NCBI RefSeq assembly: GCF_032854445.1
Contig: NC_088295.1
Coordinates: 3,970,501 to 4,034,500, forward strand
Direction: 5' to 3'
Length of the DNA stretch: 64,000 nucleotides
Source: Liolophura sinensis
Lineage: Eukaryota; Mollusca; Polyplacophora; Chitonida; Chitonidae
In this document: piece after piece, positions 1 through 64,000 of the stretch
How the letters are laid out: each line of letters opens with the position of its first letter
Numbering within the stretch: position 1 is the stretch's first letter
Translations under genes and position numbers: made by a program
Notes under the pieces: generated by a model
Database searches by the model: none
What the model was told of the DNA's origin: nothing
Seen by the model: only the letters and a program-made list of their open reading frames with translations

Positions 1-167
1 ACAGCCATGTAGATTTCAGTGTAGAATATTCTGTGCTTATTGGGTGCTGTTGAACACTGTATTAATGAACCCTGTATTTGAACTTGCATTATCATGAAAT
101 CTGGAAGTATTATGATAATCTTAATTATATATACATATTACTGCAATTTGAATTTTTCCTGCCACAG

Positions 168-3100
168 CTCAACTGCTGAAGACTCAGGCAGAACGAGCAG
201 TGAAGAAAGCCGAGGAAGCCAGGCTTAAAGCTGAGGAGGAAGAGAGACGGAGAGAAGAGGAGGAAAAGCAGAGAGAGGAGGAGGAAGAAAAGCACAGACA
301 AGAAGAGGAAAAGCGCAGACAAGATGAGGAGGAACAAAAGCTAAAAGAGGAGAGCAAGGAAGAAGAATATAAAATAGACAATGACCAAGAGACAAATCTA
401 CAAGTACGTGACCAAAAATGTTGCCTGGTATTTGTGAGATATGTTGCATGCGTCTGCCTGAAGACTTGATTTTGATTTTCAATATCTATCAATTTGTCTG
501 CCTTTCTGACCTGTGCTGTTAAGACAAAGTACCAAGTAGTGAAATAAGGAAGCTGAATTTAATGCAGCGTCTAACTGTGTCATTTTTGTGATTGTCACGA
601 AAGCATTTGAAATGATTTGATTGGGAGAATTTCGTTTACATATGCCCCCCATCCGAAAAGGAATGATTTGGATAAATTACAGTACAAGTAATGATGTGAA
701 AGACTTCAACCATAAAAACACTATAATCTGTCTTTTTTTTGTTAGCTAGTAAATTTTAGAATGAGAAAGCTATATATTTTTTTCAATCTAGGAAATGCAG
801 TCATTGGCTAAACACTCTTCACAAACTGCCACAGTTGTGAGTACAACATCTGTGACAAGCCTGACCAATTGTGATGGGGTAATCTCACAGAAGGAGATGT
901 CAGAAACTATGATTGTGACAACGACGCACACCAAGACAACATCTGTGGTTGTCAATTCTAAAAGCTCTGAGAGAACTGACAGCTCAGGGAAGATGGCGAA
1001 CGATCAGCTCACGGACAAACACAATCCCAATAAAAACTGCAATAACACAAATAATCGCCCTGAGGGGGCTGTGCTGTTCAATGTTCAGTCAGTGTTCCCC
1101 AATGCCAAGGCCCAAGTCACAAATAACGTGGATGGGTCAGATGGAGATGGAACTGAGGAAGCGAAGACATGCAGCACGGATGAAAAAAGTGGGGAGACAG
1201 CAAATGCACAGCAAACAGGTTAGTAGCTGGGGATGTAGTAAGTGCACTGCTAACCGGATAGTAGTTGCGGATGAAGCAAGTGCAAGTGCTGCAAACTGCT
1301 TAGTAGCTGGGAATGTAGCAAGTGCGCTGCTAACCGGTTAGTAGCTGGGCATGGAGCAAGTGCACTGCAAACTGGTTAGTAGCTGGGGATGTAGCAAGGA
1401 AGCAAATATACGGATGCACTGATATACAAAAGATATGTGAAAAGTGGGGATGCCTTAATGCGTAACACACAGAAAAAGTAATGCGTGAAGTGAGGCCCAC
1501 AGATACCCATTTTTAGCTCGTGCATGCTGAAATAACCACTTCTTTTTTTCTCTGGATGTAAGCCTTGTAATGTGATGTTACATACTGTACATTTAGAACA
1601 TCCACATTTGCCGTGTCTCTCCTTGCAGGTGAGGCCAGACGGTATGTGACACGCTCCAAGACAGGCTCCCTCACACCAAAGATGTTCACAGACTCTGTGA
1701 CCTCTACAACACAGAGCCTCAAGACGTCTGTGCGGGCAGTCTCCTCCAACAGTGACGAGGTGTTGGTCATCAACAAAGATGGAGATATTACACGGGTGAC
1801 TCGCAGCAAAACTTCCTCACTTAATGTCACACAGTCACAGTATTTCAAACTAGGTATGTTGTCTTCTGGGTAATATGGTACGCTGTTGTATATTATGTAT
1901 GTGAATGCCTAATCACTAGATGGTTTCGGTTTGATTTGTTTGTATGCTTTACTTGCCTTGGATCTAGTGACCTTGGTGGGCCAGACAGTTAAAGTGTGTT
2001 GTTGTTGTGACTGTCAGGCCCTGAACCATGAGGTGGCATGTTGGTGTGTTTATCACAGTTTTCCGACACCCATAAATTGTGCTGATATAAGTGAGAAATT
2101 CTGGAGTAGAGCATTAATCATCAAATAAATATATAAATAAAAGCCTTGATTATGTGTCTTCTTTCATTGTGTGTGCGTGTGTTTTTATTTGTACAGGACA
2201 AGGAAATAATTTCAAGTCCTATCAGAATCAGTATTCCAGCAATACCTTGGCCCTGAACAAGCACCAGCACAACGAGGAACGTGACAAACGACGCTTCCTC
2301 TCCCACAAGTTCAGTCTGACACCCCTGAGTGAGTTCAAATGGAGCGGGTCCATTTATGGCTCCCACGAGCTGATAGTGGCCACTCTGAGGGCCAGCGTTA
2401 TCCAGCTGGAGAACAACATTCCCTCGCCCTTCCTCCATCCTAACTGGCCCATCCACCGCCGCAACTGGCAGAAGGCAGTCCACATGTGTCAGAACCCTCG
2501 GGACTTTGCCCTAGCTCTGGCTATCCTCGAGGCCTGTATGAAGCCCGTCTTGTTAAACCCTGTGTGGACGGAGGCTCTGGGTAAGTCAGTGGATATGTAT
2601 GATTACCTACTTTTATTTTCTGTGTCGTCTTATCCTGTATTTTTTTTTACATAGTTCACTGTTTGATTTGTTCCTAACAAATTCATTGCTGTATTTCCTG
2701 TATCATCTTAGCTTTTGTTTGCTCTGTAGGTCACTGATTATTTCTTACAAAGCTCAGCTTAGAAGTTTGTTTCTGTATTTCTCTGTATTTATTTTATAGG
2801 CCATGTGCGGCTTCAGCGTCTCACATCCATGGACAGAGAGGAGATGAAGAAACGAGAAAAGGAGAGGAGTCGGCGTCGAGATGAAGAGGAAGATCCGAGT
2901 CGCCTCGTTTGGATGAAATACACTCTCGGCCTAAAACATCAGGTTTGTCTGCAGTTCGTTGGAGTCTGCTGTTATCAAACTATTTTCCAGTTGATACAGT
3001 ATTACTCACAGTATGTTTTGAGTAGATGGACAAATGTGGTCCTGTATGCTCCTTTGTTTTACAAGTATTTATGAAATCAACAAATATCTCCTCAGGAAAG

Positions 3101-6100
3101 TAAGGTACATGTATTGGGACAAACATGTTTTCCCAAGTTGGCTGGAGTAAAGGTCATGGTCTTAGACCAGTTAGTTACTTGTTTTGTTAGTGAATGAAGT
3201 AATCAGAGAAAGGCACCTTGGAGACAAATTATCAAACTGTTTGTTTTGTGTAATGCCACCACCCACAATATAAAGACCTTGGCCACCAATATCTTTGTTA
3301 ATCCACAATTATGATATATAGTGTGTATAAATCATTTTACCTGTTCAGTTGTTGAAGTAGAATGCTGCATGTGTCTGATGGTTTGCCAAGGGATAATATG
3401 ATGATTGAGTTTAATTTCTGTGCAGGTGTGGAAGCAGAAAGGGGAGGAGTATAGGATAGCTGGGAACGGCGGCTGGCTGTGGTCCAGTGCCACGCGGAAC
3501 TTTCAGATTGTTCATCAGGATGATGTAGGCCTGAGGAATGTGGCGAAGCGGCTGAGGGCACGCCTCCTCAAAGCTGCTGATTCTGCCTTAAAACAGGCCC
3601 AGGCCTCAGAGAAACTGAGCCAGGTCAAGTCAGAAGTGGCCGATCAGCCTGATAAGGCAGAGACGGCAAATGAGAAAGTGAAAGTTGAGGGGGAGACCAA
3701 GACCAAACCATGTGACACAGAGGAGACACAGGGGAACAAGGGGGAGAGTTCAGGAGATGAGGAGATTAAGCCGTGTGAGGAAGATCTGAGGGATTATAGG
3801 GAAAAGAAGAAGTCTAGTGATGGACAGGTGGAGGAGAATGGCAGCTCAGTTGGTGAAGTCGTGGTGAAGTCTGAGCCTGTAGACAGTAGTGTGTGTGAAC
3901 CAGCTACAGAGAGTATGGAGGTGGACACAAGCACAGAACCCCTGGGCCAGGAGACAGAGATGAACACAGGCGGAGAGGGGAGCACTCTTACCCAGGGGAC
4001 TGAATGGCAGGCTGTAGGATCCCAGGAGGAGGAGAACACAGGATGTTATTTCCCACCTGTAAGTGGTACAGAAACTCCAGCCTCTGGTGTGTCAGGTAGT
4101 AACATCACAGAACCAGAACAAAGGCAGCCTAACATCAAGCCAGAGGTGATCAGTTTGGTAGAAGCTATGGAGGTAGACGATGACTGTCAAAATACCTCTG
4201 GGGACATCAGCATTGATGGTAGTGGTGAGAGCAGTGGTGAGAAGGCTAAGTGTGGAACCAAGAGCTGTGCCAAAGATGAACCAGGCATGATCAGATCAGA
4301 CATCAAACCCTTACAGTACCTGAAGTACAATTCATCCAGCAGTAGCCTCTTGCCAACTAAGCTAGATGTGGAGCTAATAGATGTGTCCCAGTCATTGGTG
4401 GACAGAAAGCACTATGTGAAAGTGTCCAAGCCTTACTCCAAGCTGGACCAGCTGTTAGATCGACGCCTTAAGCAGAGGGACTGGGAAAGCAAACAGCGCT
4501 TCATCTTACAACAGCAGATTCTTTCCAGGGTAAAACAGAGCAAGTCGTTATTAAATGATAAGTCTTCATTGTCCAAACCATCAGGGTCAAAGTCCAAGTC
4601 TGCAGACAGTAAAGGGACAGGCACCTGCTACTCTCCTTTGTGTCGCAAGGGACAGTCTCAGAGCTGCTACTCCATTCTGTGCCGTAGTTCAGGCAGGAAT
4701 GTTGCAGGCATGCCCACAGACTCAGCACAAGGAGAGGATGCTTTGGCAGGAATCGGTGGAGAGATGATCGACAGTAAAGAGCTAGATTCAATAGAAGGAA
4801 CATGTAATAGTGAGAATGAAGAGATGGAGGAGGGGAAAGATTACGAGGATGCAGAGGAGAATGTTGATGTGGATGATAAGCCTGAGGAGGCTGATGAGAC
4901 TGATGGTAAGAGAGAGGAAATCAAGGATAGCGAGAGTAAAGCTGCCCATACAGAGGATGGCGATGGTAAAGCTGAGGAGGATGAGGAGGAAGAAGTGGAT
5001 GTGGAAGGGGACAGAGATGAGGCCAGCCATGGACGAGACATCGATAGACTCTTGTCCCCGGTCAAAAACAAAACCGCGATGACTCCTGCCAAACCCAGTA
5101 CCACTACAACAGCAGTGACAAACAGCTCTGGTCAGATATCCACCCCGACCTTCAAAACCTCTCTGCTGACTTCTACCACAAAGACCCTGCTGCAACCTTC
5201 GCTGCTTAAAGGTGTCATTGACAATAAGCTACTGGTGGCCAAGGTGAAGGTTGCTGACACATCTGACACGACCTCAGTAAGCACTGCCACCACCAGCGTG
5301 GTGTCACTTAGCACCACCACTTCTGTCACTGGCACTGTCGCCCAGCTGCTGGGGAAGAAGTTACCTGTCACCGCTCTGGGCAAAACCATGAAAGCTCAAC
5401 AGGCAGCAGCCAATCAGATTCTCTCCTCTCTCTCAATAGATGACCTGAAATCCAAAATTCCTCCACTTCGTAAGACGACTGATAAAATCCAGTTGGCAAG
5501 GTTTACAAAAACTGGCAATAAGAAGGGTAAAACGATTAAGAAGGGCAGTTTACCAGTGTGTCAGAAATTCCAAACAGGCTCAGGGAAGAAAAGCATCTTT
5601 GTTTTAGAGAAATGTGAGTTACGAAGACTGGCAAGGAAAGCTGGTCACAAGGAGGCAGCTGGGTTTAACTATAACTGTAAGATGAACCATGTGAACTGGC
5701 CGTACCCTTGTCCCCGTCCCGTCTTTAAGACAGGCTGGAGGTACCGCACTCAAGTCTTGAAGACGTTGGCTGCAGCAGGCCTCCAGCTGCGACTTCTCTG
5801 GGCCAGTATACGGTGGGATGATATGGCTGTCAAACCACCAGCAGGGGGCACCAATACCATCTCCACAGAGTCAGAAATCACCACAACAGAGTTGCTGAAG
5901 AGGAGAGACATTGGGGTGTATGGACTGCGGTCCGAATTCCTCGTCAGGAAGATTGTGGTCCCTATAGGACTACCCAGTACACCTAAAGGTATATACTCCT
6001 CTTTCATTAAACGATGATCACTGAGAATAGTATTTTGAATTCCTGACAGCAGTTTTAATTCTGCAACTGTAAGAAGCCCTATTTCTCAAAGAGAGGTGGG

Positions 6101-9100
6101 AAATTTGTTTATCAGTTTAAGAGAATGTTTGTTTTTCCGTTTTGTTTCTCACATGAGAAAAACTTTTCTAACACTCCTGGAGTAAGAGTATGGTGTTGTC
6201 AGGATTAGATATAATCAAGCTCCGTAAACAACAAAGTCTGGAACATGAGGTTTGGATTGTCCTTCCTTTTATCATGTCATCAAACTGTACTTATGTATGT
6301 AAATAAGAGTGATTATTGTTTGCTTTGGTTTTCTCCACCTTTAGAGTTGACCGACTGCGCTCTATTGAATGTAGGAATAAATGTACGAACGATGATGAAA
6401 TAGTGTCCAGACTGATAGATGTTATGTCTTGTTTGTTACAGAAAAGTACACCCCTCAGAGAAGTGGTTTGCGCGAGAGGAAGCGCGCAGAATCGCCCAAG
6501 CTAACAGAGCCCAGTGTAACGGAGACGTGGATCCCAGAAGAGGATCTGGAATTATGGGAAATCAAGCAGTTTGGCGAGAAGTGAGTTGTCATCACAGGTG
6601 TAATGTACAAATTTATTAGTCTTATGTGGAATGTGTTTTACCTCATTATACTAGCAATATTTTGTCTGTGGCCTTGTAGTTGACCGGATGTGAACTATGT
6701 CTTACTGTGATGTTTCTGAGTGTGATGCTAATGCTCACATGTGGAGTACAGCCTCACATCATTCCGTGTTGACTATTGCTAGAGTGTCTGTATGTTTGTC
6801 TATTACAGGCTGGAGAAGCAGCGGGCAGCCATACAGGAAAAGATGAACCAGCAGCAAGCTCAGCAGAATGCTGCCCAGATCAAAGCTCAGCTAGAACTGC
6901 AACTCAAACAACAGCGCCTGGCTCTCCAGCAGAAACGACTCAGCGATGGCAACGGTGGCAAGACAACAACAACAGCATTGTCCACCACCACAGTGACAAC
7001 GTCAACATCGCTGTCTCGCGTCAGTCTCTCCACACCCACCATTGTGAAGGCATCACCAGCCGCCACTGTTATCACGACACCCAACATCAAACATCTTCAG
7101 GTCCAACCAAAAACCATCATTACAAGTGAGTACGGGTTCATATATTTGCTCCTGAATAAGGTTTACTTGTTACCAGACATGTAGTCCACGGACATTAGTT
7201 TAGACCGGGATGTAGAGCCATCTTTCGGCAGTGTATATACATCAAGTATCAGAAGCATGTCTCTCGGATGTTTTAATGTCATAACTTTGCAAAGTACGTT
7301 GAGGTATCAAAGTGGGTGTATGTTTATAACTGTGTTATAATTGACAGCCCCTCAAGGTGCCACAGCAGCTTCAGCAATACGACCAGGAATTAAACTGCAG
7401 CTGCCTGGTTCTACCGTGACGCTCAGGCCTACCACCACTGTTACACTGGCCCCTAAACCATTTGGCACCATCTCCAGCACGACCAGTTCCAATACCATCA
7501 TCCGAGCCATCACACCAGGCCAGGTCCAGGCCAAAAGTAAGACTCGCTCATTATTCACTGCATTAGGTACCTGTTGTTACCTGTTGTTATATGCCTGCTC
7601 AAAGTAAATCGAATTAATTTGGACTTCATGGTAAATACGTTGAGGAGATTAGAGGCCAAGTAGTTCTGATGCTTTTCTGTCAACCGCTAATACATGTACA
7701 CAGAAATTGGTTCATTCCCATACTGACAGTGGGAATATGTAAGATTTATTCTCAGACTCCTACTGGCAGTATACAGGGTTTATTCCAACTCATACTGGCA
7801 ATATACAGGGTTCATTCCCAGACTCACAGTGGGGATATGCAGGGTTCATTCCCAGACTCATGCTGGCAATGTACGAGTTCATTCCAAGACTCATACTGGG
7901 AATATGCAGGGTTCATTCCCAGACCCACAGTGGGAATATTCAGGATTCATTCCAAGACTCATACTGGCAATATACAGGGGTCATTCCCAGACTCATACTG
8001 GCAATGTACGAGTTCATTCCAAGACTCATGCTGGTAGTATGAAGGGTTCATTCCCAGACCCACAGTGGGAATATGCAGGATTCATTCCAAGACTCATACT
8101 GGCAATATGCAGGGTTCATTCCCAGACTCATACTGGCAATATGCGAGTTCATTCCAAGACTCATACTGGCAATATGCAGGGTTCATTCCCAGACTCACAG
8201 TGGGAAAATGCAGGATTCATTCCCAGAATCATACTGGCAATATGCAGGATTCATTTCCAGATTCACACTGACAGAATGCATTATTCCTCTACCTTTATTC
8301 TAAGGGACCTTGCAGGCAATAACCAGCTGGGATACATAAACTCATTTAGGCCTCAAATGAAGTTCATTCCCCCAATATGGCCTACCCTTTGAGCTGTGGG
8401 TGAAAAACTGTGTCAAAAATGGGAAAGTTTTTCCGTAACTTGCCACTGGCTGGTGTTTATACTGAGCATTCCTGTTGACTCTAATCATAAAAGCATTCTA
8501 CCACAGCACAGTGACTCGGGAACCTGTCACCAGTGTGGCCACTGTGCTGGTTAGGTCAACCAGCAACCGGTTGATGGTTGTGGGTTTCCCAGGGGCATAG
8601 CCCGGTTTCCTCCCACCATAATGCTGGTGGCTGTCTTACAAAAGAAATATTTTTGAGTACAATGTGAAGCATTAATCTTAAGGTAAATCTAAAAATAAAT
8701 AGTAACACATGTCAAATCAGTGTGTTACATATTTTGTGATCAGTTATATGTACTTTGGCTTGGTTTTTTCATACCTACATGTTTTATTGACCTGTATTAA
8801 GAGGACACATGTTTACTATCTGTGTGCAGCCTCAGCTGTGGTAACCCGCCCACAGGTGGTGGCCCAGGGGGTGCCAGGGCAGGTACAGAACGTACAGATC
8901 ATTCAGGGTCCCCAAGGGCAGCTCCAAGTGCGCGGACTCCTCCAAGGTAAGCTGGAAGAGGGTCTTCCTGAACATGTAGGCTTTGTGGTGGACAAAAGCA
9001 GTATTTCCCAGTTTAAAAAAACATGTAGACTTGGTCTAAACTACAGGCCAAGTTACCTTTGAAGTGATATAAGGCTACAGTAAACATCTAAATGTATGCA

Positions 9101-12100
9101 TATTTTAATCTATACATATATGCCAAGTGTAGAATGATGAGCCCTCTGTTGATGTGTTTTCCTCCTTTAAAGAATCCAGCTTGGCATATTTGAACTGTGT
9201 TGCATATGATCTTTTTATGAGACTCGCTGTGAGTTCAAGTCCAGCTCATGCTGGCATCCTCTCCGGCCATAAGTGGGAAGGTCTGCCAGCAACCTACAGA
9301 TGATAAAAAGTAAATTTTATGAGACTGACTACTCTTATTATTACAGGTCAGCAGATAATCCGTTTACCAGACGGCCGCTTGCAGCTGATCAGTTTGCCCA
9401 CTCCGGCTACACAGCAGATTGTTACGTCCTCCACACCCTCCTCCCAGTCAGTCGTGTCCACTCAACCGCTGGCCACACTGCGTACATTGTCCACCCCAGG
9501 CTCCACACTCCGCACTGTCTCAACACTAGGCTCAGTGTCCAGTCCTCGAACCGTCACCACAATGGGGGCAGCCACAGCTGTGCGACCCCAGATCACAGTG
9601 CGGCCTCAACAAGGGACCGTTCGCCCTCAAACTGTGGTTGTGAGTTCTCTCCCCTCATCAGCGACCACCAGTAGCTCTGCCACACGCCTCATCATCCCTG
9701 CTCAGATTGGGTCCCCTCAGACAGCTGTGGCCATAAGCAAACCTGCTGTGTCTGTCCTCTCTAAGCAGGGGACCCCCACCATTGTCACCATCCCAGCCTC
9801 TCAGAAGATGACGGTGCCTCTCACTCAGAAGGTTACACTACCTGTTACCAAACTCTCCGTGCCAGTCTCCCAGAAGCTGACCTCCCCTGTCACCCAGCTT
9901 ATCACCTCCCCTGTGAAGACCAGCTCTCCCCTCCAGCTCAATACTTCTCTTACCACCCCTCAGAAAGCCAGTCTGCCCCTCACTCAGAAGGTAACGCTTC
10001 CTGTCTCTGCCCAGAAGATTGTCACCAGCCCCCCAAACCCTGTCATCACTGTGCGGCAGCAGTCACCAGGCGCCAAGCCGCAGCTGGCTGTCACCAAGCT
10101 GCAGATGTCCCCGCCCTCAGCACCTACAGCGGCTGCAACCAAATATGCAGTCACACCTCAGGTTGTGCAACAAGGTGAGACAGATTACCTTCTACATCTA
10201 CATAGCTTTTCAGGTGCCCAGATGTCTGAATTCGGCTGCTCATTTCCATAGTCATTTGCTATTTGCTCTTATACATTGTTGGCCTTAAGAATTGTGGTAA
10301 GATTGATCCTTGCAGACTTCATCACGGATGCTGTAGAACAGTTACAGTGAAGTAAAGTTACCCTGCTTGCAGACTTTCATCTGGCTGACTGAGTAATGTG
10401 CCACTTTCTGTTTGCTAATTAGAACGGGTGCCTGATCCTGGGATTTCTGATTCATTACAGTTGTGAGACAAGCCCTTCTTCAGAACCAAGCTCCTGAGAT
10501 TCAGGCTAAATTGTTAGCTATGCAGAGACAGATGGAGCAGTCTCACACCAAGATTGGGGTGTCTCCTCTTGCCAAGTCTGGGGGAACTGGAACGACAGGT
10601 AGAGAGCAGTCCCTGTTGGCTGCCTCGGTCACCCAAGCCGGTGTACGACAACCCACCCTCATCACCCCCGTGGAGGCTCCACGTGTAAAGCAGCGCCCCC
10701 TAACGCAGGAGCAGAGAGATGAACAAACAAGGTAAGTGCCAGGAGTCTGCTGAGTACTAAATTAGTACATGAAAGCCATACAAGGACAAATTTTTGGGTC
10801 TGTTCTTTAAAGATAGCAGGAAATGGACTAATATTTCATTAAAAACAACACAAATATCGGCGTGAAGTACTTTGAGCAAGCCGAATTTAACTTTTTGGCT
10901 GATTCATCCATGTATATGATTCTGTCATTCCTCATTATGGATTAGTCCATTGCATCTCACTAGCCTCCCAGTCCATTGAATCTCACTAGTCTCACAGTCC
11001 ATTGCATCTCACTAGCCTCCCAGTCCATTGCATCTCACTAGTCTCGCAGTCCATTGCATCTCACTAGTCTCACAGTCCCTTGCATCTCACTAGTCTCCCA
11101 GTCCATTGAATCTCACTAGTCTCACAGTCCATTGCATCTCACTAGTCTCCCAGTCCATTGCATCTCACTAGTCTCCCAGTCCATTGCATCTCACTAGTCT
11201 CCCAGTCCATTGCATCTCACTAGTCTCGCAGTCCATTGCGTCTCACTAGTCTCCCAGTCCATTGCATCTCACTAGTCTCCCAGTCCATTGCATCTCACTA
11301 GTCTCCCAGTCCATTGCGTCTCACTAGTCTCCCAGTCCATTGCATCTCACTAGTCTCGCAGTCCATTGCGTCTCACTAGTCTCGCAGTCCATTGCGTCTC
11401 ACTAGTCTTGCAGTCCATTGCATCTCACTAGTCCTGCAGTCCATTGCATCTCACTAGTCTCACAGTCCATTGCATCTCACTAGTCTCCCAGTCCATTGCA
11501 TCTCACTAGTCTCGCAGTCCATTGAATCTCACTAGTCTCCCAGTCCATTGCATCTCACTAGTCTCCCAGCCCATTGCATCTCACTAGTCTCGCAGTCCAT
11601 TGAATTTCATTAGTCTCGCAGTCCATTGCATCTCACTAGTCTCGCAGTCCATTGCATCTCACTAGTCTTGCAGTCCATTGCATCTCACTAGTCTCGCAGT
11701 CCATTGAATCTCACTAGTCTCCCAGTCCATTGCATCTCACTAGTCTCGCAGTCCATTGCATCTCACTAGTCTCACAGTCCCTTGCATCTCACTAGTCTCC
11801 CAGTCCATTGAATCTCACTAGTCTCACAGTCCATTGCATCTCACTAGTCTCCCAGTCCATTGCATCTCACTAGTCTCCCAGTCCATTGCATCTCACTAGT
11901 CTCCCAGTCCATTGCATCTCACTAGTCTCGCAGTCCATTGCGTCTCACTAGTCTCCCAGTCCATTGCATCTCACTAGTCTCCCAGTCCATTGCATCTCAC
12001 TAGTCTCCCAGTCCATTGCATCTCTCTAGTCTCCCAGTCCATTGCGTCTCACTAGTCTCCCAGTCCATTGCATCTCACTAGTCTGGCAGTCCATTGCGTC

Positions 12101-15100
12101 TCACTAGCCTTGCAGTCCATTGCATCTCACTAGTCTTGCAGTCCATTGCATCTCACTAGTCTCACAGTCCATTGCATCTCACTAGTCTCCCAGTCCATTG
12201 CATCTCACTAGTCTCGCAGTCCATTGAATCTCACTAGTCTCCCAGTCCATTGCATCTCACTAGTCTCCCAGCCCATTGCATCTCACTAGTCTCGCAGTCC
12301 ATTGAATTTCATTAGTCTCGCAGTCCATTGCATCTCACTAGTCTCGCAGTCCATTGCATCTCACTAGTCTTGCAGTCCATTGCATCTCACTAGTCTCGCA
12401 GTCCATTGAATCTCACTAGTCTCCCAGTCCATTGCATCTCACTAGTCTCGCAGTCCATTGAATCTCACTAGCCTCGCAGTCCATTGAATCTCACTAGTCT
12501 CGCAGTCCATTGCATGTCACTAGTCTCGCAGTCCATTGCATCTCACTAGTCTCGCAGTCCATTGCATCTCACTAGTCTCCCAGTCCATTGCATGTCACTA
12601 GTTTCCCATACATGGATAGCAAGTACATTACAGATACATGTAGCACTCAATGAAGCACTGTATTTGACCTAAAATTATGTCAATTACCAACTTACTTGTT
12701 CCGCCTGATTCTGAGAGTTCTATTAATCTTATTATTAAGGTAGAATGATATCTGATAAATCATACCAGAAAAAGGTAAGTTTCTGCACCTATTTGCCTCT
12801 AAAAACAGTAATCAACATGTTCCAAGTTGCTTCTCCATTATGTTTGTTTATATATATGTTCTATGTAAGGTTATGTGTTTACTTATCTAGAGTTGCAGTG
12901 TGTGGCCAAGTAATGAAATCCATGCTGGACAAAATAGAAAGAGAAGAAAAACTGGAACAAAGGAAACTGAAGAAACAAGAGACTGCAGAAGAAAAGCAGA
13001 AGCGTGCGCTGGCTCAGAAATTGCAGGGTGCTCTGTATAAACACAAGGAGTCCCTGAAGTCAGAAATCCTCAAGAAAAGAGCTTTGATGGAGAAGTCCTT
13101 ACAACAGGAAATACAGGCAAGTTAGACATACCTGAACTATGAGTTTACTCATACCTGAGATACAGATAGTGTCAAGGCTTTTCTTACAGATAATTGTTGT
13201 TAATCCATAGTAAACAATGTTGAAGTTGTCAATACCAAACCTCCACGAAAGGGTATAATGAAATAATGCTCAAGGGACTGCTGACATTCCAGCTGAAGTT
13301 CTCTAGCAGTTTGACTGAGGGTGTAAGTGTTGGTACTGTTCATATTCTTTAGACTTACAGCCTTTTGAATAAGTGAGTGTTTATGATGTTATTCTGAATG
13401 AGTTCTAAGATTACTTTTTTGTCAGTGGCGACAATACACATGCTGAGCCTGTTATGAATTATGCGTGGTTATAACTGGCAGTAACAGAACAAACATAGTC
13501 AGACAGATTATTGCAATGTTTCAGCTGGAGATAGGTGAAGTTGTGAAGAAACAGAAGAAGAGTATCACATCTCCCAAACCAGGAATGTCCCCTACTATCC
13601 AGCGCCTGCAGAAGAAGAAAGAAGAGATGTCTGCTGCAGCAGCAACAGCAGCATTGGTGCAGGCATCGCAGGCACAGGCAGCAGCTGCAGCTGCAGCAGC
13701 AGGACTAGACAGCAAGACCAAGAAGAAGAAGATGAAGATCATTTCTACAGGAAGTGCCAAATCTAGAGATAACAAGCTTTACTGTGTGTGCAAAACACCG
13801 TACGATGATAAAGAGTAAGTACAAGACCATGAAGCTGTGTTTTCTTTCGTATTACACCTGTGAACTTTTATCCCAGATAAAGTGTGTGCAGAACCCAGCA
13901 TGATGATCAAGCCACTCAAGCCAGCTTTTTTGCACGTACTGTCTTCTCTCACCCACACCCCACTGAGGTATTTCTCCATACTAGACTGGGCATTCCTAAT
14001 AACCAAGGAATTAACTTACTTAACTGAAGATGATGTTGGTTGCCTCTGTGATATGCCGTTGTGAGTAGCCAGTGGCCTACATGTATCCTATGATTGCAGG
14101 TTTTACATTGGGTGTGACCTGTGCTCAAACTGGTTCCATGGCCGGTGTGTGAACATCACTGAAGTGGATGCTAAGAGGATTGACTCGTATGTGTGTGAGG
14201 AGTGCCGCACCCAGACTGACAATACCTCAGAGGAGCTGTACTGCCTGTGTCGGACGCCCTATGACGAGTCACAGTATGTAACAGCTACTTCCTGTTCTCA
14301 GGAATACATAAATGTCCTTGTACATGGTGTTTGCTATTAGCTGACATACCCATGTGTATTTTATGCCAAAATGTGGAGCCCTTGATGGCTCAGTATGGAT
14401 AAGGTATTGGCTCACTGCCGCTGTCAGGCTATTGACTAATGTAGTTGCTTGTTTGAACCCAGTTCTTGTGGCTTGGCGCATAGCATTAAGTCAGGAGCTT
14501 TGTCAGGTTCCTGATAAAGGGTTGTGCTCCTGTGGTGAGGTCAGGAGCTTTGCCAGGTGCTTAATGAAGGGTTGTGCTCCTATGGTGAAGTCAGGAGCTT
14601 TGTCAGGTTCCTTATGAAGGGTTGTGCCCCTGTGGTGAAGTCAGGAGCTTTGTCAGGTGCCTAATGAAGGGTTGCGTCCCTGTGGTGAAGTCAGGAGCTT
14701 TGTCAGGTGCCTGATGAAGGGTTTTGCTCCTGTGGTAAAATCAGAGTCAGGAGCTTTGTCAGGTGCCCGATGAAGGGGTGTGCCCCTGTGGTAAAGTCAG
14801 GAGCTTTGTCAGGTGCCTAATGAAGGGTTGTTCCCTGTGGTGAAATCAGGAGCTTTGTCAGGTTCCTGATGAAGGGTTGTGCCCCAGTGGTTGTCAGGAG
14901 CTTTGTCAGGTGCCTGATGAAGGGTTGTTCCCTGTGGTTAAGTCAGGAGCTTTGCCAGGTGCCTAATGAAGGGTTGTGGACCTATGGTGAAGTCAGCAGC
15001 TTTGTCAGGTTCCTGATGAAGGGTTGTGCCCCAGTGGTTGTCAGGAGCTTTGTCAGGTTCCTGATGAAGGGTTGTTCCCTGTGGTGAAATCAGGAGCTTT

Positions 15101-18100
15101 GTCAGGTGCCTGATGAAGGGTTGTGCCCCAGTGGTTGTCAGGAGCTTTGTCAGGTGCCTGATGAAGGGTTGTTCCCTGTAGTTAAATCAGGAGCTTTGTC
15201 AGGTGCCTGATGAAGGGTTGTGGACCTATGGTGAAGTCAGGAGCTTTGCCAGGTGCCTAATGAAGGGTTGTGCCTCTGTGGTGAGGTCAGGAGCTGTGTC
15301 AGGTTCCTGATGAAGGGTTGTTCCCTGTGGTTAAGTCAGGAGCTTTGTCAGGTGCCTGATGAAGGGTTGTGACCCTGTTGTGAAGTCAGGAGCTTTGTCA
15401 GGTGCCTAATGAAGGGTTGCGCCCCTGTGGTGAAGTCAGGAGCTTTGTCAGGTTCCTTATGAAGGGTTGTGCCCCTGTGGTTAAATCAGAGCTTTGTCAG
15501 GTGCCTGATGAAGGGTTGTGCCCCAGTGGTTGTCAGGAGCTTTGTCAGGTTCCTTATGAAGGGTTGTTCTCAGTGGTTAAGTCAGGAGCTTTGTCAGGTG
15601 CCTGATGAAGGGTTGTGCTCCTGTGGTTGTCAGGAGCTTTGTCAGGTGCCTGATGAAGGGTTGTTCCCTGTGGTGAAGTCAGGAGCTTTGTCAGGTGCCT
15701 GATGAAGGGTTGTGCCCCTGTGGTTGTCATGAGCTTTGTCAGGTGCCTGATGAAGGGTTGTACCCCTGTGGTGAAGTCAGGAGCTTTGTCAGGTGCCTGA
15801 TGAAAGGTTGTGCTCCTGTGGTTGTCAGGAGCTTTGTCAGGTGCCTTATGAAGATTATAACATTTTAGGGCGGCCTTATATGGCAATTCAATTACAAAAT
15901 CGATAGCGTGGACAGATTATCAAGTAGATGTACACTGTGTACCATACGTTCTCAATAATTACAGACACTCGCTAATTAAGATCCACTGTAAGTAAGCGAG
16001 CAGATAATAAAAGTCTCCCATGAGAGTCTCACAGCGGGTCATGTATATATATATATATTTTTTTTTTTCTCCACATCTCCACATTTATTACAAGACTGAG
16101 TCCATCCGTGTCTCTTACAACCGTTCAATGGCAAAAAGCGAATCTTTAAAAAACCGGCAACGGTTACCTCTCTTGCCAAGCTGGTCAGGCTCACTGAGGC
16201 GTGACGGAGGTGTAGACTGCTTGTCACTGCTCGACAAACGGTTATCCCCTACTCCCCACAGAGTCTTTATTCCTTAAGACATCAGCCCTCACAAGGCACC
16301 CTGGTATACAGTTTTTGATAATGCGTCTGGAATGATTGAAAGGGTACGATATATTTCTATATGTTATGCTGTACACTGCTTTTACATGCACATATGCTTT
16401 GCGTAATGTATTGTTTGGCCTGTCTTCAGGTTTTACATTGGTTGTGACCGATGTCAAGACTGGTTCCATGGTCGATGTGTCGGAATCACCAAAAAACAGG
16501 CTGATGACATTGAAACCTACATTTGTCCAAATTGTCAGCGAAATGCCGACGACGACCCTATAAGTCGGAAGGTGCTGACTGACCAGGACTATGAACATCT
16601 CAAGAGGCTGCTCAAGAGCCTTCAGGTGAGTTGTTGAGATAAACTGTGTCATCAAGGTACCATGTTAACAGAGGTTACTGGAGAATAAACATCATTCGAC
16701 TGCCTTCTAAAATCCTGTGCCATCGCAGATATTGCTTAACCTGATTTAGTAATATGAGATCAGACTTGCATGATTTAAAGGGACCTTGACTGTTTTGATT
16801 GTCATAGGCGACATGATAGAACCTATTTGGCAATATTTTAAAACAAGAAGTCTACTTTGGTCGAATCATCATAGTTTGACACACTGACAGATAATGTCTA
16901 AGGTACCCAGCTAATGTACAGCAGACAGCCACAGGAGATTGCAGCCATTCTGTCTAGAAATGTTGTAATTGTTAGAATCATCATAGTTTGACACACAGAC
17001 AGATAATGTCTAAGGTACCCAGCTAATGTACAGCAGACAGCCACAGGAGATTGCAGCCATTCTGTCTAGAAATGTTGTAATTGTTAGAATCATCATAGTT
17101 TGACACACAGACAGATAATGTCTAAGGTACCCAGCTAATGTACAGCAGACAGCCACAGGAGATTGCAGCCATTCTGTCTAGAAATGTTGTAATTGTTAGA
17201 ATCATCATAGTTTGACACACAGACAGATAATGTCTAAGGTACCCAGCTAATGTATAGCAGACAGCCACAGGAGATTGCAGCCATTCTGTCTAGAAATGTT
17301 GTAATTGTTAGAATCATCATAGTTTGACACACTGACAGATAATGTCTAAGGTACCCGGCTAATGTACAGCAGACAGCCACAGACGATTGCAGCCATTCTG
17401 TCTAGAAATGTTGTAACTGTTAGAATCATCATAGTTTGACACACCGATAGATAATGTCTAAGGTACCCAGCTAATGTACAGCAGATAGCCACAGGAGATT
17501 GCAGCCATTCTGTGTAGAAATGTTGTAATTGTTAGAATCATCGTAGTTTGACACATCGACAGATAATGTCCAAGTAAGCCAGCTAATGTACAGCAATGTA
17601 CACCAAGTCACCTTAGTCACCAGTCATTTGTTCCTGAAGCTGTTGTGAACCAGTCAGGGACTGGGACAGATGTGGCCTTACTCTGGGTAAAGGTACACCT
17701 ACATCTAGATTCAGGGGCCATATGCTGGATTCTTTACTGTGTACTGTGATACATATATCACTGATAGTTTGGTACCTGCCAAAGGTCGGTGGTTTACTCG
17801 ACTCATAAACCTGGCCACTGATGTATTGGTGAAAAATAGTTACATGTGGCGTTAAATACTGATCGATCAATGTAGCATCACAAGTAAGTTCCATATGGCT
17901 ACTGCTGGTGGAAGGGGAGGTAAGCAGTGTTGCTGTATGTTTCAGGCTCACAAGATGTCCTGGCCTTTTCTGGATCCTGTTGACCCAGTAGAGGTTCCAG
18001 ACTACTACCTAGTCATCAAGGAACCCATGGGTAAGTTATCCTCACATAGGCATGGTACTGTAGGAGCCATACACTGGCTCATCCACTCAAATTGTTAATC

Positions 18101-18451
18101 TTCCTAGATTTTTGTGTGGTCTTTGCCATACATACTGATTACAAATGAATTTATTTGAAGCAAGTTTGTGGAGCGATTGTTTAGAAATTGTCAGACTTGG
18201 ATATCCCTGACAGCATTAACACTCATAAACTCAGATCGGGTATTCTTTCCATTTCAGACTTGACCATGGTGGAAGAAAAACTTGCTGCAAAAGCCTACAA
18301 TCAACTAGTGGATTTTGTGAAAGATGTGTCAAAAGTGTTTGATAACTGTCGCTATTATAACCCTACAGACAGTCCCTTTTACCTGTGTGCTGAAGTCTTA
18401 GAGACATTCTTTGTTCAGAAACTGAAAGGTGTCAAACAGAAGCTACAGTAG
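168..18451 (+). CDS. BPTF: BPTF / NURF301, chromatin-remodelling subunit (5' partial)
   Basis: Largest subunit of the NURF remodelling complex; it reads histone marks and partners the ISWI ATPase in the nucleus. I read 18 coding exons: 168-403, 792-1218, 1629-1853, 2197-2580, 2800-2942, 3426-5988, 6442-6580, 6809-7125, 7348-7536, 8830-8946, 9347-10174, 10461-10731, 12891-13116, 13525-13814, 14100-14273, 16430-16625, 17946-18030 and 18258-18451. They total 7,004 nt and stay in frame to a TAG. In order they encode a Glu/Lys coiled coil, the BPTF-specific block with HPNW and [14 protein letters not shown], the [10 protein letters not shown] block, a long acidic linker, GFNYNCKMN...WPYPCPRP, Ser/Thr/Pro- and Gln-rich stretches, two PHD fingers and a bromodomain. 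The DDT domain and N-terminal PHD finger lie upstream of the window. Splice sites are GT-AG except one GC-AG intron. Identity is secure because the family-specific blocks occur in the expected order. Confidence 0.97.
1219..1395 (+). repeat. Short tandem array starting at a BPTF 5' splice site
   Basis: About five units of roughly 39-42 bp begin exactly at the donor of the exon ending at 1218. The exon/intron junction reads AAACAG|GTTAGTAGCTGG, and later units carry AAACTG GTTAGTAGCTGG or AACCGG TTAGTAGCTGG. Later units therefore recreate a donor-like site at about 1258, 1300, 1338 and 1376. Units contain GATGTAGCAAGTGCACTGC. Confidence 0.75.
3426..5988 (+). other. BPTF: BPTF giant 2.56-kb exon
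   Basis: One exon carries more than a third of the visible BPTF coding sequence. It starts with the conserved [10 protein letters not shown] block. It then runs through about 500 residues of Glu/Asp/Ser/Thr-rich low-complexity linker, and ends in the conserved [22 protein letters not shown] and [11 protein letters not shown] blocks. The linker holds no domain I recognise. The acceptor is at 3424-3425 and the donor at 5989-5990. Shorter reading frames on the other strand here are shadows of the acidic stretches. Confidence 0.9.
7725..8285 (+). repeat. 34-bp minisatellite in a BPTF intron
   Basis: About 16 units contain ATTCCCAGACTCATACTGGC and an AATATGCAGGGTTC half. The period is 34 bp (for example 7814 to 7848). 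Because 34 is not a multiple of 3, each frame steps through the unit, and long open frames appear in all three plus-strand frames without being coding. Confidence 0.85.
8505..8695 (+). mobile_element. Diverged tRNA-SINE fragment (family A)
   Basis: Recognisable body motifs are GGTTGTGGGTTTCCCAGGGG, CCGGTTTCCTCCCACCATAA, GCTGGTGGCTGTC and TTTTTGAGTACA, followed by a degenerate A-rich tail. It is intronic in BPTF and degraded at both ends. Confidence 0.6.
9215..9312 (+). mobile_element. tRNA-SINE fragment (family A), truncated at both ends
   Basis: It holds the B-box region TGAGTTCAAGTCCAGCTCA and the following CCTCTCCGGCCATAAGTGG and GGTCTGCCAGCAACCT body, then stops. It lies 35 bp before a BPTF acceptor. 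Confidence 0.65.
10945..12605 (+). repeat. 26-bp satellite array with 702-bp higher-order repeat, BPTF intron
   Basis: About 63 units of 26 bp contain AGTCCATTGCATCTCACTAG followed by TCTCGC or TCTCCC. Variant units recur at a fixed distance. CAGTCCCTTGCATC occurs near 11073 and 11774, and CAGCCCATTGC with a following AATTTCATTAG occurs near 11568 and 12270. Both pairs are about 702 bp apart, which is 27 units, so the array grew by a large block duplication as well as by single units. Confidence 0.92.
13117..13524 (+). other. BPTF: GC-AG intron of BPTF
   Basis: The exon encoding the KSLQQEIQ end stops in phase 0 at 13116 and is followed by GCAAGT. The next exon begins CTGGAGATAGGT at 13525 after a TTTCAG acceptor, also in phase 0. 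The only nearby GT (GTTAGA at 13121) would leave phase 1 and break the frame. A GC donor with otherwise perfect CAG|GCAAGT consensus is therefore required. Confidence 0.8.
14485..15852 (+). repeat. 47-50-bp minisatellite between the two BPTF PHD exons
   Basis: About 28 units contain GTCAGGAGCTTTGTCAGGTG followed by CCTGATGAAGGGTTGTG. Two length classes alternate, one with CCCCTGTGGTGAA and one with CCAGTGGTT. The array fills most of the intron between 14274 and 16429. Confidence 0.9.
16863..17590 (+). repeat. 112-bp tandem repeat in a BPTF intron
   Basis: About 6.5 nearly identical units start at GAATCATCATAGTTTGACAC near 16863, 16975, 17087, 17199, 17311, 17423 and 17535. The inner copies are almost identical while the last copies diverge, as expected for a recently homogenised centre. 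Confidence 0.92.
17640..17870 (+). mobile_element. Possible fragment of a second SINE family (family B)
   Basis: The stretch with GGTGGTTTACTC, CATAAACCTGGCCACTG and TGTATTGGTG resembles the middle and 3' part of the element at 60960-61375, and ends with GTGGCGTTAAATACTGATC. It is diverged and its ends are unclear. Confidence 0.35.
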
Positions 18452-20794
18452 CATTTGGTCCTCCCAGGGAGTTCTTCATTCACTTTTCTTACCATTTACC
18501 CACCCTTCTCATGGAAGCGTCATCAACTGTACAGTTGCAATGAAATGTCATGCAGATTTGATGTTGGTAATTATAAAAATTTGCACAATATTGTTTATAC
18601 AGCTGTTATTTAATGTGTAATTGTGCTGATTTTGTATTGATATGATTAGTTATTGGTCACCTCATGTGCACTGAAGGGCACATCATACTGAAGTATCAGC
18701 TCCCAGTGTGGAATAAGAGTACACAGTGGTCTCCTCCTAACATTAGTTGACATTCAACTTTGTAAATATCTGCATGAACTGTTAACGGAGCCATGAGCTG
18801 TGTGGTCAAACCCCTTGTAGTATTTTCCTTCTTTTTTTTTCTTTTTTTTTTTGGCTTCCTTATTTCCTTGCAGTATGTTCCATGAGATTTTATACACTTT
18901 AGAATCTATGCAATTGTTCCATGTAATATCACTGATGGAGGGTTTTGTGTAGTCGATGTTCAACATCCAAACACTGGCATGGAGCAAATAAACTGATGCT
19001 GATGGCACTTACAAGGCTTAAATGGGTACTTTTACTCCTCTTGGGTTTTGAGATAAATTAAGACTAAATCAACACTGCAAAGATAAACACTATGGTGGAC
19101 TGATTAGACTGTTGTCTGTTGCTGTGATTGGTTTCTTGCCATGGATGCTTATGTTATTTGAGAAAATGGCCTTGCTATCAGACTACAAGAAATTGGCTCT
19201 CATTGTAACACCTGCAATATCACACGAATGACCTGTCCATGACAACTAACCATATCGAATGCACTGAATGCTGCTCTTGAGCTGCGAAAAGGTGGAGGAA
19301 TTAGGGTGAACGTATTCACATCAAATCCATTACAGCTGCCAAATCAAGGTTCATAACGTGACATCCATTACAGCTGCCAATTCAAGGTTCATAACGTGAC
19401 ATCCATTACAGCTGCCAAATCAAGGTTCATAACGTGACATCCATTACAGCTGCCAATTCAAGGTTCATAACGTGACATACAGACTGGACATCCACAAATC
19501 ATGACGGAGATTTCATGACTTATATGACAGTGAAACGAAGCTAATAGCTCTGTGCAATGAGAAATCGTTCTAGGGGATAGTGGCAGATTCACATGTGAAA
19601 TGAAGCTAATAGCTCTGTGCAATGAGAAATCGTTCTAGGGGATAGTGGCAGATTCACGTGATGTACAGCATGTTTCATTAAGTTGTAGTGTCTGAAATTT
19701 TGTACAGATGCCACAGAAAATATTCCTAGTTTAATCAAACTACAATAGAACTCTCCTATACAAGTAGAACACTTGACCTGTGCCCAACAAATGTGGACAT
19801 GAGCAACATGCTCTCGGATCTGCTGCTGATGGTAGGCATACTCTTAGTATCTTAGTACATAAGCAGCAATCTGTTCAGACACAGATATTTAAGTATTGAA
19901 TTGATCTTTAGTCTCTTGGTTCATTAGTTTGTGCTTTGTGTGCACCATCATTTTAAGTGTTAATTTATTTGTGCAGGTAGTTTTACTGGTGTTGAACTCC
20001 CCATCACACGACACACACAGGCATGTCAATCATATTCATTGTTGTAGTTCATAGTTCTCTTCTTTGTTCAGCTCATGTAATAAAGCCTTTCATCTGTACA
20101 TAGCATCTTGGTAAAAGGTTTCTATATTTCACATCACTTTTCCTAGAAAAGGCCAGGAAGGTTGACTGATTTGCTCCAATGGGTACATTGGACTGAATGG
20201 TGTATTTATACATGCACAAGAATTTTAAGACGAGTATGTACTTTCTATTGGTTACATTAGTTGTAAAAAAACAAAAACAATAATAAACCAAGTCAGATAT
20301 AAAGTGAGAGTGTCCTGTTGTTTTTGTTGTTTTTTTTTTTTTCATTAAATACTTTCTTGCACACAATATTTTCAAATAGTTGTAAGCATTACAGAATGAT
20401 GGAGGGCAATGATTAGCACAAAATGTGATTATGTTGATCAATTTTCTACATGCTTTGGTCAAGTCAAGTCTAGATTCGAGTGATTGTCCACTGCCAGTTT
20501 CTTGTAAAAGGCTTTTTCAGTTTTCTGGCCAGTGACATATACTCAAATACTATGTAATGTGGACAAACTGAGGTACTCTGTCAAATCATATTTTGGCCAG
20601 TGCTATGTAATGTGGACAAACTGAGGTACTCTGTCAAATCATATTTTGTCCAGTGCTATGTAATGTGGACAAACTGAGGTACTCTGTCAAATCATATTTT
20701 GGCCAGTGCTATGGAATGTGGACACACTGTAGTCTTGTTTCAAAGTGTCCAATAAAATCATGTTGACGCCACACACGCACACATTGTGAACACC
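18452..20794. other. BPTF 3' UTR and convergent intergenic region
   Basis: No coding exon is visible. An AATAAA signal lies at 18987-18992 and another at 20079-20084; either could end BPTF transcripts. Small tandem repeats occur at 19318-19480 (about 40 bp x4, TCCATTACAGCTGCC), 19540-19665 (two copies of about 65 bp) and 20530-20720 (about 53 bp x3-4, AATGTGGACAAACTGAGG). Homopolymer T runs occur near 18830 and 20330. Confidence 0.7.
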
Positions 20795-21177
20795 CACCTA
20801 AGTCCATGATTGTTCTCTTCTGTTCATGTGAGATTTCCTCCAGGTGGTAACCAGAGGCCTCACACACACTGTGAACATCCAGTGATGTTCATGATTGTTT
20901 CTTCTGTTCATGTGAGATTTCCTCCAGGTGCTAACCAGAGGCCACACACACACTGTGAACATCCAGTGATGTTCATGATTGTTTCTTCTGTTTGTGTGAG
21001 ATTTCCCCCAGCGATGTTCATGATTGTTTCTTCTGTTTGTGTGAGATTTTCTCCAGGTGGTAACTAGAGACTATAAACACACTGTGAACATCCAGCTATA
21101 TTCACCACTGTTCTTTTCTGTTCATGTAGGATTTGTTCTAGAGGCCACACACATATTGTGATCACCCAGCTATATGT
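20795..21177 (-). repeat. Tandem copies of the PIGX terminal-exon coding end
   Basis: About five units of 60-80 bp lie just downstream, on the minus strand, of the PIGX stop codon. Plus-strand units contain TTCATGTGAGATTTCCTCCA and GGTAACCAGAGGCC. These match, with substitutions, the sequence inside PIGX exon 6 that encodes VTIWSKSHMSRRKQS and the stop. The array is thus a duplicated piece of the gene's own last coding segment placed in its 3' flank or UTR. Confidence 0.75.
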
Positions 21178-24100
21178 TCATGACTGTTTTCTTCTGCTCA
21201 TGTGAGATTTGCTCCAGATGGTAACCAAAAGCCACAGACATCCACCACCCGTCACACCCAGGGTTACCACTACGACCATCTGATGATGGCACAGATCACC
21301 GACAGGTACCATTGCAACCAATGCTTTATCAGCCTATAACAGAGATTACAGGTCATGCTGAACAGTTATTATACAATGTTATTATTACTTGGTACACAAC
21401 TGCTGTAAAATGTCTAGTACAAGATCTCATTAAAATGCAGGGTTCGGGAACTCACGATACCAGTCGTCACAAATTTGAACACGTCAAACTGGATATCAGT
21501 CCTACCACTTTCCTAACTTCTACACACTGTTCAGAGGTATCAAGGAGAGTGCTCACCTTAGTGTAGGATAACCTAGACCAAGAGCACTGCGTTGATGTAC
21601 AACTGTTACATGGGGCCTCTATGGAATTTCGATCTGAAAGGCAATCAGAAGAAAATCAAATGATCTACAACATTAACTCACATTACAATGAAAATGAATG
21701 TAGTACAAAATCTAAACTTTTATATCATATGTATCTTATCAGCACAAATGTAACGTATATCACCATATAAATAAATGTGTACCTGACAATCTGGAACACA
21801 TGTATGCCTCATCAAAGTAGAGAGGATAGCCGGGTGATATCCGAGATTAACAGGTAAGGTGATCATGTTTATGAGATTACCTGTATCTGACTGCATGTCA
21901 CAGGTGTAACACAGCTGAGGACTGGCGAACTCCACTTTAGTGGACCTTACTGAGGACAGGTGGGTGATCATGATGAACAGGTAAGGTGATGATTACCTGT
22001 ATCTGACTGCATGTCACAGGTGTTATACAGGTGATGACTGGCAAACTCCACTTTAGTGGACCTTACTGAGGACAGGTGGGTGATCATGATGAACAGGTAA
22101 GGTGATGATTACCTGTATCTGACTGCATGTCACACATGTAACACTACTGAGGACTGGCAAACTCCACTTTAGTGGACCTTACTGAGGACAGGTGGGTGAT
22201 CATGATGAACAGGTAAGGTGATGATTACCTGTATCTGATTGCATGTCACAGGTGTAATACAGGTGATGACTGGCAAAACTCCACTTTAGTGGACCTTACT
22301 GAGGACAGGTGGGTGATCATGACGAACAGGTAAGGTGATGATTACCTGTATCTGACTGCATGTCACAGGTGTTATACAGGTGATGACTGGCAAACTCCAC
22401 TTTAGTGGACCTTACTGAGGACAGGTGGGTGATCATGATGAACAGGTAAGGTGATGATTACCTGTATCTGACTGCATGTCACAGGTGTAATATAGCTGAG
22501 GACTGGCAAACTCCACCTTAACAAAGTGGACCTCCCTATGAGCTGGCGTATGATACCTGAGGTGAACAGGTAAGGTGATGTTCCCACACATCTTGCACAC
22601 ATGTCACATCTTGGTAGACATAAACAAGGTGCTTTTAGACAGGTATTCTGGCTTCTCCAAGTCAATGGCCTCATCAGTGTGTACCTGCAACAGACAGATC
22701 ATAAATGAAAAATGGGATAAGTAGATGGATATTGTGAAAAAGTGAGCAAACTTGTGAAGGAGATAATCTAGTACGTCATGCAGAAATGGGAGGTGGTCAT
22801 GTGGAGGTGAGAGGTGGTCTTGTGTAGGAAAAAGGTAGTCGAGTGGAGGTGAGAAGGAGTTGTATGGACATGAGAGATGGTTGTGTGGACCACGAGAGGT
22901 TGTGCGAAGTTGAGAGGTGGTTGTGTGGATGTGAGGTGACTGTGTGGAGGTGAGAGATGATTATGTGGAGGTGAGTGGTGATTATGTAAATGCAAGAGGA
23001 GATCATGTGGAGGTGAAAGGTGATTGTGAGGAGGTGATTGTATAGAGGTGAGAGGTGATTGTGAGGAGGTAAGAGGTGATTGTGTGGAGGTGAATGCTGA
23101 ATGTGTGGAGGTGAGAGATGATTATGTGGCGGTGAGTGGTGATTATGTAAATGCAAGAGGTGATTATGTGGAGGTGAAAGGTGATTGTGAGGAGGTGATT
23201 GTATAGAGGTGAGAGGTGATTGTGAGGAGGTAAGAGGTGATTGTGTGGAGGTGAGTGCTGAATGTATGGAGATGAGAGATGATTATGTGGAGGGGAGAGG
23301 TAATGTATGTGTTCAATTATAGTGAATGGGTGGAGGAGAAAAAATTAGACGTGAAGTGGACTTCACATTACTAAATGTCTGACGCAGATAGATTAATGTG
23401 TGGAGAAAAGTTGTTATTACTTAAAGAGACAGGTGAGACAGTTGAGTCTAGTGTTACATACTCCAGGTCCACCAACTCTGACAACTGTCTGATCTGATAG
23501 ATATCAATGTAGCTACTAGCAGGCAGACTCTCAGCCAACATCAGTTTACAATTCTTCATCAGCCCAGACGTAAATTCCACAGTCACCTCTGTGTGGAGAT
23601 CTCTGAAACAAGACAATGGCATTAACATACTCAAAGTTTACGCCTACATGCATCTTGGTCAAGGCATTTCAACAAGACATTTGACTCTCAAACAATAATG
23701 GACAATATCAAGTGCACTGAGGCTTATCATATTTATTTACTACATTTGCTGTTTCAATGCTATACTTTCTTCACCCATACCATGACAGTTTTTTGTGGAG
23801 GAAACCTGAGTGCCTGTGGTAAACCAACAAATGTTTCCACGTGTGACCTAAGTTTATGGCTCTATTTATTCGATTGTTGTTATTGAGTGTCATACCCGAG
23901 AATGTGACCTACAGGCTTGCATATATTGGTGGAGGACAACTGGTCTTCAAGTGAATCTAAAACTGTGGCGATGGCTCTAAGAAAACTGTTAACTGGTTAT
24001 TATTACTCAGGCCACAAGCACAATGGGAGCTTAGGCATATGTACACATAGCATTTACTGGTATTAGCTCTATAGACTTATTGTACAGCTATATAGGTACT

Positions 24101-24551
24101 AGTATATCGTACAAGAGAGCAGAATATTTGTAGGATCATTTTGGCCCATGTGTCATACACATTATTTGCTTCCCCAGCCTTTATGCTTCTGACAATAAAG
24201 TTTATCCATACCACGGATTAAGCCAAAATGCAATGCTCGCCTAGAAGACATTCTAAAACAGATAATACATACCACATGGTGATATGTAACATCAAAACTC
24301 TTGCCTTTATATCAAACTTTTCTTAAAATGATCCTAGCACACCCTTTTCTATCAGACATATAGGTATATGCCAGACACTGAGCAAGAACTTCAAAATGCT
24401 ACCTGTGAAACCCAGATTTAAGGAGTTGCCTGGTAACTTTGGTAGTAATCTCACTGTGTCCTGCAGGAATACCTGTAAGAATACATGTCCATATGAGCAC
24501 AACAACGACAAATTTGGACAGGCTTTCCTCTCTGAAAAACACAGCTTCCAT
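21178..24551 (-). CDS. PIGX: PIGX, GPI mannosyltransferase I regulatory subunit
   Basis: Type I ER membrane protein that stabilises the catalytic subunit PIGM in GPI mannosyltransferase I, which adds the first mannose of the GPI anchor. Six exons in minus order: 24403-24551, 23458-23602, 22608-22684, 22462-22556, 21557-21633 and 21178-21333. They total 699 nt and 232 aa; human PIGX is about 258 aa. Exon 1 encodes a signal peptide (KFVVVVLIWTCILTGIPAG) and SEITTK...LLKSGFHR. Exon 2 begins DLHTEVTVEF and contains LPASSYIDIYQIRQL. Exon 3 has DLEKPEYLSKSTL. Exon 4 has VEFASPQLYYTCDMQ, exon 5 EAPCN...CSW, and exon 6 VPVG plus the single C-terminal membrane helix. All junction phases agree. An in-frame upstream ATG at 24584 is an alternative start. 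Two exon-derived tandem arrays sit inside and beside the gene. Confidence 0.93.
21838..22461 (-). repeat. Five-copy array derived from PIGX exon 4
   Basis: Units of about 116-120 bp follow exon 4 on the minus strand. Each contains a CCTCAG acceptor, a segment matching the 3' part of exon 4 (GTGGAGTTTGCCAGTCCTCA, GACATGCAGTCAGATACAG) and a GTAATC donor. The exon-like part is about 69 nt and phase 1-1, the same phase as the real junctions on each side. Three copies read open (VEFASPQLCYTCDMQSDT or a close variant). The copy near 22280 has an extra base, and the copy near 22150 has an in-frame TAG. Confidence 0.85.
22760..23320 (+). repeat. Strand-asymmetric GA/GT-rich degenerate repeat, PIGX intron 2
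   Basis: Irregular units near 20 bp, such as GTGATTGTGTGGAGGTGAGA, occur throughout. The plus strand is almost free of C, so the PIGX transcript strand is C-rich and G-poor. Two long sub-blocks (about 22970-23100 and 23140-23270) are near copies of each other. Open minus-strand frames rich in His, Pro and Asn are low-complexity artefacts. Confidence 0.8.
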
Positions 24552-24841
24552 CTCGGATGGAAATGGAATGTAAGTGATGAACAAGTGTTCACATGCTTTC
24601 CACGAGAAAGACTGTCAGAAAGAAATGCTTAACAAATTCAAATAAGCTTATGACATCTTGCTCGACATCGGCTTCTATGGCAGTTAGGCGATGTGATCAT
24701 GCTGCGAACACATGGTTTCGTCCAATCACATTCATCTCCAAGCGTTTCTGCTCGGCTGTCATGTTTTGAGACTTGACTACTTCCTGTTACAGCGGGCGAT
24801 GTGACAGAGGAGCTGGTTTGCTTTGCAAAATTATCCCAAGG
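24552..24841. promoter_or_regulatory. Divergent promoter region, PIGX (-) / CHMP6 (+)
   Basis: Only 290 bp separate the chosen PIGX and CHMP6 start codons, and both 5' UTRs must lie inside. A CCAAT motif (GTCCAATCAC near 24720) and an ETS-like ACTTCCTGTT (near 24778) are visible. No TATA box is evident. The bidirectional promoter role is inferred from the head-to-head arrangement. Confidence 0.6.
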
Positions 24842-27800
24842 ATGGGAAGTTTATTTGGGAAGAAGAAGAAACCAGAATCAAGGGTGACAGAACAAGATAA
24901 AGCTGTCTTGGTGAATAAGCTTTATGTCATCCCTGTCTTTTTATCTTATCTGAGAAAGATAACCGGTTGTCGTCGTTGTTGTTGCAGAGGTTGTGTATGG
25001 TCGCCAGTGATTTCACTTGACTCGTCACCGTTAATTAATTGATCTGTTGGGCTCCATAATTTGTAGTTGAATAAAAGATTCTACTTCCATTGTCTGACAA
25101 TAAGAGGTGGGACTTGCATGAATGTAGATGCCAAGTAGCTTTTCTTTGCGAATCTCATCACAAATGTCAGTCAAACTCGGCCTCTGCTTGCCGTTTGTCA
25201 TTTTGTCAAATCTCGAATCCTATCTCGATGACATTAATTAATTCACCACCTTGTGATCATTTTAACAATTAAAACTTAGGACCAAGCACGTCGCCGTGGA
25301 CAGCTATTTTCAACTGTCGCATGACATTACTTGTCTAACATTGAAATTCTCCTGAAAACTATATATTACTAGTGGCGTGTTTAGGCATAGGTTCAATCAT
25401 CATATTCCAATCAAGAAGGACATAAAAAGAATTTGTAATTTTAATGCATGGGTAATTTTGGGTACCACCAGCTAGGATCTCATTGAAACTTGTTCCATGG
25501 AGTTGGTGTTCAGAAGTTTGTGGCAAGTTTTTTTTTTTATAGAAAGGGATAGATTGTGTTAATGTATCTCTTTTAAGTGTTTATTGACTGGCACAGTTAA
25601 AGTATTTCTACTTTTTTTTTTCTTTCAGCAATTGAAACAACAGAGAGATAAGCTAAAACTGTATCAGAAGAAAATCAATGCTCAGTTAGAAAAAGATAGA
25701 GAAGTTGCCCGGCAGCTGCTGAAAGATGGCAAAAAAGAGTTTGTATTCTTTGTTGTTACACTTACATGTAACACTCCTAACTTCATACTTTAGCGTATTG
25801 GAGGGGGCCTCCATGGCTCAGTTGGTTAGCGCGCTAGCGCAGCGTTATGACCCAGGAGTCTCTCACCAATGCGGTCACTGTGGTTTCAAGTCCAGCTCAT
25901 GCTGGTTTCCTCTCCGGCCGTAAGTGGGAAGGTCTGTCAGCAACTTGCGCATGGTCGTGGGTTTTCTGTGGGCTCTGCCCAGCTTCCTCCCACCATATTG
26001 CTGGCCGCCATCGTATCAGTGAAATATTCTTGAGTACGGCTTAAAACACCAATCAAATAAATAAATAAATAATAAATAACTTTTGCGTACTAGAGACCTC
26101 TAGTATGCCTTCAGCAGATGATGACTCAAAATTTAATCTTGGTCAGGACTGAAAAGTACTTTTGGTCTATTCTGAAAGAGTTCTTTGGGAAAAAGCTGAC
26201 TCCTTTGGGGAATCTAATGCATGATGGCTCATGTGTGTACTCACATAGCTACATGTACACATAATCCAACAGCTTTGAAAACACCTGTGAAAAATTCTTT
26301 GTGGTGAGTAACCTATCCCTATCATATAAGATAAGGTCAGTCGGTAGGGAATTTTTTTTTTTTTTTTAAATTCTTGCTATGAGAAAGTTTGAGATTTTAA
26401 AGAAATCAACATGGAAAGAAATTTTCAATATCTCAATAAAATATAAAAGTTCAGTCAGATTATGACCATCCAACTTATTTTTAAGAATAGCCTGGAAGGA
26501 AACTAAATGTTGTTCAACAGCTACTAATTTGTTGATTGTTTTAATTATTTACTTTTAGAGAAGTTGTTGTAAAGAAAAGATATGTTGTGTCTTGCAGGAA
26601 GGCCTTGCTAATGCTGAGGAAAAAGAAATTCCAGGAAAGCTTACTTGAGAAAACTGACAATCAATTGGATAACATAGAAAAGATGGTGAGATAGCTAGGG
26701 GAGATTCAAAGTCATTCAACAAAAAGTTAAATAGTATTCCCATGTAAAGGTGAATGTGCGTTATCAGTGACTCATCCTTCACTATTAATGTGTGCACTAT
26801 AATACCAATGTAGACTGGTCTGCTGATTTGATGACACAGTACATCCAGTGAGGAAATTATACCACTGAGTGTCCGCTTAATATTTTGCTGAGAAAATACT
26901 AGAAATTTAACTTTTCTGAAAAAACTATCACTTTGCTGAAATTTTATCTTAACTGATAGTTTTGAGGTAGCAAGTACTGTTACGTCTACTGCTTGATTTG
27001 GACTTCTTCATTTTATACCTCATGTGAAGGCCTGTCGTGCTACCTTTTACCTGGTTAAATATGTGCTCCCCTCCAAAAGATTTATCCCAGTATTGTATTT
27101 TCTCATGTTGCTAATTTTATATTCACTGCTTTCTAGGTTCAGGACATCGAGTTTGCCAAATAGAGTCCCAGGTTATAGCTGGTCTGAAGACAGGAAATGA
27201 ATCCCTGAAGAAGATGCATGAGGTAATAAAACTTGGTTGTGTGTATAATAATGAGAGTACATGTAATCTTGTGAAGAAGTCATGACATTAACTCAGCATC
27301 GTATGACTGAAAAATTGGTAGGTAGGATGTTAAACCCCAAACACTCACTCAGTCACGACATTTACAGAGACCTGTGACATGGGTGGAAGCACATTCGCAG
27401 TCCTTAACGTATAAATACATATATAACACATATATGGTAACACAGAAATCACTCTCCTGAATTTCATATTAAGTAACGAGGAACAGTAAACTTAGGTAAA
27501 GACTGAAGGGAAAATAGGTATTTTCAGAATGATTTCCACATGTCTTAATCATGTCTTTATGTAAACTTTTATGCCAATTCTAGCGCCAAATATCTAAGAC
27601 ATGAATTATTTTACACATTTCTTTTGAAATTTAAACATGTATGATGTCAAAATTGCACATATTATCAAACGCAATCTCAATTTATTGCAGATTTAAGTTA
27701 ACCATTGCAGAAAATAATGGCAAATCTAGTGTTGGTATGTTCCCTGTTGCAGAGATTCTCAGGGGAAAATACATCACGTAGCTTGTCTTTTGCTTTCATT

Positions 27801-30800
27801 AGGATTAGAGGGGTGAAGTACATGTATACGTTGTACTAATATCCTGGTTGTATAAGGTGAAGTACATGTATACGTAGTACTAATATCCTGATTGTATAAG
27901 GTGAAGTACATGTATACGTAGTACTAATATCCTGGTTGTATAAGGTGAAGTCCCCCGGGCAGTGCCCGGTTTCCACCCACCATAATGCTGGCTGCCGTAG
28001 TATAAGTAAAATATTCTTGAGTACGGCATAAAACACCAATCAAATAAATAAATAAATATAAGGTGAAGTACATGTACACATACTATTATCCTGGTTGTAT
28101 AAGGTGAAGTACATGTACGCGTAGTACTAATATCCTGGTTGTAGAAGGTGAAGTACATGTACACACAGTACTAATGCCCTGGTTGTATGTGGTGAAGTAC
28201 GTGAAAGTCTGTTGATTTGAGAGCAGACATTAAATCTTGAATATTTACTTCATGCTTGTTGCAGCTAATGTCGCTGGAAGACGTGGAGAAGATCATGGAT
28301 GAAACTCGGGATGCTGTGGCTTACCAAGAGGTATGCTGTCTGTAAACCTATTACCCATTGGATATCATGAATATTCCTCCTGTGAGGATATCATGAATAT
28401 TCCTCCTGTGAGGATATCATGAATATTCCTCCTGTGAGGATATCATGAATATTCCTCCTGTGAGGATATCATGATTATTCCTGCTGTGTGGATGTCATAA
28501 TTATTCCTCATGTCTGAATATCATAATTATTCCTCATGTGAGGATATAATGATTGTTCCTCCTGTAAGGATATCATGATTATTCCTCATGTCTAGATATC
28601 ATAATTATTTCTCATGTCTGGATATCATAATTATTCCTCCTGTGATTATATCATGATTATTCCTCCTGTGTGGATATCATGACTATTCCCCCTTAGTGGA
28701 TATCATGATTATTCCTGCTGTGTGGATGTCATAATTATTCCTCGTGTGGATGTCATGATTGTTCCTTATTTCTGGATGTCATGATTATTTCTCATGTCAG
28801 GATATCATGATTATTCCTCTTGTGTGGATATCATAATTATTCCCCCTTAGTGGATTTCATGATTATTCCTCCTGTCAGGATATCCTGACTATTCGTCACA
28901 TGTAGTTATCATGATTATTCCTTGTGTGGATATCATGATTATTCCTCATGTCTGGATATCATGATTATTCTTCATGCGAGGCTATCATGATTGTTCCTCC
29001 TGTGAGGATATCATAATTATTCCTCATGTGAGGATATCATGATTGTTCCTCCTGTGAGGATATCATGATTATTCCTCATGTCTAGATATCATAATTATTC
29101 CTCATGTGAGGATATCATGATTGTTCCTCATGTGAGGATATCATGATTGTTCCTCCTGTGAGGATATCATGATTATTCCTCATGTCTGGATGTCATAATT
29201 ATTCCTCATGTCTGGATATCATGATTATTCCTCATGTGAGGATATCATGATTCTTCCTCCTGTGAGGATATCATGATTATTCCTCATGTCTGGATGTCAT
29301 AATTATGCTTCTTCAGGTATAAGATCAGGTGGGTATTTCTGTTGGTATATGTTACTGAGGAACTGTGTGATTGTACTGCCAATAGTCTGATACAAGTATT
29401 AGTGATCACTGTGTGACATGTTGACCCTTGGTCTGTGAACAGGAAATTGATGCTCTATTGGCGGGAGGGCTGACACAGGAGGATGAAGATGAGGTCCTGG
29501 CTGAGCTGGAGGCTATCACAAAGGTTTGTCAATACAAAGAAAACCTCAGAGATAAAATAGGTTTACTTTCAGGAATTTTAAAGTCTAAGAATGATATTTT
29601 ATCATGCTGCACATTTTCAATAACAAATAATCAGCTTTTCCTGTAGTCTAGCCTATTGAAGTACTAGGGCCTCTTGTATAGACTGTAGGCTAAATTGATG
29701 GTAACTACCATGGTAACATGTTTTCACATATGCCACCATCATAGTAACAATCAACTTGACCTACACTTTTGCCTTGTGAAAGCGGCCCCTGGCAGATATC
29801 AAATTTGTGCCTTTGCGCTAGTTTAAAGAAATCATTTGACCCAATGTACATATGCATGGGTAAAATACACCACCAGAAGTTTAAAAAGCATAACTTCTGT
29901 TTTTGTGATATAGCATGACAGAGAAATCACGGTTCAAAGTAAGCAAAATTGCTTATAAAGCCCCTCCATTTTATCAGTTTTAACAAATCAGACACAAGTT
30001 ATTTCTAAAACGCACCTTGAGGACGTTTCTGCTCACATACCCCAAACCCTGTTTTTGCATTTAATCATTTGACTGTGGAGTACAAGTGACTCTGGCATGG
30101 CTCATCCCACAGCCTTGTAAAAATTCTTCATTGAAAGTTGATTTACAGAATTCCCATCCTCTTCACAAAAAAGCCTGTGACCGTTTAGGTCTGTTTCCAC
30201 CCCTTTTCCGAAATAGCTTTAAGTTATATTATTTGTTGTCTTTTCTTTTAACAGTTGTTTTCCTCTACAGGTTAACTAGCCTGGTGAGGTCTATGAAATG
30301 TACACAAGAGATTACCAAGAAATGAAGCATATTGAGCTTTAGGGTAAATCTGTATCTCTGAGGTTTCAGCTTCAGGTTAAGCTGTGAGGTGTGAGATAAT
30401 ACAATGGCTGTGTTCATCTTCTCTTCCACTTTCTACAGGTGGAGTTATTGAGCTTTAGGGTAAATCTGTATCTCTGAGGTTTCAGCTTCAGGTTAAGCTG
30501 TGAGGTGTGAGGTAATACAATGGCTGTGTTCATCTTCTCTTCCACTTTCTACAGGTGGAGTTATTGAGTTTTAGGGTAAATCTGTATCTCTGAGGTTTCA
30601 GCTTCAGGTTAAGGTGTGAGGTAATACAATGGCTGTGTTCATCTTCTCTTCCACTTTCTACAGGTGGAGTTATTGAGTTTTAGGGTAAATCTGTATCCCT
30701 GAGGTTTCAGCTTCAGGTTAAGGTGTGAGGTAATACAATGGCTGTGTTCATCTTCTCTTCCACTTTCTACAGGTGGAGTTACCTAATGTTCCAGAAGACA

Positions 30801-31357
30801 ATCTTGCAGATGAAGAATCAGAAAAACCAGGTACAGTGTGTCCTTCTCACCCTCCACAAAAAAACTTGACCAAACTGTTCTGTTTAGGTTGTCAGGATGA
30901 GCTTTTATGGATTTTTCTGGTTTAATATTCAACATTTATAGCCAGCTTTATAATGCTTTTCATCAGTGGACACTTGTGAAGCCCCCACCTTGTTTATTTA
31001 TTTGAATTATGTTTTACACTTATATTTTACTTACACGACGGCCGCCAGCATTATGGTGGGAGAAAACCGGGCAGAGCCCGTGAGAATCCTCCACCATTTG
31101 CAGTTGCTGGCAGAGCTTCCCTAGTATGGATGGAGATGAAATCAGCATGAGCTGGATTTGAACTCGTAGTGATCACTTTGGTGAGAGGCTTCTGGGTCAT
31201 TGCGCCATGCTGGCACACTAATAACACTAACCTCACAGGCTCTGCTTGCCTCTTGTTGAGGGAAAGATATATCTAATATGCGTCTTGTGTTTTAGTTACA
31301 GAAGCCAAAAGGGCAAAGACAAAGAGCCATGCGAGAGAGGCCGTTCCTGCATCATGA
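24842..31357 (+). CDS. CHMP6: CHMP6 / VPS20, ESCRT-III subunit (one-base frameshift in exon 4)
   Basis: CHMP6 links ESCRT-II to ESCRT-III and nucleates CHMP4 filaments on endosomes. Eight exons: 24842-24910, 25629-25738, 26598-26685, 27137-27222, 28265-28330, 29443-29523, 30773-30830 and 31296-31357. The product starts MGSLFGKKKK with Gly2 available for N-myristoylation. It continues RVTEQDKAVLQLKQQRDKL, a basic helical core, LMSLEDVEKIMDETRDAVAYQ and IDALLAGGLTQEDEDEVLAEL, the Snf7-family order, and ends with a Lys/Arg-rich tail. The exons sum to 620 nt, one short of 207 codons. In exon 4 the expected QIE follows a GCC codon with one C missing (GCCAAATAGAG near 27156), which gives an immediate TAG if read literally. 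Every other junction is in phase, so a sequence error or a recent mutation is more likely than an old pseudogene. Confidence 0.95.
25803..26076 (+). mobile_element. Full-length tRNA-derived SINE (family A)
   Basis: The head GGCCTCCATGGCTCAGTTGG and GGTTAGCGCGCTAGC fits a tRNA A box, and GGTTTCAAGTCC fits a B box. The body has CCTCTCCGGCCGTAAGTGG, GGTCGTGGGTTTTC and TTCTTGAGTACGGC, and the tail is CACCAATCAAATAAATAAAT. It lies in CHMP6 intron 2 in the gene's own orientation. Its head is intact, so it serves as the reference copy for the fragments elsewhere in the window. Confidence 0.88.
27290..27360 (+). mobile_element. 3' end of a third repeat family (family C)
   Basis: The stretch TATGACTGAAAAATTG, followed by TTAAACCCCAAACACTCACT, resembles the 3' terminus of a dispersed repeat that I associate with molluscs. 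It shares TATGACTGAAAAATT with the longer copy near 40300-40500. Confidence 0.5.
27785..28205 (+). repeat. 42-bp minisatellite in CHMP6 intron 4, split by a SINE
   Basis: About seven units contain GTGAAGTACATGTATACGTA, GTACTAATATCCTGG and TTGTATAAG. The array is interrupted at 27947-28060 by a SINE 3' fragment, so the array predates that insertion. Confidence 0.85.
27947..28060 (+). mobile_element. tRNA-SINE 3' fragment (family A) inside a minisatellite
   Basis: It begins at CCCGGGCAGTGCCCGGTTTC, continues through CCATAATGCTGGCTGCC and TTCTTGAGTACGGCATAAAA, and ends CACCAATCAAATAAATAAAT. It is 5'-truncated, as expected for target-primed reverse transcription. Confidence 0.8.
28362..29310 (+). 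repeat. 26-bp minisatellite in CHMP6 intron 5
   Basis: About 36 units contain GGATATCATGATTATTCCTC followed by CTGTGA or ATGTCT. The first four units are nearly identical (GAATATT version) and the rest diverge. The array fills most of the intron between the VAYQE and IDALL exons. Confidence 0.9.
30326..30772 (+). repeat. Tandem copies of the CHMP6 exon 7 3' splice site
   Basis: Four units of 109-116 bp end at the genuine acceptor. Each carries the pyrimidine tract TCTTCTCTTCCACTTTCTAC, the AG and the first nine exon bases GTGGAGTTA. Copies of the junction sit at 30439, 30555 and 30664, and the functional one is at 30773. The functional copy continues CCTAATGTTCC, whereas the others continue TTGAGTTTTAG or TTGAGCTTTAG. 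Confidence 0.88.
31000..31230 (-). mobile_element. tRNA-SINE copy (family A), antisense
   Basis: On the plus strand it reads TTATTTATTTGAATT (tail), GCCGCCAGCATTATGGTGGG, CCGGGCAGAGCCCG and TGGATTTGAACTC (reverse B box). The tRNA-like head is degraded. It lies in CHMP6 intron 7. Confidence 0.8.
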
Positions 31358-32033
31358 CAGTTGCATCTGGTATTTGACATTTACATGTTGGCAGGACTTA
31401 CATAGCTGGCAAGTCTGGCAGGATATTGTAACAGTTGTAAGGAAGTCACCCCACCAGCTGACCTTCAGACAATAGTCTTCAACAATTACAAAAAGAAAGT
31501 ACCACATTAACGGGCATGCCATTTACATCAGGGTTTTTGTTTTTTCACATTTCTAAGTCTGAGAATGCTTTATATGCAATCAGACTATTTCTTACCTGTG
31601 TTTTCTCATTATTTAATGAGCGCCTGTTTTAATTAGAAATCAATACTGTCAGTGTATAAATTTCACGAAAATATATTTTAATTTGTATTGTATGATAATA
31701 GGATAGATAAAAAGTGCATTCAACTGTTTAATTCTCAAATCATGAGATGTTCTGGTTCACAAATGGATCAATCTCTGGTTCAATTCTGATTTGTAATACT
31801 GGTTCATGTAATATGTTTTACCTGTCTATTACATGTATGATTTAATGATATAAATGTCTATTTAAAAAAATAATCCTCAGCCTGTGTATTGCTTTTCCAT
31901 TAGTTATTTAAAATGCTTCAGTGGAGCATCAATTGGTGGGTACTTATACAATCAGTTTATGCATATTTTCAGGTTTTTAGACAATGAAATCAGTTGTGTC
32001 AACATACATTACACTCACATCATGTACATGTGG

Positions 32034-32039
32034 AATAAA
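32034..32039 (+). terminator. CHMP6 polyadenylation signal
   Basis: AATAAA sits 677 bp after the CHMP6 stop codon in AT-rich sequence with no open frame of note. It is the best candidate for the transcript end; cleavage evidence is not available. Confidence 0.55.
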
Positions 32040-33610
32040 GTTTTTACTTTATAAAACTATGAAGAAGAGCTATGTTGTGAAGAATGTGTTTTAAATGGAA
32101 CTTTGGATTACAACTGAAATCAAATCAACTGAATGCATCAGCTGCTGCACACAAAGTTTTTCACTTGTATTTTTCAGCCCAGTTAATTTGCTTTCTCTTT
32201 GACAAAATTTCATTTATATAGAAATGTCCGGTAATAAGGTGTCAGTAAAAATGAATGTACTTCAGTCAAGTCAATAATTAATTTTTCTATGAGTTTTATG
32301 GGTGGAGGAGTGCCCAGGGTAAACCACTGATTGTTGACAAGTTACCAATCAACTTACCCACTAATATATTGGTGGAAGACGAATGGTTCTTTTCTTTTCA
32401 TCCATATGCTGGTTTATACTAAACATAGTATAAGAAAGGCTCAAAATAATCCTTACCAGACAGCCAATATAAACAATATGTTTCAGCAACCTGTGAATAT
32501 TGCGTAAAACACCAATTAAATAAATATATACAATACAAATAAAACCATCAGTAATTAATCTAATTATGTTGTAGAAAAATGGCATGGATGAAACATACAT
32601 ATCTCTTCCTATTTCTCATGAACTAGTACATATATAGGCCTAAATAATGATGTAAAACAGTCCTCAACTTGCCATGTAGGGCAAGATCACCTGTACTGTG
32701 TTTATGAAAATATATTTCATACCATTAATTAAACCGCTAAAGAAATGAAATGACAATGAACTTCAACTGATTTAACACTCAGAACTTCGTAAATATGTGG
32801 GTAGAAGGATCCCAGAAGGATACACAAGGCTTGTCCTGTGTCATTATCTAGGTCGTCAAGTTGAGTTAAACAGTTCGGCATGCTATATACCCATGTTATT
32901 GTCATACAGTATAATTCTCTAGAAAGGATTTTGTGTGTAGTCTTGGTATGTACGTGTTCTGTGGACTTTTGTGATAGGTTGGTTGTTGTGCTGTGTAGCA
33001 TAGATCCCGATACACGTGCACAATTTCAGTTACCCCTAACAACTTACTCACGCCCCCCACCCCTCATTGAATGGGGCTAGCCGACACGTTTCTGGCCAGA
33101 CATGGGTTAAGTTGTGATGGTACGCGTGTGCTCTTTCGTAATGCGTTGAAGTATAATGCTCCGGTCTTGAATGTTACCAATATATGGTTATTGGCAAAAT
33201 CGGAAGCAGTAAAGAACCAGGTTCATTCATTAAGGAATACAGTATTCTTCATGTGAAAATGCAAAAGCGTGATGTGGCTTTATGCAACATCGATTCATTT
33301 TATTACAGTATGTTTTATGTAAGCCCTGCCGTTAGTTCACTTGACATACATGTTAGAACCTATTCCGAAACTGTCGTGTACACTATTAAACATTCAACAA
33401 TTACATGTTATGCTTGTGAAAGGTATACAAGCTGGAGTTGTCTAAATTACACCACGTGGCGAAAACACCGGAACTTGGGGTGTGTTAGCGATGTGCGCAT
33501 GCGGTCTATGACGCACCGAGCACATGGTGTCTCGTTTTCACGACCTCATTTTGGAAGTGGCAGCGAGCAGGGAGAAGTATTGCTCACAGACACAAGTCTA
33601 CACAACACAA
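32040..33610. other. Intergenic region between CHMP6 and nucleolin
   Basis: I see no coding exon here. At 32285-32385 there is a minus-oriented fragment of SINE family B (TTTTATGGGTGGAGGAGTGC, AAACCACTGA, CAAGTTACCAATC), and at 32495-32530 only the tail of a family A copy remains. The last 150 bp must hold the nucleolin promoter and 5' UTR; they contain no clear TATA box. Short open frames here have no recognisable similarity. Confidence 0.6.
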
Positions 33611-36600
33611 ATGGCTCCAAAACAGGTGAAAGCCGCGAAGGTATTGTAGTTTGTCATACTATTTTAACATGTACAACATGCTTTTCATGAATTTATTTGC
33701 CTATCAGGTCATTAATGTTCGTGTAAATTGGATTTTCATGTGCATATGGTGCAGAATGTACCGTGGTATTAAATAGACCACGTGCATCGTGCTGGGCGAA
33801 ATGGCATGTGGTCTAAGAAATCTTTTTCAGTTATGCTGTTTCTACCTTGTCTGGTTGACTCATACGCTAGCATGCATACCAGTTTCAACAAAGATGAGCT
33901 ATAGAGCAAAAACTGTCTTCCTAGAGACTTTTGAAGTACATATACCTTTACAGTGAATGTAAATTAAGAAAATTAGAGCTTGTCTTAATTTAGCCAGTAA
34001 TCTCAAATAACAATATTTTTAAGATGCCTGATGTAGAATGAGTGTATATCAAAATCTTGCCTATATTCTAGCAACGTTTGTTTAGTAAATCACAGTTGTG
34101 GAAAGTAAATTTAGGGTTTAGCTTGCATTGTGCTTCACTTTTCAGGCTGGGAAGAAGCAAAAGGTGAAGAAAGCGCCTCCCAAGAAGGTTGTGCAGGAGG
34201 CATCAGAGGAGAGCTCTGATGAGGACTCTGAGGTAATTATGCTCTGGTGTGGGGACTAAATAGAGTTCCATGCTGATGGGAGGACAGCTACGGATAATCC
34301 AAACACCAGGAGGTTTAGAAATACATGAATATGCCATATTCCTTGCTGGTCAACCTCTGATCCCAGCCATTCCGTATGTGAACAGATTGAGTGCGAATGG
34401 TTACGTCACAAATCTCTAGCTGGTCACATGGATATCGGCAAAATTGTCTAATGACAGCCTCAGCGAATCTGAATTGTCTAATATCTTGTATGGAGGTCAG
34501 GTTGTTAAATACATAGAGCAGAGCATTTAATGATGGATTACTAATTGTAGGAAAGTATGGCAGTTGTAAAATATAGGTTGATGCTTTTATCAGAGACTGA
34601 GCCCCTTCTCGGATATTCATTTTGTGAATCTGGTTTGTCAGTGACAGCAAGCTGAGCTTAAAATCTCATGAAATAGTAGAGCCCCTCTATCAGTCATTTA
34701 TTGGATGATGGATTAGCTATACAAACCCAAAATACACTAGGCTTGGCGGGCGTATTACTTTAACCAAAGATACTTGAGTTTCCTACTGGCATAAAAATAT
34801 CCAAATAGCATCAATATTCAGAACCTGTTTGATCCTTGATGGGTGGTTTACGACAGTGTTTGCAGTGTTTTAAACGCTGGAATGTAGATTTCACTTTGAA
34901 ATGATTGTTTATTAGGAGGAAGAGATAGAAACTCCAGTGGTGAAGAAAAAGGCCAAACCAGTGGTCCGGGCTAAAGAAGAGGATAGCGACGATAGTAGTG
35001 AGGAAGACAGTGATGAGGAAGGTAGGGAGACCACACGGATTCACGGATGTTGTACAGAATGTCATTTAGTTACGAAAATTGGTCGTAAGTGGGACAGTCC
35101 ACCAGCAACCTACGGATGGTCGTGATTTTCCTCCCACCACAATGCTGACCACTGTCGTATATGTGAAATATTCTTGTATGGTTTAAAACTCCAGTCAAAT
35201 AAATAATTCACGAAGATTAAATTTGACCTGAAGATTTGTGTCCCAGATTCCTTGCGTTGCTAGACAAGGTACTATCTTCTTCCACAGAGGAAACTCCTCC
35301 AATAAATGGTGCTAAGGCAAAATTAAGTGAAAAACAGAATGGAAAGACTGAGGAAAACGATGATGAGGATGATGAGGATGACGATGATGACGATGAGGAT
35401 GACGATGATGAAGAAGAGGAGGAGGAAGGTACAAAAGCTGCTAATAATGTTTGTGATACTGTCACCAAGAAGAGGAATGTATGAAAGTTGTTATTAATGT
35501 TTGTGGTACTGTCATCAAGAAGAGGAAGGTGTGAAAGGTGTTAATGTTTGTGATACTGTCATCAAGAAGAGGAAGGTATGAAAGGTGTTAATGTTTGTGA
35601 TGCTGTCATCAAGAAGAGGAATGTATGAAAGGTGTTAATGTTTGTGATGCTGTCATCAAGAAGAGGAATGTATGGAAGGTGTTAATAATGGTTGTGGTAC
35701 TGTCATCAAGAAGAGGAAGGTATGAAGGCTGTTACTAATGTTTGTGGTACTGTCATCAAGAAGAGGAAGGTATGAAGGCTGTTACTAATGTTCGTGGTAC
35801 TGTCATTGAAAAATTCATTTTTTCAAGAAGTGATAATTGCTTTTATCTGTTGTCAAATTGGCCATGAAAAAGATCTAAGTAACCATTAGGCCCTTGATAC
35901 TTTTCAGTCTCTGTTTGACTCTCCTACCTGGAGTGTTGAACGTTGGTATGTTTTCACTGAGTTGCCCTTTGAGTTTTAAGCTATGGTTCAGTTTTTAAGA
36001 AACTATGGCCATTGTAGATGAAGAAATATATCATGCAGATTTATAGTTTTTTTTAGAATGTATTTTCTGAACCATTATTGTCCTGTTTTGAAACTGGCTA
36101 AGAACGTAATACATCTGTTTGTACACTAGAAGAAGCCCCACCTCCAAAAGCCAAGCCACAGAAAAGGAAGGACAAGCCTGCAGCCAAACCCAAGCAGCAG
36201 GCCATGGAGGTTGAAGGTAAACATTTGAATATACTGCAGATAGCATTTACTACAGTATAGCATTTCTTGTCTTGTACTCATCCCCTCTTTAAGTTAATGA
36301 CGCTTGTTAGATCAGTAAAAAGATAGACAGAACATGATGCGTGGATGTTGTTTGTTTGAGTACCGTAAACAAATTTTATGTTTTGCAGAAGATGAAGACG
36401 ATGATGAAGAGGATAGTGAAGAGGAGGAAGATGACAGTGATAGTGAAGAAGAGGCTGTTAGCAACAACCAGGGAAAACGGAAGAAGGGACAAGCTGACAA
36501 ACCATCTAAGAAGGCAAAAACTGATACTGGTGAGTCCACAGTTTTTGTACATCAATTTAGGACAGGACATTTGTAAAAGTTGGGGTTAAGACATATCAAA

Positions 36601-39600
36601 CGAAGAGAGAATGTAAAGATTCTGTCAAACATAGAACTATTTTTGTACAGTAGTATTTATGTGGTTCAATAAAATTGCAAAAAAAAAAAAGAAGAAATAA
36701 AACAATGCCTTTCACATCTGACATCTCCCCCTGCTTTGTTTTCAGTGACTCTTTTCGTGAATCGTTTGTCTACAAAGACTACTGAGGAGACGCTTAAATC
36801 TTTCCTAGAAGAGAATGGTGTTGGTGTAAAATCTATTCAGAGGCTACCCAAGAAGAAGTAAGTGGCATTTACGTCAGAACTTGTTACTGGCAAAATGCAA
36901 TACTTCATGTACTAGCATTGAAGCGTAACAGTAGTTCATGTACTAGCATTGAAGTATAACAGTACTTCATGTACTACCATTGAAGCGTAACAGTAGTTCA
37001 TGTACTAGCATTGAAGTGTAACAGTACTTCATATACTACCATTGGAGTGTGACAGTACTTCATGGTACTACCATTGAAGTGTAACAGTACTTCGGGTACT
37101 GGCGAGGAGTTGTATGTACCAGTTGTGATGCTCATGCTTCTGATACTGGAAAGGTACTTGTATAGCACGTCCGCTTGAAGTGGTATGTTCCAGTACTTCG
37201 GGTACTGGTAAAGGAATGGTCAGTTCCAGTACTTCCGGTACTGGTAAATGATGGTGTGTTCCAGTACTTCGGGTACTGGTAAAAGAATGGTCTGTTCCAG
37301 TACTTTGGTTATGGGTAAAGAAATTGTGTGTTCCAGTACTTCAGGTACTGACAAAAGAATGGATTGTTCCAGTACTTCAGGTACTGACAAAAGAAGGGAT
37401 TGTTCCAGTACTTCAGGTACTGACAAAAGAAGGGATTGTTCCAGTACTTCAGGTACTGACAGAAGAAGGGATTGTTCCAGTACTTCTGGTACTGGTAAAG
37501 GAATGCTCTGGTCCAGTACATCAGGTATTGGCAATGGAATGGTATATCCCAGTACTTCGGGTACTGGTAAAGGAATGGTCTCTTGCAGTACTTCAGGTAC
37601 TGACAAAGCAGTTACCAGTTCCAGTGCTTCAGGTACTGGTAAAGAGAGATGTGCTTCAGATCTTTTAAGTACTGGCTTTTCATCGGCACAACTGCAGTAC
37701 TTAATGTACTGGTATAAGTTCCAGTAAACGTACTCTGGGTACTGACATCATGTGATATGAGATCAGTACCTTAGGTTCTGCAAAGTGGTATACCCAAATT
37801 CTTCTTGTGCTGGGAGAAAGTAGATCAGCCACAGAACACAGGTACATATGGTACCTAACTGTATCAATTGAGTGGTTATTACTGTGGCTAACAAAGAGTG
37901 GTACATTTCTGTACTTAATGAACTGTACTTTATAATGGCATGTTTATTGTTAGTTGCTCATTTACTTACATCAAAAGAAAATTCAATGTGGATGTGGAAT
38001 CAAAGAAAAGTGGAATATGATTGATCGTATTCATGACAGTTTCACAGATTTTTTTGTAAGAGAGTAATTAAATAAACAAATACTGGTGTGCAATACTCTG
38101 CAGAATCTGCAGATTGGTTTAGTTGACTCATGGGCTCTTTAGTGCCTGGAGGTATAATTCATCGTTCCATGATTGCAGATTCAGGTCATACTGGACTTCA
38201 ATATCCAAAAGAGGTAATCTTCGTAAACCTGAAATTAATGCTGTCCAGTTGCAGCACCACTGTTTGTGTCTAGTATCAAGAAGTTGGTGTGCAGTGTGGT
38301 GTCCAGTGGCAGGAACATATTTTTGGATTGTCCATTGGCAGGAAGTTCAAACTTTGTGGTGTCCAGTGACAAGAAGTTCAAACTTTGTGGTGGCCAGTGG
38401 CAGTAATTTAAGATTTGTGGTGTCCAGTGGCAGAAAGTTAGGATTTGTGGTGTCCATTGGCAAGAAGTTGGGATTTGTGGTATCCATTGGTAAAAAGTTG
38501 GGATGTGTGGTGTCCAGTGGCAGGAAATTGGGATTTGTGGAGTCCAGTGGCAGGAAGATTGGGTTAGTGGTATCTAGTGGCAGGGAGTTTAGATTTGTTG
38601 TGTCCAGTGGCAGGAAGTTCAGATTTGTTGTGTCCAGTGGCAGACAGGTAAGACTTGTGGTGTCCAGTGGCAGACAAGTAAGACTTGTGGTGTCCAATGG
38701 CAGAAAGTTAGGATATGTGGTGTCCAGTGTCAGAAAGTTCAGATTTGTAGTGTCCAGTGGCAGGAAGTTCAAATTTGTAGTGTCCAATAGCAGGACGTTG
38801 GGATTTGTGGTGTCCAGTGGCAGGAAGTAGTTTTGTGCTGTTCAATGGCAGGAAGTTCTGGTTGTTCCTGATCTGTTGTGATACATGGATCAGCTTCTGC
38901 CCGAGTGAAGGCTCACCGTGTGGAATATACCGGGACCTGATCGATGACGGCCAGGCACCACACCCAGCACACAGGGTAATCCTCTCTTTGTTTTGTATTT
39001 TCAGACCTCAAATTCAACTGAATTAGGTAATTAACACCTTCAGTCAGCAGCCTTCAAAAATAAATTGAAGATAAGATTTGTAGAACTTTTTGTGTCCTTG
39101 TGTTAACATGCATTTACCTGTTGTGCACTCATCACTTTAGCTTACATTGTTTTTTATTGACTTTCCATGTTTGATGTGACAGGTTTGCCTTTGTGGTTCT
39201 GGAGGACCCGGCTGACCTGGACAAGGCTGTGGCACTGTCAGGCCAAACCCTGGAGGATAAAGAGATCATGATAGAGAAGGCTAAGGCAGAACCCCGCAGT
39301 CCACCACCAGCGGCCACCCCAGACAAGCCTAAGGCTAGCCCCGTCAAGAAAGGCAACACTGAGGATGAAGGTAGCTGCACTAGAGCAATGTCGTTCTGCA
39401 CATATTGAGAGGAAGATGCAGGCCTCAAATATAGCAGGTTACCATGTCAAAAGGCACATGCTTCACACATGTTCTATCTGCAGCATGATCAGAGTATGCC
39501 CAGTTATTAGGTTATTCTGTTGTTGTAGTATACCTCCATATGTAGTTGCAACTTTGTGTTCAGACATTTTCCTTATATGGCTAATTTATGATTAGATGGA

Positions 39601-42600
39601 AAGTAATCTATAACACACCTTAAAGGTTTGATATACTTCAGCTTTGTTTTAATAGTTGTACATATTTGTTCTCAAAATCTTACTGTCTTTAGAGGAGGGC
39701 AGCAAATTGGTGGTGAAAAACTTATCCAAAACTGTGACAGAGGACATGCTGAAGGAAGCCTTCCCGACGGCAGTCTCCATGCGTATGCCACTTTTTCCCA
39801 GATGGCAACAGCAGAGGGTGAGTCAGGCTGTCATGCCAACTGCATGGACTGTCTTCATCTTTACCCACAAATACTCCTATACATCATTAAACCCCATTCA
39901 AATAAAGAAATATCTGTTTGCTCTGAAGATAGTTTTAATATAGTATGTGTAGTCCACCTGGAGTATCTAAAGATGTAATTTGTTTATACACAGGTTTGCC
40001 TTCTTGACATTTGAAAGTACATCTGAAGCCCAGAGTATCATGGAGGAGAAACAAGGTCTTGATATCGATGGGCAGGAGATTTCCTTGGGCCCATTCAAAA
40101 ATAAGCCCCCAAGAGAAAGGGATAACAGAAGATCTTCTTCAGGAGGTAACACTCACTTTTCCTTCCATGTGACACCTGTCTCTATAGCACAGTTGGGCAG
40201 CATCCACTTTGGGAGGCGATAGATCCTTGTCAATTCTGGTAGTCACTCCTAAGACCTTAAAAGAGGAATTTGTAACTTCCTTGCTTGGCATTTAGCATGT
40301 AGGGGATAGCGCAACAACTGGTTGACCCGTATCAGTATATTGCCTGCGGTAAGTTGTCTCAGTAAAGCAGCACTAAATAAAAGAGCGATGGAAATCTGTC
40401 CTGCAACAAGGAGGCACATCACATGCACTCTAAGGACTCCTTTGTTGTCATATGACTGAAAAATTATTAATTAATAATACAAGCCTCACCCTTTCAATTC
40501 TTCTATTTGAAAAAAAAAATACATGTAGCCAGATCTTGAAGATCTTGAGTGCAAACTCTTCATCACCGAACTCAGATTTCTGTAATAAGTCTGTTTTGTT
40601 ATGATAGCGGTTTGTATGATCGTGAAGGTTCTAGTCTGTCAGTGATGATTGATGACGAGTCAGATGTTCAGTGCTGACAAATCGAGGCATTTGACTGAGA
40701 CAGGCTTACTCACATGTCTTTAGTGCCCAAGAAAGTACTGTCCCCGTTCTAAGAACATGATGTACTGTCTGTCCACAGAGGCTGGGAAGAGCAAGGTGCT
40801 GTTCATTGGGAATCTGAACTACGACTCCACGGAGGATGGCGTGAAGGAATACTTCCCCAATGCCACAGCTGTGAGAATACTTACCCACCAGGACACCGGC
40901 AGATCTAAGGGGTGAGCCATCTGCCTCATGGGTGCAGTAGGAGTAACATAAGATGAAAGTAGGCCTTACTGTGCCTAAGTTCGATTTGCAAAGGTTTCCC
41001 CTGGGCTCTGCCCGGTTTCCTCCTGTCATAATGTTGGCCACCATGGTATAAGTGAAATGTTGTTGAGTACGGCGTAAAACACCAATCAAATAAATAAAAT
41101 CGATCAATTCTTACTGGAGTCTGGAAACCTCCGCTTATGTTTTAGGAGTTTATTAGTTCTCCAGATCCGATAATTGTATTGTGGCACATGTCTCTGCGAT
41201 TCATGCAGCTGTTGGCATCCTGAATATTGTTAACCTCTTGATCCATTTGATCCATTTACCCCTTGGCTTGTAAGACTGCTGATGTGATACCAGTGTTTGA
41301 AATGAGAAATGCAACTTTATCAGACCACCATTGTCTTGGGTGCTTTGTGACTACAAGTGTGTGCTTTGTTTACCAGGTTTGGGTTTGTGGAGTTCAGCAA
41401 TGCAGAGGATGCTCAGAAGGCATTTGACGAGAGGAAAGGGGAGGTAATTGATGACCGTGAAGTGTCTTTGGACTTTGCACAGGAAAGGGGACAAGGAGGT
41501 AAGTTCCCTGTGCCTTTTCGTGGGTGTGACATGGCTCTAACCTTAATAACAGTTTGCAGCACCATTTGCCAATGTGGCTCTGTTAACCAGTCTTTAGACA
41601 CTGCAGCTATGAAGTTGGTTCCCCTTTCACAGGTTAGATTTTCTGATCTTGACAATTGTGGTTTTAGTGTTATCTTCTGCTTTGCATATGTCATTGTAGA
41701 GAGTCTGTCGTGAGTACATATTTGATAGCCTTAATGCTGGTGAAATCTTGCCGAGTCTTTGCCAGGGTTTTGACTGACATAAGGATTGTATGTACCTGTG
41801 CTTATTCTACTTTGTGTCCTCAGGTGGACGAGGTAGAGGATTCCACGGGGGTCGAGGGGGCCGTGGTGGAGGATTCCGTGGAGGGCGAGGTGGAGGAGGA
41901 TTTCGGGGGGGCAGAGGTGGATTCAGAGGTCGTGGAGGTGATCGAGGAGGGCGAGGTGGTTTTAGAGGTCGTGGGGGAGGAGACAGAGGTCGAGGGGGCA
42001 GAGGACGAGGCGGGGGATTTGTACAGGGATCTGGTAAGCCTTGAAAGCACAGATGGTTGTATTAACTGTTCCAGTGTGAGGGGCCAGATACCAGTAACCG
42101 TGTTCAAGGCCCTGTGGACTGGTTGTTCCCCAAGTATTTATCAGATTCCAAAAACTAAACCGCATACACAATGGCTGATTTGCAAATGGGAGTTCCTCTT
42201 TGCCTGTTTTGTTGCCTAGCAATAAGTTTCATGTTGTCAAAGATTTTCCTAATCTGTCTACAAAGAAATCAGATTTGATCAATCACAAATGAATCTGTTG
42301 TAAACAATGTTGTGTCCCATTAGCAGTCGTGTTATTGCTTTGTCTTTTTTTTTTTTTTTTTTCATCATCAGTTTCTCTTTGAAACATTCTAGAATATAGA
42401 CCTTTCCAAACTGTGAATGTAGAACACACAATTGACCAATCATAAGTAGTGTTGTTGCAAAAATAGTTCAACAGGATGTCCCACACATTGGTTACAAATG
42501 TTTAATCATGACGTCACAACTGCTTCCACCACGAATAGAATGAAATGAAAAGTAACATCACGGGATGGGGTGGTGGGACATGTGTTCGATCTATCCATTC

Positions 42601-42847
42601 CACATCATAGTAATGAAGTAAACATTTCTGTTATTAACATTTGCTAGACATGGAGTGCAAGTGACATGGTAATTTGTCCTAGTAATATATTAAATAGGAG
42701 CCATCTGTTCTGCAGATTACTTTTACTTATGGATGAAAACTAATAATTGCCATTATTGTAATTACAATATCCGCTGAGAAAAAGGCCTAATGGTTCTTTT
42801 CTTTTTTTCTTTCAGGCAAAAAGACAACTTTTGATGACAGTGACTGA
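33611..42847 (+). CDS. NCL: Nucleolin (one-base frameshift in the RRM2 exon)
   Basis: Major nucleolar RNA-binding protein in rRNA transcription and pre-rRNA processing. Fourteen exons: 33611-33640, 34146-34232, 34916-35021, 35288-35428, 36130-36216, 36389-36529, 36746-36857, 39183-39370, 39693-39817, 39994-40145, 40779-40911, 41377-41498, 41824-42033 and 42816-42847. Layout: MAPKQVKAAK, Lys-rich and Asp/Glu/Ser acidic tracts, then RRM1 (VTLFVNRLS ... RFAFVVLE), RRM2 (SKLVVKNLS ... FAFLTFE), RRM3 (KVLFIGNLN ... KGFGFVEF), an RGG-box tail and the end KKTTFDDSD. Vertebrate nucleolin has four RRMs; only three are visible. The exons sum to 1,666 nt, one over 555 codons. The extra base lies in the T5/C3 run near 39792-39799, and removing one base restores PDGNSRGFAFLTF, a correct RNP1. 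A U15-like snoRNA lies in the intron after exon 10. Confidence 0.95.
34315..34650 (-). pseudogene. Possible GPCR remnant, antisense in nucleolin intron 2
   Basis: A 111-residue open frame contains SNPSLNALLYVFNN followed by a basic FRFAEAVIRQFCRYPCD. This resembles the seventh helix (NPxxY-like) and helix 8 of a rhodopsin-like receptor. No other helices are found upstream, so at best it is a fragment. Chance similarity is quite possible. Confidence 0.25.
35065..35208 (+). mobile_element. tRNA-SINE fragment (family A)
   Basis: Body motifs are GGTCGTAAGTGGGACAGTCC, GCAACCTACGGATGGTCGTG, CCTCCCACCACAATGCTG and TATTCTTGTATGG, with the tail CAGTCAAATAAATAATT. It occupies most of the 266-bp nucleolin intron 3. 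Confidence 0.8.
35429..35815 (+). repeat. Tandem copies of the nucleolin exon 4 5' splice site
   Basis: About seven units of 45-54 bp begin at the real donor, where GAGGAGGAGGAAG|GTACAAAAG ends exon 4. Later units read AAGAAGAGGAAG|GTATGAAAG followed by GTTAATGTTTGTGATGCTGT. They therefore recreate the purine-rich exon end and a GT at about 35480, 35529, 35576, 35621, 35670, 35720 and 35769. Two of these show AATGTATG instead of AAGGTATG. Confidence 0.8.
36890..37730 (+). repeat. 36-bp minisatellite with a built-in hairpin, nucleolin intron 7
   Basis: The core unit contains CCAGTACTTCAGGTACTG, in which AGTAC and GTACT are inverted repeats. Period is 36 bp in the centre (about 37230-37650) and irregular at the edges. 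Because 36 is a multiple of 3, long open frames run through it on both strands; their composition (VPVLQVLTKE, SSTSGTDK) marks them as repeat translations. Confidence 0.85.
38270..38850 (+). repeat. 30-bp minisatellite, nucleolin intron 7
   Basis: About 19 units contain GTGGTGTCCAGTGGCAGGAA and GTTCAGATTT or GTTGGGATTT. The 30-bp period keeps frames open on both strands, which produces false reading frames of 235 and 146 residues. Confidence 0.88.
40240..40500 (+). mobile_element. Dispersed repeat copy (family C)
   Basis: It contains GGATAGCGCAACAACTGG, GGTAAGTTGTCTCAGTAAAG, CAGCACTAAATAAAAGAGCG and AAGGAGGCACATCACATGCA, and ends TATGACTGAAAAATTATT. It resembles a dispersed element I remember from molluscan sequences. 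Ends are uncertain. Confidence 0.55.
40636..40703 (+). ncRNA. U15 / snR13-like C/D box snoRNA in a nucleolin intron
   Basis: The element reads CTGTC, then C box AGTGATGA (40641-40648), a spacer with TTGATGACGAGTC, then ATCGAGGCATTTGA, D box CTGA (40695-40698) and GACAG. The outer CTGTC and GACAG pair as the terminal stem. The 11 bases CGAGGCATTTG before the D box are perfectly complementary to CAAATGCCTCG, a universally conserved 28S/25S rRNA stretch. The fifth base before the D box pairs with the third A of CAAA, the target of the U15/snR13 family. The GATGACGAGTC block also matches my memory of vertebrate U15. It is shorter than vertebrate U15 (about 146 nt) and lies in the intron between 40146 and 40778. 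Vertebrate nucleolin also hosts snoRNAs, but different ones. Confidence 0.78.
40985..41100 (+). mobile_element. tRNA-SINE 3' fragment (family A)
   Basis: Motifs are CCCCTGGGCTCTGCCCGGTT, TCATAATGTTGGCCACC and TTGTTGAGTACGGCGTAAAA, with the tail CACCAATCAAATAAATAAAA. It lies in nucleolin intron 11 and is 5'-truncated. Confidence 0.8.
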
Positions 42848-43356
42848 AGAAGAGTATCTTCCATCCCAACTTACAACTGCATTTTAACTGTATATAATTA
42901 GTCAACCGTCACTTGTAAATTTCTCATATTTTGTACATTTTATCATGTGTTGGCATTGTCCTGACTGGGGACAATGCAGATCCATTGTTAAAGCTGTAGC
43001 AGAAGTGCTCAATGGGTTTGTTGTTGTGGTAGTGTTACCATTGTTGTTGTGGTAGTGTTACCATGGTGGACATGATTAATTAAATCCATTGGTCTTCTGG
43101 TGGATGCATACTACAAATCCTGTGTATAACTGTGTGGAATTTGCTCTTTGATCAAGACTCTTCTCAAAATATGAATTTGTCATGTCAGCTTCAAGCTTTG
43201 GCTAATACTGTATCTTTGAATGTTGGAATGATATTTGTTATCTGCTGTGAAATGACAAACTGCACAAAAGAGTATTTGGGAAAGTTTTCTGGGAGTGTCA
43301 ATCATTCCTGCAAATGGATTTTATTAATGTGTATGCAATTTTTGTGAAATACATAT

Positions 43357-43362
43357 AATAAA
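43357..43362 (+). terminator. Nucleolin polyadenylation signal
   Basis: AATAAA lies 510 bp after the nucleolin TGA and is followed by a T/G-rich stretch (TTCCTTGTTTGTGATTTTC), which fits a cleavage signal. Confidence 0.65.
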
Positions 43363-44375
43363 TCTGTCAAATTCCTTGTTTGTGATTTTCACTGCACCTG
43401 TTCACCTTTATTGAAGTTGTCAAGGGTTCAGTCTCCAACCCTGTCATTCCAAGATTTTACAGTGCCAGGGGTTGAAAGTCCACTGGATAAACCTGATTAT
43501 GGTTCAACTCCGAGTGCTGTCATGCCAAAGACTTTCACAATGAATCCACATGGTCAACATAATTTGGAGTTTTGTCCCCAGTAGTATGTTCTGTCGCATG
43601 CTTTTCTGACTTGGGTCTTAGCATTATAGGAGCTGCATAAATTATTGCACAAGATTTCACATATTCACACACTGTGAATTCCTGCCTTTGGGATGGTGGG
43701 ACAATACCAGAATACCTGCAATCCACCTCTTAGCCTTGACAGAACATTAGTCCTCTCAGTGCAATGGACGCACAGACATAATCCACCACCTATGTTCATG
43801 AAGGGTGAATGATTGTTGTAACCCTCTGTGATTAGTGTGCTGGTGAAGAACAATGGCCCAGGAAACCGTCACTGATGTGATCGCTGGGAGTTTAAGCTCA
43901 TGCTGGCTTATGCGGTCGTAAGTGAGAATGCCTGGTTTCCTCCTACAATAATGCTGGCTGCCTTCCTATAAGGAAAACATTCTAGACTACAGCATAAAAC
44001 TCCAATCAAATACTACATCTCAGTTTTATGGGTTGAAGAAATCGGGATAAACCACCGAATTTTAAAAAGTTACAGATGAACTTTCCCACTTATGGCATAA
44101 AAAGACTTGGTCAAAAGCAAGCTCTTGCTCGAACAGCTCTCCAAATCTCGCGAACCGCTTCTTGTCAACAAGGCCCCTTGTAAGAAGGGACAGAATCAAC
44201 AACCAGGGGCTGTCCACACCTTTTCACTTAAAAACAGATTTATGCTCGATATATTCATGTTTTGTTACTGTACAATGTACAAAATTTCCACTTAATTACC
44301 ACTGCTTATACTTGCTCATCTATAATCTGTGGAAATTACAAACCTAAACACTTCTATCAAAATTTAAAATTTCAA
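43363..44375. other. Convergent intergenic region, nucleolin / TEDC2
   Basis: No coding exon is visible. A degraded family A SINE lies at 43860-44012 (plus; AGCTCATGCTGGCTTATGCG, CCTACAATAATGCTGGC, CTCCAATCAAATACTAC). A family B fragment lies at 44030-44100 (minus orientation; TTTTATGGGTTGAAGAAATC). A minus-strand AATAAA at 44376-44381 lies 27 bp past the TEDC2 stop and probably ends that transcript. Confidence 0.6.
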
Positions 44376-44407
44376 TTTATTATTAGAGGTTAAAGCTTGT
44401 TTTGTGG

Positions 44408-47400
44408 TCAGGATTCTTCTGTGCTCTCCATGACAACTGTGGGAAGTTGGACAGCTGGATGATTCAGCAAGGCATACACAGCTCGGTACAGAGGTATAGC
44501 ACTGGGGAAAAACAAAGAGAATAAAGTGTAGCAAGGTTGACCCCAAACCAGTCTTGGAGCACACTCAGCTTATAAACCTGATGCAGTTACAAATGTATCT
44601 GCTCGTCTAAGCTGTCAGTACAGCAGATAGCTTTGAGCGTGACGTTTTGAACATCTCTGCCCCACACAGCTACAGAAATAACGAATCAACATTGTTACTT
44701 AAATAATTCAACCGACAAAAAGTAAGGATCTCTCTCTCCACGACAGATCATTCGAATCTTGACACTGCTCAGTTGAAAGACACCTGCTTTTCTGATACGA
44801 GTAAAAAGTTGTGAGTTCAAGTCCAGCTCATGCTGGCTTCCTCTCTGGCCGTACGTGAGAAGGTTTGGCAGCAACCTGTGGATGGTTGTGGGTTTCCCCG
44901 GGCTCTACCCGGTTTCCACCCACAATAATGCTGGTCGCTGTCATATAAATGAAATATTCTTGAGTACGGTGTAAAACACCAATCAAAAATGTAAATAAAA
45001 AGTTATGTAATGTATGTTAGCCAATAAGCCCGACACATGAGAAACGTTGTCCAATGCCAAGCCTTGTATGTTAGCCAATAAGCCCTACACATGAGAAACG
45101 TTGTCCAATGCCAAGCCTTGCATGTTAGCCAATAGGCCCTACACATGAGAAACGCTGTCCAATGCCAAGCCTTGCATGTTAGCCAATAAGCCCTACACAT
45201 GAGAAACGCTGTCCAATGCCAAGCCTTGCATGTTAGCCAATAAGCCCTACACATGAGAAACGCTGTCCAATGCCAAGCCTTGTATGTGAGCCAATAGGCC
45301 CTACACATGAGAAAGGTTGTCCAATGCCAAGCCTTGTATGTTAGCCAATAAGCCCTACGCATGAGAAACGTTGTCCAATGCCAAGCCTTGTATGTTAGCC
45401 AATAAGCCCTACGCATGAGAAACGTTGTCCAATGCCAAGCCTTGTATGTTAGCCAATAAGCCCTACGCATGAGAAACGTTGTCCAATGCCAAGCCTTGTA
45501 TGTTAGCCAATAGGCCCTACGCATGAGAAACGTCCAATGCCAAGCCTTGTATGTTAGCCAATAAGCCCTACGCATGAGAAACGTTGTCCAATGCCAAGCC
45601 TTGTATGTTAGCCAATAAGCCCTACACATGAGAAAGGTTGTCCAATGCCAAGCCTTGTATGTTAGCCAATAGGCCCTACACATTAGAAAGGTTGTCCAAT
45701 GCCAAGCCTTGTATGTTAGCCAATAAGCCCTACACATGAGAAAGGTTGTCCAATGCCAAGCCTTGTATGTTAGCCAATAAGCCCTACACATGAGAAAGGT
45801 TGTCCAATTCCAAGCCTTGTATGTTAGCCAATAAGCCCTACACATGAGAAAGGTTGTCCAATGCCAAGCCTTGTATGTTAGCCAATAAGCCCTACACATG
45901 AGAAACGTTGTCCAATGCCAAGCCTTGTATGTTAGCCAATAAGCCCTACACATGAGAAAGGTTGTCCAATGCCAAGCCTTGTATGTTAGCCAATAAGCCC
46001 TACACATGAGAAAGGTTGTCCAATGCCAAGCCTTGTATGTTAGCCAATAAGCCCTACACATGAGAAAGGTTGTCCAACGACAAGCCTTGTATTTCCAACA
46101 TTCCAACAATTTCAACTTCTTAAGCAATACCTGGCCACCGTAACTCAGTAGCTCACCATAAGCTGCTTTTATCCGGCCAGGGAGACAGACACGCTGGTGT
46201 ACCTGACCAGAAACTGACTCCAGGCTGCTGTTATCTAGCCAGGTAGACACAGACATGATGATGTACTGGACTGATCTGTCATCACCAGTAAATGACTCTA
46301 GGTTGCTCTTATCTAACCAGGTAGACACAGACATGATACTGTACTTGACTGGTCTGTCATCACCAGTAAATGACTCCAGTTTGCTCTTATCTAACCAGGT
46401 AGACACAGACATGATACTGTACTTGACTGATCTGTCATCACCAGTAAATGACTCCAGGCTGCTGTTATCTAGCCAGGTAGACACAGACATGATACTGTAC
46501 TTGACTGGTCTGTCATCGCCAGTAAATGACTCCAGCATGCTCTTATCTAGCCAGGTAGACACAGACATGATGATGTACTTGACTGGTTTGTCATCACCAG
46601 TAAATGACTCCAGGCTGCTGTTATCTAGCCAGGTAGACACAGACATGATACTGTACTTGACTGGTCTGTCATCGCCAGTAAATGACTCCAGCATGCTCTT
46701 ATCTAGCCAGGTAGACACAGACATGATGATGTACTTGACTGGTTTGTCATCACCAGTAAATGACTCCAGGCTGCTGTTATCTAGCCAGGTAGACACAGAC
46801 ATGATGCTGTACTTGACTGGTCTGTCATCACCAGTAAATGACTCCAGTTTGCTCTTATCTAGCCAGGTAGACACAGACATGATGCTGTACTTGACTGGTC
46901 TGTCATCACCAGTAAATGACTCCAGTTTGCTCTTATCTAGCCAGGTAGACAGACATGACGCTGTACCTGACTGGTCTGTCGTCACCAGTAAATGACTCCA
47001 GTTTGCTCTTATCTAGCCAGGTAGACACAGACATGATCATGTGCCTGTCTGGTCTGTCATCACTAGTAACTGATGACAGGTTGCCCTTATCTCGCCAACT
47101 AGACACATACATGATGCTTTTACCTGTCTGGTCTGTCATCATCAGTAACTGATGACAGGCTACTCTTATCTAGTCAGGTAGACACAGACACAGTAGTGTA
47201 CCTGTCATGACCAGTAACTGACTCCAGGTTGTTCTTATTTAGCCAGGTAGACTCAGACACGATGGTGTACCTGACTGGTCTGTCATCACCAGTAACTGAT
47301 GAAAGGCTACTCTTATCTAGTCAGGTAGACACAGACACAGTAGTGTACCTGTCATGACCAGTAACTGACTCCAGGTTGTTCTTATTTAGCCAGGTAGACT

Positions 47401-50400
47401 CAGACACGATGGTGTACCTGACTGGTCTGTCATCACCAGTAACTGATGAAAGGCTACTCTTATCTAGCCAGGTAGACACAGACATGATGATGGTGTACCT
47501 TTCTGGTCTGTCATCACCAGTAACTGATGACAGGCTACTCTTATCTAGCCAGGTAGACAAAGACATGATGATGTACCTGTCTGGTGTTTCGCTTGCTGTT
47601 TGCTCCAGTTCTGGTAAGATGAACTCCAGCACTTGAGAGACAACGGTCTTCTGTATGTTTAACAGTTTGATGGAATGCTGGAGTTTGATGTACTTGAGTA
47701 GGTCCCTCTCTTTCCTGTAGTCAAAGCTTTCATCTGCTGAACCTGGAACAGACAGTACAGGACGAGAAGACAAACTTCACTTGCTCTAACCCAGATCACA
47801 GACTATTTGCTAGTGTTTGCAGAGTTTTAGTTAATATGATGTGAAAATATTTGTAAAGCCATCCTTAACAACAAGTTGGCTTCTCGTAGCCTGACCTTAT
47901 CTAATTCACTGGCAGTAAAACCAATTCGAACACATGATTATACATGTATGTTTACAGCCAACTTAACCCTTTGCATGCCACTTGAAATTTTATGAGCCAA
48001 AATCAAGAGATAGGATTGTTGTAAGGAAGTAGCAGTATCACTGGGGAGTGATCAGTTCATTCCTGAAGATACCTGTTTAGCTTTAAGTCTTTGTTCTTCT
48101 TCACCAGGCACTGGGCACATATGGACAAGCCCCACACCAGTGTGTTACAATTACCATATTCCCCACATAAAACACTCAATGGAAACACACAAATAAACAA
48201 ACATAAATAAGTTGAGCTGACCAAATGCAACTCTGGCCATTAGACAAAGTATCACCCTGATTCACACATTAGTTAGACGGGTCACATAAAGGTTTGCTCA
48301 CCTGCATCCCCTAACAGAGTTGACCACACCTGACAGATGTCTGCTCACAGATATCTGGGTCATTGTTGGCCATACCTCAACATCAACAACACCAATTTAC
48401 TCACCTGTATCTCCTTACAGTAAGGCGTCACATTGGTATCCCAGGCTGACAGGTAAATCTACAGTCTGCTCACAGATATCTGGGTCATTGTTGGCCATAC
48501 CTCAACATCCACAACACCAATTTGCTCACCTGTATCTCCTGACAGCAGGGCGTCACACCGGTATCCCAGGCTGACAGGTAAATCTACAGTCTGCTCACAG
48601 ATATCTGGGTCATTATTCATCACACCTTAACATCAACAACACCAGGTTGCTCACCTGTATCTAATGACAACAAGGCGTCACACCGGTATCCCAGGCTGAC
48701 AGGTAAATCTACAGTCTGCTCACAGGTATCTGGGTCATTATTCATCACACCTTAACATCAACAACACCAGGTTGCTCACCTGTATCTCCTTACAGTAAGG
48801 CGTCACATTGGTATCCCAGGCTGACAGGTAAATCTACAGTCTGCTCACAGATATCTGGGTCATTGTTGGCCATACCTCAACATCAACAACACCAATTTGC
48901 TCACCTGTATCTCCTGACAGCAGGGCGTCACACCGGTATCCCAGGCTGACAGGTAAATCTACAGTCTGCTCACAGATATCTGGGTCATTATTCATCACAC
49001 CTTAACATCAACAACACCAGGTTGCTCACCTGTATCTCCTTACAGTAAGGCGTCACATTGGTATCCCAGGCTGACAGGTAAATCTACAGTCTGCTCACAG
49101 ATATCTGGGTCATTGTTGGCCATACCTCAACATCAACAACACCAATTTGCTCACCTGTATCTCCTGACAGCAGGGCGTCACACCGGTATCCCAGGCTGAC
49201 AGGTAAATCTACAGTCTGCTCACAGATATCTGGGTCATTATTCATCACACCTTAACATCAACAACACCAGGTTGCTCACCTGTATCTAATGACAACAAGG
49301 CGTCACACCAGTATCCCAGGCTGACAGGTAAATCTACAGTCTGCTCACAGGTATCTGGGTCATTATTCATCACACCTTAACATCAACAACACCAGGTTGC
49401 TCACCTGTATCTCCTTACAGTAAGGCGTCACATTGGTATCCCAGGCTGACAGGTAAATCTACAGTCTGCTCACAGATATCTGGGTCATTGTTGGCCATAC
49501 CTCAACATCAACAACACCAATTTGCTCACCTGTATCTCCTGACAGCAGGGCGTCACACCGGTATCCCAGGCTGACAGGTAAATCTACAGTCTGCTCACAG
49601 ATATCTGGGTCATTATTCATCACACCTTAACATCAACAACACCAGGTTGCTCACCTGTATCTAATGACAACAAGGCGTCACACCAGTATCCCAGGCTGAC
49701 AGGTAAATCTACAGTCTGCTCACAGGTATCTGGGTCATTATTCATCACACCTTAACATCAACAACACCAGGTTGCTCACCTGTATCTCCTGACAGCAGGG
49801 CGTCACACCGGTATCCCAGGCTGACAGGTAAATCTACAGTCTGCTCACAGATATCTGGGTCATTATTCACCACACCTTAACATCAACAACACCAGGTTGC
49901 TCACCTGTATCTAATGACAACAAGGCGTCACACCGGTATCCCAGGCTGACAGGTAAATCTACAGTCTGCTCACAGATATTTGGGTCATCATTCATCACAT
50001 CTTAGCATCAACAACACCAGGTTGCTCACCTGTATCTCCTGACAACAAGGTGTCACACCGGTATCCCAGGCTGACAGGTAAATCTACAGTCTGCTCACAG
50101 ATACCTGGGTCATTATTCATCACACCTTACCATCAACAACACCAATTTGCTCACCTGTATCTCCTGACAACAAGGCGTCACACTGGTATCCCAGGCTGAC
50201 AGGTAAATCTACAGTCTGCTCAGATATCTGGGTCATCATTCATCACATCTTAGCATCAACAACACCAGGTTGCTCACCTGTATCTCCTGACAACAAGGTG
50301 TCACACCGGTATCCCAGGCTGACAGGTAAATCTACAGTCTGCTCACAGATATCTGGATCATTATTCATCACACCTTAACATCAACAACACCAGGTTGCTC

Positions 50401-53400
50401 ACCTGTATCTAATGACAACAAGGCATCACACCAGTATCCCAGGCTGACAGGTAAATCTACAGTCTGCTCACAGATATCTGGGTCATTATTCACCAAACCT
50501 TAACATCAACAACACCAGGTTGCTCACCTGTATCTCCTGACAACAAGGCGTCATATCGGTATCCCAGGCTGACAGGTAAATCTACAGTCTGCTCACAGGT
50601 ATCTGGGTCATTATTCATCACACCTTAACATCAACAACACCAGGTTGCTCACCTGTATCTCCTGACAACAAGGCGTCACACCGGTATCCCAGGCTGACAG
50701 GTAAATCTACAGTCTGCTCACAGATATCTGGGTCATTATTCACCACACTTTAACATCAACAACACCAGGTTGCTCACCTGTATCTCCTGACAACAAGGCA
50801 TCACACCGGTATCCCAGGCTGACAGGTAAATCTACAGTCTGCTCACAGATATCTGGGTCATTATTCATCACACCTTAACATCAACAACACCAGTTTGCTC
50901 ACCTGTATCTCCTGACAACAAGGCATCACACAAGTATCCCAGGCTGACAGGTAAATCTACAGTCTGCTCACAGATATCTGGGTCATTATTCATCACACCT
51001 TAACATCAACAACACCAGGTTGCTCACCTGTATCTAATGACAACAAGGCGTCACACCAGTATCCCAGGCTGACAGGTAAATCTACAGTCTGCTCACAGAT
51101 ATCTGGGTCATTATTCATTTCACCTTAACATCAACAACACCAGGTTGCTCACCTCTATCTAATGACAACAAGGCGTCACACTGGTATCCCAGGCTGACAG
51201 GTAAATCTACAGTCTGCTCACAGATATCTGGGTCATTATTCATCACACCTTAACATCAACAACACCAGGTTGCTCACCTGTATCTCCTGACAACAAGGCG
51301 TCACACTGGTATCCCAGGCTGACAGGTAAATCTACAGTCTGCTCACAGATATCTGGTTCATTATTCATCACACCTTAACATCAACAACACCAATTTGCTC
51401 ACCTGTATCTCCTGACAACAAGGCGTCATATCGGTATCCCAGGCTGACAGGTAAATCTACAGTCTGCTCACAGATATCTGGGTCATTATTCATCACACCT
51501 TAACATCAACAACACCAGGTTGCTCACCTGTATCTAATGACAACAAGGCGTCACACTGGTATCCCAGGCTGACAGGTAAATCTACAGTCTGCTCACAGGT
51601 ATCTGGGTCATTATTCATCACACCTTAACATCAACAACACCGGGTTGCTCACCTGTATCTCCTGACAACAAGGCGTCATATCGGTATCCCAGGCTGACAG
51701 GTAAATCTACAGTCTGCTCACAGATATCTGGGTCATTATTCATCACACCTTAACATCAACAACACCAGGTTGCTCACCTGTATCTAATGACAACAAGGCG
51801 TCACACTGGTATCCCAGGCTGACAGGTAAATCTACAGTCTGCTCACAGGTATCTGGGTCATTATTCATCACACCTTAACATCAACAACACCAGGTTGCTC
51901 ACCTGTATCTCCTGACAACAAGGCGTCATATCGGTATCCCAGGCTGACAGGTAAATCTACAGTCTGCTCACAGATATCTGGGTCATTATTCACCACACCT
52001 TAACATCAACAACACCAGTTTGCTCACCTGTATCTAATGACAACAAGGCATCACACCGGTATCCCAGGCTGACAGGTAAATCTACAGTCTGCTCACAGAT
52101 ATCTGGGTCATTGTTGGCCACACCTAAACATCAATAACAGCAGTCAAATGAACTATACCTCTTAAAATTAAAACAATACTTCTAATCATGTGTACCAAGA
52201 ACTTCAACACCAAGGGAAGCTGCTTCTTATTACAGGCTGACTGAAATACTGTAGCTTCTTTTCCATTAGGCACATGTGTGTTATGAGAAAACAAGGTAAG
52301 GAAATCCATCGTCTGACACACATGTAATGATTTCAGGTGTGTGTTTTCATTCAGCCCTCAAGCGACTGTTTCCAGTGGTGCCTCAGTATGCACAAGCACA
52401 GCAAGGCATATGTGGGATAAACAAGATACATGTGGGATAAACAAGGCATATGTGGGATAAACAAAAGCCCATGGACAGTTATGCCCATGATACAACAACC
52501 AACCTTGGCGACAACCCAAGAGTCAGCTCTGTTCTAATTTTTTTTTTACATGCTTTTTAAAAATTTTTAACTTGATGCATGTATGCTCTAGCCTATGTTA
52601 TGTCTCAAGTTTTACAAAGACTCCTATAATATACAGGAAACTAGCTGAATTGTTTGTGACAGCTAATGAGTTAAACTAGCCCCACAGATGTGTTTGTTTC
52701 CTTCAGCACCTAAATCTCAGTCATGCCCACTGGGAACAGCTATCCAGCTTATGGGAAGATGTCCGTCACCCACCTTGAGCCAGCAGCGTTACCTCTGCCC
52801 CAGCCTCCCTGTTGGTCATTAGGATCATCTCCAGCACCATTTTCTTTCTCAGTATATCTCTGTGCGACAGAGCAGCTATAAACAGATAGACAATTAAACT
52901 TATATATAACAACATTTGTAACAAATATAACAATATAAATAGTACAAAAACTCAACCAAAAAAAAAATTGTTACCCCAGTTATGTTTACCTAACTCATGT
53001 ATTAGACTCTGCTATATTTGCAACAAAGATGTGTTAACCTGAGCTGTGTTTACCATATATGCTTTTCTTTATCTCTCTCCTCTTTTTCTTTCATGTAATT
53101 CCCAGCCATGTTGGCCTGACATATAGTTATGTCCCAGCTAAGCTGACCGGACGTATGGTCAGTTACTAATTACTTGCATGTTTGCGTGATCTGTGGTCAT
53201 CTCCCAGCTTTGTATGGCTCACACATTGTCATGTGCCATCTACAACTGTATGCTTCAAGTACGTGGTTACCTGATAGCTGGTTAAGTTCCAGCTGGTCCA
53301 GTTGTTTTAGAAGACTCCGATGAAGATACAATTGCCTATTCACAGCTTCCCCAAGCTGCACTTTTTCTTCAATTTCTACCTAGAGAAGTTGAACACGTGA

Positions 53401-56400
53401 ATTGATTATTATACTGGTATTTCAGGCACATGAATGTCATTGTTTTGGAGAGTTAAACCAAGGCAATGTAATTACTGTCTTCCACCTGAAGTTCTAGCAT
53501 TTTTCAAGTGACATGTTTTTCTTTCTGATTCTAATTGATTCATCCGCTGAAACCCCACTCACCACTGGGGCCTCATTGTAGTTTAAAGCCATTTTTATAC
53601 CCCAAGAACAATGCTAAGAGCCTATTTTGTATATTAAGACACATCTTAAATTTCATATTAAGTAATAAAAAATGACTGTTTCATGTGTCCTTTTAACTAG
53701 CATTTTAATTACATCTCTTGCACGTAGTTCAAAACGGTCCTTGCGGAACACGACCACCTAGTTAACAGGCTGGGTATTTAAAATATCCTGGGCTACAGTG
53801 AATCCTCACAAATAATGTTCAATCACGTGACATTTTTTCAGGCTAAACAGTGATTTCAACTAAATGTTTGATCTTACCAGCTGGTTAAACTTGTCCAGAA
53901 AACTGTCCCTGTGGCTTGCTGTGTCCACTCTGACAGTCAATTTTTGGGTGAACAGCTTCCTTCTCAAGTGATGATTATGAGAAAACATTCTCCGGAATTT
54001 GATTGGTATCACAAGCTTAGAGCTGTGTATTAAAGGAGAAAAAATTATAAAAATGATGTCAAAATCAAATGAAAGAGCATCAAACCTTATTTGCAAATAT
54101 GATCTTTAATATTTTTTGCATTTTTTTTATTATTTAAAGGTTATTTAAAAATATTTTAGTATGTTGGGTATCTAGGGCCAACTTTTGGTATTTATCGTTG
54201 TTGCATAATAATGTTCTAAATAAGGATGCAATGCTTGTCCAATAAATTTATTTGAATGTAAATTTGTTGCTTATATCAAAACATATGCATTTAATCTAAA
54301 TTATGATAATATTTATTTATATCCAAATTGAGGTTTAATATATTTGTTAGCTGAAAAGAATAAATTCTAGTGCAAAAATATTTATGAAACCTGTGTTACA
54401 TCCTCATTTATGACATTATCAAACAAAGACTATAAATACCAAAAGGTGGCCACAAATACCACCATACAAAAATTATTTTCAAGTGTCTTTTCCTCCTTAA
54501 GGAAAAATCGGAAAAATATTGAAGACCACATTTAGGAATAACTTTTGGCAATCTATCATCTGAACTTTACGTCATTTTTATGTTTTCTCCACCTTTAAAT
54601 AAAACATTTGTACACAGTGAAACAGTTAGTGTTCAGCCATTCTAAGCATTTACATGCACTGATACATTTCTCACAGCTTACGTCATATTTTTGAGCAGAA
54701 GGCTATTCGGGAAAAGTAGCCAGGGAATCAAATAAATTCAAGCAGGAGCATTTGTTAAAACAGGAGCATTTGTTAAAATAGGAGAATCTGTCAAAGCAGA
54801 TGGCTACCTGCTCCATTCTCTACAGCAGTCGGACACTGTACATGTAGGCAACTTTAACCACCTTCATTATCTACAGTAGTCGGAGGGTGTACATGTAGGT
54901 AGCTGGTAACTGCCTTCTAATGAATGCAGTGTATGTGTATTATTGTTAGTTTGCAAGTACGTGATCCATGAGGAAGTCCCATGATCATGAAAGACATCAA
55001 ATATAATAGCAACTTTTATTATTTAGTCTGTTAGGTTGTGTTTTAGAATGTGTCATTAAAAATGTAATGTCTGTTGAGTTAATGACTATCTATACGCACA
55101 AACACCATTGCTTTAGTCCTGCAACCTAGACAAACTAAACATTTCCTGTATTGTCTGCAATAATGCACCATTTGAAGTATGTATCTATGTTTGCTTGGCG
55201 TTCTACATGTACTTAACAATCTGTCAGTCACATGACAATGAGGAATCATTTTAGGAGTGTGTACATATACTGTGTCTTGTGGCAGGGTAAGTCCATGCCT
55301 CAAACGTGCTACTGCCACTGAAATATCATGCCACCCAGCATAGGGTTAGCCAGCTACCTGTCCACCCATCCAAGTGGACAGGTGAAATAGAAAACCGGTG
55401 CTATCTGGACACCCTGTTTTCAGCCCTTTTAACACCGGAGAGATAAAAGAAAATGAAATCTGGACAGCCGGCTATAACAAAATGGCCTGAAAAAGGGATA
55501 TTTGGACACCCTGTTTCACATTTGTAGCTAACACTCTGCCACCCAGTCACATAATACTGACAATCCGTAGTGATAAAATCCATTTTATCTGAGGAAGGAA
55601 AACAAGATAACAGTATAATTATAAGAACTTACCCATCTCTCAGAAGGTCAAATCTTTGAGTAGACTTTGTTTCTCCACATGGTTCACAGGGTCCCTGGGA
55701 GGTTACCAAAGATGTGGTAATAGTATCACTAGAATGCAGTTCTGCTTTGTTCTTAGTGCCCCTGGACTGAAGTTCTGCCCTGTTTTCAGTATCACAGGAG
55801 TCCAGGTCTGCTCTGGAACATGTGTGAGCACCAACAGTATCCTGCTCCTCAGTCTGATTCTCCCTCTGCACTGGGTTATCTCCCCTTTTTTCAGTCTCCT
55901 CCTGGCGAAGATGAGGTGGTGTCATGACTGCAGCACCCCGGACACGTCCACCACTTAGGGTCTGGTGTCGGGCTATAGTTACACCCACGTGTCCTCTCGC
56001 AGTTGCTCGCTGATCCATGGACCCTTTCTTGAGCACAGTTCCACAGGCATGCCCACTGAATGGCCTTCTCTGTGCAGATCCTCTCCTTACAGGAACTCTA
56101 TCAGGCTCTGTTTTGAATGGGGCTTTACTGTGAACTGCTGTGATAGTTGAGCACTTCTTGGATTGATTATCACACACATTTTTCTTCACTAACTGATTTA
56201 GTTTTGATTGTGAAATTACTCCTACTTGGCTCAACTTTGTGGATACATTCCTACGGTCTGACTTTGACAGAGACTGATTAATCCTGTCTTTAATATGACC
56301 CCTCCTACTGGCAGGTGTATTGTTGACGGTACACTCAGAACCACGCTGACTGTCACCTCCAGCTATATTGCCTCTCAGCTCCTGTAAAGCATTTTCATTT

Positions 56401-59400
56401 GTTTCCTCTGTTGAGACCTTAAAGAATACATGAGAAGGAACTATAAAACAAAGATTATTTTTCTATGCTAAATGAACAAAATTATGCCCCAGAATTTTTG
56501 TTAAAAAAATTTCACTTTGGGGGTATTTTTATTCCTGTTAATTATCCCTCTATATTATGCATATTTTCCATCAATGGTCGGATTTTTTCAGAAATTATGT
56601 AACTGTTGATCTTGCTCGTAACTTGGTGAAAACCCTGAAGTGCCCCGAGCCCGGTGAACTGTGTCGCTACAGTGCGCGGGAAAGGGGACATGTACGCAGA
56701 TACTGCATGGCTTCTTGACTGCCGAGGCCTTAAGAAAACTGTACTTTGATGAAACTTTTACCCCCCCACCCCCCCAGGTCAAAGTTGAAAAATTTGTTGG
56801 TACTGTTATATGTTATTACACATGATAATCTGCACATTAAGAAATAAAACCATAGCGTTTCATGTATCATTTTAAGTGAAAGAAAAAGAAAAAAGGGGAA
56901 AAGGAAATATTCTGTACGTCATAAAAAAAACCACCTCACATGAACTACCTAACTACTAACCAGTACCACTAGTGACTACAGGGTCCATATTTGCAAAACG
57001 TTGTAAATAATATTCACGTAAATCGTGACACCAATAATCAGAATCCAGAAGTCATTTGCCAAAAAGGCTATGAGAAAAGTGATTTGTGAGGTTTGTAGAA
57101 AGTGACCTCGAGGTGTATGTCTTCTAACCTTGGAGTGTTTGTTCCGTGTTTTCTAACCTTGGGGTGTTTGTTCCGTGTCTTCTAGCCTTGGAGCGTTTGT
57201 TCTGTGTCTTCTAGCCTTGGAGCGTTTGTTCCGTGTATTCTAACCTTGGAGTGTTTGTTCCGTGTTTTCTAAACTTTCAGTGTTTGTTTCGTGTTTTCTA
57301 ACCTTTGAGTGTTTCTTCCGTGTCTTCTAACCTTGGAGTGTTTGTTCCGTGTCTTCTAATCTTGGAGTGTTTCTTCCGTGTTTTCTAACCTTGGAGTGTT
57401 TGTTCTGTGTCTTCTAACCTTGGAGTGTTTGTTCCGTGTTTTCTAACCTTGGAGTGTTTCTTCCATGTTTTCTAACCTTGGAGTGTTTGTTCCATGTCTT
57501 CTACCCATGGAGTGTTTGTTCCGTGTCTTCTAACCTTGGAGTGTTTGTTCCGTGTTTTCTAGCCTTGGAGTGTTTGTCCCGTGTCTTCTAACCTTGGAGT
57601 GTTTCTTTCGTGTCTTCTAACCTTGGAATGTTTGTTCCGTGTCTTCTAACCTTGGAGTGTTTGTTCCGTGTTTTCTAACCTTGGAGTGTTTGTTCCGTGT
57701 CTTCTAACCTTGGAGTGTTTGTTCCGTGTCTTCTAACCTTGCAGTGTTTGTTCCGTGTTTTCTAGCCTTTGAGAGTTTGTTCCGTGTCTTCTAACCTTGG
57801 AGTGTTTCTTCCGTGTCTTCTAACCTTGGAGTGTTTCTTCCGTGTCTTCTAACCTTGGAGTGTTTCTTTCGTGTTTTCTAACCTTGGAGTGTTTGTTCCA
57901 TGTCTTCTAACCTTGGAGTGTTTGTTCCGTGTCTTCTAACCTTGGAGTGTTTCTTCTGTGTCTCCTAACCTTGGAGTGTTTGTTCCATGTCTTCTAACCT
58001 TGGAGTGTTTCTTCCATGTTTTCTAACCTTGGAATGTTTGTTCCATGTTTTCTAACCTTGGAGTGTTTGTTCCATGTCTTCTAACCTTGGACTGTTTGTT
58101 CCTTGTCTTCTAACCTTGGAGTGTTTCTTCTGTGTCTTCTAACCTTGGAGTGTTTGTTCCGTGTCTTCTAACCTTGGAGTGTTTGTTCCGTGTCTTCTAA
58201 CCTTGGAGTGTTTGTTCCATGTTTTCTAACCTTGGAGTGTTTGTTCCGTGTTTTCTAACCTTGGAGTGTTTGTTCCATGTTTTCTAACCTTGGAATGTCT
58301 GTTCCATGTTTTCTAACCTTGGAGTGTTTGTTCCATGTCTTCTACCCATGGAGTGTTTGTTCCGTGTCTTCTAACCTTGGAGTGTTTGTTCCGTGTTTTC
58401 TAGCCTTGGAGTGTTTGTCCCGTGTCTTCTAACCTTGGAGTGTTTCTTTCGTGTCTTCTAACCTTGGAATGTTTGTTCCGTGTCTTCTAACCTTGGAGTG
58501 TTTGTTCCGTGTTTTCTAGCCTTGGAGTGTTTGTCCCGTGTCTTCTAACCTTGGAGTGTTTCTTTCGTGTCTTCTAACCTTGGAATGTTTGTTCCGTGTC
58601 TTCTAACCTTGGAGTGTTTGTTCCGTGTTTTCTAACCTTGGAGTGTTTGTTCCATGTCTTCTAACCTTGGAGTGTTTCTTCCGTGTCTTCTAACCTTGGA
58701 GTGTTTCTTCTGTGTCTCCTAACCTTGGAGTGTTTGTTCCATGTCTTCTAACCTTGGAGTGTTTCTTCCATGTTTTCTAACCTTGGAATGTTTGTTCCAT
58801 GTTTTCTAACCTTGGAGTGTTTGTTCCATGTCTTCTAACCTTGGAGTGTTTGTTCCATGTCTTCTAACCTTGGAGTGTTTGTTCCGTGTCTTCTAACCTT
58901 GGAGTGTTTGTTCCGTGTCTTCTAACCTTGGAGTGTTTGTTCCATGTTTTCTAACCTTGGAGTGTTTGTTCCGTGTTTTCTAACCTTGGAGTGTTTGTTC
59001 CATGTTTTCTAACCTTGGAATGTCTGTTCCATGTTTTCTAACCTTGGAGTGTTTGTTCCATGTCTTCTACCCATGGAGTGTTTGTTCCATGTCTTCTAAC
59101 CTTGGAGTGTTTGTTCCGTGTTTTCTAGCCTTGGAGTGTTTGTCCCGTGTCTTCTAACCTTGGAGTGTTTCTTTCGTGTCTTCTAACCTTGGAATGTTTG
59201 TTCCATGTCTTCTAACCTTGGAGTGTTTGTTCCGTGTTTTCTAACCTTGGAGTGTTTGTTCCATGTTTTCTAACCTTGGAGTGTTTGTTCCGTGTTTTCT
59301 AACCTTGGAGTGTTTGTTCCATGTTTTCTAACCTTGGAATGTCTGTTCCATGTCTTCTCAGCTTTGGCCAGGACATTATCGATCAGCTTCAACTCCTTCT

Positions 59401-62400
59401 CGTCACGCTGGTCTGCTCCTACAATCAGGAGAGGTCCTGAAGGAGTAACAGTAATAACATTAGTCAGCAAGGACTGGGTATTGTTACACCAGATGGAAAC
59501 ATGATATAAATGTACCAGACAGCAGGTTTCTTACAAAATAATTACCAGCTCATGCTGGCTTTCTCTTCGGTAGTATGTGGGAAGGTCTGTCAGCAACCTG
59601 CGGATGGTCGTGAGTTTCCCCAGGGCTGTGCCCGGTTTCCTCCCACAATAATGCTGGCCGCCGTGGTATAAGTGAAATATTCTTGAGCACGGCGTAAAAC
59701 ACCAATCAAATAAATAACCAAATAACTACACTGAAAGTCCTAGAAGACACACTGCTTCCAAGAGGTCTTCATGCTCTGTGTTGGACTACACTTTGGTGAT
59801 GTCAGTTTTTCTTTGTAAATTTACGTAATTATCATTTTTCAGTTAGTTAATATGAAATCTGTTATATCCACAAAGACCTAATCAGAGCCCGGTCAGAACG
59901 AACCTTAACATAGCAAATTAACAGGAGATCAACAATCAAGACACAGTGTTTGCTTGACGTCACCAGTCTGTGTCTTATGGAGGCCTACATGATTTACTGT
60001 AGCCATAAATATACCTTTTTTTTCAGCTTCAGACTCTTTGAGCACTTCACCCTGGGAGGCTACTGGTGAAAAATGCCTACAAATATAGATAATATGACTC
60101 ATCACAAGCAAACAGCTATATTAATGCTGTATACCACTACATAATTCATCAACCTTAAGACGGCTGTTGTTATTAACTGTTAGGTACAAGAATAAGACAG
60201 GTGATTTCCAGGGTTGAACTCCGCATACTCCACCTCCAACCTACTGCTATTACATGTAGCCGGTGAGGTAGGTGTTCCTCAGGATTTCTGAAGAAATCTT
60301 TATCCATCACAATGCATCTTTGAAGAGTTTATTGTTACTACATGTATTATCTTTGAGCATGAAGCGTGGTATTTACCAGGGCTTGAGAAGACGTCTGTAT
60401 CTAGCACATTCTGCTTCCAGCTGTCTTCGCTCTGAACACACCTGGTTGTACAGGTAAAGATGAGTTTCTAGGATCCTAAAACATACCAGTGAATGTATCA
60501 TTATACGTGTATCAAAAGAACTTGTAGAGAAAATATGAAGCAAACAGCTGTTACTAGGTGCTTGATGCAATTGATTTTTCATTACTGTGTTTGTTACAGC
60601 AGAGTGCATTGATGTAGGATGAGACTCTGAATGCTGATAAGGTGGGGCTGAAAAACCACAGGCACAGAGAATTGAGGACACACCCTTAACTAGACAGGGT
60701 GGGGTGTGCAAACCTCAGAGATTCAGATAAACAATAACACGGACATTCAGGTGTTAAAACTTGGAGTAGTCAGGAGAAGTTTTGCTGTTCCAACAAGAAA
60801 ACCAAGACAGCTTCGTACGACAGGTGACCCCGTGCATGTACTCAGTACAAATATTCTAAAGACTGTGTCAATAATATACGACACCTAATATCATACAGCA
60901 GAGTACTTCATCACATTCAAACAGGTAATGCCATTACAGCTGTGATTGCTTTATATTCTTTATTTATTTGATTGTTGTTTAATGCCATACTCCAGAATCT
61001 TTAGTTTTATGGGTAGAGAAGGCCGAAGTGCCCCAGGTAATCCACCAACAAGTTACCAATGAATGAATCAATGATTATTGCTTAAGGCTACAATTTTTCA
61101 GCCATATCGTGGCGAAGTTAGTGATGAACTTTCCCCCAGTAATGTATATACATGATATGCACACTATATTGGCGAAGGATGAGTGGTCTTCAACGAACGG
61201 TAGGCCGCGTAGATGGACACGGGATGACCACTTATTGCCATCAAGGCCCCATGAATAGTAAGAGAAGGGGAATCCACAACTTCCTTGTCTGAAACTGGAA
61301 CTAAACTCACCACCTGTGTGTCCTAGCCATCTAAAGACAAACATCTCAACCACTCAGCCACAACTCCCGCACAAACGATTTACAGTTTTATGTCTAATAA
61401 GTTTTGAACTATGGTAACCATCAGATAACGCTAACTTTACTAACATATGGTAAGGAAGAATTTATCAGACCTGAGCTAGTTTTACAGTACACATAACCGA
61501 CTCAGGGCTTATGACCCAGGTGAATGGTACAACCATGTGCAATTCACATGACCCAGCCATGGCTTATGACCCATTTATTTATTTATTTATTTATTTGATT
61601 GGTGTTTACGCCATACTCAAGAATATTTCACTCATACGACGGCGGCCAGCATTATGGTGGGTGGAAACCGGGCATAGCCCGGGGGAAACCCACGACCATC
61701 CGACCATCCGCAGGTTGCTGGCAGACCTTCCCACTTACGGCCGGAGAGGAAGCCAGAATGAGCTGGACTTGAACTCACAGCGACCGCATTGGTGAGAGGC
61801 TCCTGGGTCATTACGCTGCGCTAGCGCGCTAACCGACTGAGCGACGGAGGCCCCTCTGGCTTATGACCCAGGTGAATGGGATAATCATGTGCAATTCATT
61901 TGACCCACTCATGGCTTATGGTCCAGAAGAATGGGACAATCATGTGTAATTCATTTGACCCACTCATGGCTTATGGTCCAGAAGAATGGGACAATCATGT
62001 GCAATGCACGTCACCCATTCATTACTTATGATCTATTAAATGAGACAACCATGTGCAATTCACATGACCCACTCAAGGCTTATGATCCAGGAGAAAGGTA
62101 CATCCATGAACAGGCTTGCTGTCACTTGTGAATTATTTGCTTTCTTTTAAAGTCTCTTGAGACTTTCTATGGCAACAGACATCATAGGTATGAAGAGTTT
62201 GTTTAGATCATATGATGCATTTACCGTTTGTAAACAGCTAGTCAGCACCCCCAACCTCTGGTATGCCACCACACTTTACAAGTGTAAATTGGGGAACCTG
62301 CTTCAGCCCTATGGACAGGACAAGTTGATCTACGCAAGATGAAACTGCTTAAAATCAATTGTCCCAGCCCTCATACCCCAATCTGATGGGCCGTCAGTAT

Positions 62401-63560
62401 GCTGGCAGGTATGTGGGTGTGAAATCTTTAAGGCCATCCATGCCAATATGTCTAAAAAAATAGGCGAGGATGTAGATCATGCAAATATATATTAAAAAAA
62501 CTGTCCTACACCAGTATTGATGAGCTGGAATTAATCCAATTGCTGGAATTTGTACCCACGCTGGTAACATACCGAAAGAAATGTCTGTGTGATTAATTAA
62601 TACAGTGTAAATTATAAAAGTGTACATGTTTTTATAGGATATAGGTCTGACTTGATAGTATGTGTTTTATAGTTCTGATTATAAAATCACTGTTGAAGAG
62701 TACTTTATGGCAACTCACATGTACTCATACCAACTCACACCCTAAATGTTAATAGTGTATAATGCTCAAAATTGCGTTGCTTTCCTACTATCATACTGCT
62801 TGTCTTTTTATGTTTTTCATTTTCTTTCTGAAAGCTAATCTGTGTTCTTTGCATCTGCATAACATAGCTCTGACTACATTTTTTGATATTCACCCTAACC
62901 ATTTCTCGGTCTTGATATGTACTTTTCTTAATTTATGAGTTAGTTTGAAATGTAAGTAAGTGAGAGGATGTGTGAAAAGAGGGCCTCAGGGAAGATCAAC
63001 TGTTTGTTGAATGAGTTTATCAAAAAGAAGAAAAAAATTACATGAAGCATTAATCAGTTGAAAGTTATACATATAGGCCTATATATATATATGTATAACT
63101 TTCAACTGATTAATGCTTCATGTAATTTTTTTCTTCTTTTTGATAAACCGAGTTGCTGTCGAGTGGTTGTGTGGTGAGTGAATAGAGGGCCTCAGTGAAG
63201 ATCAATACTGTCATATTGACATATTGAGTTTGTTACCCTCTGAATATAAAGATATTATTATTATTATTATTTGTGAACAAAGTTAGTCAACTAATCAACC
63301 TTCTTTTAACAATTTGGAAAGAATGTATATATTATCGATGTACCATGGTATACTTCCAATTGCTTATATGCATTTCCAGAAATATAAGATGATTACGAAT
63401 CATTACCAGCACTCACAATTAAGTCAGAAAATGTACATGTACTACGCCGATAATATAGTGCACAGAATACAATGTGCATTTATCTTCAGGCTGATGCCCT
63501 GATCGATGATCAACAAGGCAAATGTCACGCGGGCATATCTTACTTATCTATTTCCATCAT
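44408..63560 (-). CDS. TEDC2: TEDC2, tubulin epsilon/delta complex protein 2
   Basis: In vertebrates TEDC2 works with TEDC1, delta- and epsilon-tubulin to stabilise centriolar triplet microtubules. Eleven exons in minus order: 63544-63560, 60377-60475, 60015-60076, 59333-59436, 55633-56417, 53878-54022, 53271-53379, 52774-52875, 48302-48340 (inferred), 47577-47742 and 44408-44501. All phases agree, giving about 573 aa; human TEDC2 is 433 aa. Matches in order: CSERRQLEAECARYRRLLKPW, EKELKLIDNVLAKAEK, LVIPIKFRRMFSHNHHLRRK, ERDLLKYIKLQHSIKLLNIQ with VVSQVLEFILPEL, and C-terminal IPLYRAVYALLNHPAVQLPT. Each parallels the human protein at the same relative place. Exon 5 (785 nt) encodes a basic, disordered region. 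Exon 1 holds only 17 coding bases (MMEID plus two bases). Introns are loaded with satellites and SINEs, three arrays copying exon ends. The identification rests on remembered similarity to a fast-evolving family. Confidence 0.87.
44800..45000 (+). mobile_element. tRNA-SINE copy (family A), 5'-truncated
   Basis: It starts near the B box (GTGAGTTCAAGTCCAGCTCA), has CCTCTCTGGCCGTACGTGAG, CCCCGGGCTCTACCCGG and TTCTTGAGTACGGTGTAAAA, and ends CACCAATCAAAAATGTAAAT. It directly abuts the 54-bp satellite that follows. Confidence 0.82.
45003..46085 (-). repeat. 54-bp satellite, TEDC2 last intron
   Basis: About 20 units contain TATGTTAGCCAATAAGCCC, TACACATGAGAAACG and TTGTCCAATGCCAAGCC. The 54-bp period keeps a minus-strand frame open throughout (repeating RAYWLTYKAWHWTTFLMC). 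One unit near 45530 has lost exactly three bases. Its place between TEDC2 exons 10 and 11, whose phases join directly, makes it intronic. Confidence 0.9.
46190..47576 (-). repeat. 78-bp array seeded at the TEDC2 exon 10 5' splice site
   Basis: About 17 units of 78 bp start at the donor of exon 10. On the minus strand exon 10 ends ACACCAGACAG|GTACATCATC. The nearest units end GACCAGAAAG|GTACACCATC or GACCAGTCAG|GTACACC, and more distant ones have decayed to CCAGTCAA|GTACAG. Units also carry TGTGTCTACCTGGCTAG. A block of about 159 bp near 47160-47320 recurs at 47320-47480. The multiple-of-3 period gives open frames on both strands. Confidence 0.88.
48302..48340 (-). other. TEDC2: Inferred TEDC2 exon 9 (39 nt)
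   Basis: On the minus strand the sequence between a GAGCAG acceptor and a GCAG|GTGAGC donor is 39 nt, starts and ends in phase 1, and reads D-ICQVWSTLLGDA. It bridges exon 8 (ends in phase 1) and exon 10 (starts in phase 1) without changing frame. It is the diverged end copy of the adjacent 125-bp array. Its Trp could align with the human AWSPQLL segment just before the conserved helix. Skipping it would also keep the frame. Confidence 0.5.
48341..52138 (-). repeat. 125-bp array of about 30 exon-like units, TEDC2 intron 8
   Basis: Each minus-strand unit contains GAGCAGACTGTAG, then a 54-nt segment opening ATTTACCTGTCAGCCTGGGA and ending GGAGATACAG, then GTGAGCAA. Read in phase 1, the 54 nt gives DLPVSLGYRCDALLSGDT, open in nearly all copies. 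Four copies (near 48410, 48790, 49040 and 49410) have TAA from CTTACTGTAAGG. Three sequence types alternate in a partly regular order (A-B-C, A-B), so higher-order copying has occurred. Intron-like spacers are about 71 bp. Both flanking TEDC2 junctions are phase 1, so any number of units could be spliced in without breaking frame. Confidence 0.88.
54023..55632 (-). other. TEDC2 intron 5, AT-rich, no gene seen
   Basis: AT-rich sequence without a supported exon. Near 55330-55520 there is a short local duplication with CTGGACACCCTGTTT and CTGGACAGCCGGC and the inverted motif CCTGTCCAC...GTGGACAGG. Nothing else stands out. Confidence 0.5.
56418..57111 (-). other. Start of TEDC2 intron 4 next to exon 5, no gene seen
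   Basis: AT-rich sequence with a poly-C run near 56760-56777 and A-rich stretches near 56880-56930. No exon or repeat family is recognised before the 29-bp array begins. Confidence 0.5.
57112..59332 (-). repeat. 29-bp array of about 77 copies of the TEDC2 exon 4 5' splice site
   Basis: On the minus strand exon 4 ends GAAGACATGGAACAGACATT CCAAG and the intron opens GTTAGA. The array repeats GTTAGAAGACACGGAACAAA CACTCCAAG, so each unit copies the last 25 exon bases plus the donor AAG|GTTAGA. A rare variant with CTACCCATGG (plus strand) occurs at 57501, 58342 and 59067. Spacings are 841 bp (29 units) and 725 bp (25 units), showing block duplication. Confidence 0.92.
59545..59722 (+). mobile_element. 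tRNA-SINE copy (family A), 5'-truncated
   Basis: It begins at CAGCTCATGCTGGC, continues with GGTCTGTCAGCAACCTGCGG, CCCGGTTTCCTCCCACAATA and TTCTTGAGCACGGCGTAAAA, and ends CACCAATCAAATAAATAACC. It is antisense to TEDC2 in intron 3. Confidence 0.83.
60477..60959 (-). other. TEDC2 intron 1, exon 2 side, no gene seen
   Basis: Upstream of exon 2 (acceptor TTTTAG at 60476-60481) the sequence is unique-looking with no supported exon, repeat or RNA gene. Confidence 0.5.
60960..61375 (-). mobile_element. SINE family B, near full length, antisense
   Basis: Read on the minus strand, the head GGAGTTGTGGCTGAGTGG with GGTGGTGAGTTTAGTTCC fits tRNA A and B boxes. The body has TCTTACTATTCATGGGGCC, GGTGGATTACCTGGGGC and CCATAAAACTAAAG. 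The tail GTATGGCATTAAACAACAAT CAAATAAATAAAG is very similar to the tail of family A although the heads differ. Confidence 0.7.
61500..62105 (+). repeat. 55-bp tandem repeat interrupted by a SINE, TEDC2 intron 1
   Basis: About seven units contain GGCTTATGACCCAGGTGAAT, GGGACAATCATGTGCAATTC and CATGACCCACTC. Units are near 61500 and 61555, then after the SINE near 61856, 61910, 61965, 62020 and 62075. One unit is split by the SINE at 61574-61857. Confidence 0.85.
61574..61857 (-). mobile_element. Full-length tRNA-SINE (family A) with target-site duplication
   Basis: Minus-strand order is GGGGCCTCCGTCGCTCAGTC, GGTTAGCGCGCTAGCGCAG, B box GAGTTCAAGTCC, CCTCTCCGGCCGTAAGTGG and a CAATCAAATAAATAAATA tail. 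The plus-strand flanks both read GGCTTATGACCCA (61561-61573 and 61858-61870), consistent with a target-site duplication. Because the site is itself a tandem repeat containing that word, the duplication could be coincidental. Confidence 0.88.
62106..63543 (-). other. TEDC2 intron 1, promoter-proximal part
   Basis: AT-rich sequence with no supported exon. It holds the 132-bp palindrome at 63016-63147. A direct repeat, GAGGGCCTCAG[GT]GAAGATCAA, sits on either side of the palindrome near 62979 and 63184. Confidence 0.5.
63016..63147. repeat. 132-bp near-perfect palindrome (60-bp arms)
   Basis: The left arm begins TTTATCAAAAAGAAG at 63016 and runs to CATATA at 63075. The right arm, 63088-63147, is its exact reverse complement by eye, ending CTTCTTTTTGATAAA. 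The 12-bp centre is GGCCTATATATA. Transcribed, it would form a 60-bp perfect hairpin. It carries no coding frame. Confidence 0.9.
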
Positions 63561-63768
63561 GCATGAGACAATTTGGGGGAGCTGAGTTCACTATCTAACG
63601 TCAATCCAGCCACTGGAGTTTGCCTCCATCGAGCGCCTCGTCTTAGGGAGACATCCGATCTTGATGCACGGCACATGTATGCCAGACCGCGACCTTCACC
63701 TTGACCGGGAATAGCCGAAGCTGACGGATTTCCTGATCGGCTACAAAGCTGCCAGCACGAGAAGGAGC
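63561..63768. promoter_or_regulatory. Divergent promoter region, TEDC2 (-) / SAFB-like (+)
   Basis: Only 208 bp separate the two inferred start codons. The region is clearly richer in G+C than its surroundings and contains several CpGs (for example CGAGCGCCTCGTC and CCAGACCGCGACC). No TATA box is seen. A shared bidirectional promoter is inferred from spacing and composition. Confidence 0.6.
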
Positions 63769-63900
63769 ATGGCGTCCACAGAATCATCGACGAAGAAGAA
63801 ATTAGTCGATTTACGAGTAGTAGATTTGAGATCAGAATTAGAGAAACGTGGTCTTGAAAAGACGGGAATCAAAGCAGTCCTTATCGAAAGACTACAAAAG
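63769..63900 (+). CDS. SAFB/SLTM-like protein, first coding exon (SAP domain)
   Basis: The exon encodes 44 residues, MASTESSTKKKLVDLRVVDL onward, and ends in phase 0 at AAG|GTAAAC. The segment LVDLRVVDLRSELEKRGLEK, followed by TGIKAVLIERLQK, is a SAP domain. Its closest remembered match is the N-terminus of scaffold attachment factor B and the SAFB-like transcription modulator, which bind AT-rich matrix-attachment DNA through this domain and carry an RRM further on. Other SAP proteins also have short N-terminal SAP domains, so the family call is probable, not certain. The ATG lies at the edge of a GC-richer region. The rest of the gene is beyond the window. Confidence 0.82.
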
Positions 63901-64000
63901 GTAAACGCGATCGTAAATCCTCTATATATTTACTATGTAGGCCTAGTTGTCGCGCCTTTCAATATGGCGGACATGTTCCAGTTTATTAAAAATAATAGAC

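Follow-up and report, generated by a model that had tools for sequence, protein, structure and literature searches.

In the chiton Liolophura sinensis, minisatellite arrays run across exon-intron junctions and match every testable feature of the "mirages" described in amphioxus, a case of a known amphioxus pattern in a mollusc. In a sample of 33 gene regions, junctions are spanned about three times as often as expected under random placement, with a bias towards donors; we present both the excess and the bias as tentative. With a probability of roughly two in three, we interpret the arrays as locally born minisatellites, each founded by a tandem duplication with random breakpoints that included a junction, and tolerated since the copy attached to the exon supplies the splice site.

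Junction-containing arrays in a 64-kb window

The window, a stretch of 64,000 nt of Liolophura sinensis contig NC_088295.1, contains 28 tandem arrays of at least 60 bp after Tandem Repeats Finder (TRF) calls were merged. Reading of the flanks showed that the end unit of six arrays contains a splice junction, namely five donors (BPTF, PIGX, nucleolin and two in TEDC2) and one acceptor (CHMP6). A seventh array, also in TEDC2, has a complete exon with both splice sites within its end unit (Table 1). All five multi-exon genes of the window have at least one array with a genuine splice junction in the end unit. When the array is omitted, the open reading frame is maintained across all seven, including the joining of 52028 to 47742. 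The exon-internal arrays seen in the window are all low-complexity stretches of coding sequence (at positions 233, 35349 and 41863) and were set aside.

Table 1. Tandem arrays at exon boundaries in the window
Array	Position	Strand	Unit and copies	Relation to the exon
BPTF	1199..1398	+	38 bp, ~5 copies	initial 20 bp are the 3' part of exon 792-1218; donor ACAG|gttagt at 1218
PIGX, 3' of last coding exon	20774..21056	-	84 and 45 bp	by eye, similar to the end of the coding sequence with the stop codon (21178-21180); TRF edge short of the exon
PIGX	21875..22520	-	116 bp, 5.6 copies	donor ACAG|gtaatc at 22462 spanned; 59 bp of exon recopied
CHMP6	30330..30781	+	109 bp, 4 copies	acceptor ttctacag|GTGGAG at 30773 spanned; 9 bp of exon recopied
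Nucleolin	35422..35806	+	50 bp, 7.9 copies	donor GAAG|gtacaa at 35428 spanned
TEDC2	46206..47585	-	78 bp, ~18 copies	donor ACAG|gtacat at 47577 spanned
TEDC2	48339..52143	-	125 bp, 30.5 copies	unit one holds the complete in-frame exon 52028-52123 (96 nt) and both splice sites
TEDC2	57118..59358	-	29 bp, 77 copies	donor CAAG|gttaga at 59333 spanned

A sequence-only reading of this DNA had placed arrays at the same six junctions, and TRF, the flanks and the open frame across each of them bear this out. Two further placements stood in part. At the PIGX position 21178, downstream copies of the last exon's end, stop codon included, are apparent by eye, and the TRF array stops short of this position. 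The TEDC2 position 48302 proved to be the wrong, far end of its array, the first unit of which does hold an in-frame exon.

Under a founder null, in which an array of unit p can overlap an exon by about p at most, the 28 arrays of the window include five that span a donor versus 1.59 expected (P = 0.018) and one that spans an acceptor versus 1.55, counts that are not a test, as the pattern was the reason for choosing this window. The exon list behind them was compiled partly by hand, with some ends rough, and the whole-exon TEDC2 array was left uncounted. A home-made gene finder recovered the donors at 1218 (BPTF), 35428 (nucleolin) and 59333 (TEDC2) and the exon 52028-52123; it read through the TEDC2 donor at 47577, failed on PIGX and placed false mini-exons in the CHMP6 copies, and these genes were modelled by hand.

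Gene names were compared with Pfam. PIGX has a PIG-X match (E = 9.4e-10), BPTF has PHD and bromodomain matches, and CHMP6 has an Snf7 match (E = 1.8e-4) that lies under the curated cut-off of that model. For nucleolin, one exon matches RRM over the cut-off and another slightly under it. One BPTF exon and three TEDC2 exons were tried without a match over the cut-off, and the name TEDC2 is therefore taken from the sequence-only reading. On the mitochondrial contig of the assembly, frames identified by eye as nad4 and nad5 run against the direction of cox1-cox3 (cox1 from its Pfam match), an arrangement that fits a chiton.

Array frequency at splice junctions in sampled loci

Loci for the enrichment test were picked from Pfam match tables (PF00118, PF00063) before sequence inspection. 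From CCT, 9 of 11 loci were taken, the other two having been excluded for long uninterrupted matches; the 20 myosin loci contributed 11, including two partial ones. For kinesin, with the prediction set down in advance, 13 of the 18 clusters having four or more exon matches in a 10-kb span were included (on a recount, 6 of the 11 four-exon clusters). The total sample is 283,627 bp with 111 arrays, 87 in the CCT and myosin loci and 24 in the kinesin clusters. Match ends, splice scores and phase served to call the junctions, 113 donors and 118 acceptors; among the 162 exon matches, 49 donor ends and 44 acceptor ends were left uncalled.

The sequence-only reading had proposed that arrays touch junctions beyond random placement. 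This holds for the pooled regions, where a junction is spanned 13 times versus 4.30 expected (P = 2.5e-4), and fails for the kinesin set alone, which shows no excess of either donors (1 versus 0.83, P = 0.57) or acceptors (2 versus 0.78, P = 0.18). The CCT and myosin loci have eight donor-spanning arrays versus 1.38 expected (P = 5.2e-5) and two acceptor-spanning ones versus 1.41 (P = 0.41). Pooled counts are 9 versus 2.21 for donors (P = 3e-4) and 4 versus 2.19 for acceptors (P = 0.18), a 9:4 split that is itself not significant (one-sided binomial 0.13). Because arrays lengthen introns, we also collapsed each of them to a single unit; this more lenient null gives 13 versus 5.16 expected (P = 0.0012).

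Junctions supported on both sides are spanned seven times versus 2.82 expected (P = 0.02), with four donors versus 1.46 and three acceptors versus 1.43, and the donor bias is absent among them. Among single-called junctions, donors are spanned five times versus 0.75 (P = 9e-4) and acceptors once versus 0.76. The donor surplus thus depends on the five single-called donors, which have plausible donor sequences on inspection.

A test that makes no use of TRF took a 24-base window at each junction and asked for a near copy within 500 bases on a single side only. The control consisted of every intronic window not near a known exon; some local repeat is present in about 21% of these control windows. 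A downstream-only copy was found for 9 of the 113 donors versus 2.02 expected (P = 2.1e-4) and an upstream copy for none, so that in nine cases out of nine the donor copies are confined to the intron side. An upstream-only copy was found for 3 of the 118 acceptors versus 2.29 expected (P = 0.40); of the five acceptors with copies, three have these confined to the intron side and one to the exon side, and one has copies on both sides. Under three alternative settings the number of donors was 8 or 9 (P from 1.8e-4 to 7.5e-4). The kinesin part alone shows no excess in this test either (1 versus 0.82).

Several arrays at the sampled loci bear on individual calls. By eye, donor-derived arrays that were not counted are present at loci L028+L029 and L026+L027, and the first exon of L005 has an acceptor array that was likewise not counted; this acceptor array and one at L011 lie at uncalled acceptor ends. 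No arrays are listed at uncalled donor ends. One counted acceptor, the single-called one at L035, is doubtful, having copies on both sides in the TRF-free test.

It is unlikely, in our judgement, that minisatellites arise preferentially at exon ends from a mutational hotspot at 5' splice sites that is linked to transcription or splicing (through pausing, R-loops or nicks). Such a hotspot would fit the donor counts of the CCT and myosin loci and of the pooled sample, but it is at odds with the kinesin set and with the lack of a donor-acceptor difference at junctions supported on both sides. Array edges are dense 25-150 bp downstream of donors (11 in 14.1 kb versus 0.30 per kb overall, with 5 in 14.8 kb upstream of acceptors), as a hotspot would predict; they are, however, sparse between 150 and 300 bp (1 in 16.0 kb) and become dense once more between 300 and 500 bp (9 in 17.1 kb). 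Non-spanning arrays are unskewed in 66 confident introns (11 in the 5' half, 8 in the 3' half). Non-junction arrays, 46 in number, favour donor motifs on the sense strand at thresholds of 4 bits (8 versus 3) and 5 bits (6 versus 2), a lean that is not significant (Wilcoxon p = 0.30) and reads 10 versus 6 at 3 bits and 1 versus 2 at 6 bits. Slightly less probable again, in our view, is the broader proposition that in two or more distantly related animal lineages (chiton and amphioxus) lesions coupled to transcription or splicing make 5' splice sites mutational hotspots where tandem repeats are born, and that this is a main route of intron growth there.

We give considerably less credence to the view that there is no excess and that an array-rich genome yields chance contacts which the eye then selects. 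The kinesin set at expectation, the acceptors not significantly over it and a window chosen for its pattern would all agree with this view, but the pooled excess stands under both the founder null and the lenient one.

Founding and turnover of the arrays

Arrays had been described in the sequence-only reading as starting at the junction. The junction instead lies anywhere in the end unit: over 14 donor arrays (nine of the sample, five of the window) its position within the unit is uniform (KS p = 0.94), which gives no support to a duplication that breaks at the junction. Unit periods represent every class modulo 3. Taken together, the uniform junction position and the full range of period classes suggest that the founding duplication is random in its breakpoints. 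No counted array extends over the exon by more than about one unit, which is also the limit set by the null.

The copy that contains the exon end is as similar to the other copies as these are among themselves, being lower in 3 of 12 donor arrays (p = 0.37). Similarity to this copy shows no general fall with distance (mean rho -0.08 over 12 arrays, eight negative, one significant), so recurrent recopying from the exon is unsupported in general; in the 77-copy TEDC2 array, similarity does fall away from the exon (rho -0.31, p = 0.006). A process copying DNA outward from splice sites, one of two explanations offered earlier, finds little support in these gradients or in the random breakpoints. 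Junction arrays have periods of 29-140 bp and are without clear difference from other arrays (13 versus 62) in period, copy number, identity and length (all p > 0.1).

Across 13 donor arrays with 155 copy cells, the extra donor copies retain the G in 151 cells and the T in 143. The other explanation offered earlier, that extra donor sites are retained by selection as decoys or spares, agrees with the slightly better retention of the extra-copy GT than the unit mean (Wilcoxon p = 0.03), but we regard it as highly improbable, since the whole 9-mer is not better retained (p = 0.41), the GT has a mean percentile of 0.57 within the unit and is as low as 0.07 in BPTF and 0.24 in the TEDC2 array of 77 copies, and a good donor motif is missing from most non-junction arrays (8 of 46 have one at 4 bits on the sense strand). 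The extra copies show no strong sign of decoy selection or of purging.

With a random junction position, no general similarity gradient and a 9-mer that is not specially kept, the arrays are most simply explained by a single founding event followed by ordinary minisatellite turnover. Under our preferred reading of locally born minisatellites in a genome prone to them, one tandem duplication with random breakpoints would by chance include an exon-intron junction, and the array would then expand through ordinary slippage or unequal exchange. It would be tolerated where the copy attached to the exon provides the correct, in-frame splice site and the remaining copies are intronic. From what is established about splicing, the exon-attached site is probably the one used, through co-transcriptional or exon-defined recognition. 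A tolerance filter probably acts on junction arrays. A pure filter of this kind accounts for acceptor arrays being few and not for the excess of donor arrays over free introns; the excess may reflect tolerance combined with somewhat more frequent founding close to 5' splice sites.

Relation to amphioxus mirages and other intron repeats

Passages of two papers on amphioxus (PMC3087553, PMC3902484) describe mirages as minisatellite-like tandem duplications over an exon-intron boundary, in Adh3, the globins BflGb6 and BflGb9, troponin C and PGBD5, the last two added by PMC3902484. According to these passages, mirages occur at 5' or 3' ends, have units of tens to about 160 bp and retain AG/GT signals in many extra copies; haplotype differences and RT-PCR were demonstrated for them (PMC3087553, PMC3902484). 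The chiton arrays share units that lie across the boundary, at both 5' and 3' sides, minisatellite-length units that are unrelated between loci, and splice signals that are frequent in extra copies. Unlike the amphioxus cases, they are in a mollusc, reach 77 copies and have been counted against a placement null, and they are known here from the DNA of one assembly alone.

No report of mirages outside lancelets was found in a literature search that covered mainly open-access papers, which does not prove absence. The passages on tandem, satellite and intron in a paper on chiton genomes (PMC12005716) show no such arrays, and the main text of the Liolophura japonica assembly paper has no tandem, satellite or intron wording (PMC11068029).

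If mirages are common in both chitons and lancelets, they are a recurrent outcome of minisatellite-prone genomes and no cephalochordate oddity. The chiton arrays provide a natural experiment on how the spliceosome selects a single donor when as many as 77 nearly identical donors are present, and are a source of intron growth and possibly of intron birth. About 8% of the sampled donors (9 of 113) carry a junction-spanning array, and published genome and transcriptome data permit direct tests.

In intron gain of the Rogers type, as given in passages of PMC4974935 that also name introner-like elements, splice signals are copied through tandem duplication and a duplicated exon segment gives rise to a new intron. 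The chiton arrays resemble this process in the tandem duplication of splice signals and differ from it in that their units also hold intron sequence; the intron was therefore probably pre-existing. Introner-like elements, which form dispersed repeat families, fill introns and bring splice sites with them. The chiton arrays likewise fill introns with repeats carrying splice sites, but their units are private to each locus. Mutual comparison of the 111 array units gave 12 related pairs, 11 within a locus and one, a 17-bp match, between loci, and the CHMP6 and PIGX units, searched genome-wide, matched only their own arrays. This rules out a mobile family, in agreement with the sequence-only reading.

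Arrays in sampled introns

Arrays of at least 60 bp were found in 14 of the 66 introns of the sampled gene regions whose two junctions could be paired with confidence, and four of these 66 introns consist of array over approximately 83-90% of their length (two in L042 and one each in L025 and L036). Three mutually related arrays within the single gene region L028+L029 are perhaps one donor array, a tandem repeat whose end unit spans an exon end and its 5' splice site, that has since been split. In units of the first, the GGCAACAT/GTGAGTAT donor motif belonging to the exon immediately upstream can be recognised by eye.

Repeated exons

The TEDC2 exon is present in about 30 copies, with the donor copied along; its length of 96 nt is a multiple of three, and thus frame length would be kept if copies were included. 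The tandem myosin exons are perhaps mutually exclusive.

Coordinates of exons, arrays and the dispersed repeat
Feature	Region	Position	Remark
TEDC2 exon	window	52028-52123	
Myosin exons in tandem	L014+L015	5396-5500 and 6492-6587	both match same Pfam positions, 118/121-152
Related arrays	L028+L029	9248, 9804, 10654	gene orientation
Dispersed short repeat	window	35081-35206	SINE-like

Dispersed and mitochondrial repeats

The dispersed short repeat has at least 42 other matches genome-wide, with 79-85% identity; look-alikes were seen by eye near 31040, 44900 and 59650 in the window. Mitochondrial cox1 was matched seven times in tandem on contig C99 of the chiton assembly, at a spacing of approximately 15.5 kb and with one match shorter, and the assembly also contains a mitochondrial contig (C632, 15,209 bp). 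The cox1 series may be either a concatemer that the assembly has retained or a copy in the nuclear genome.
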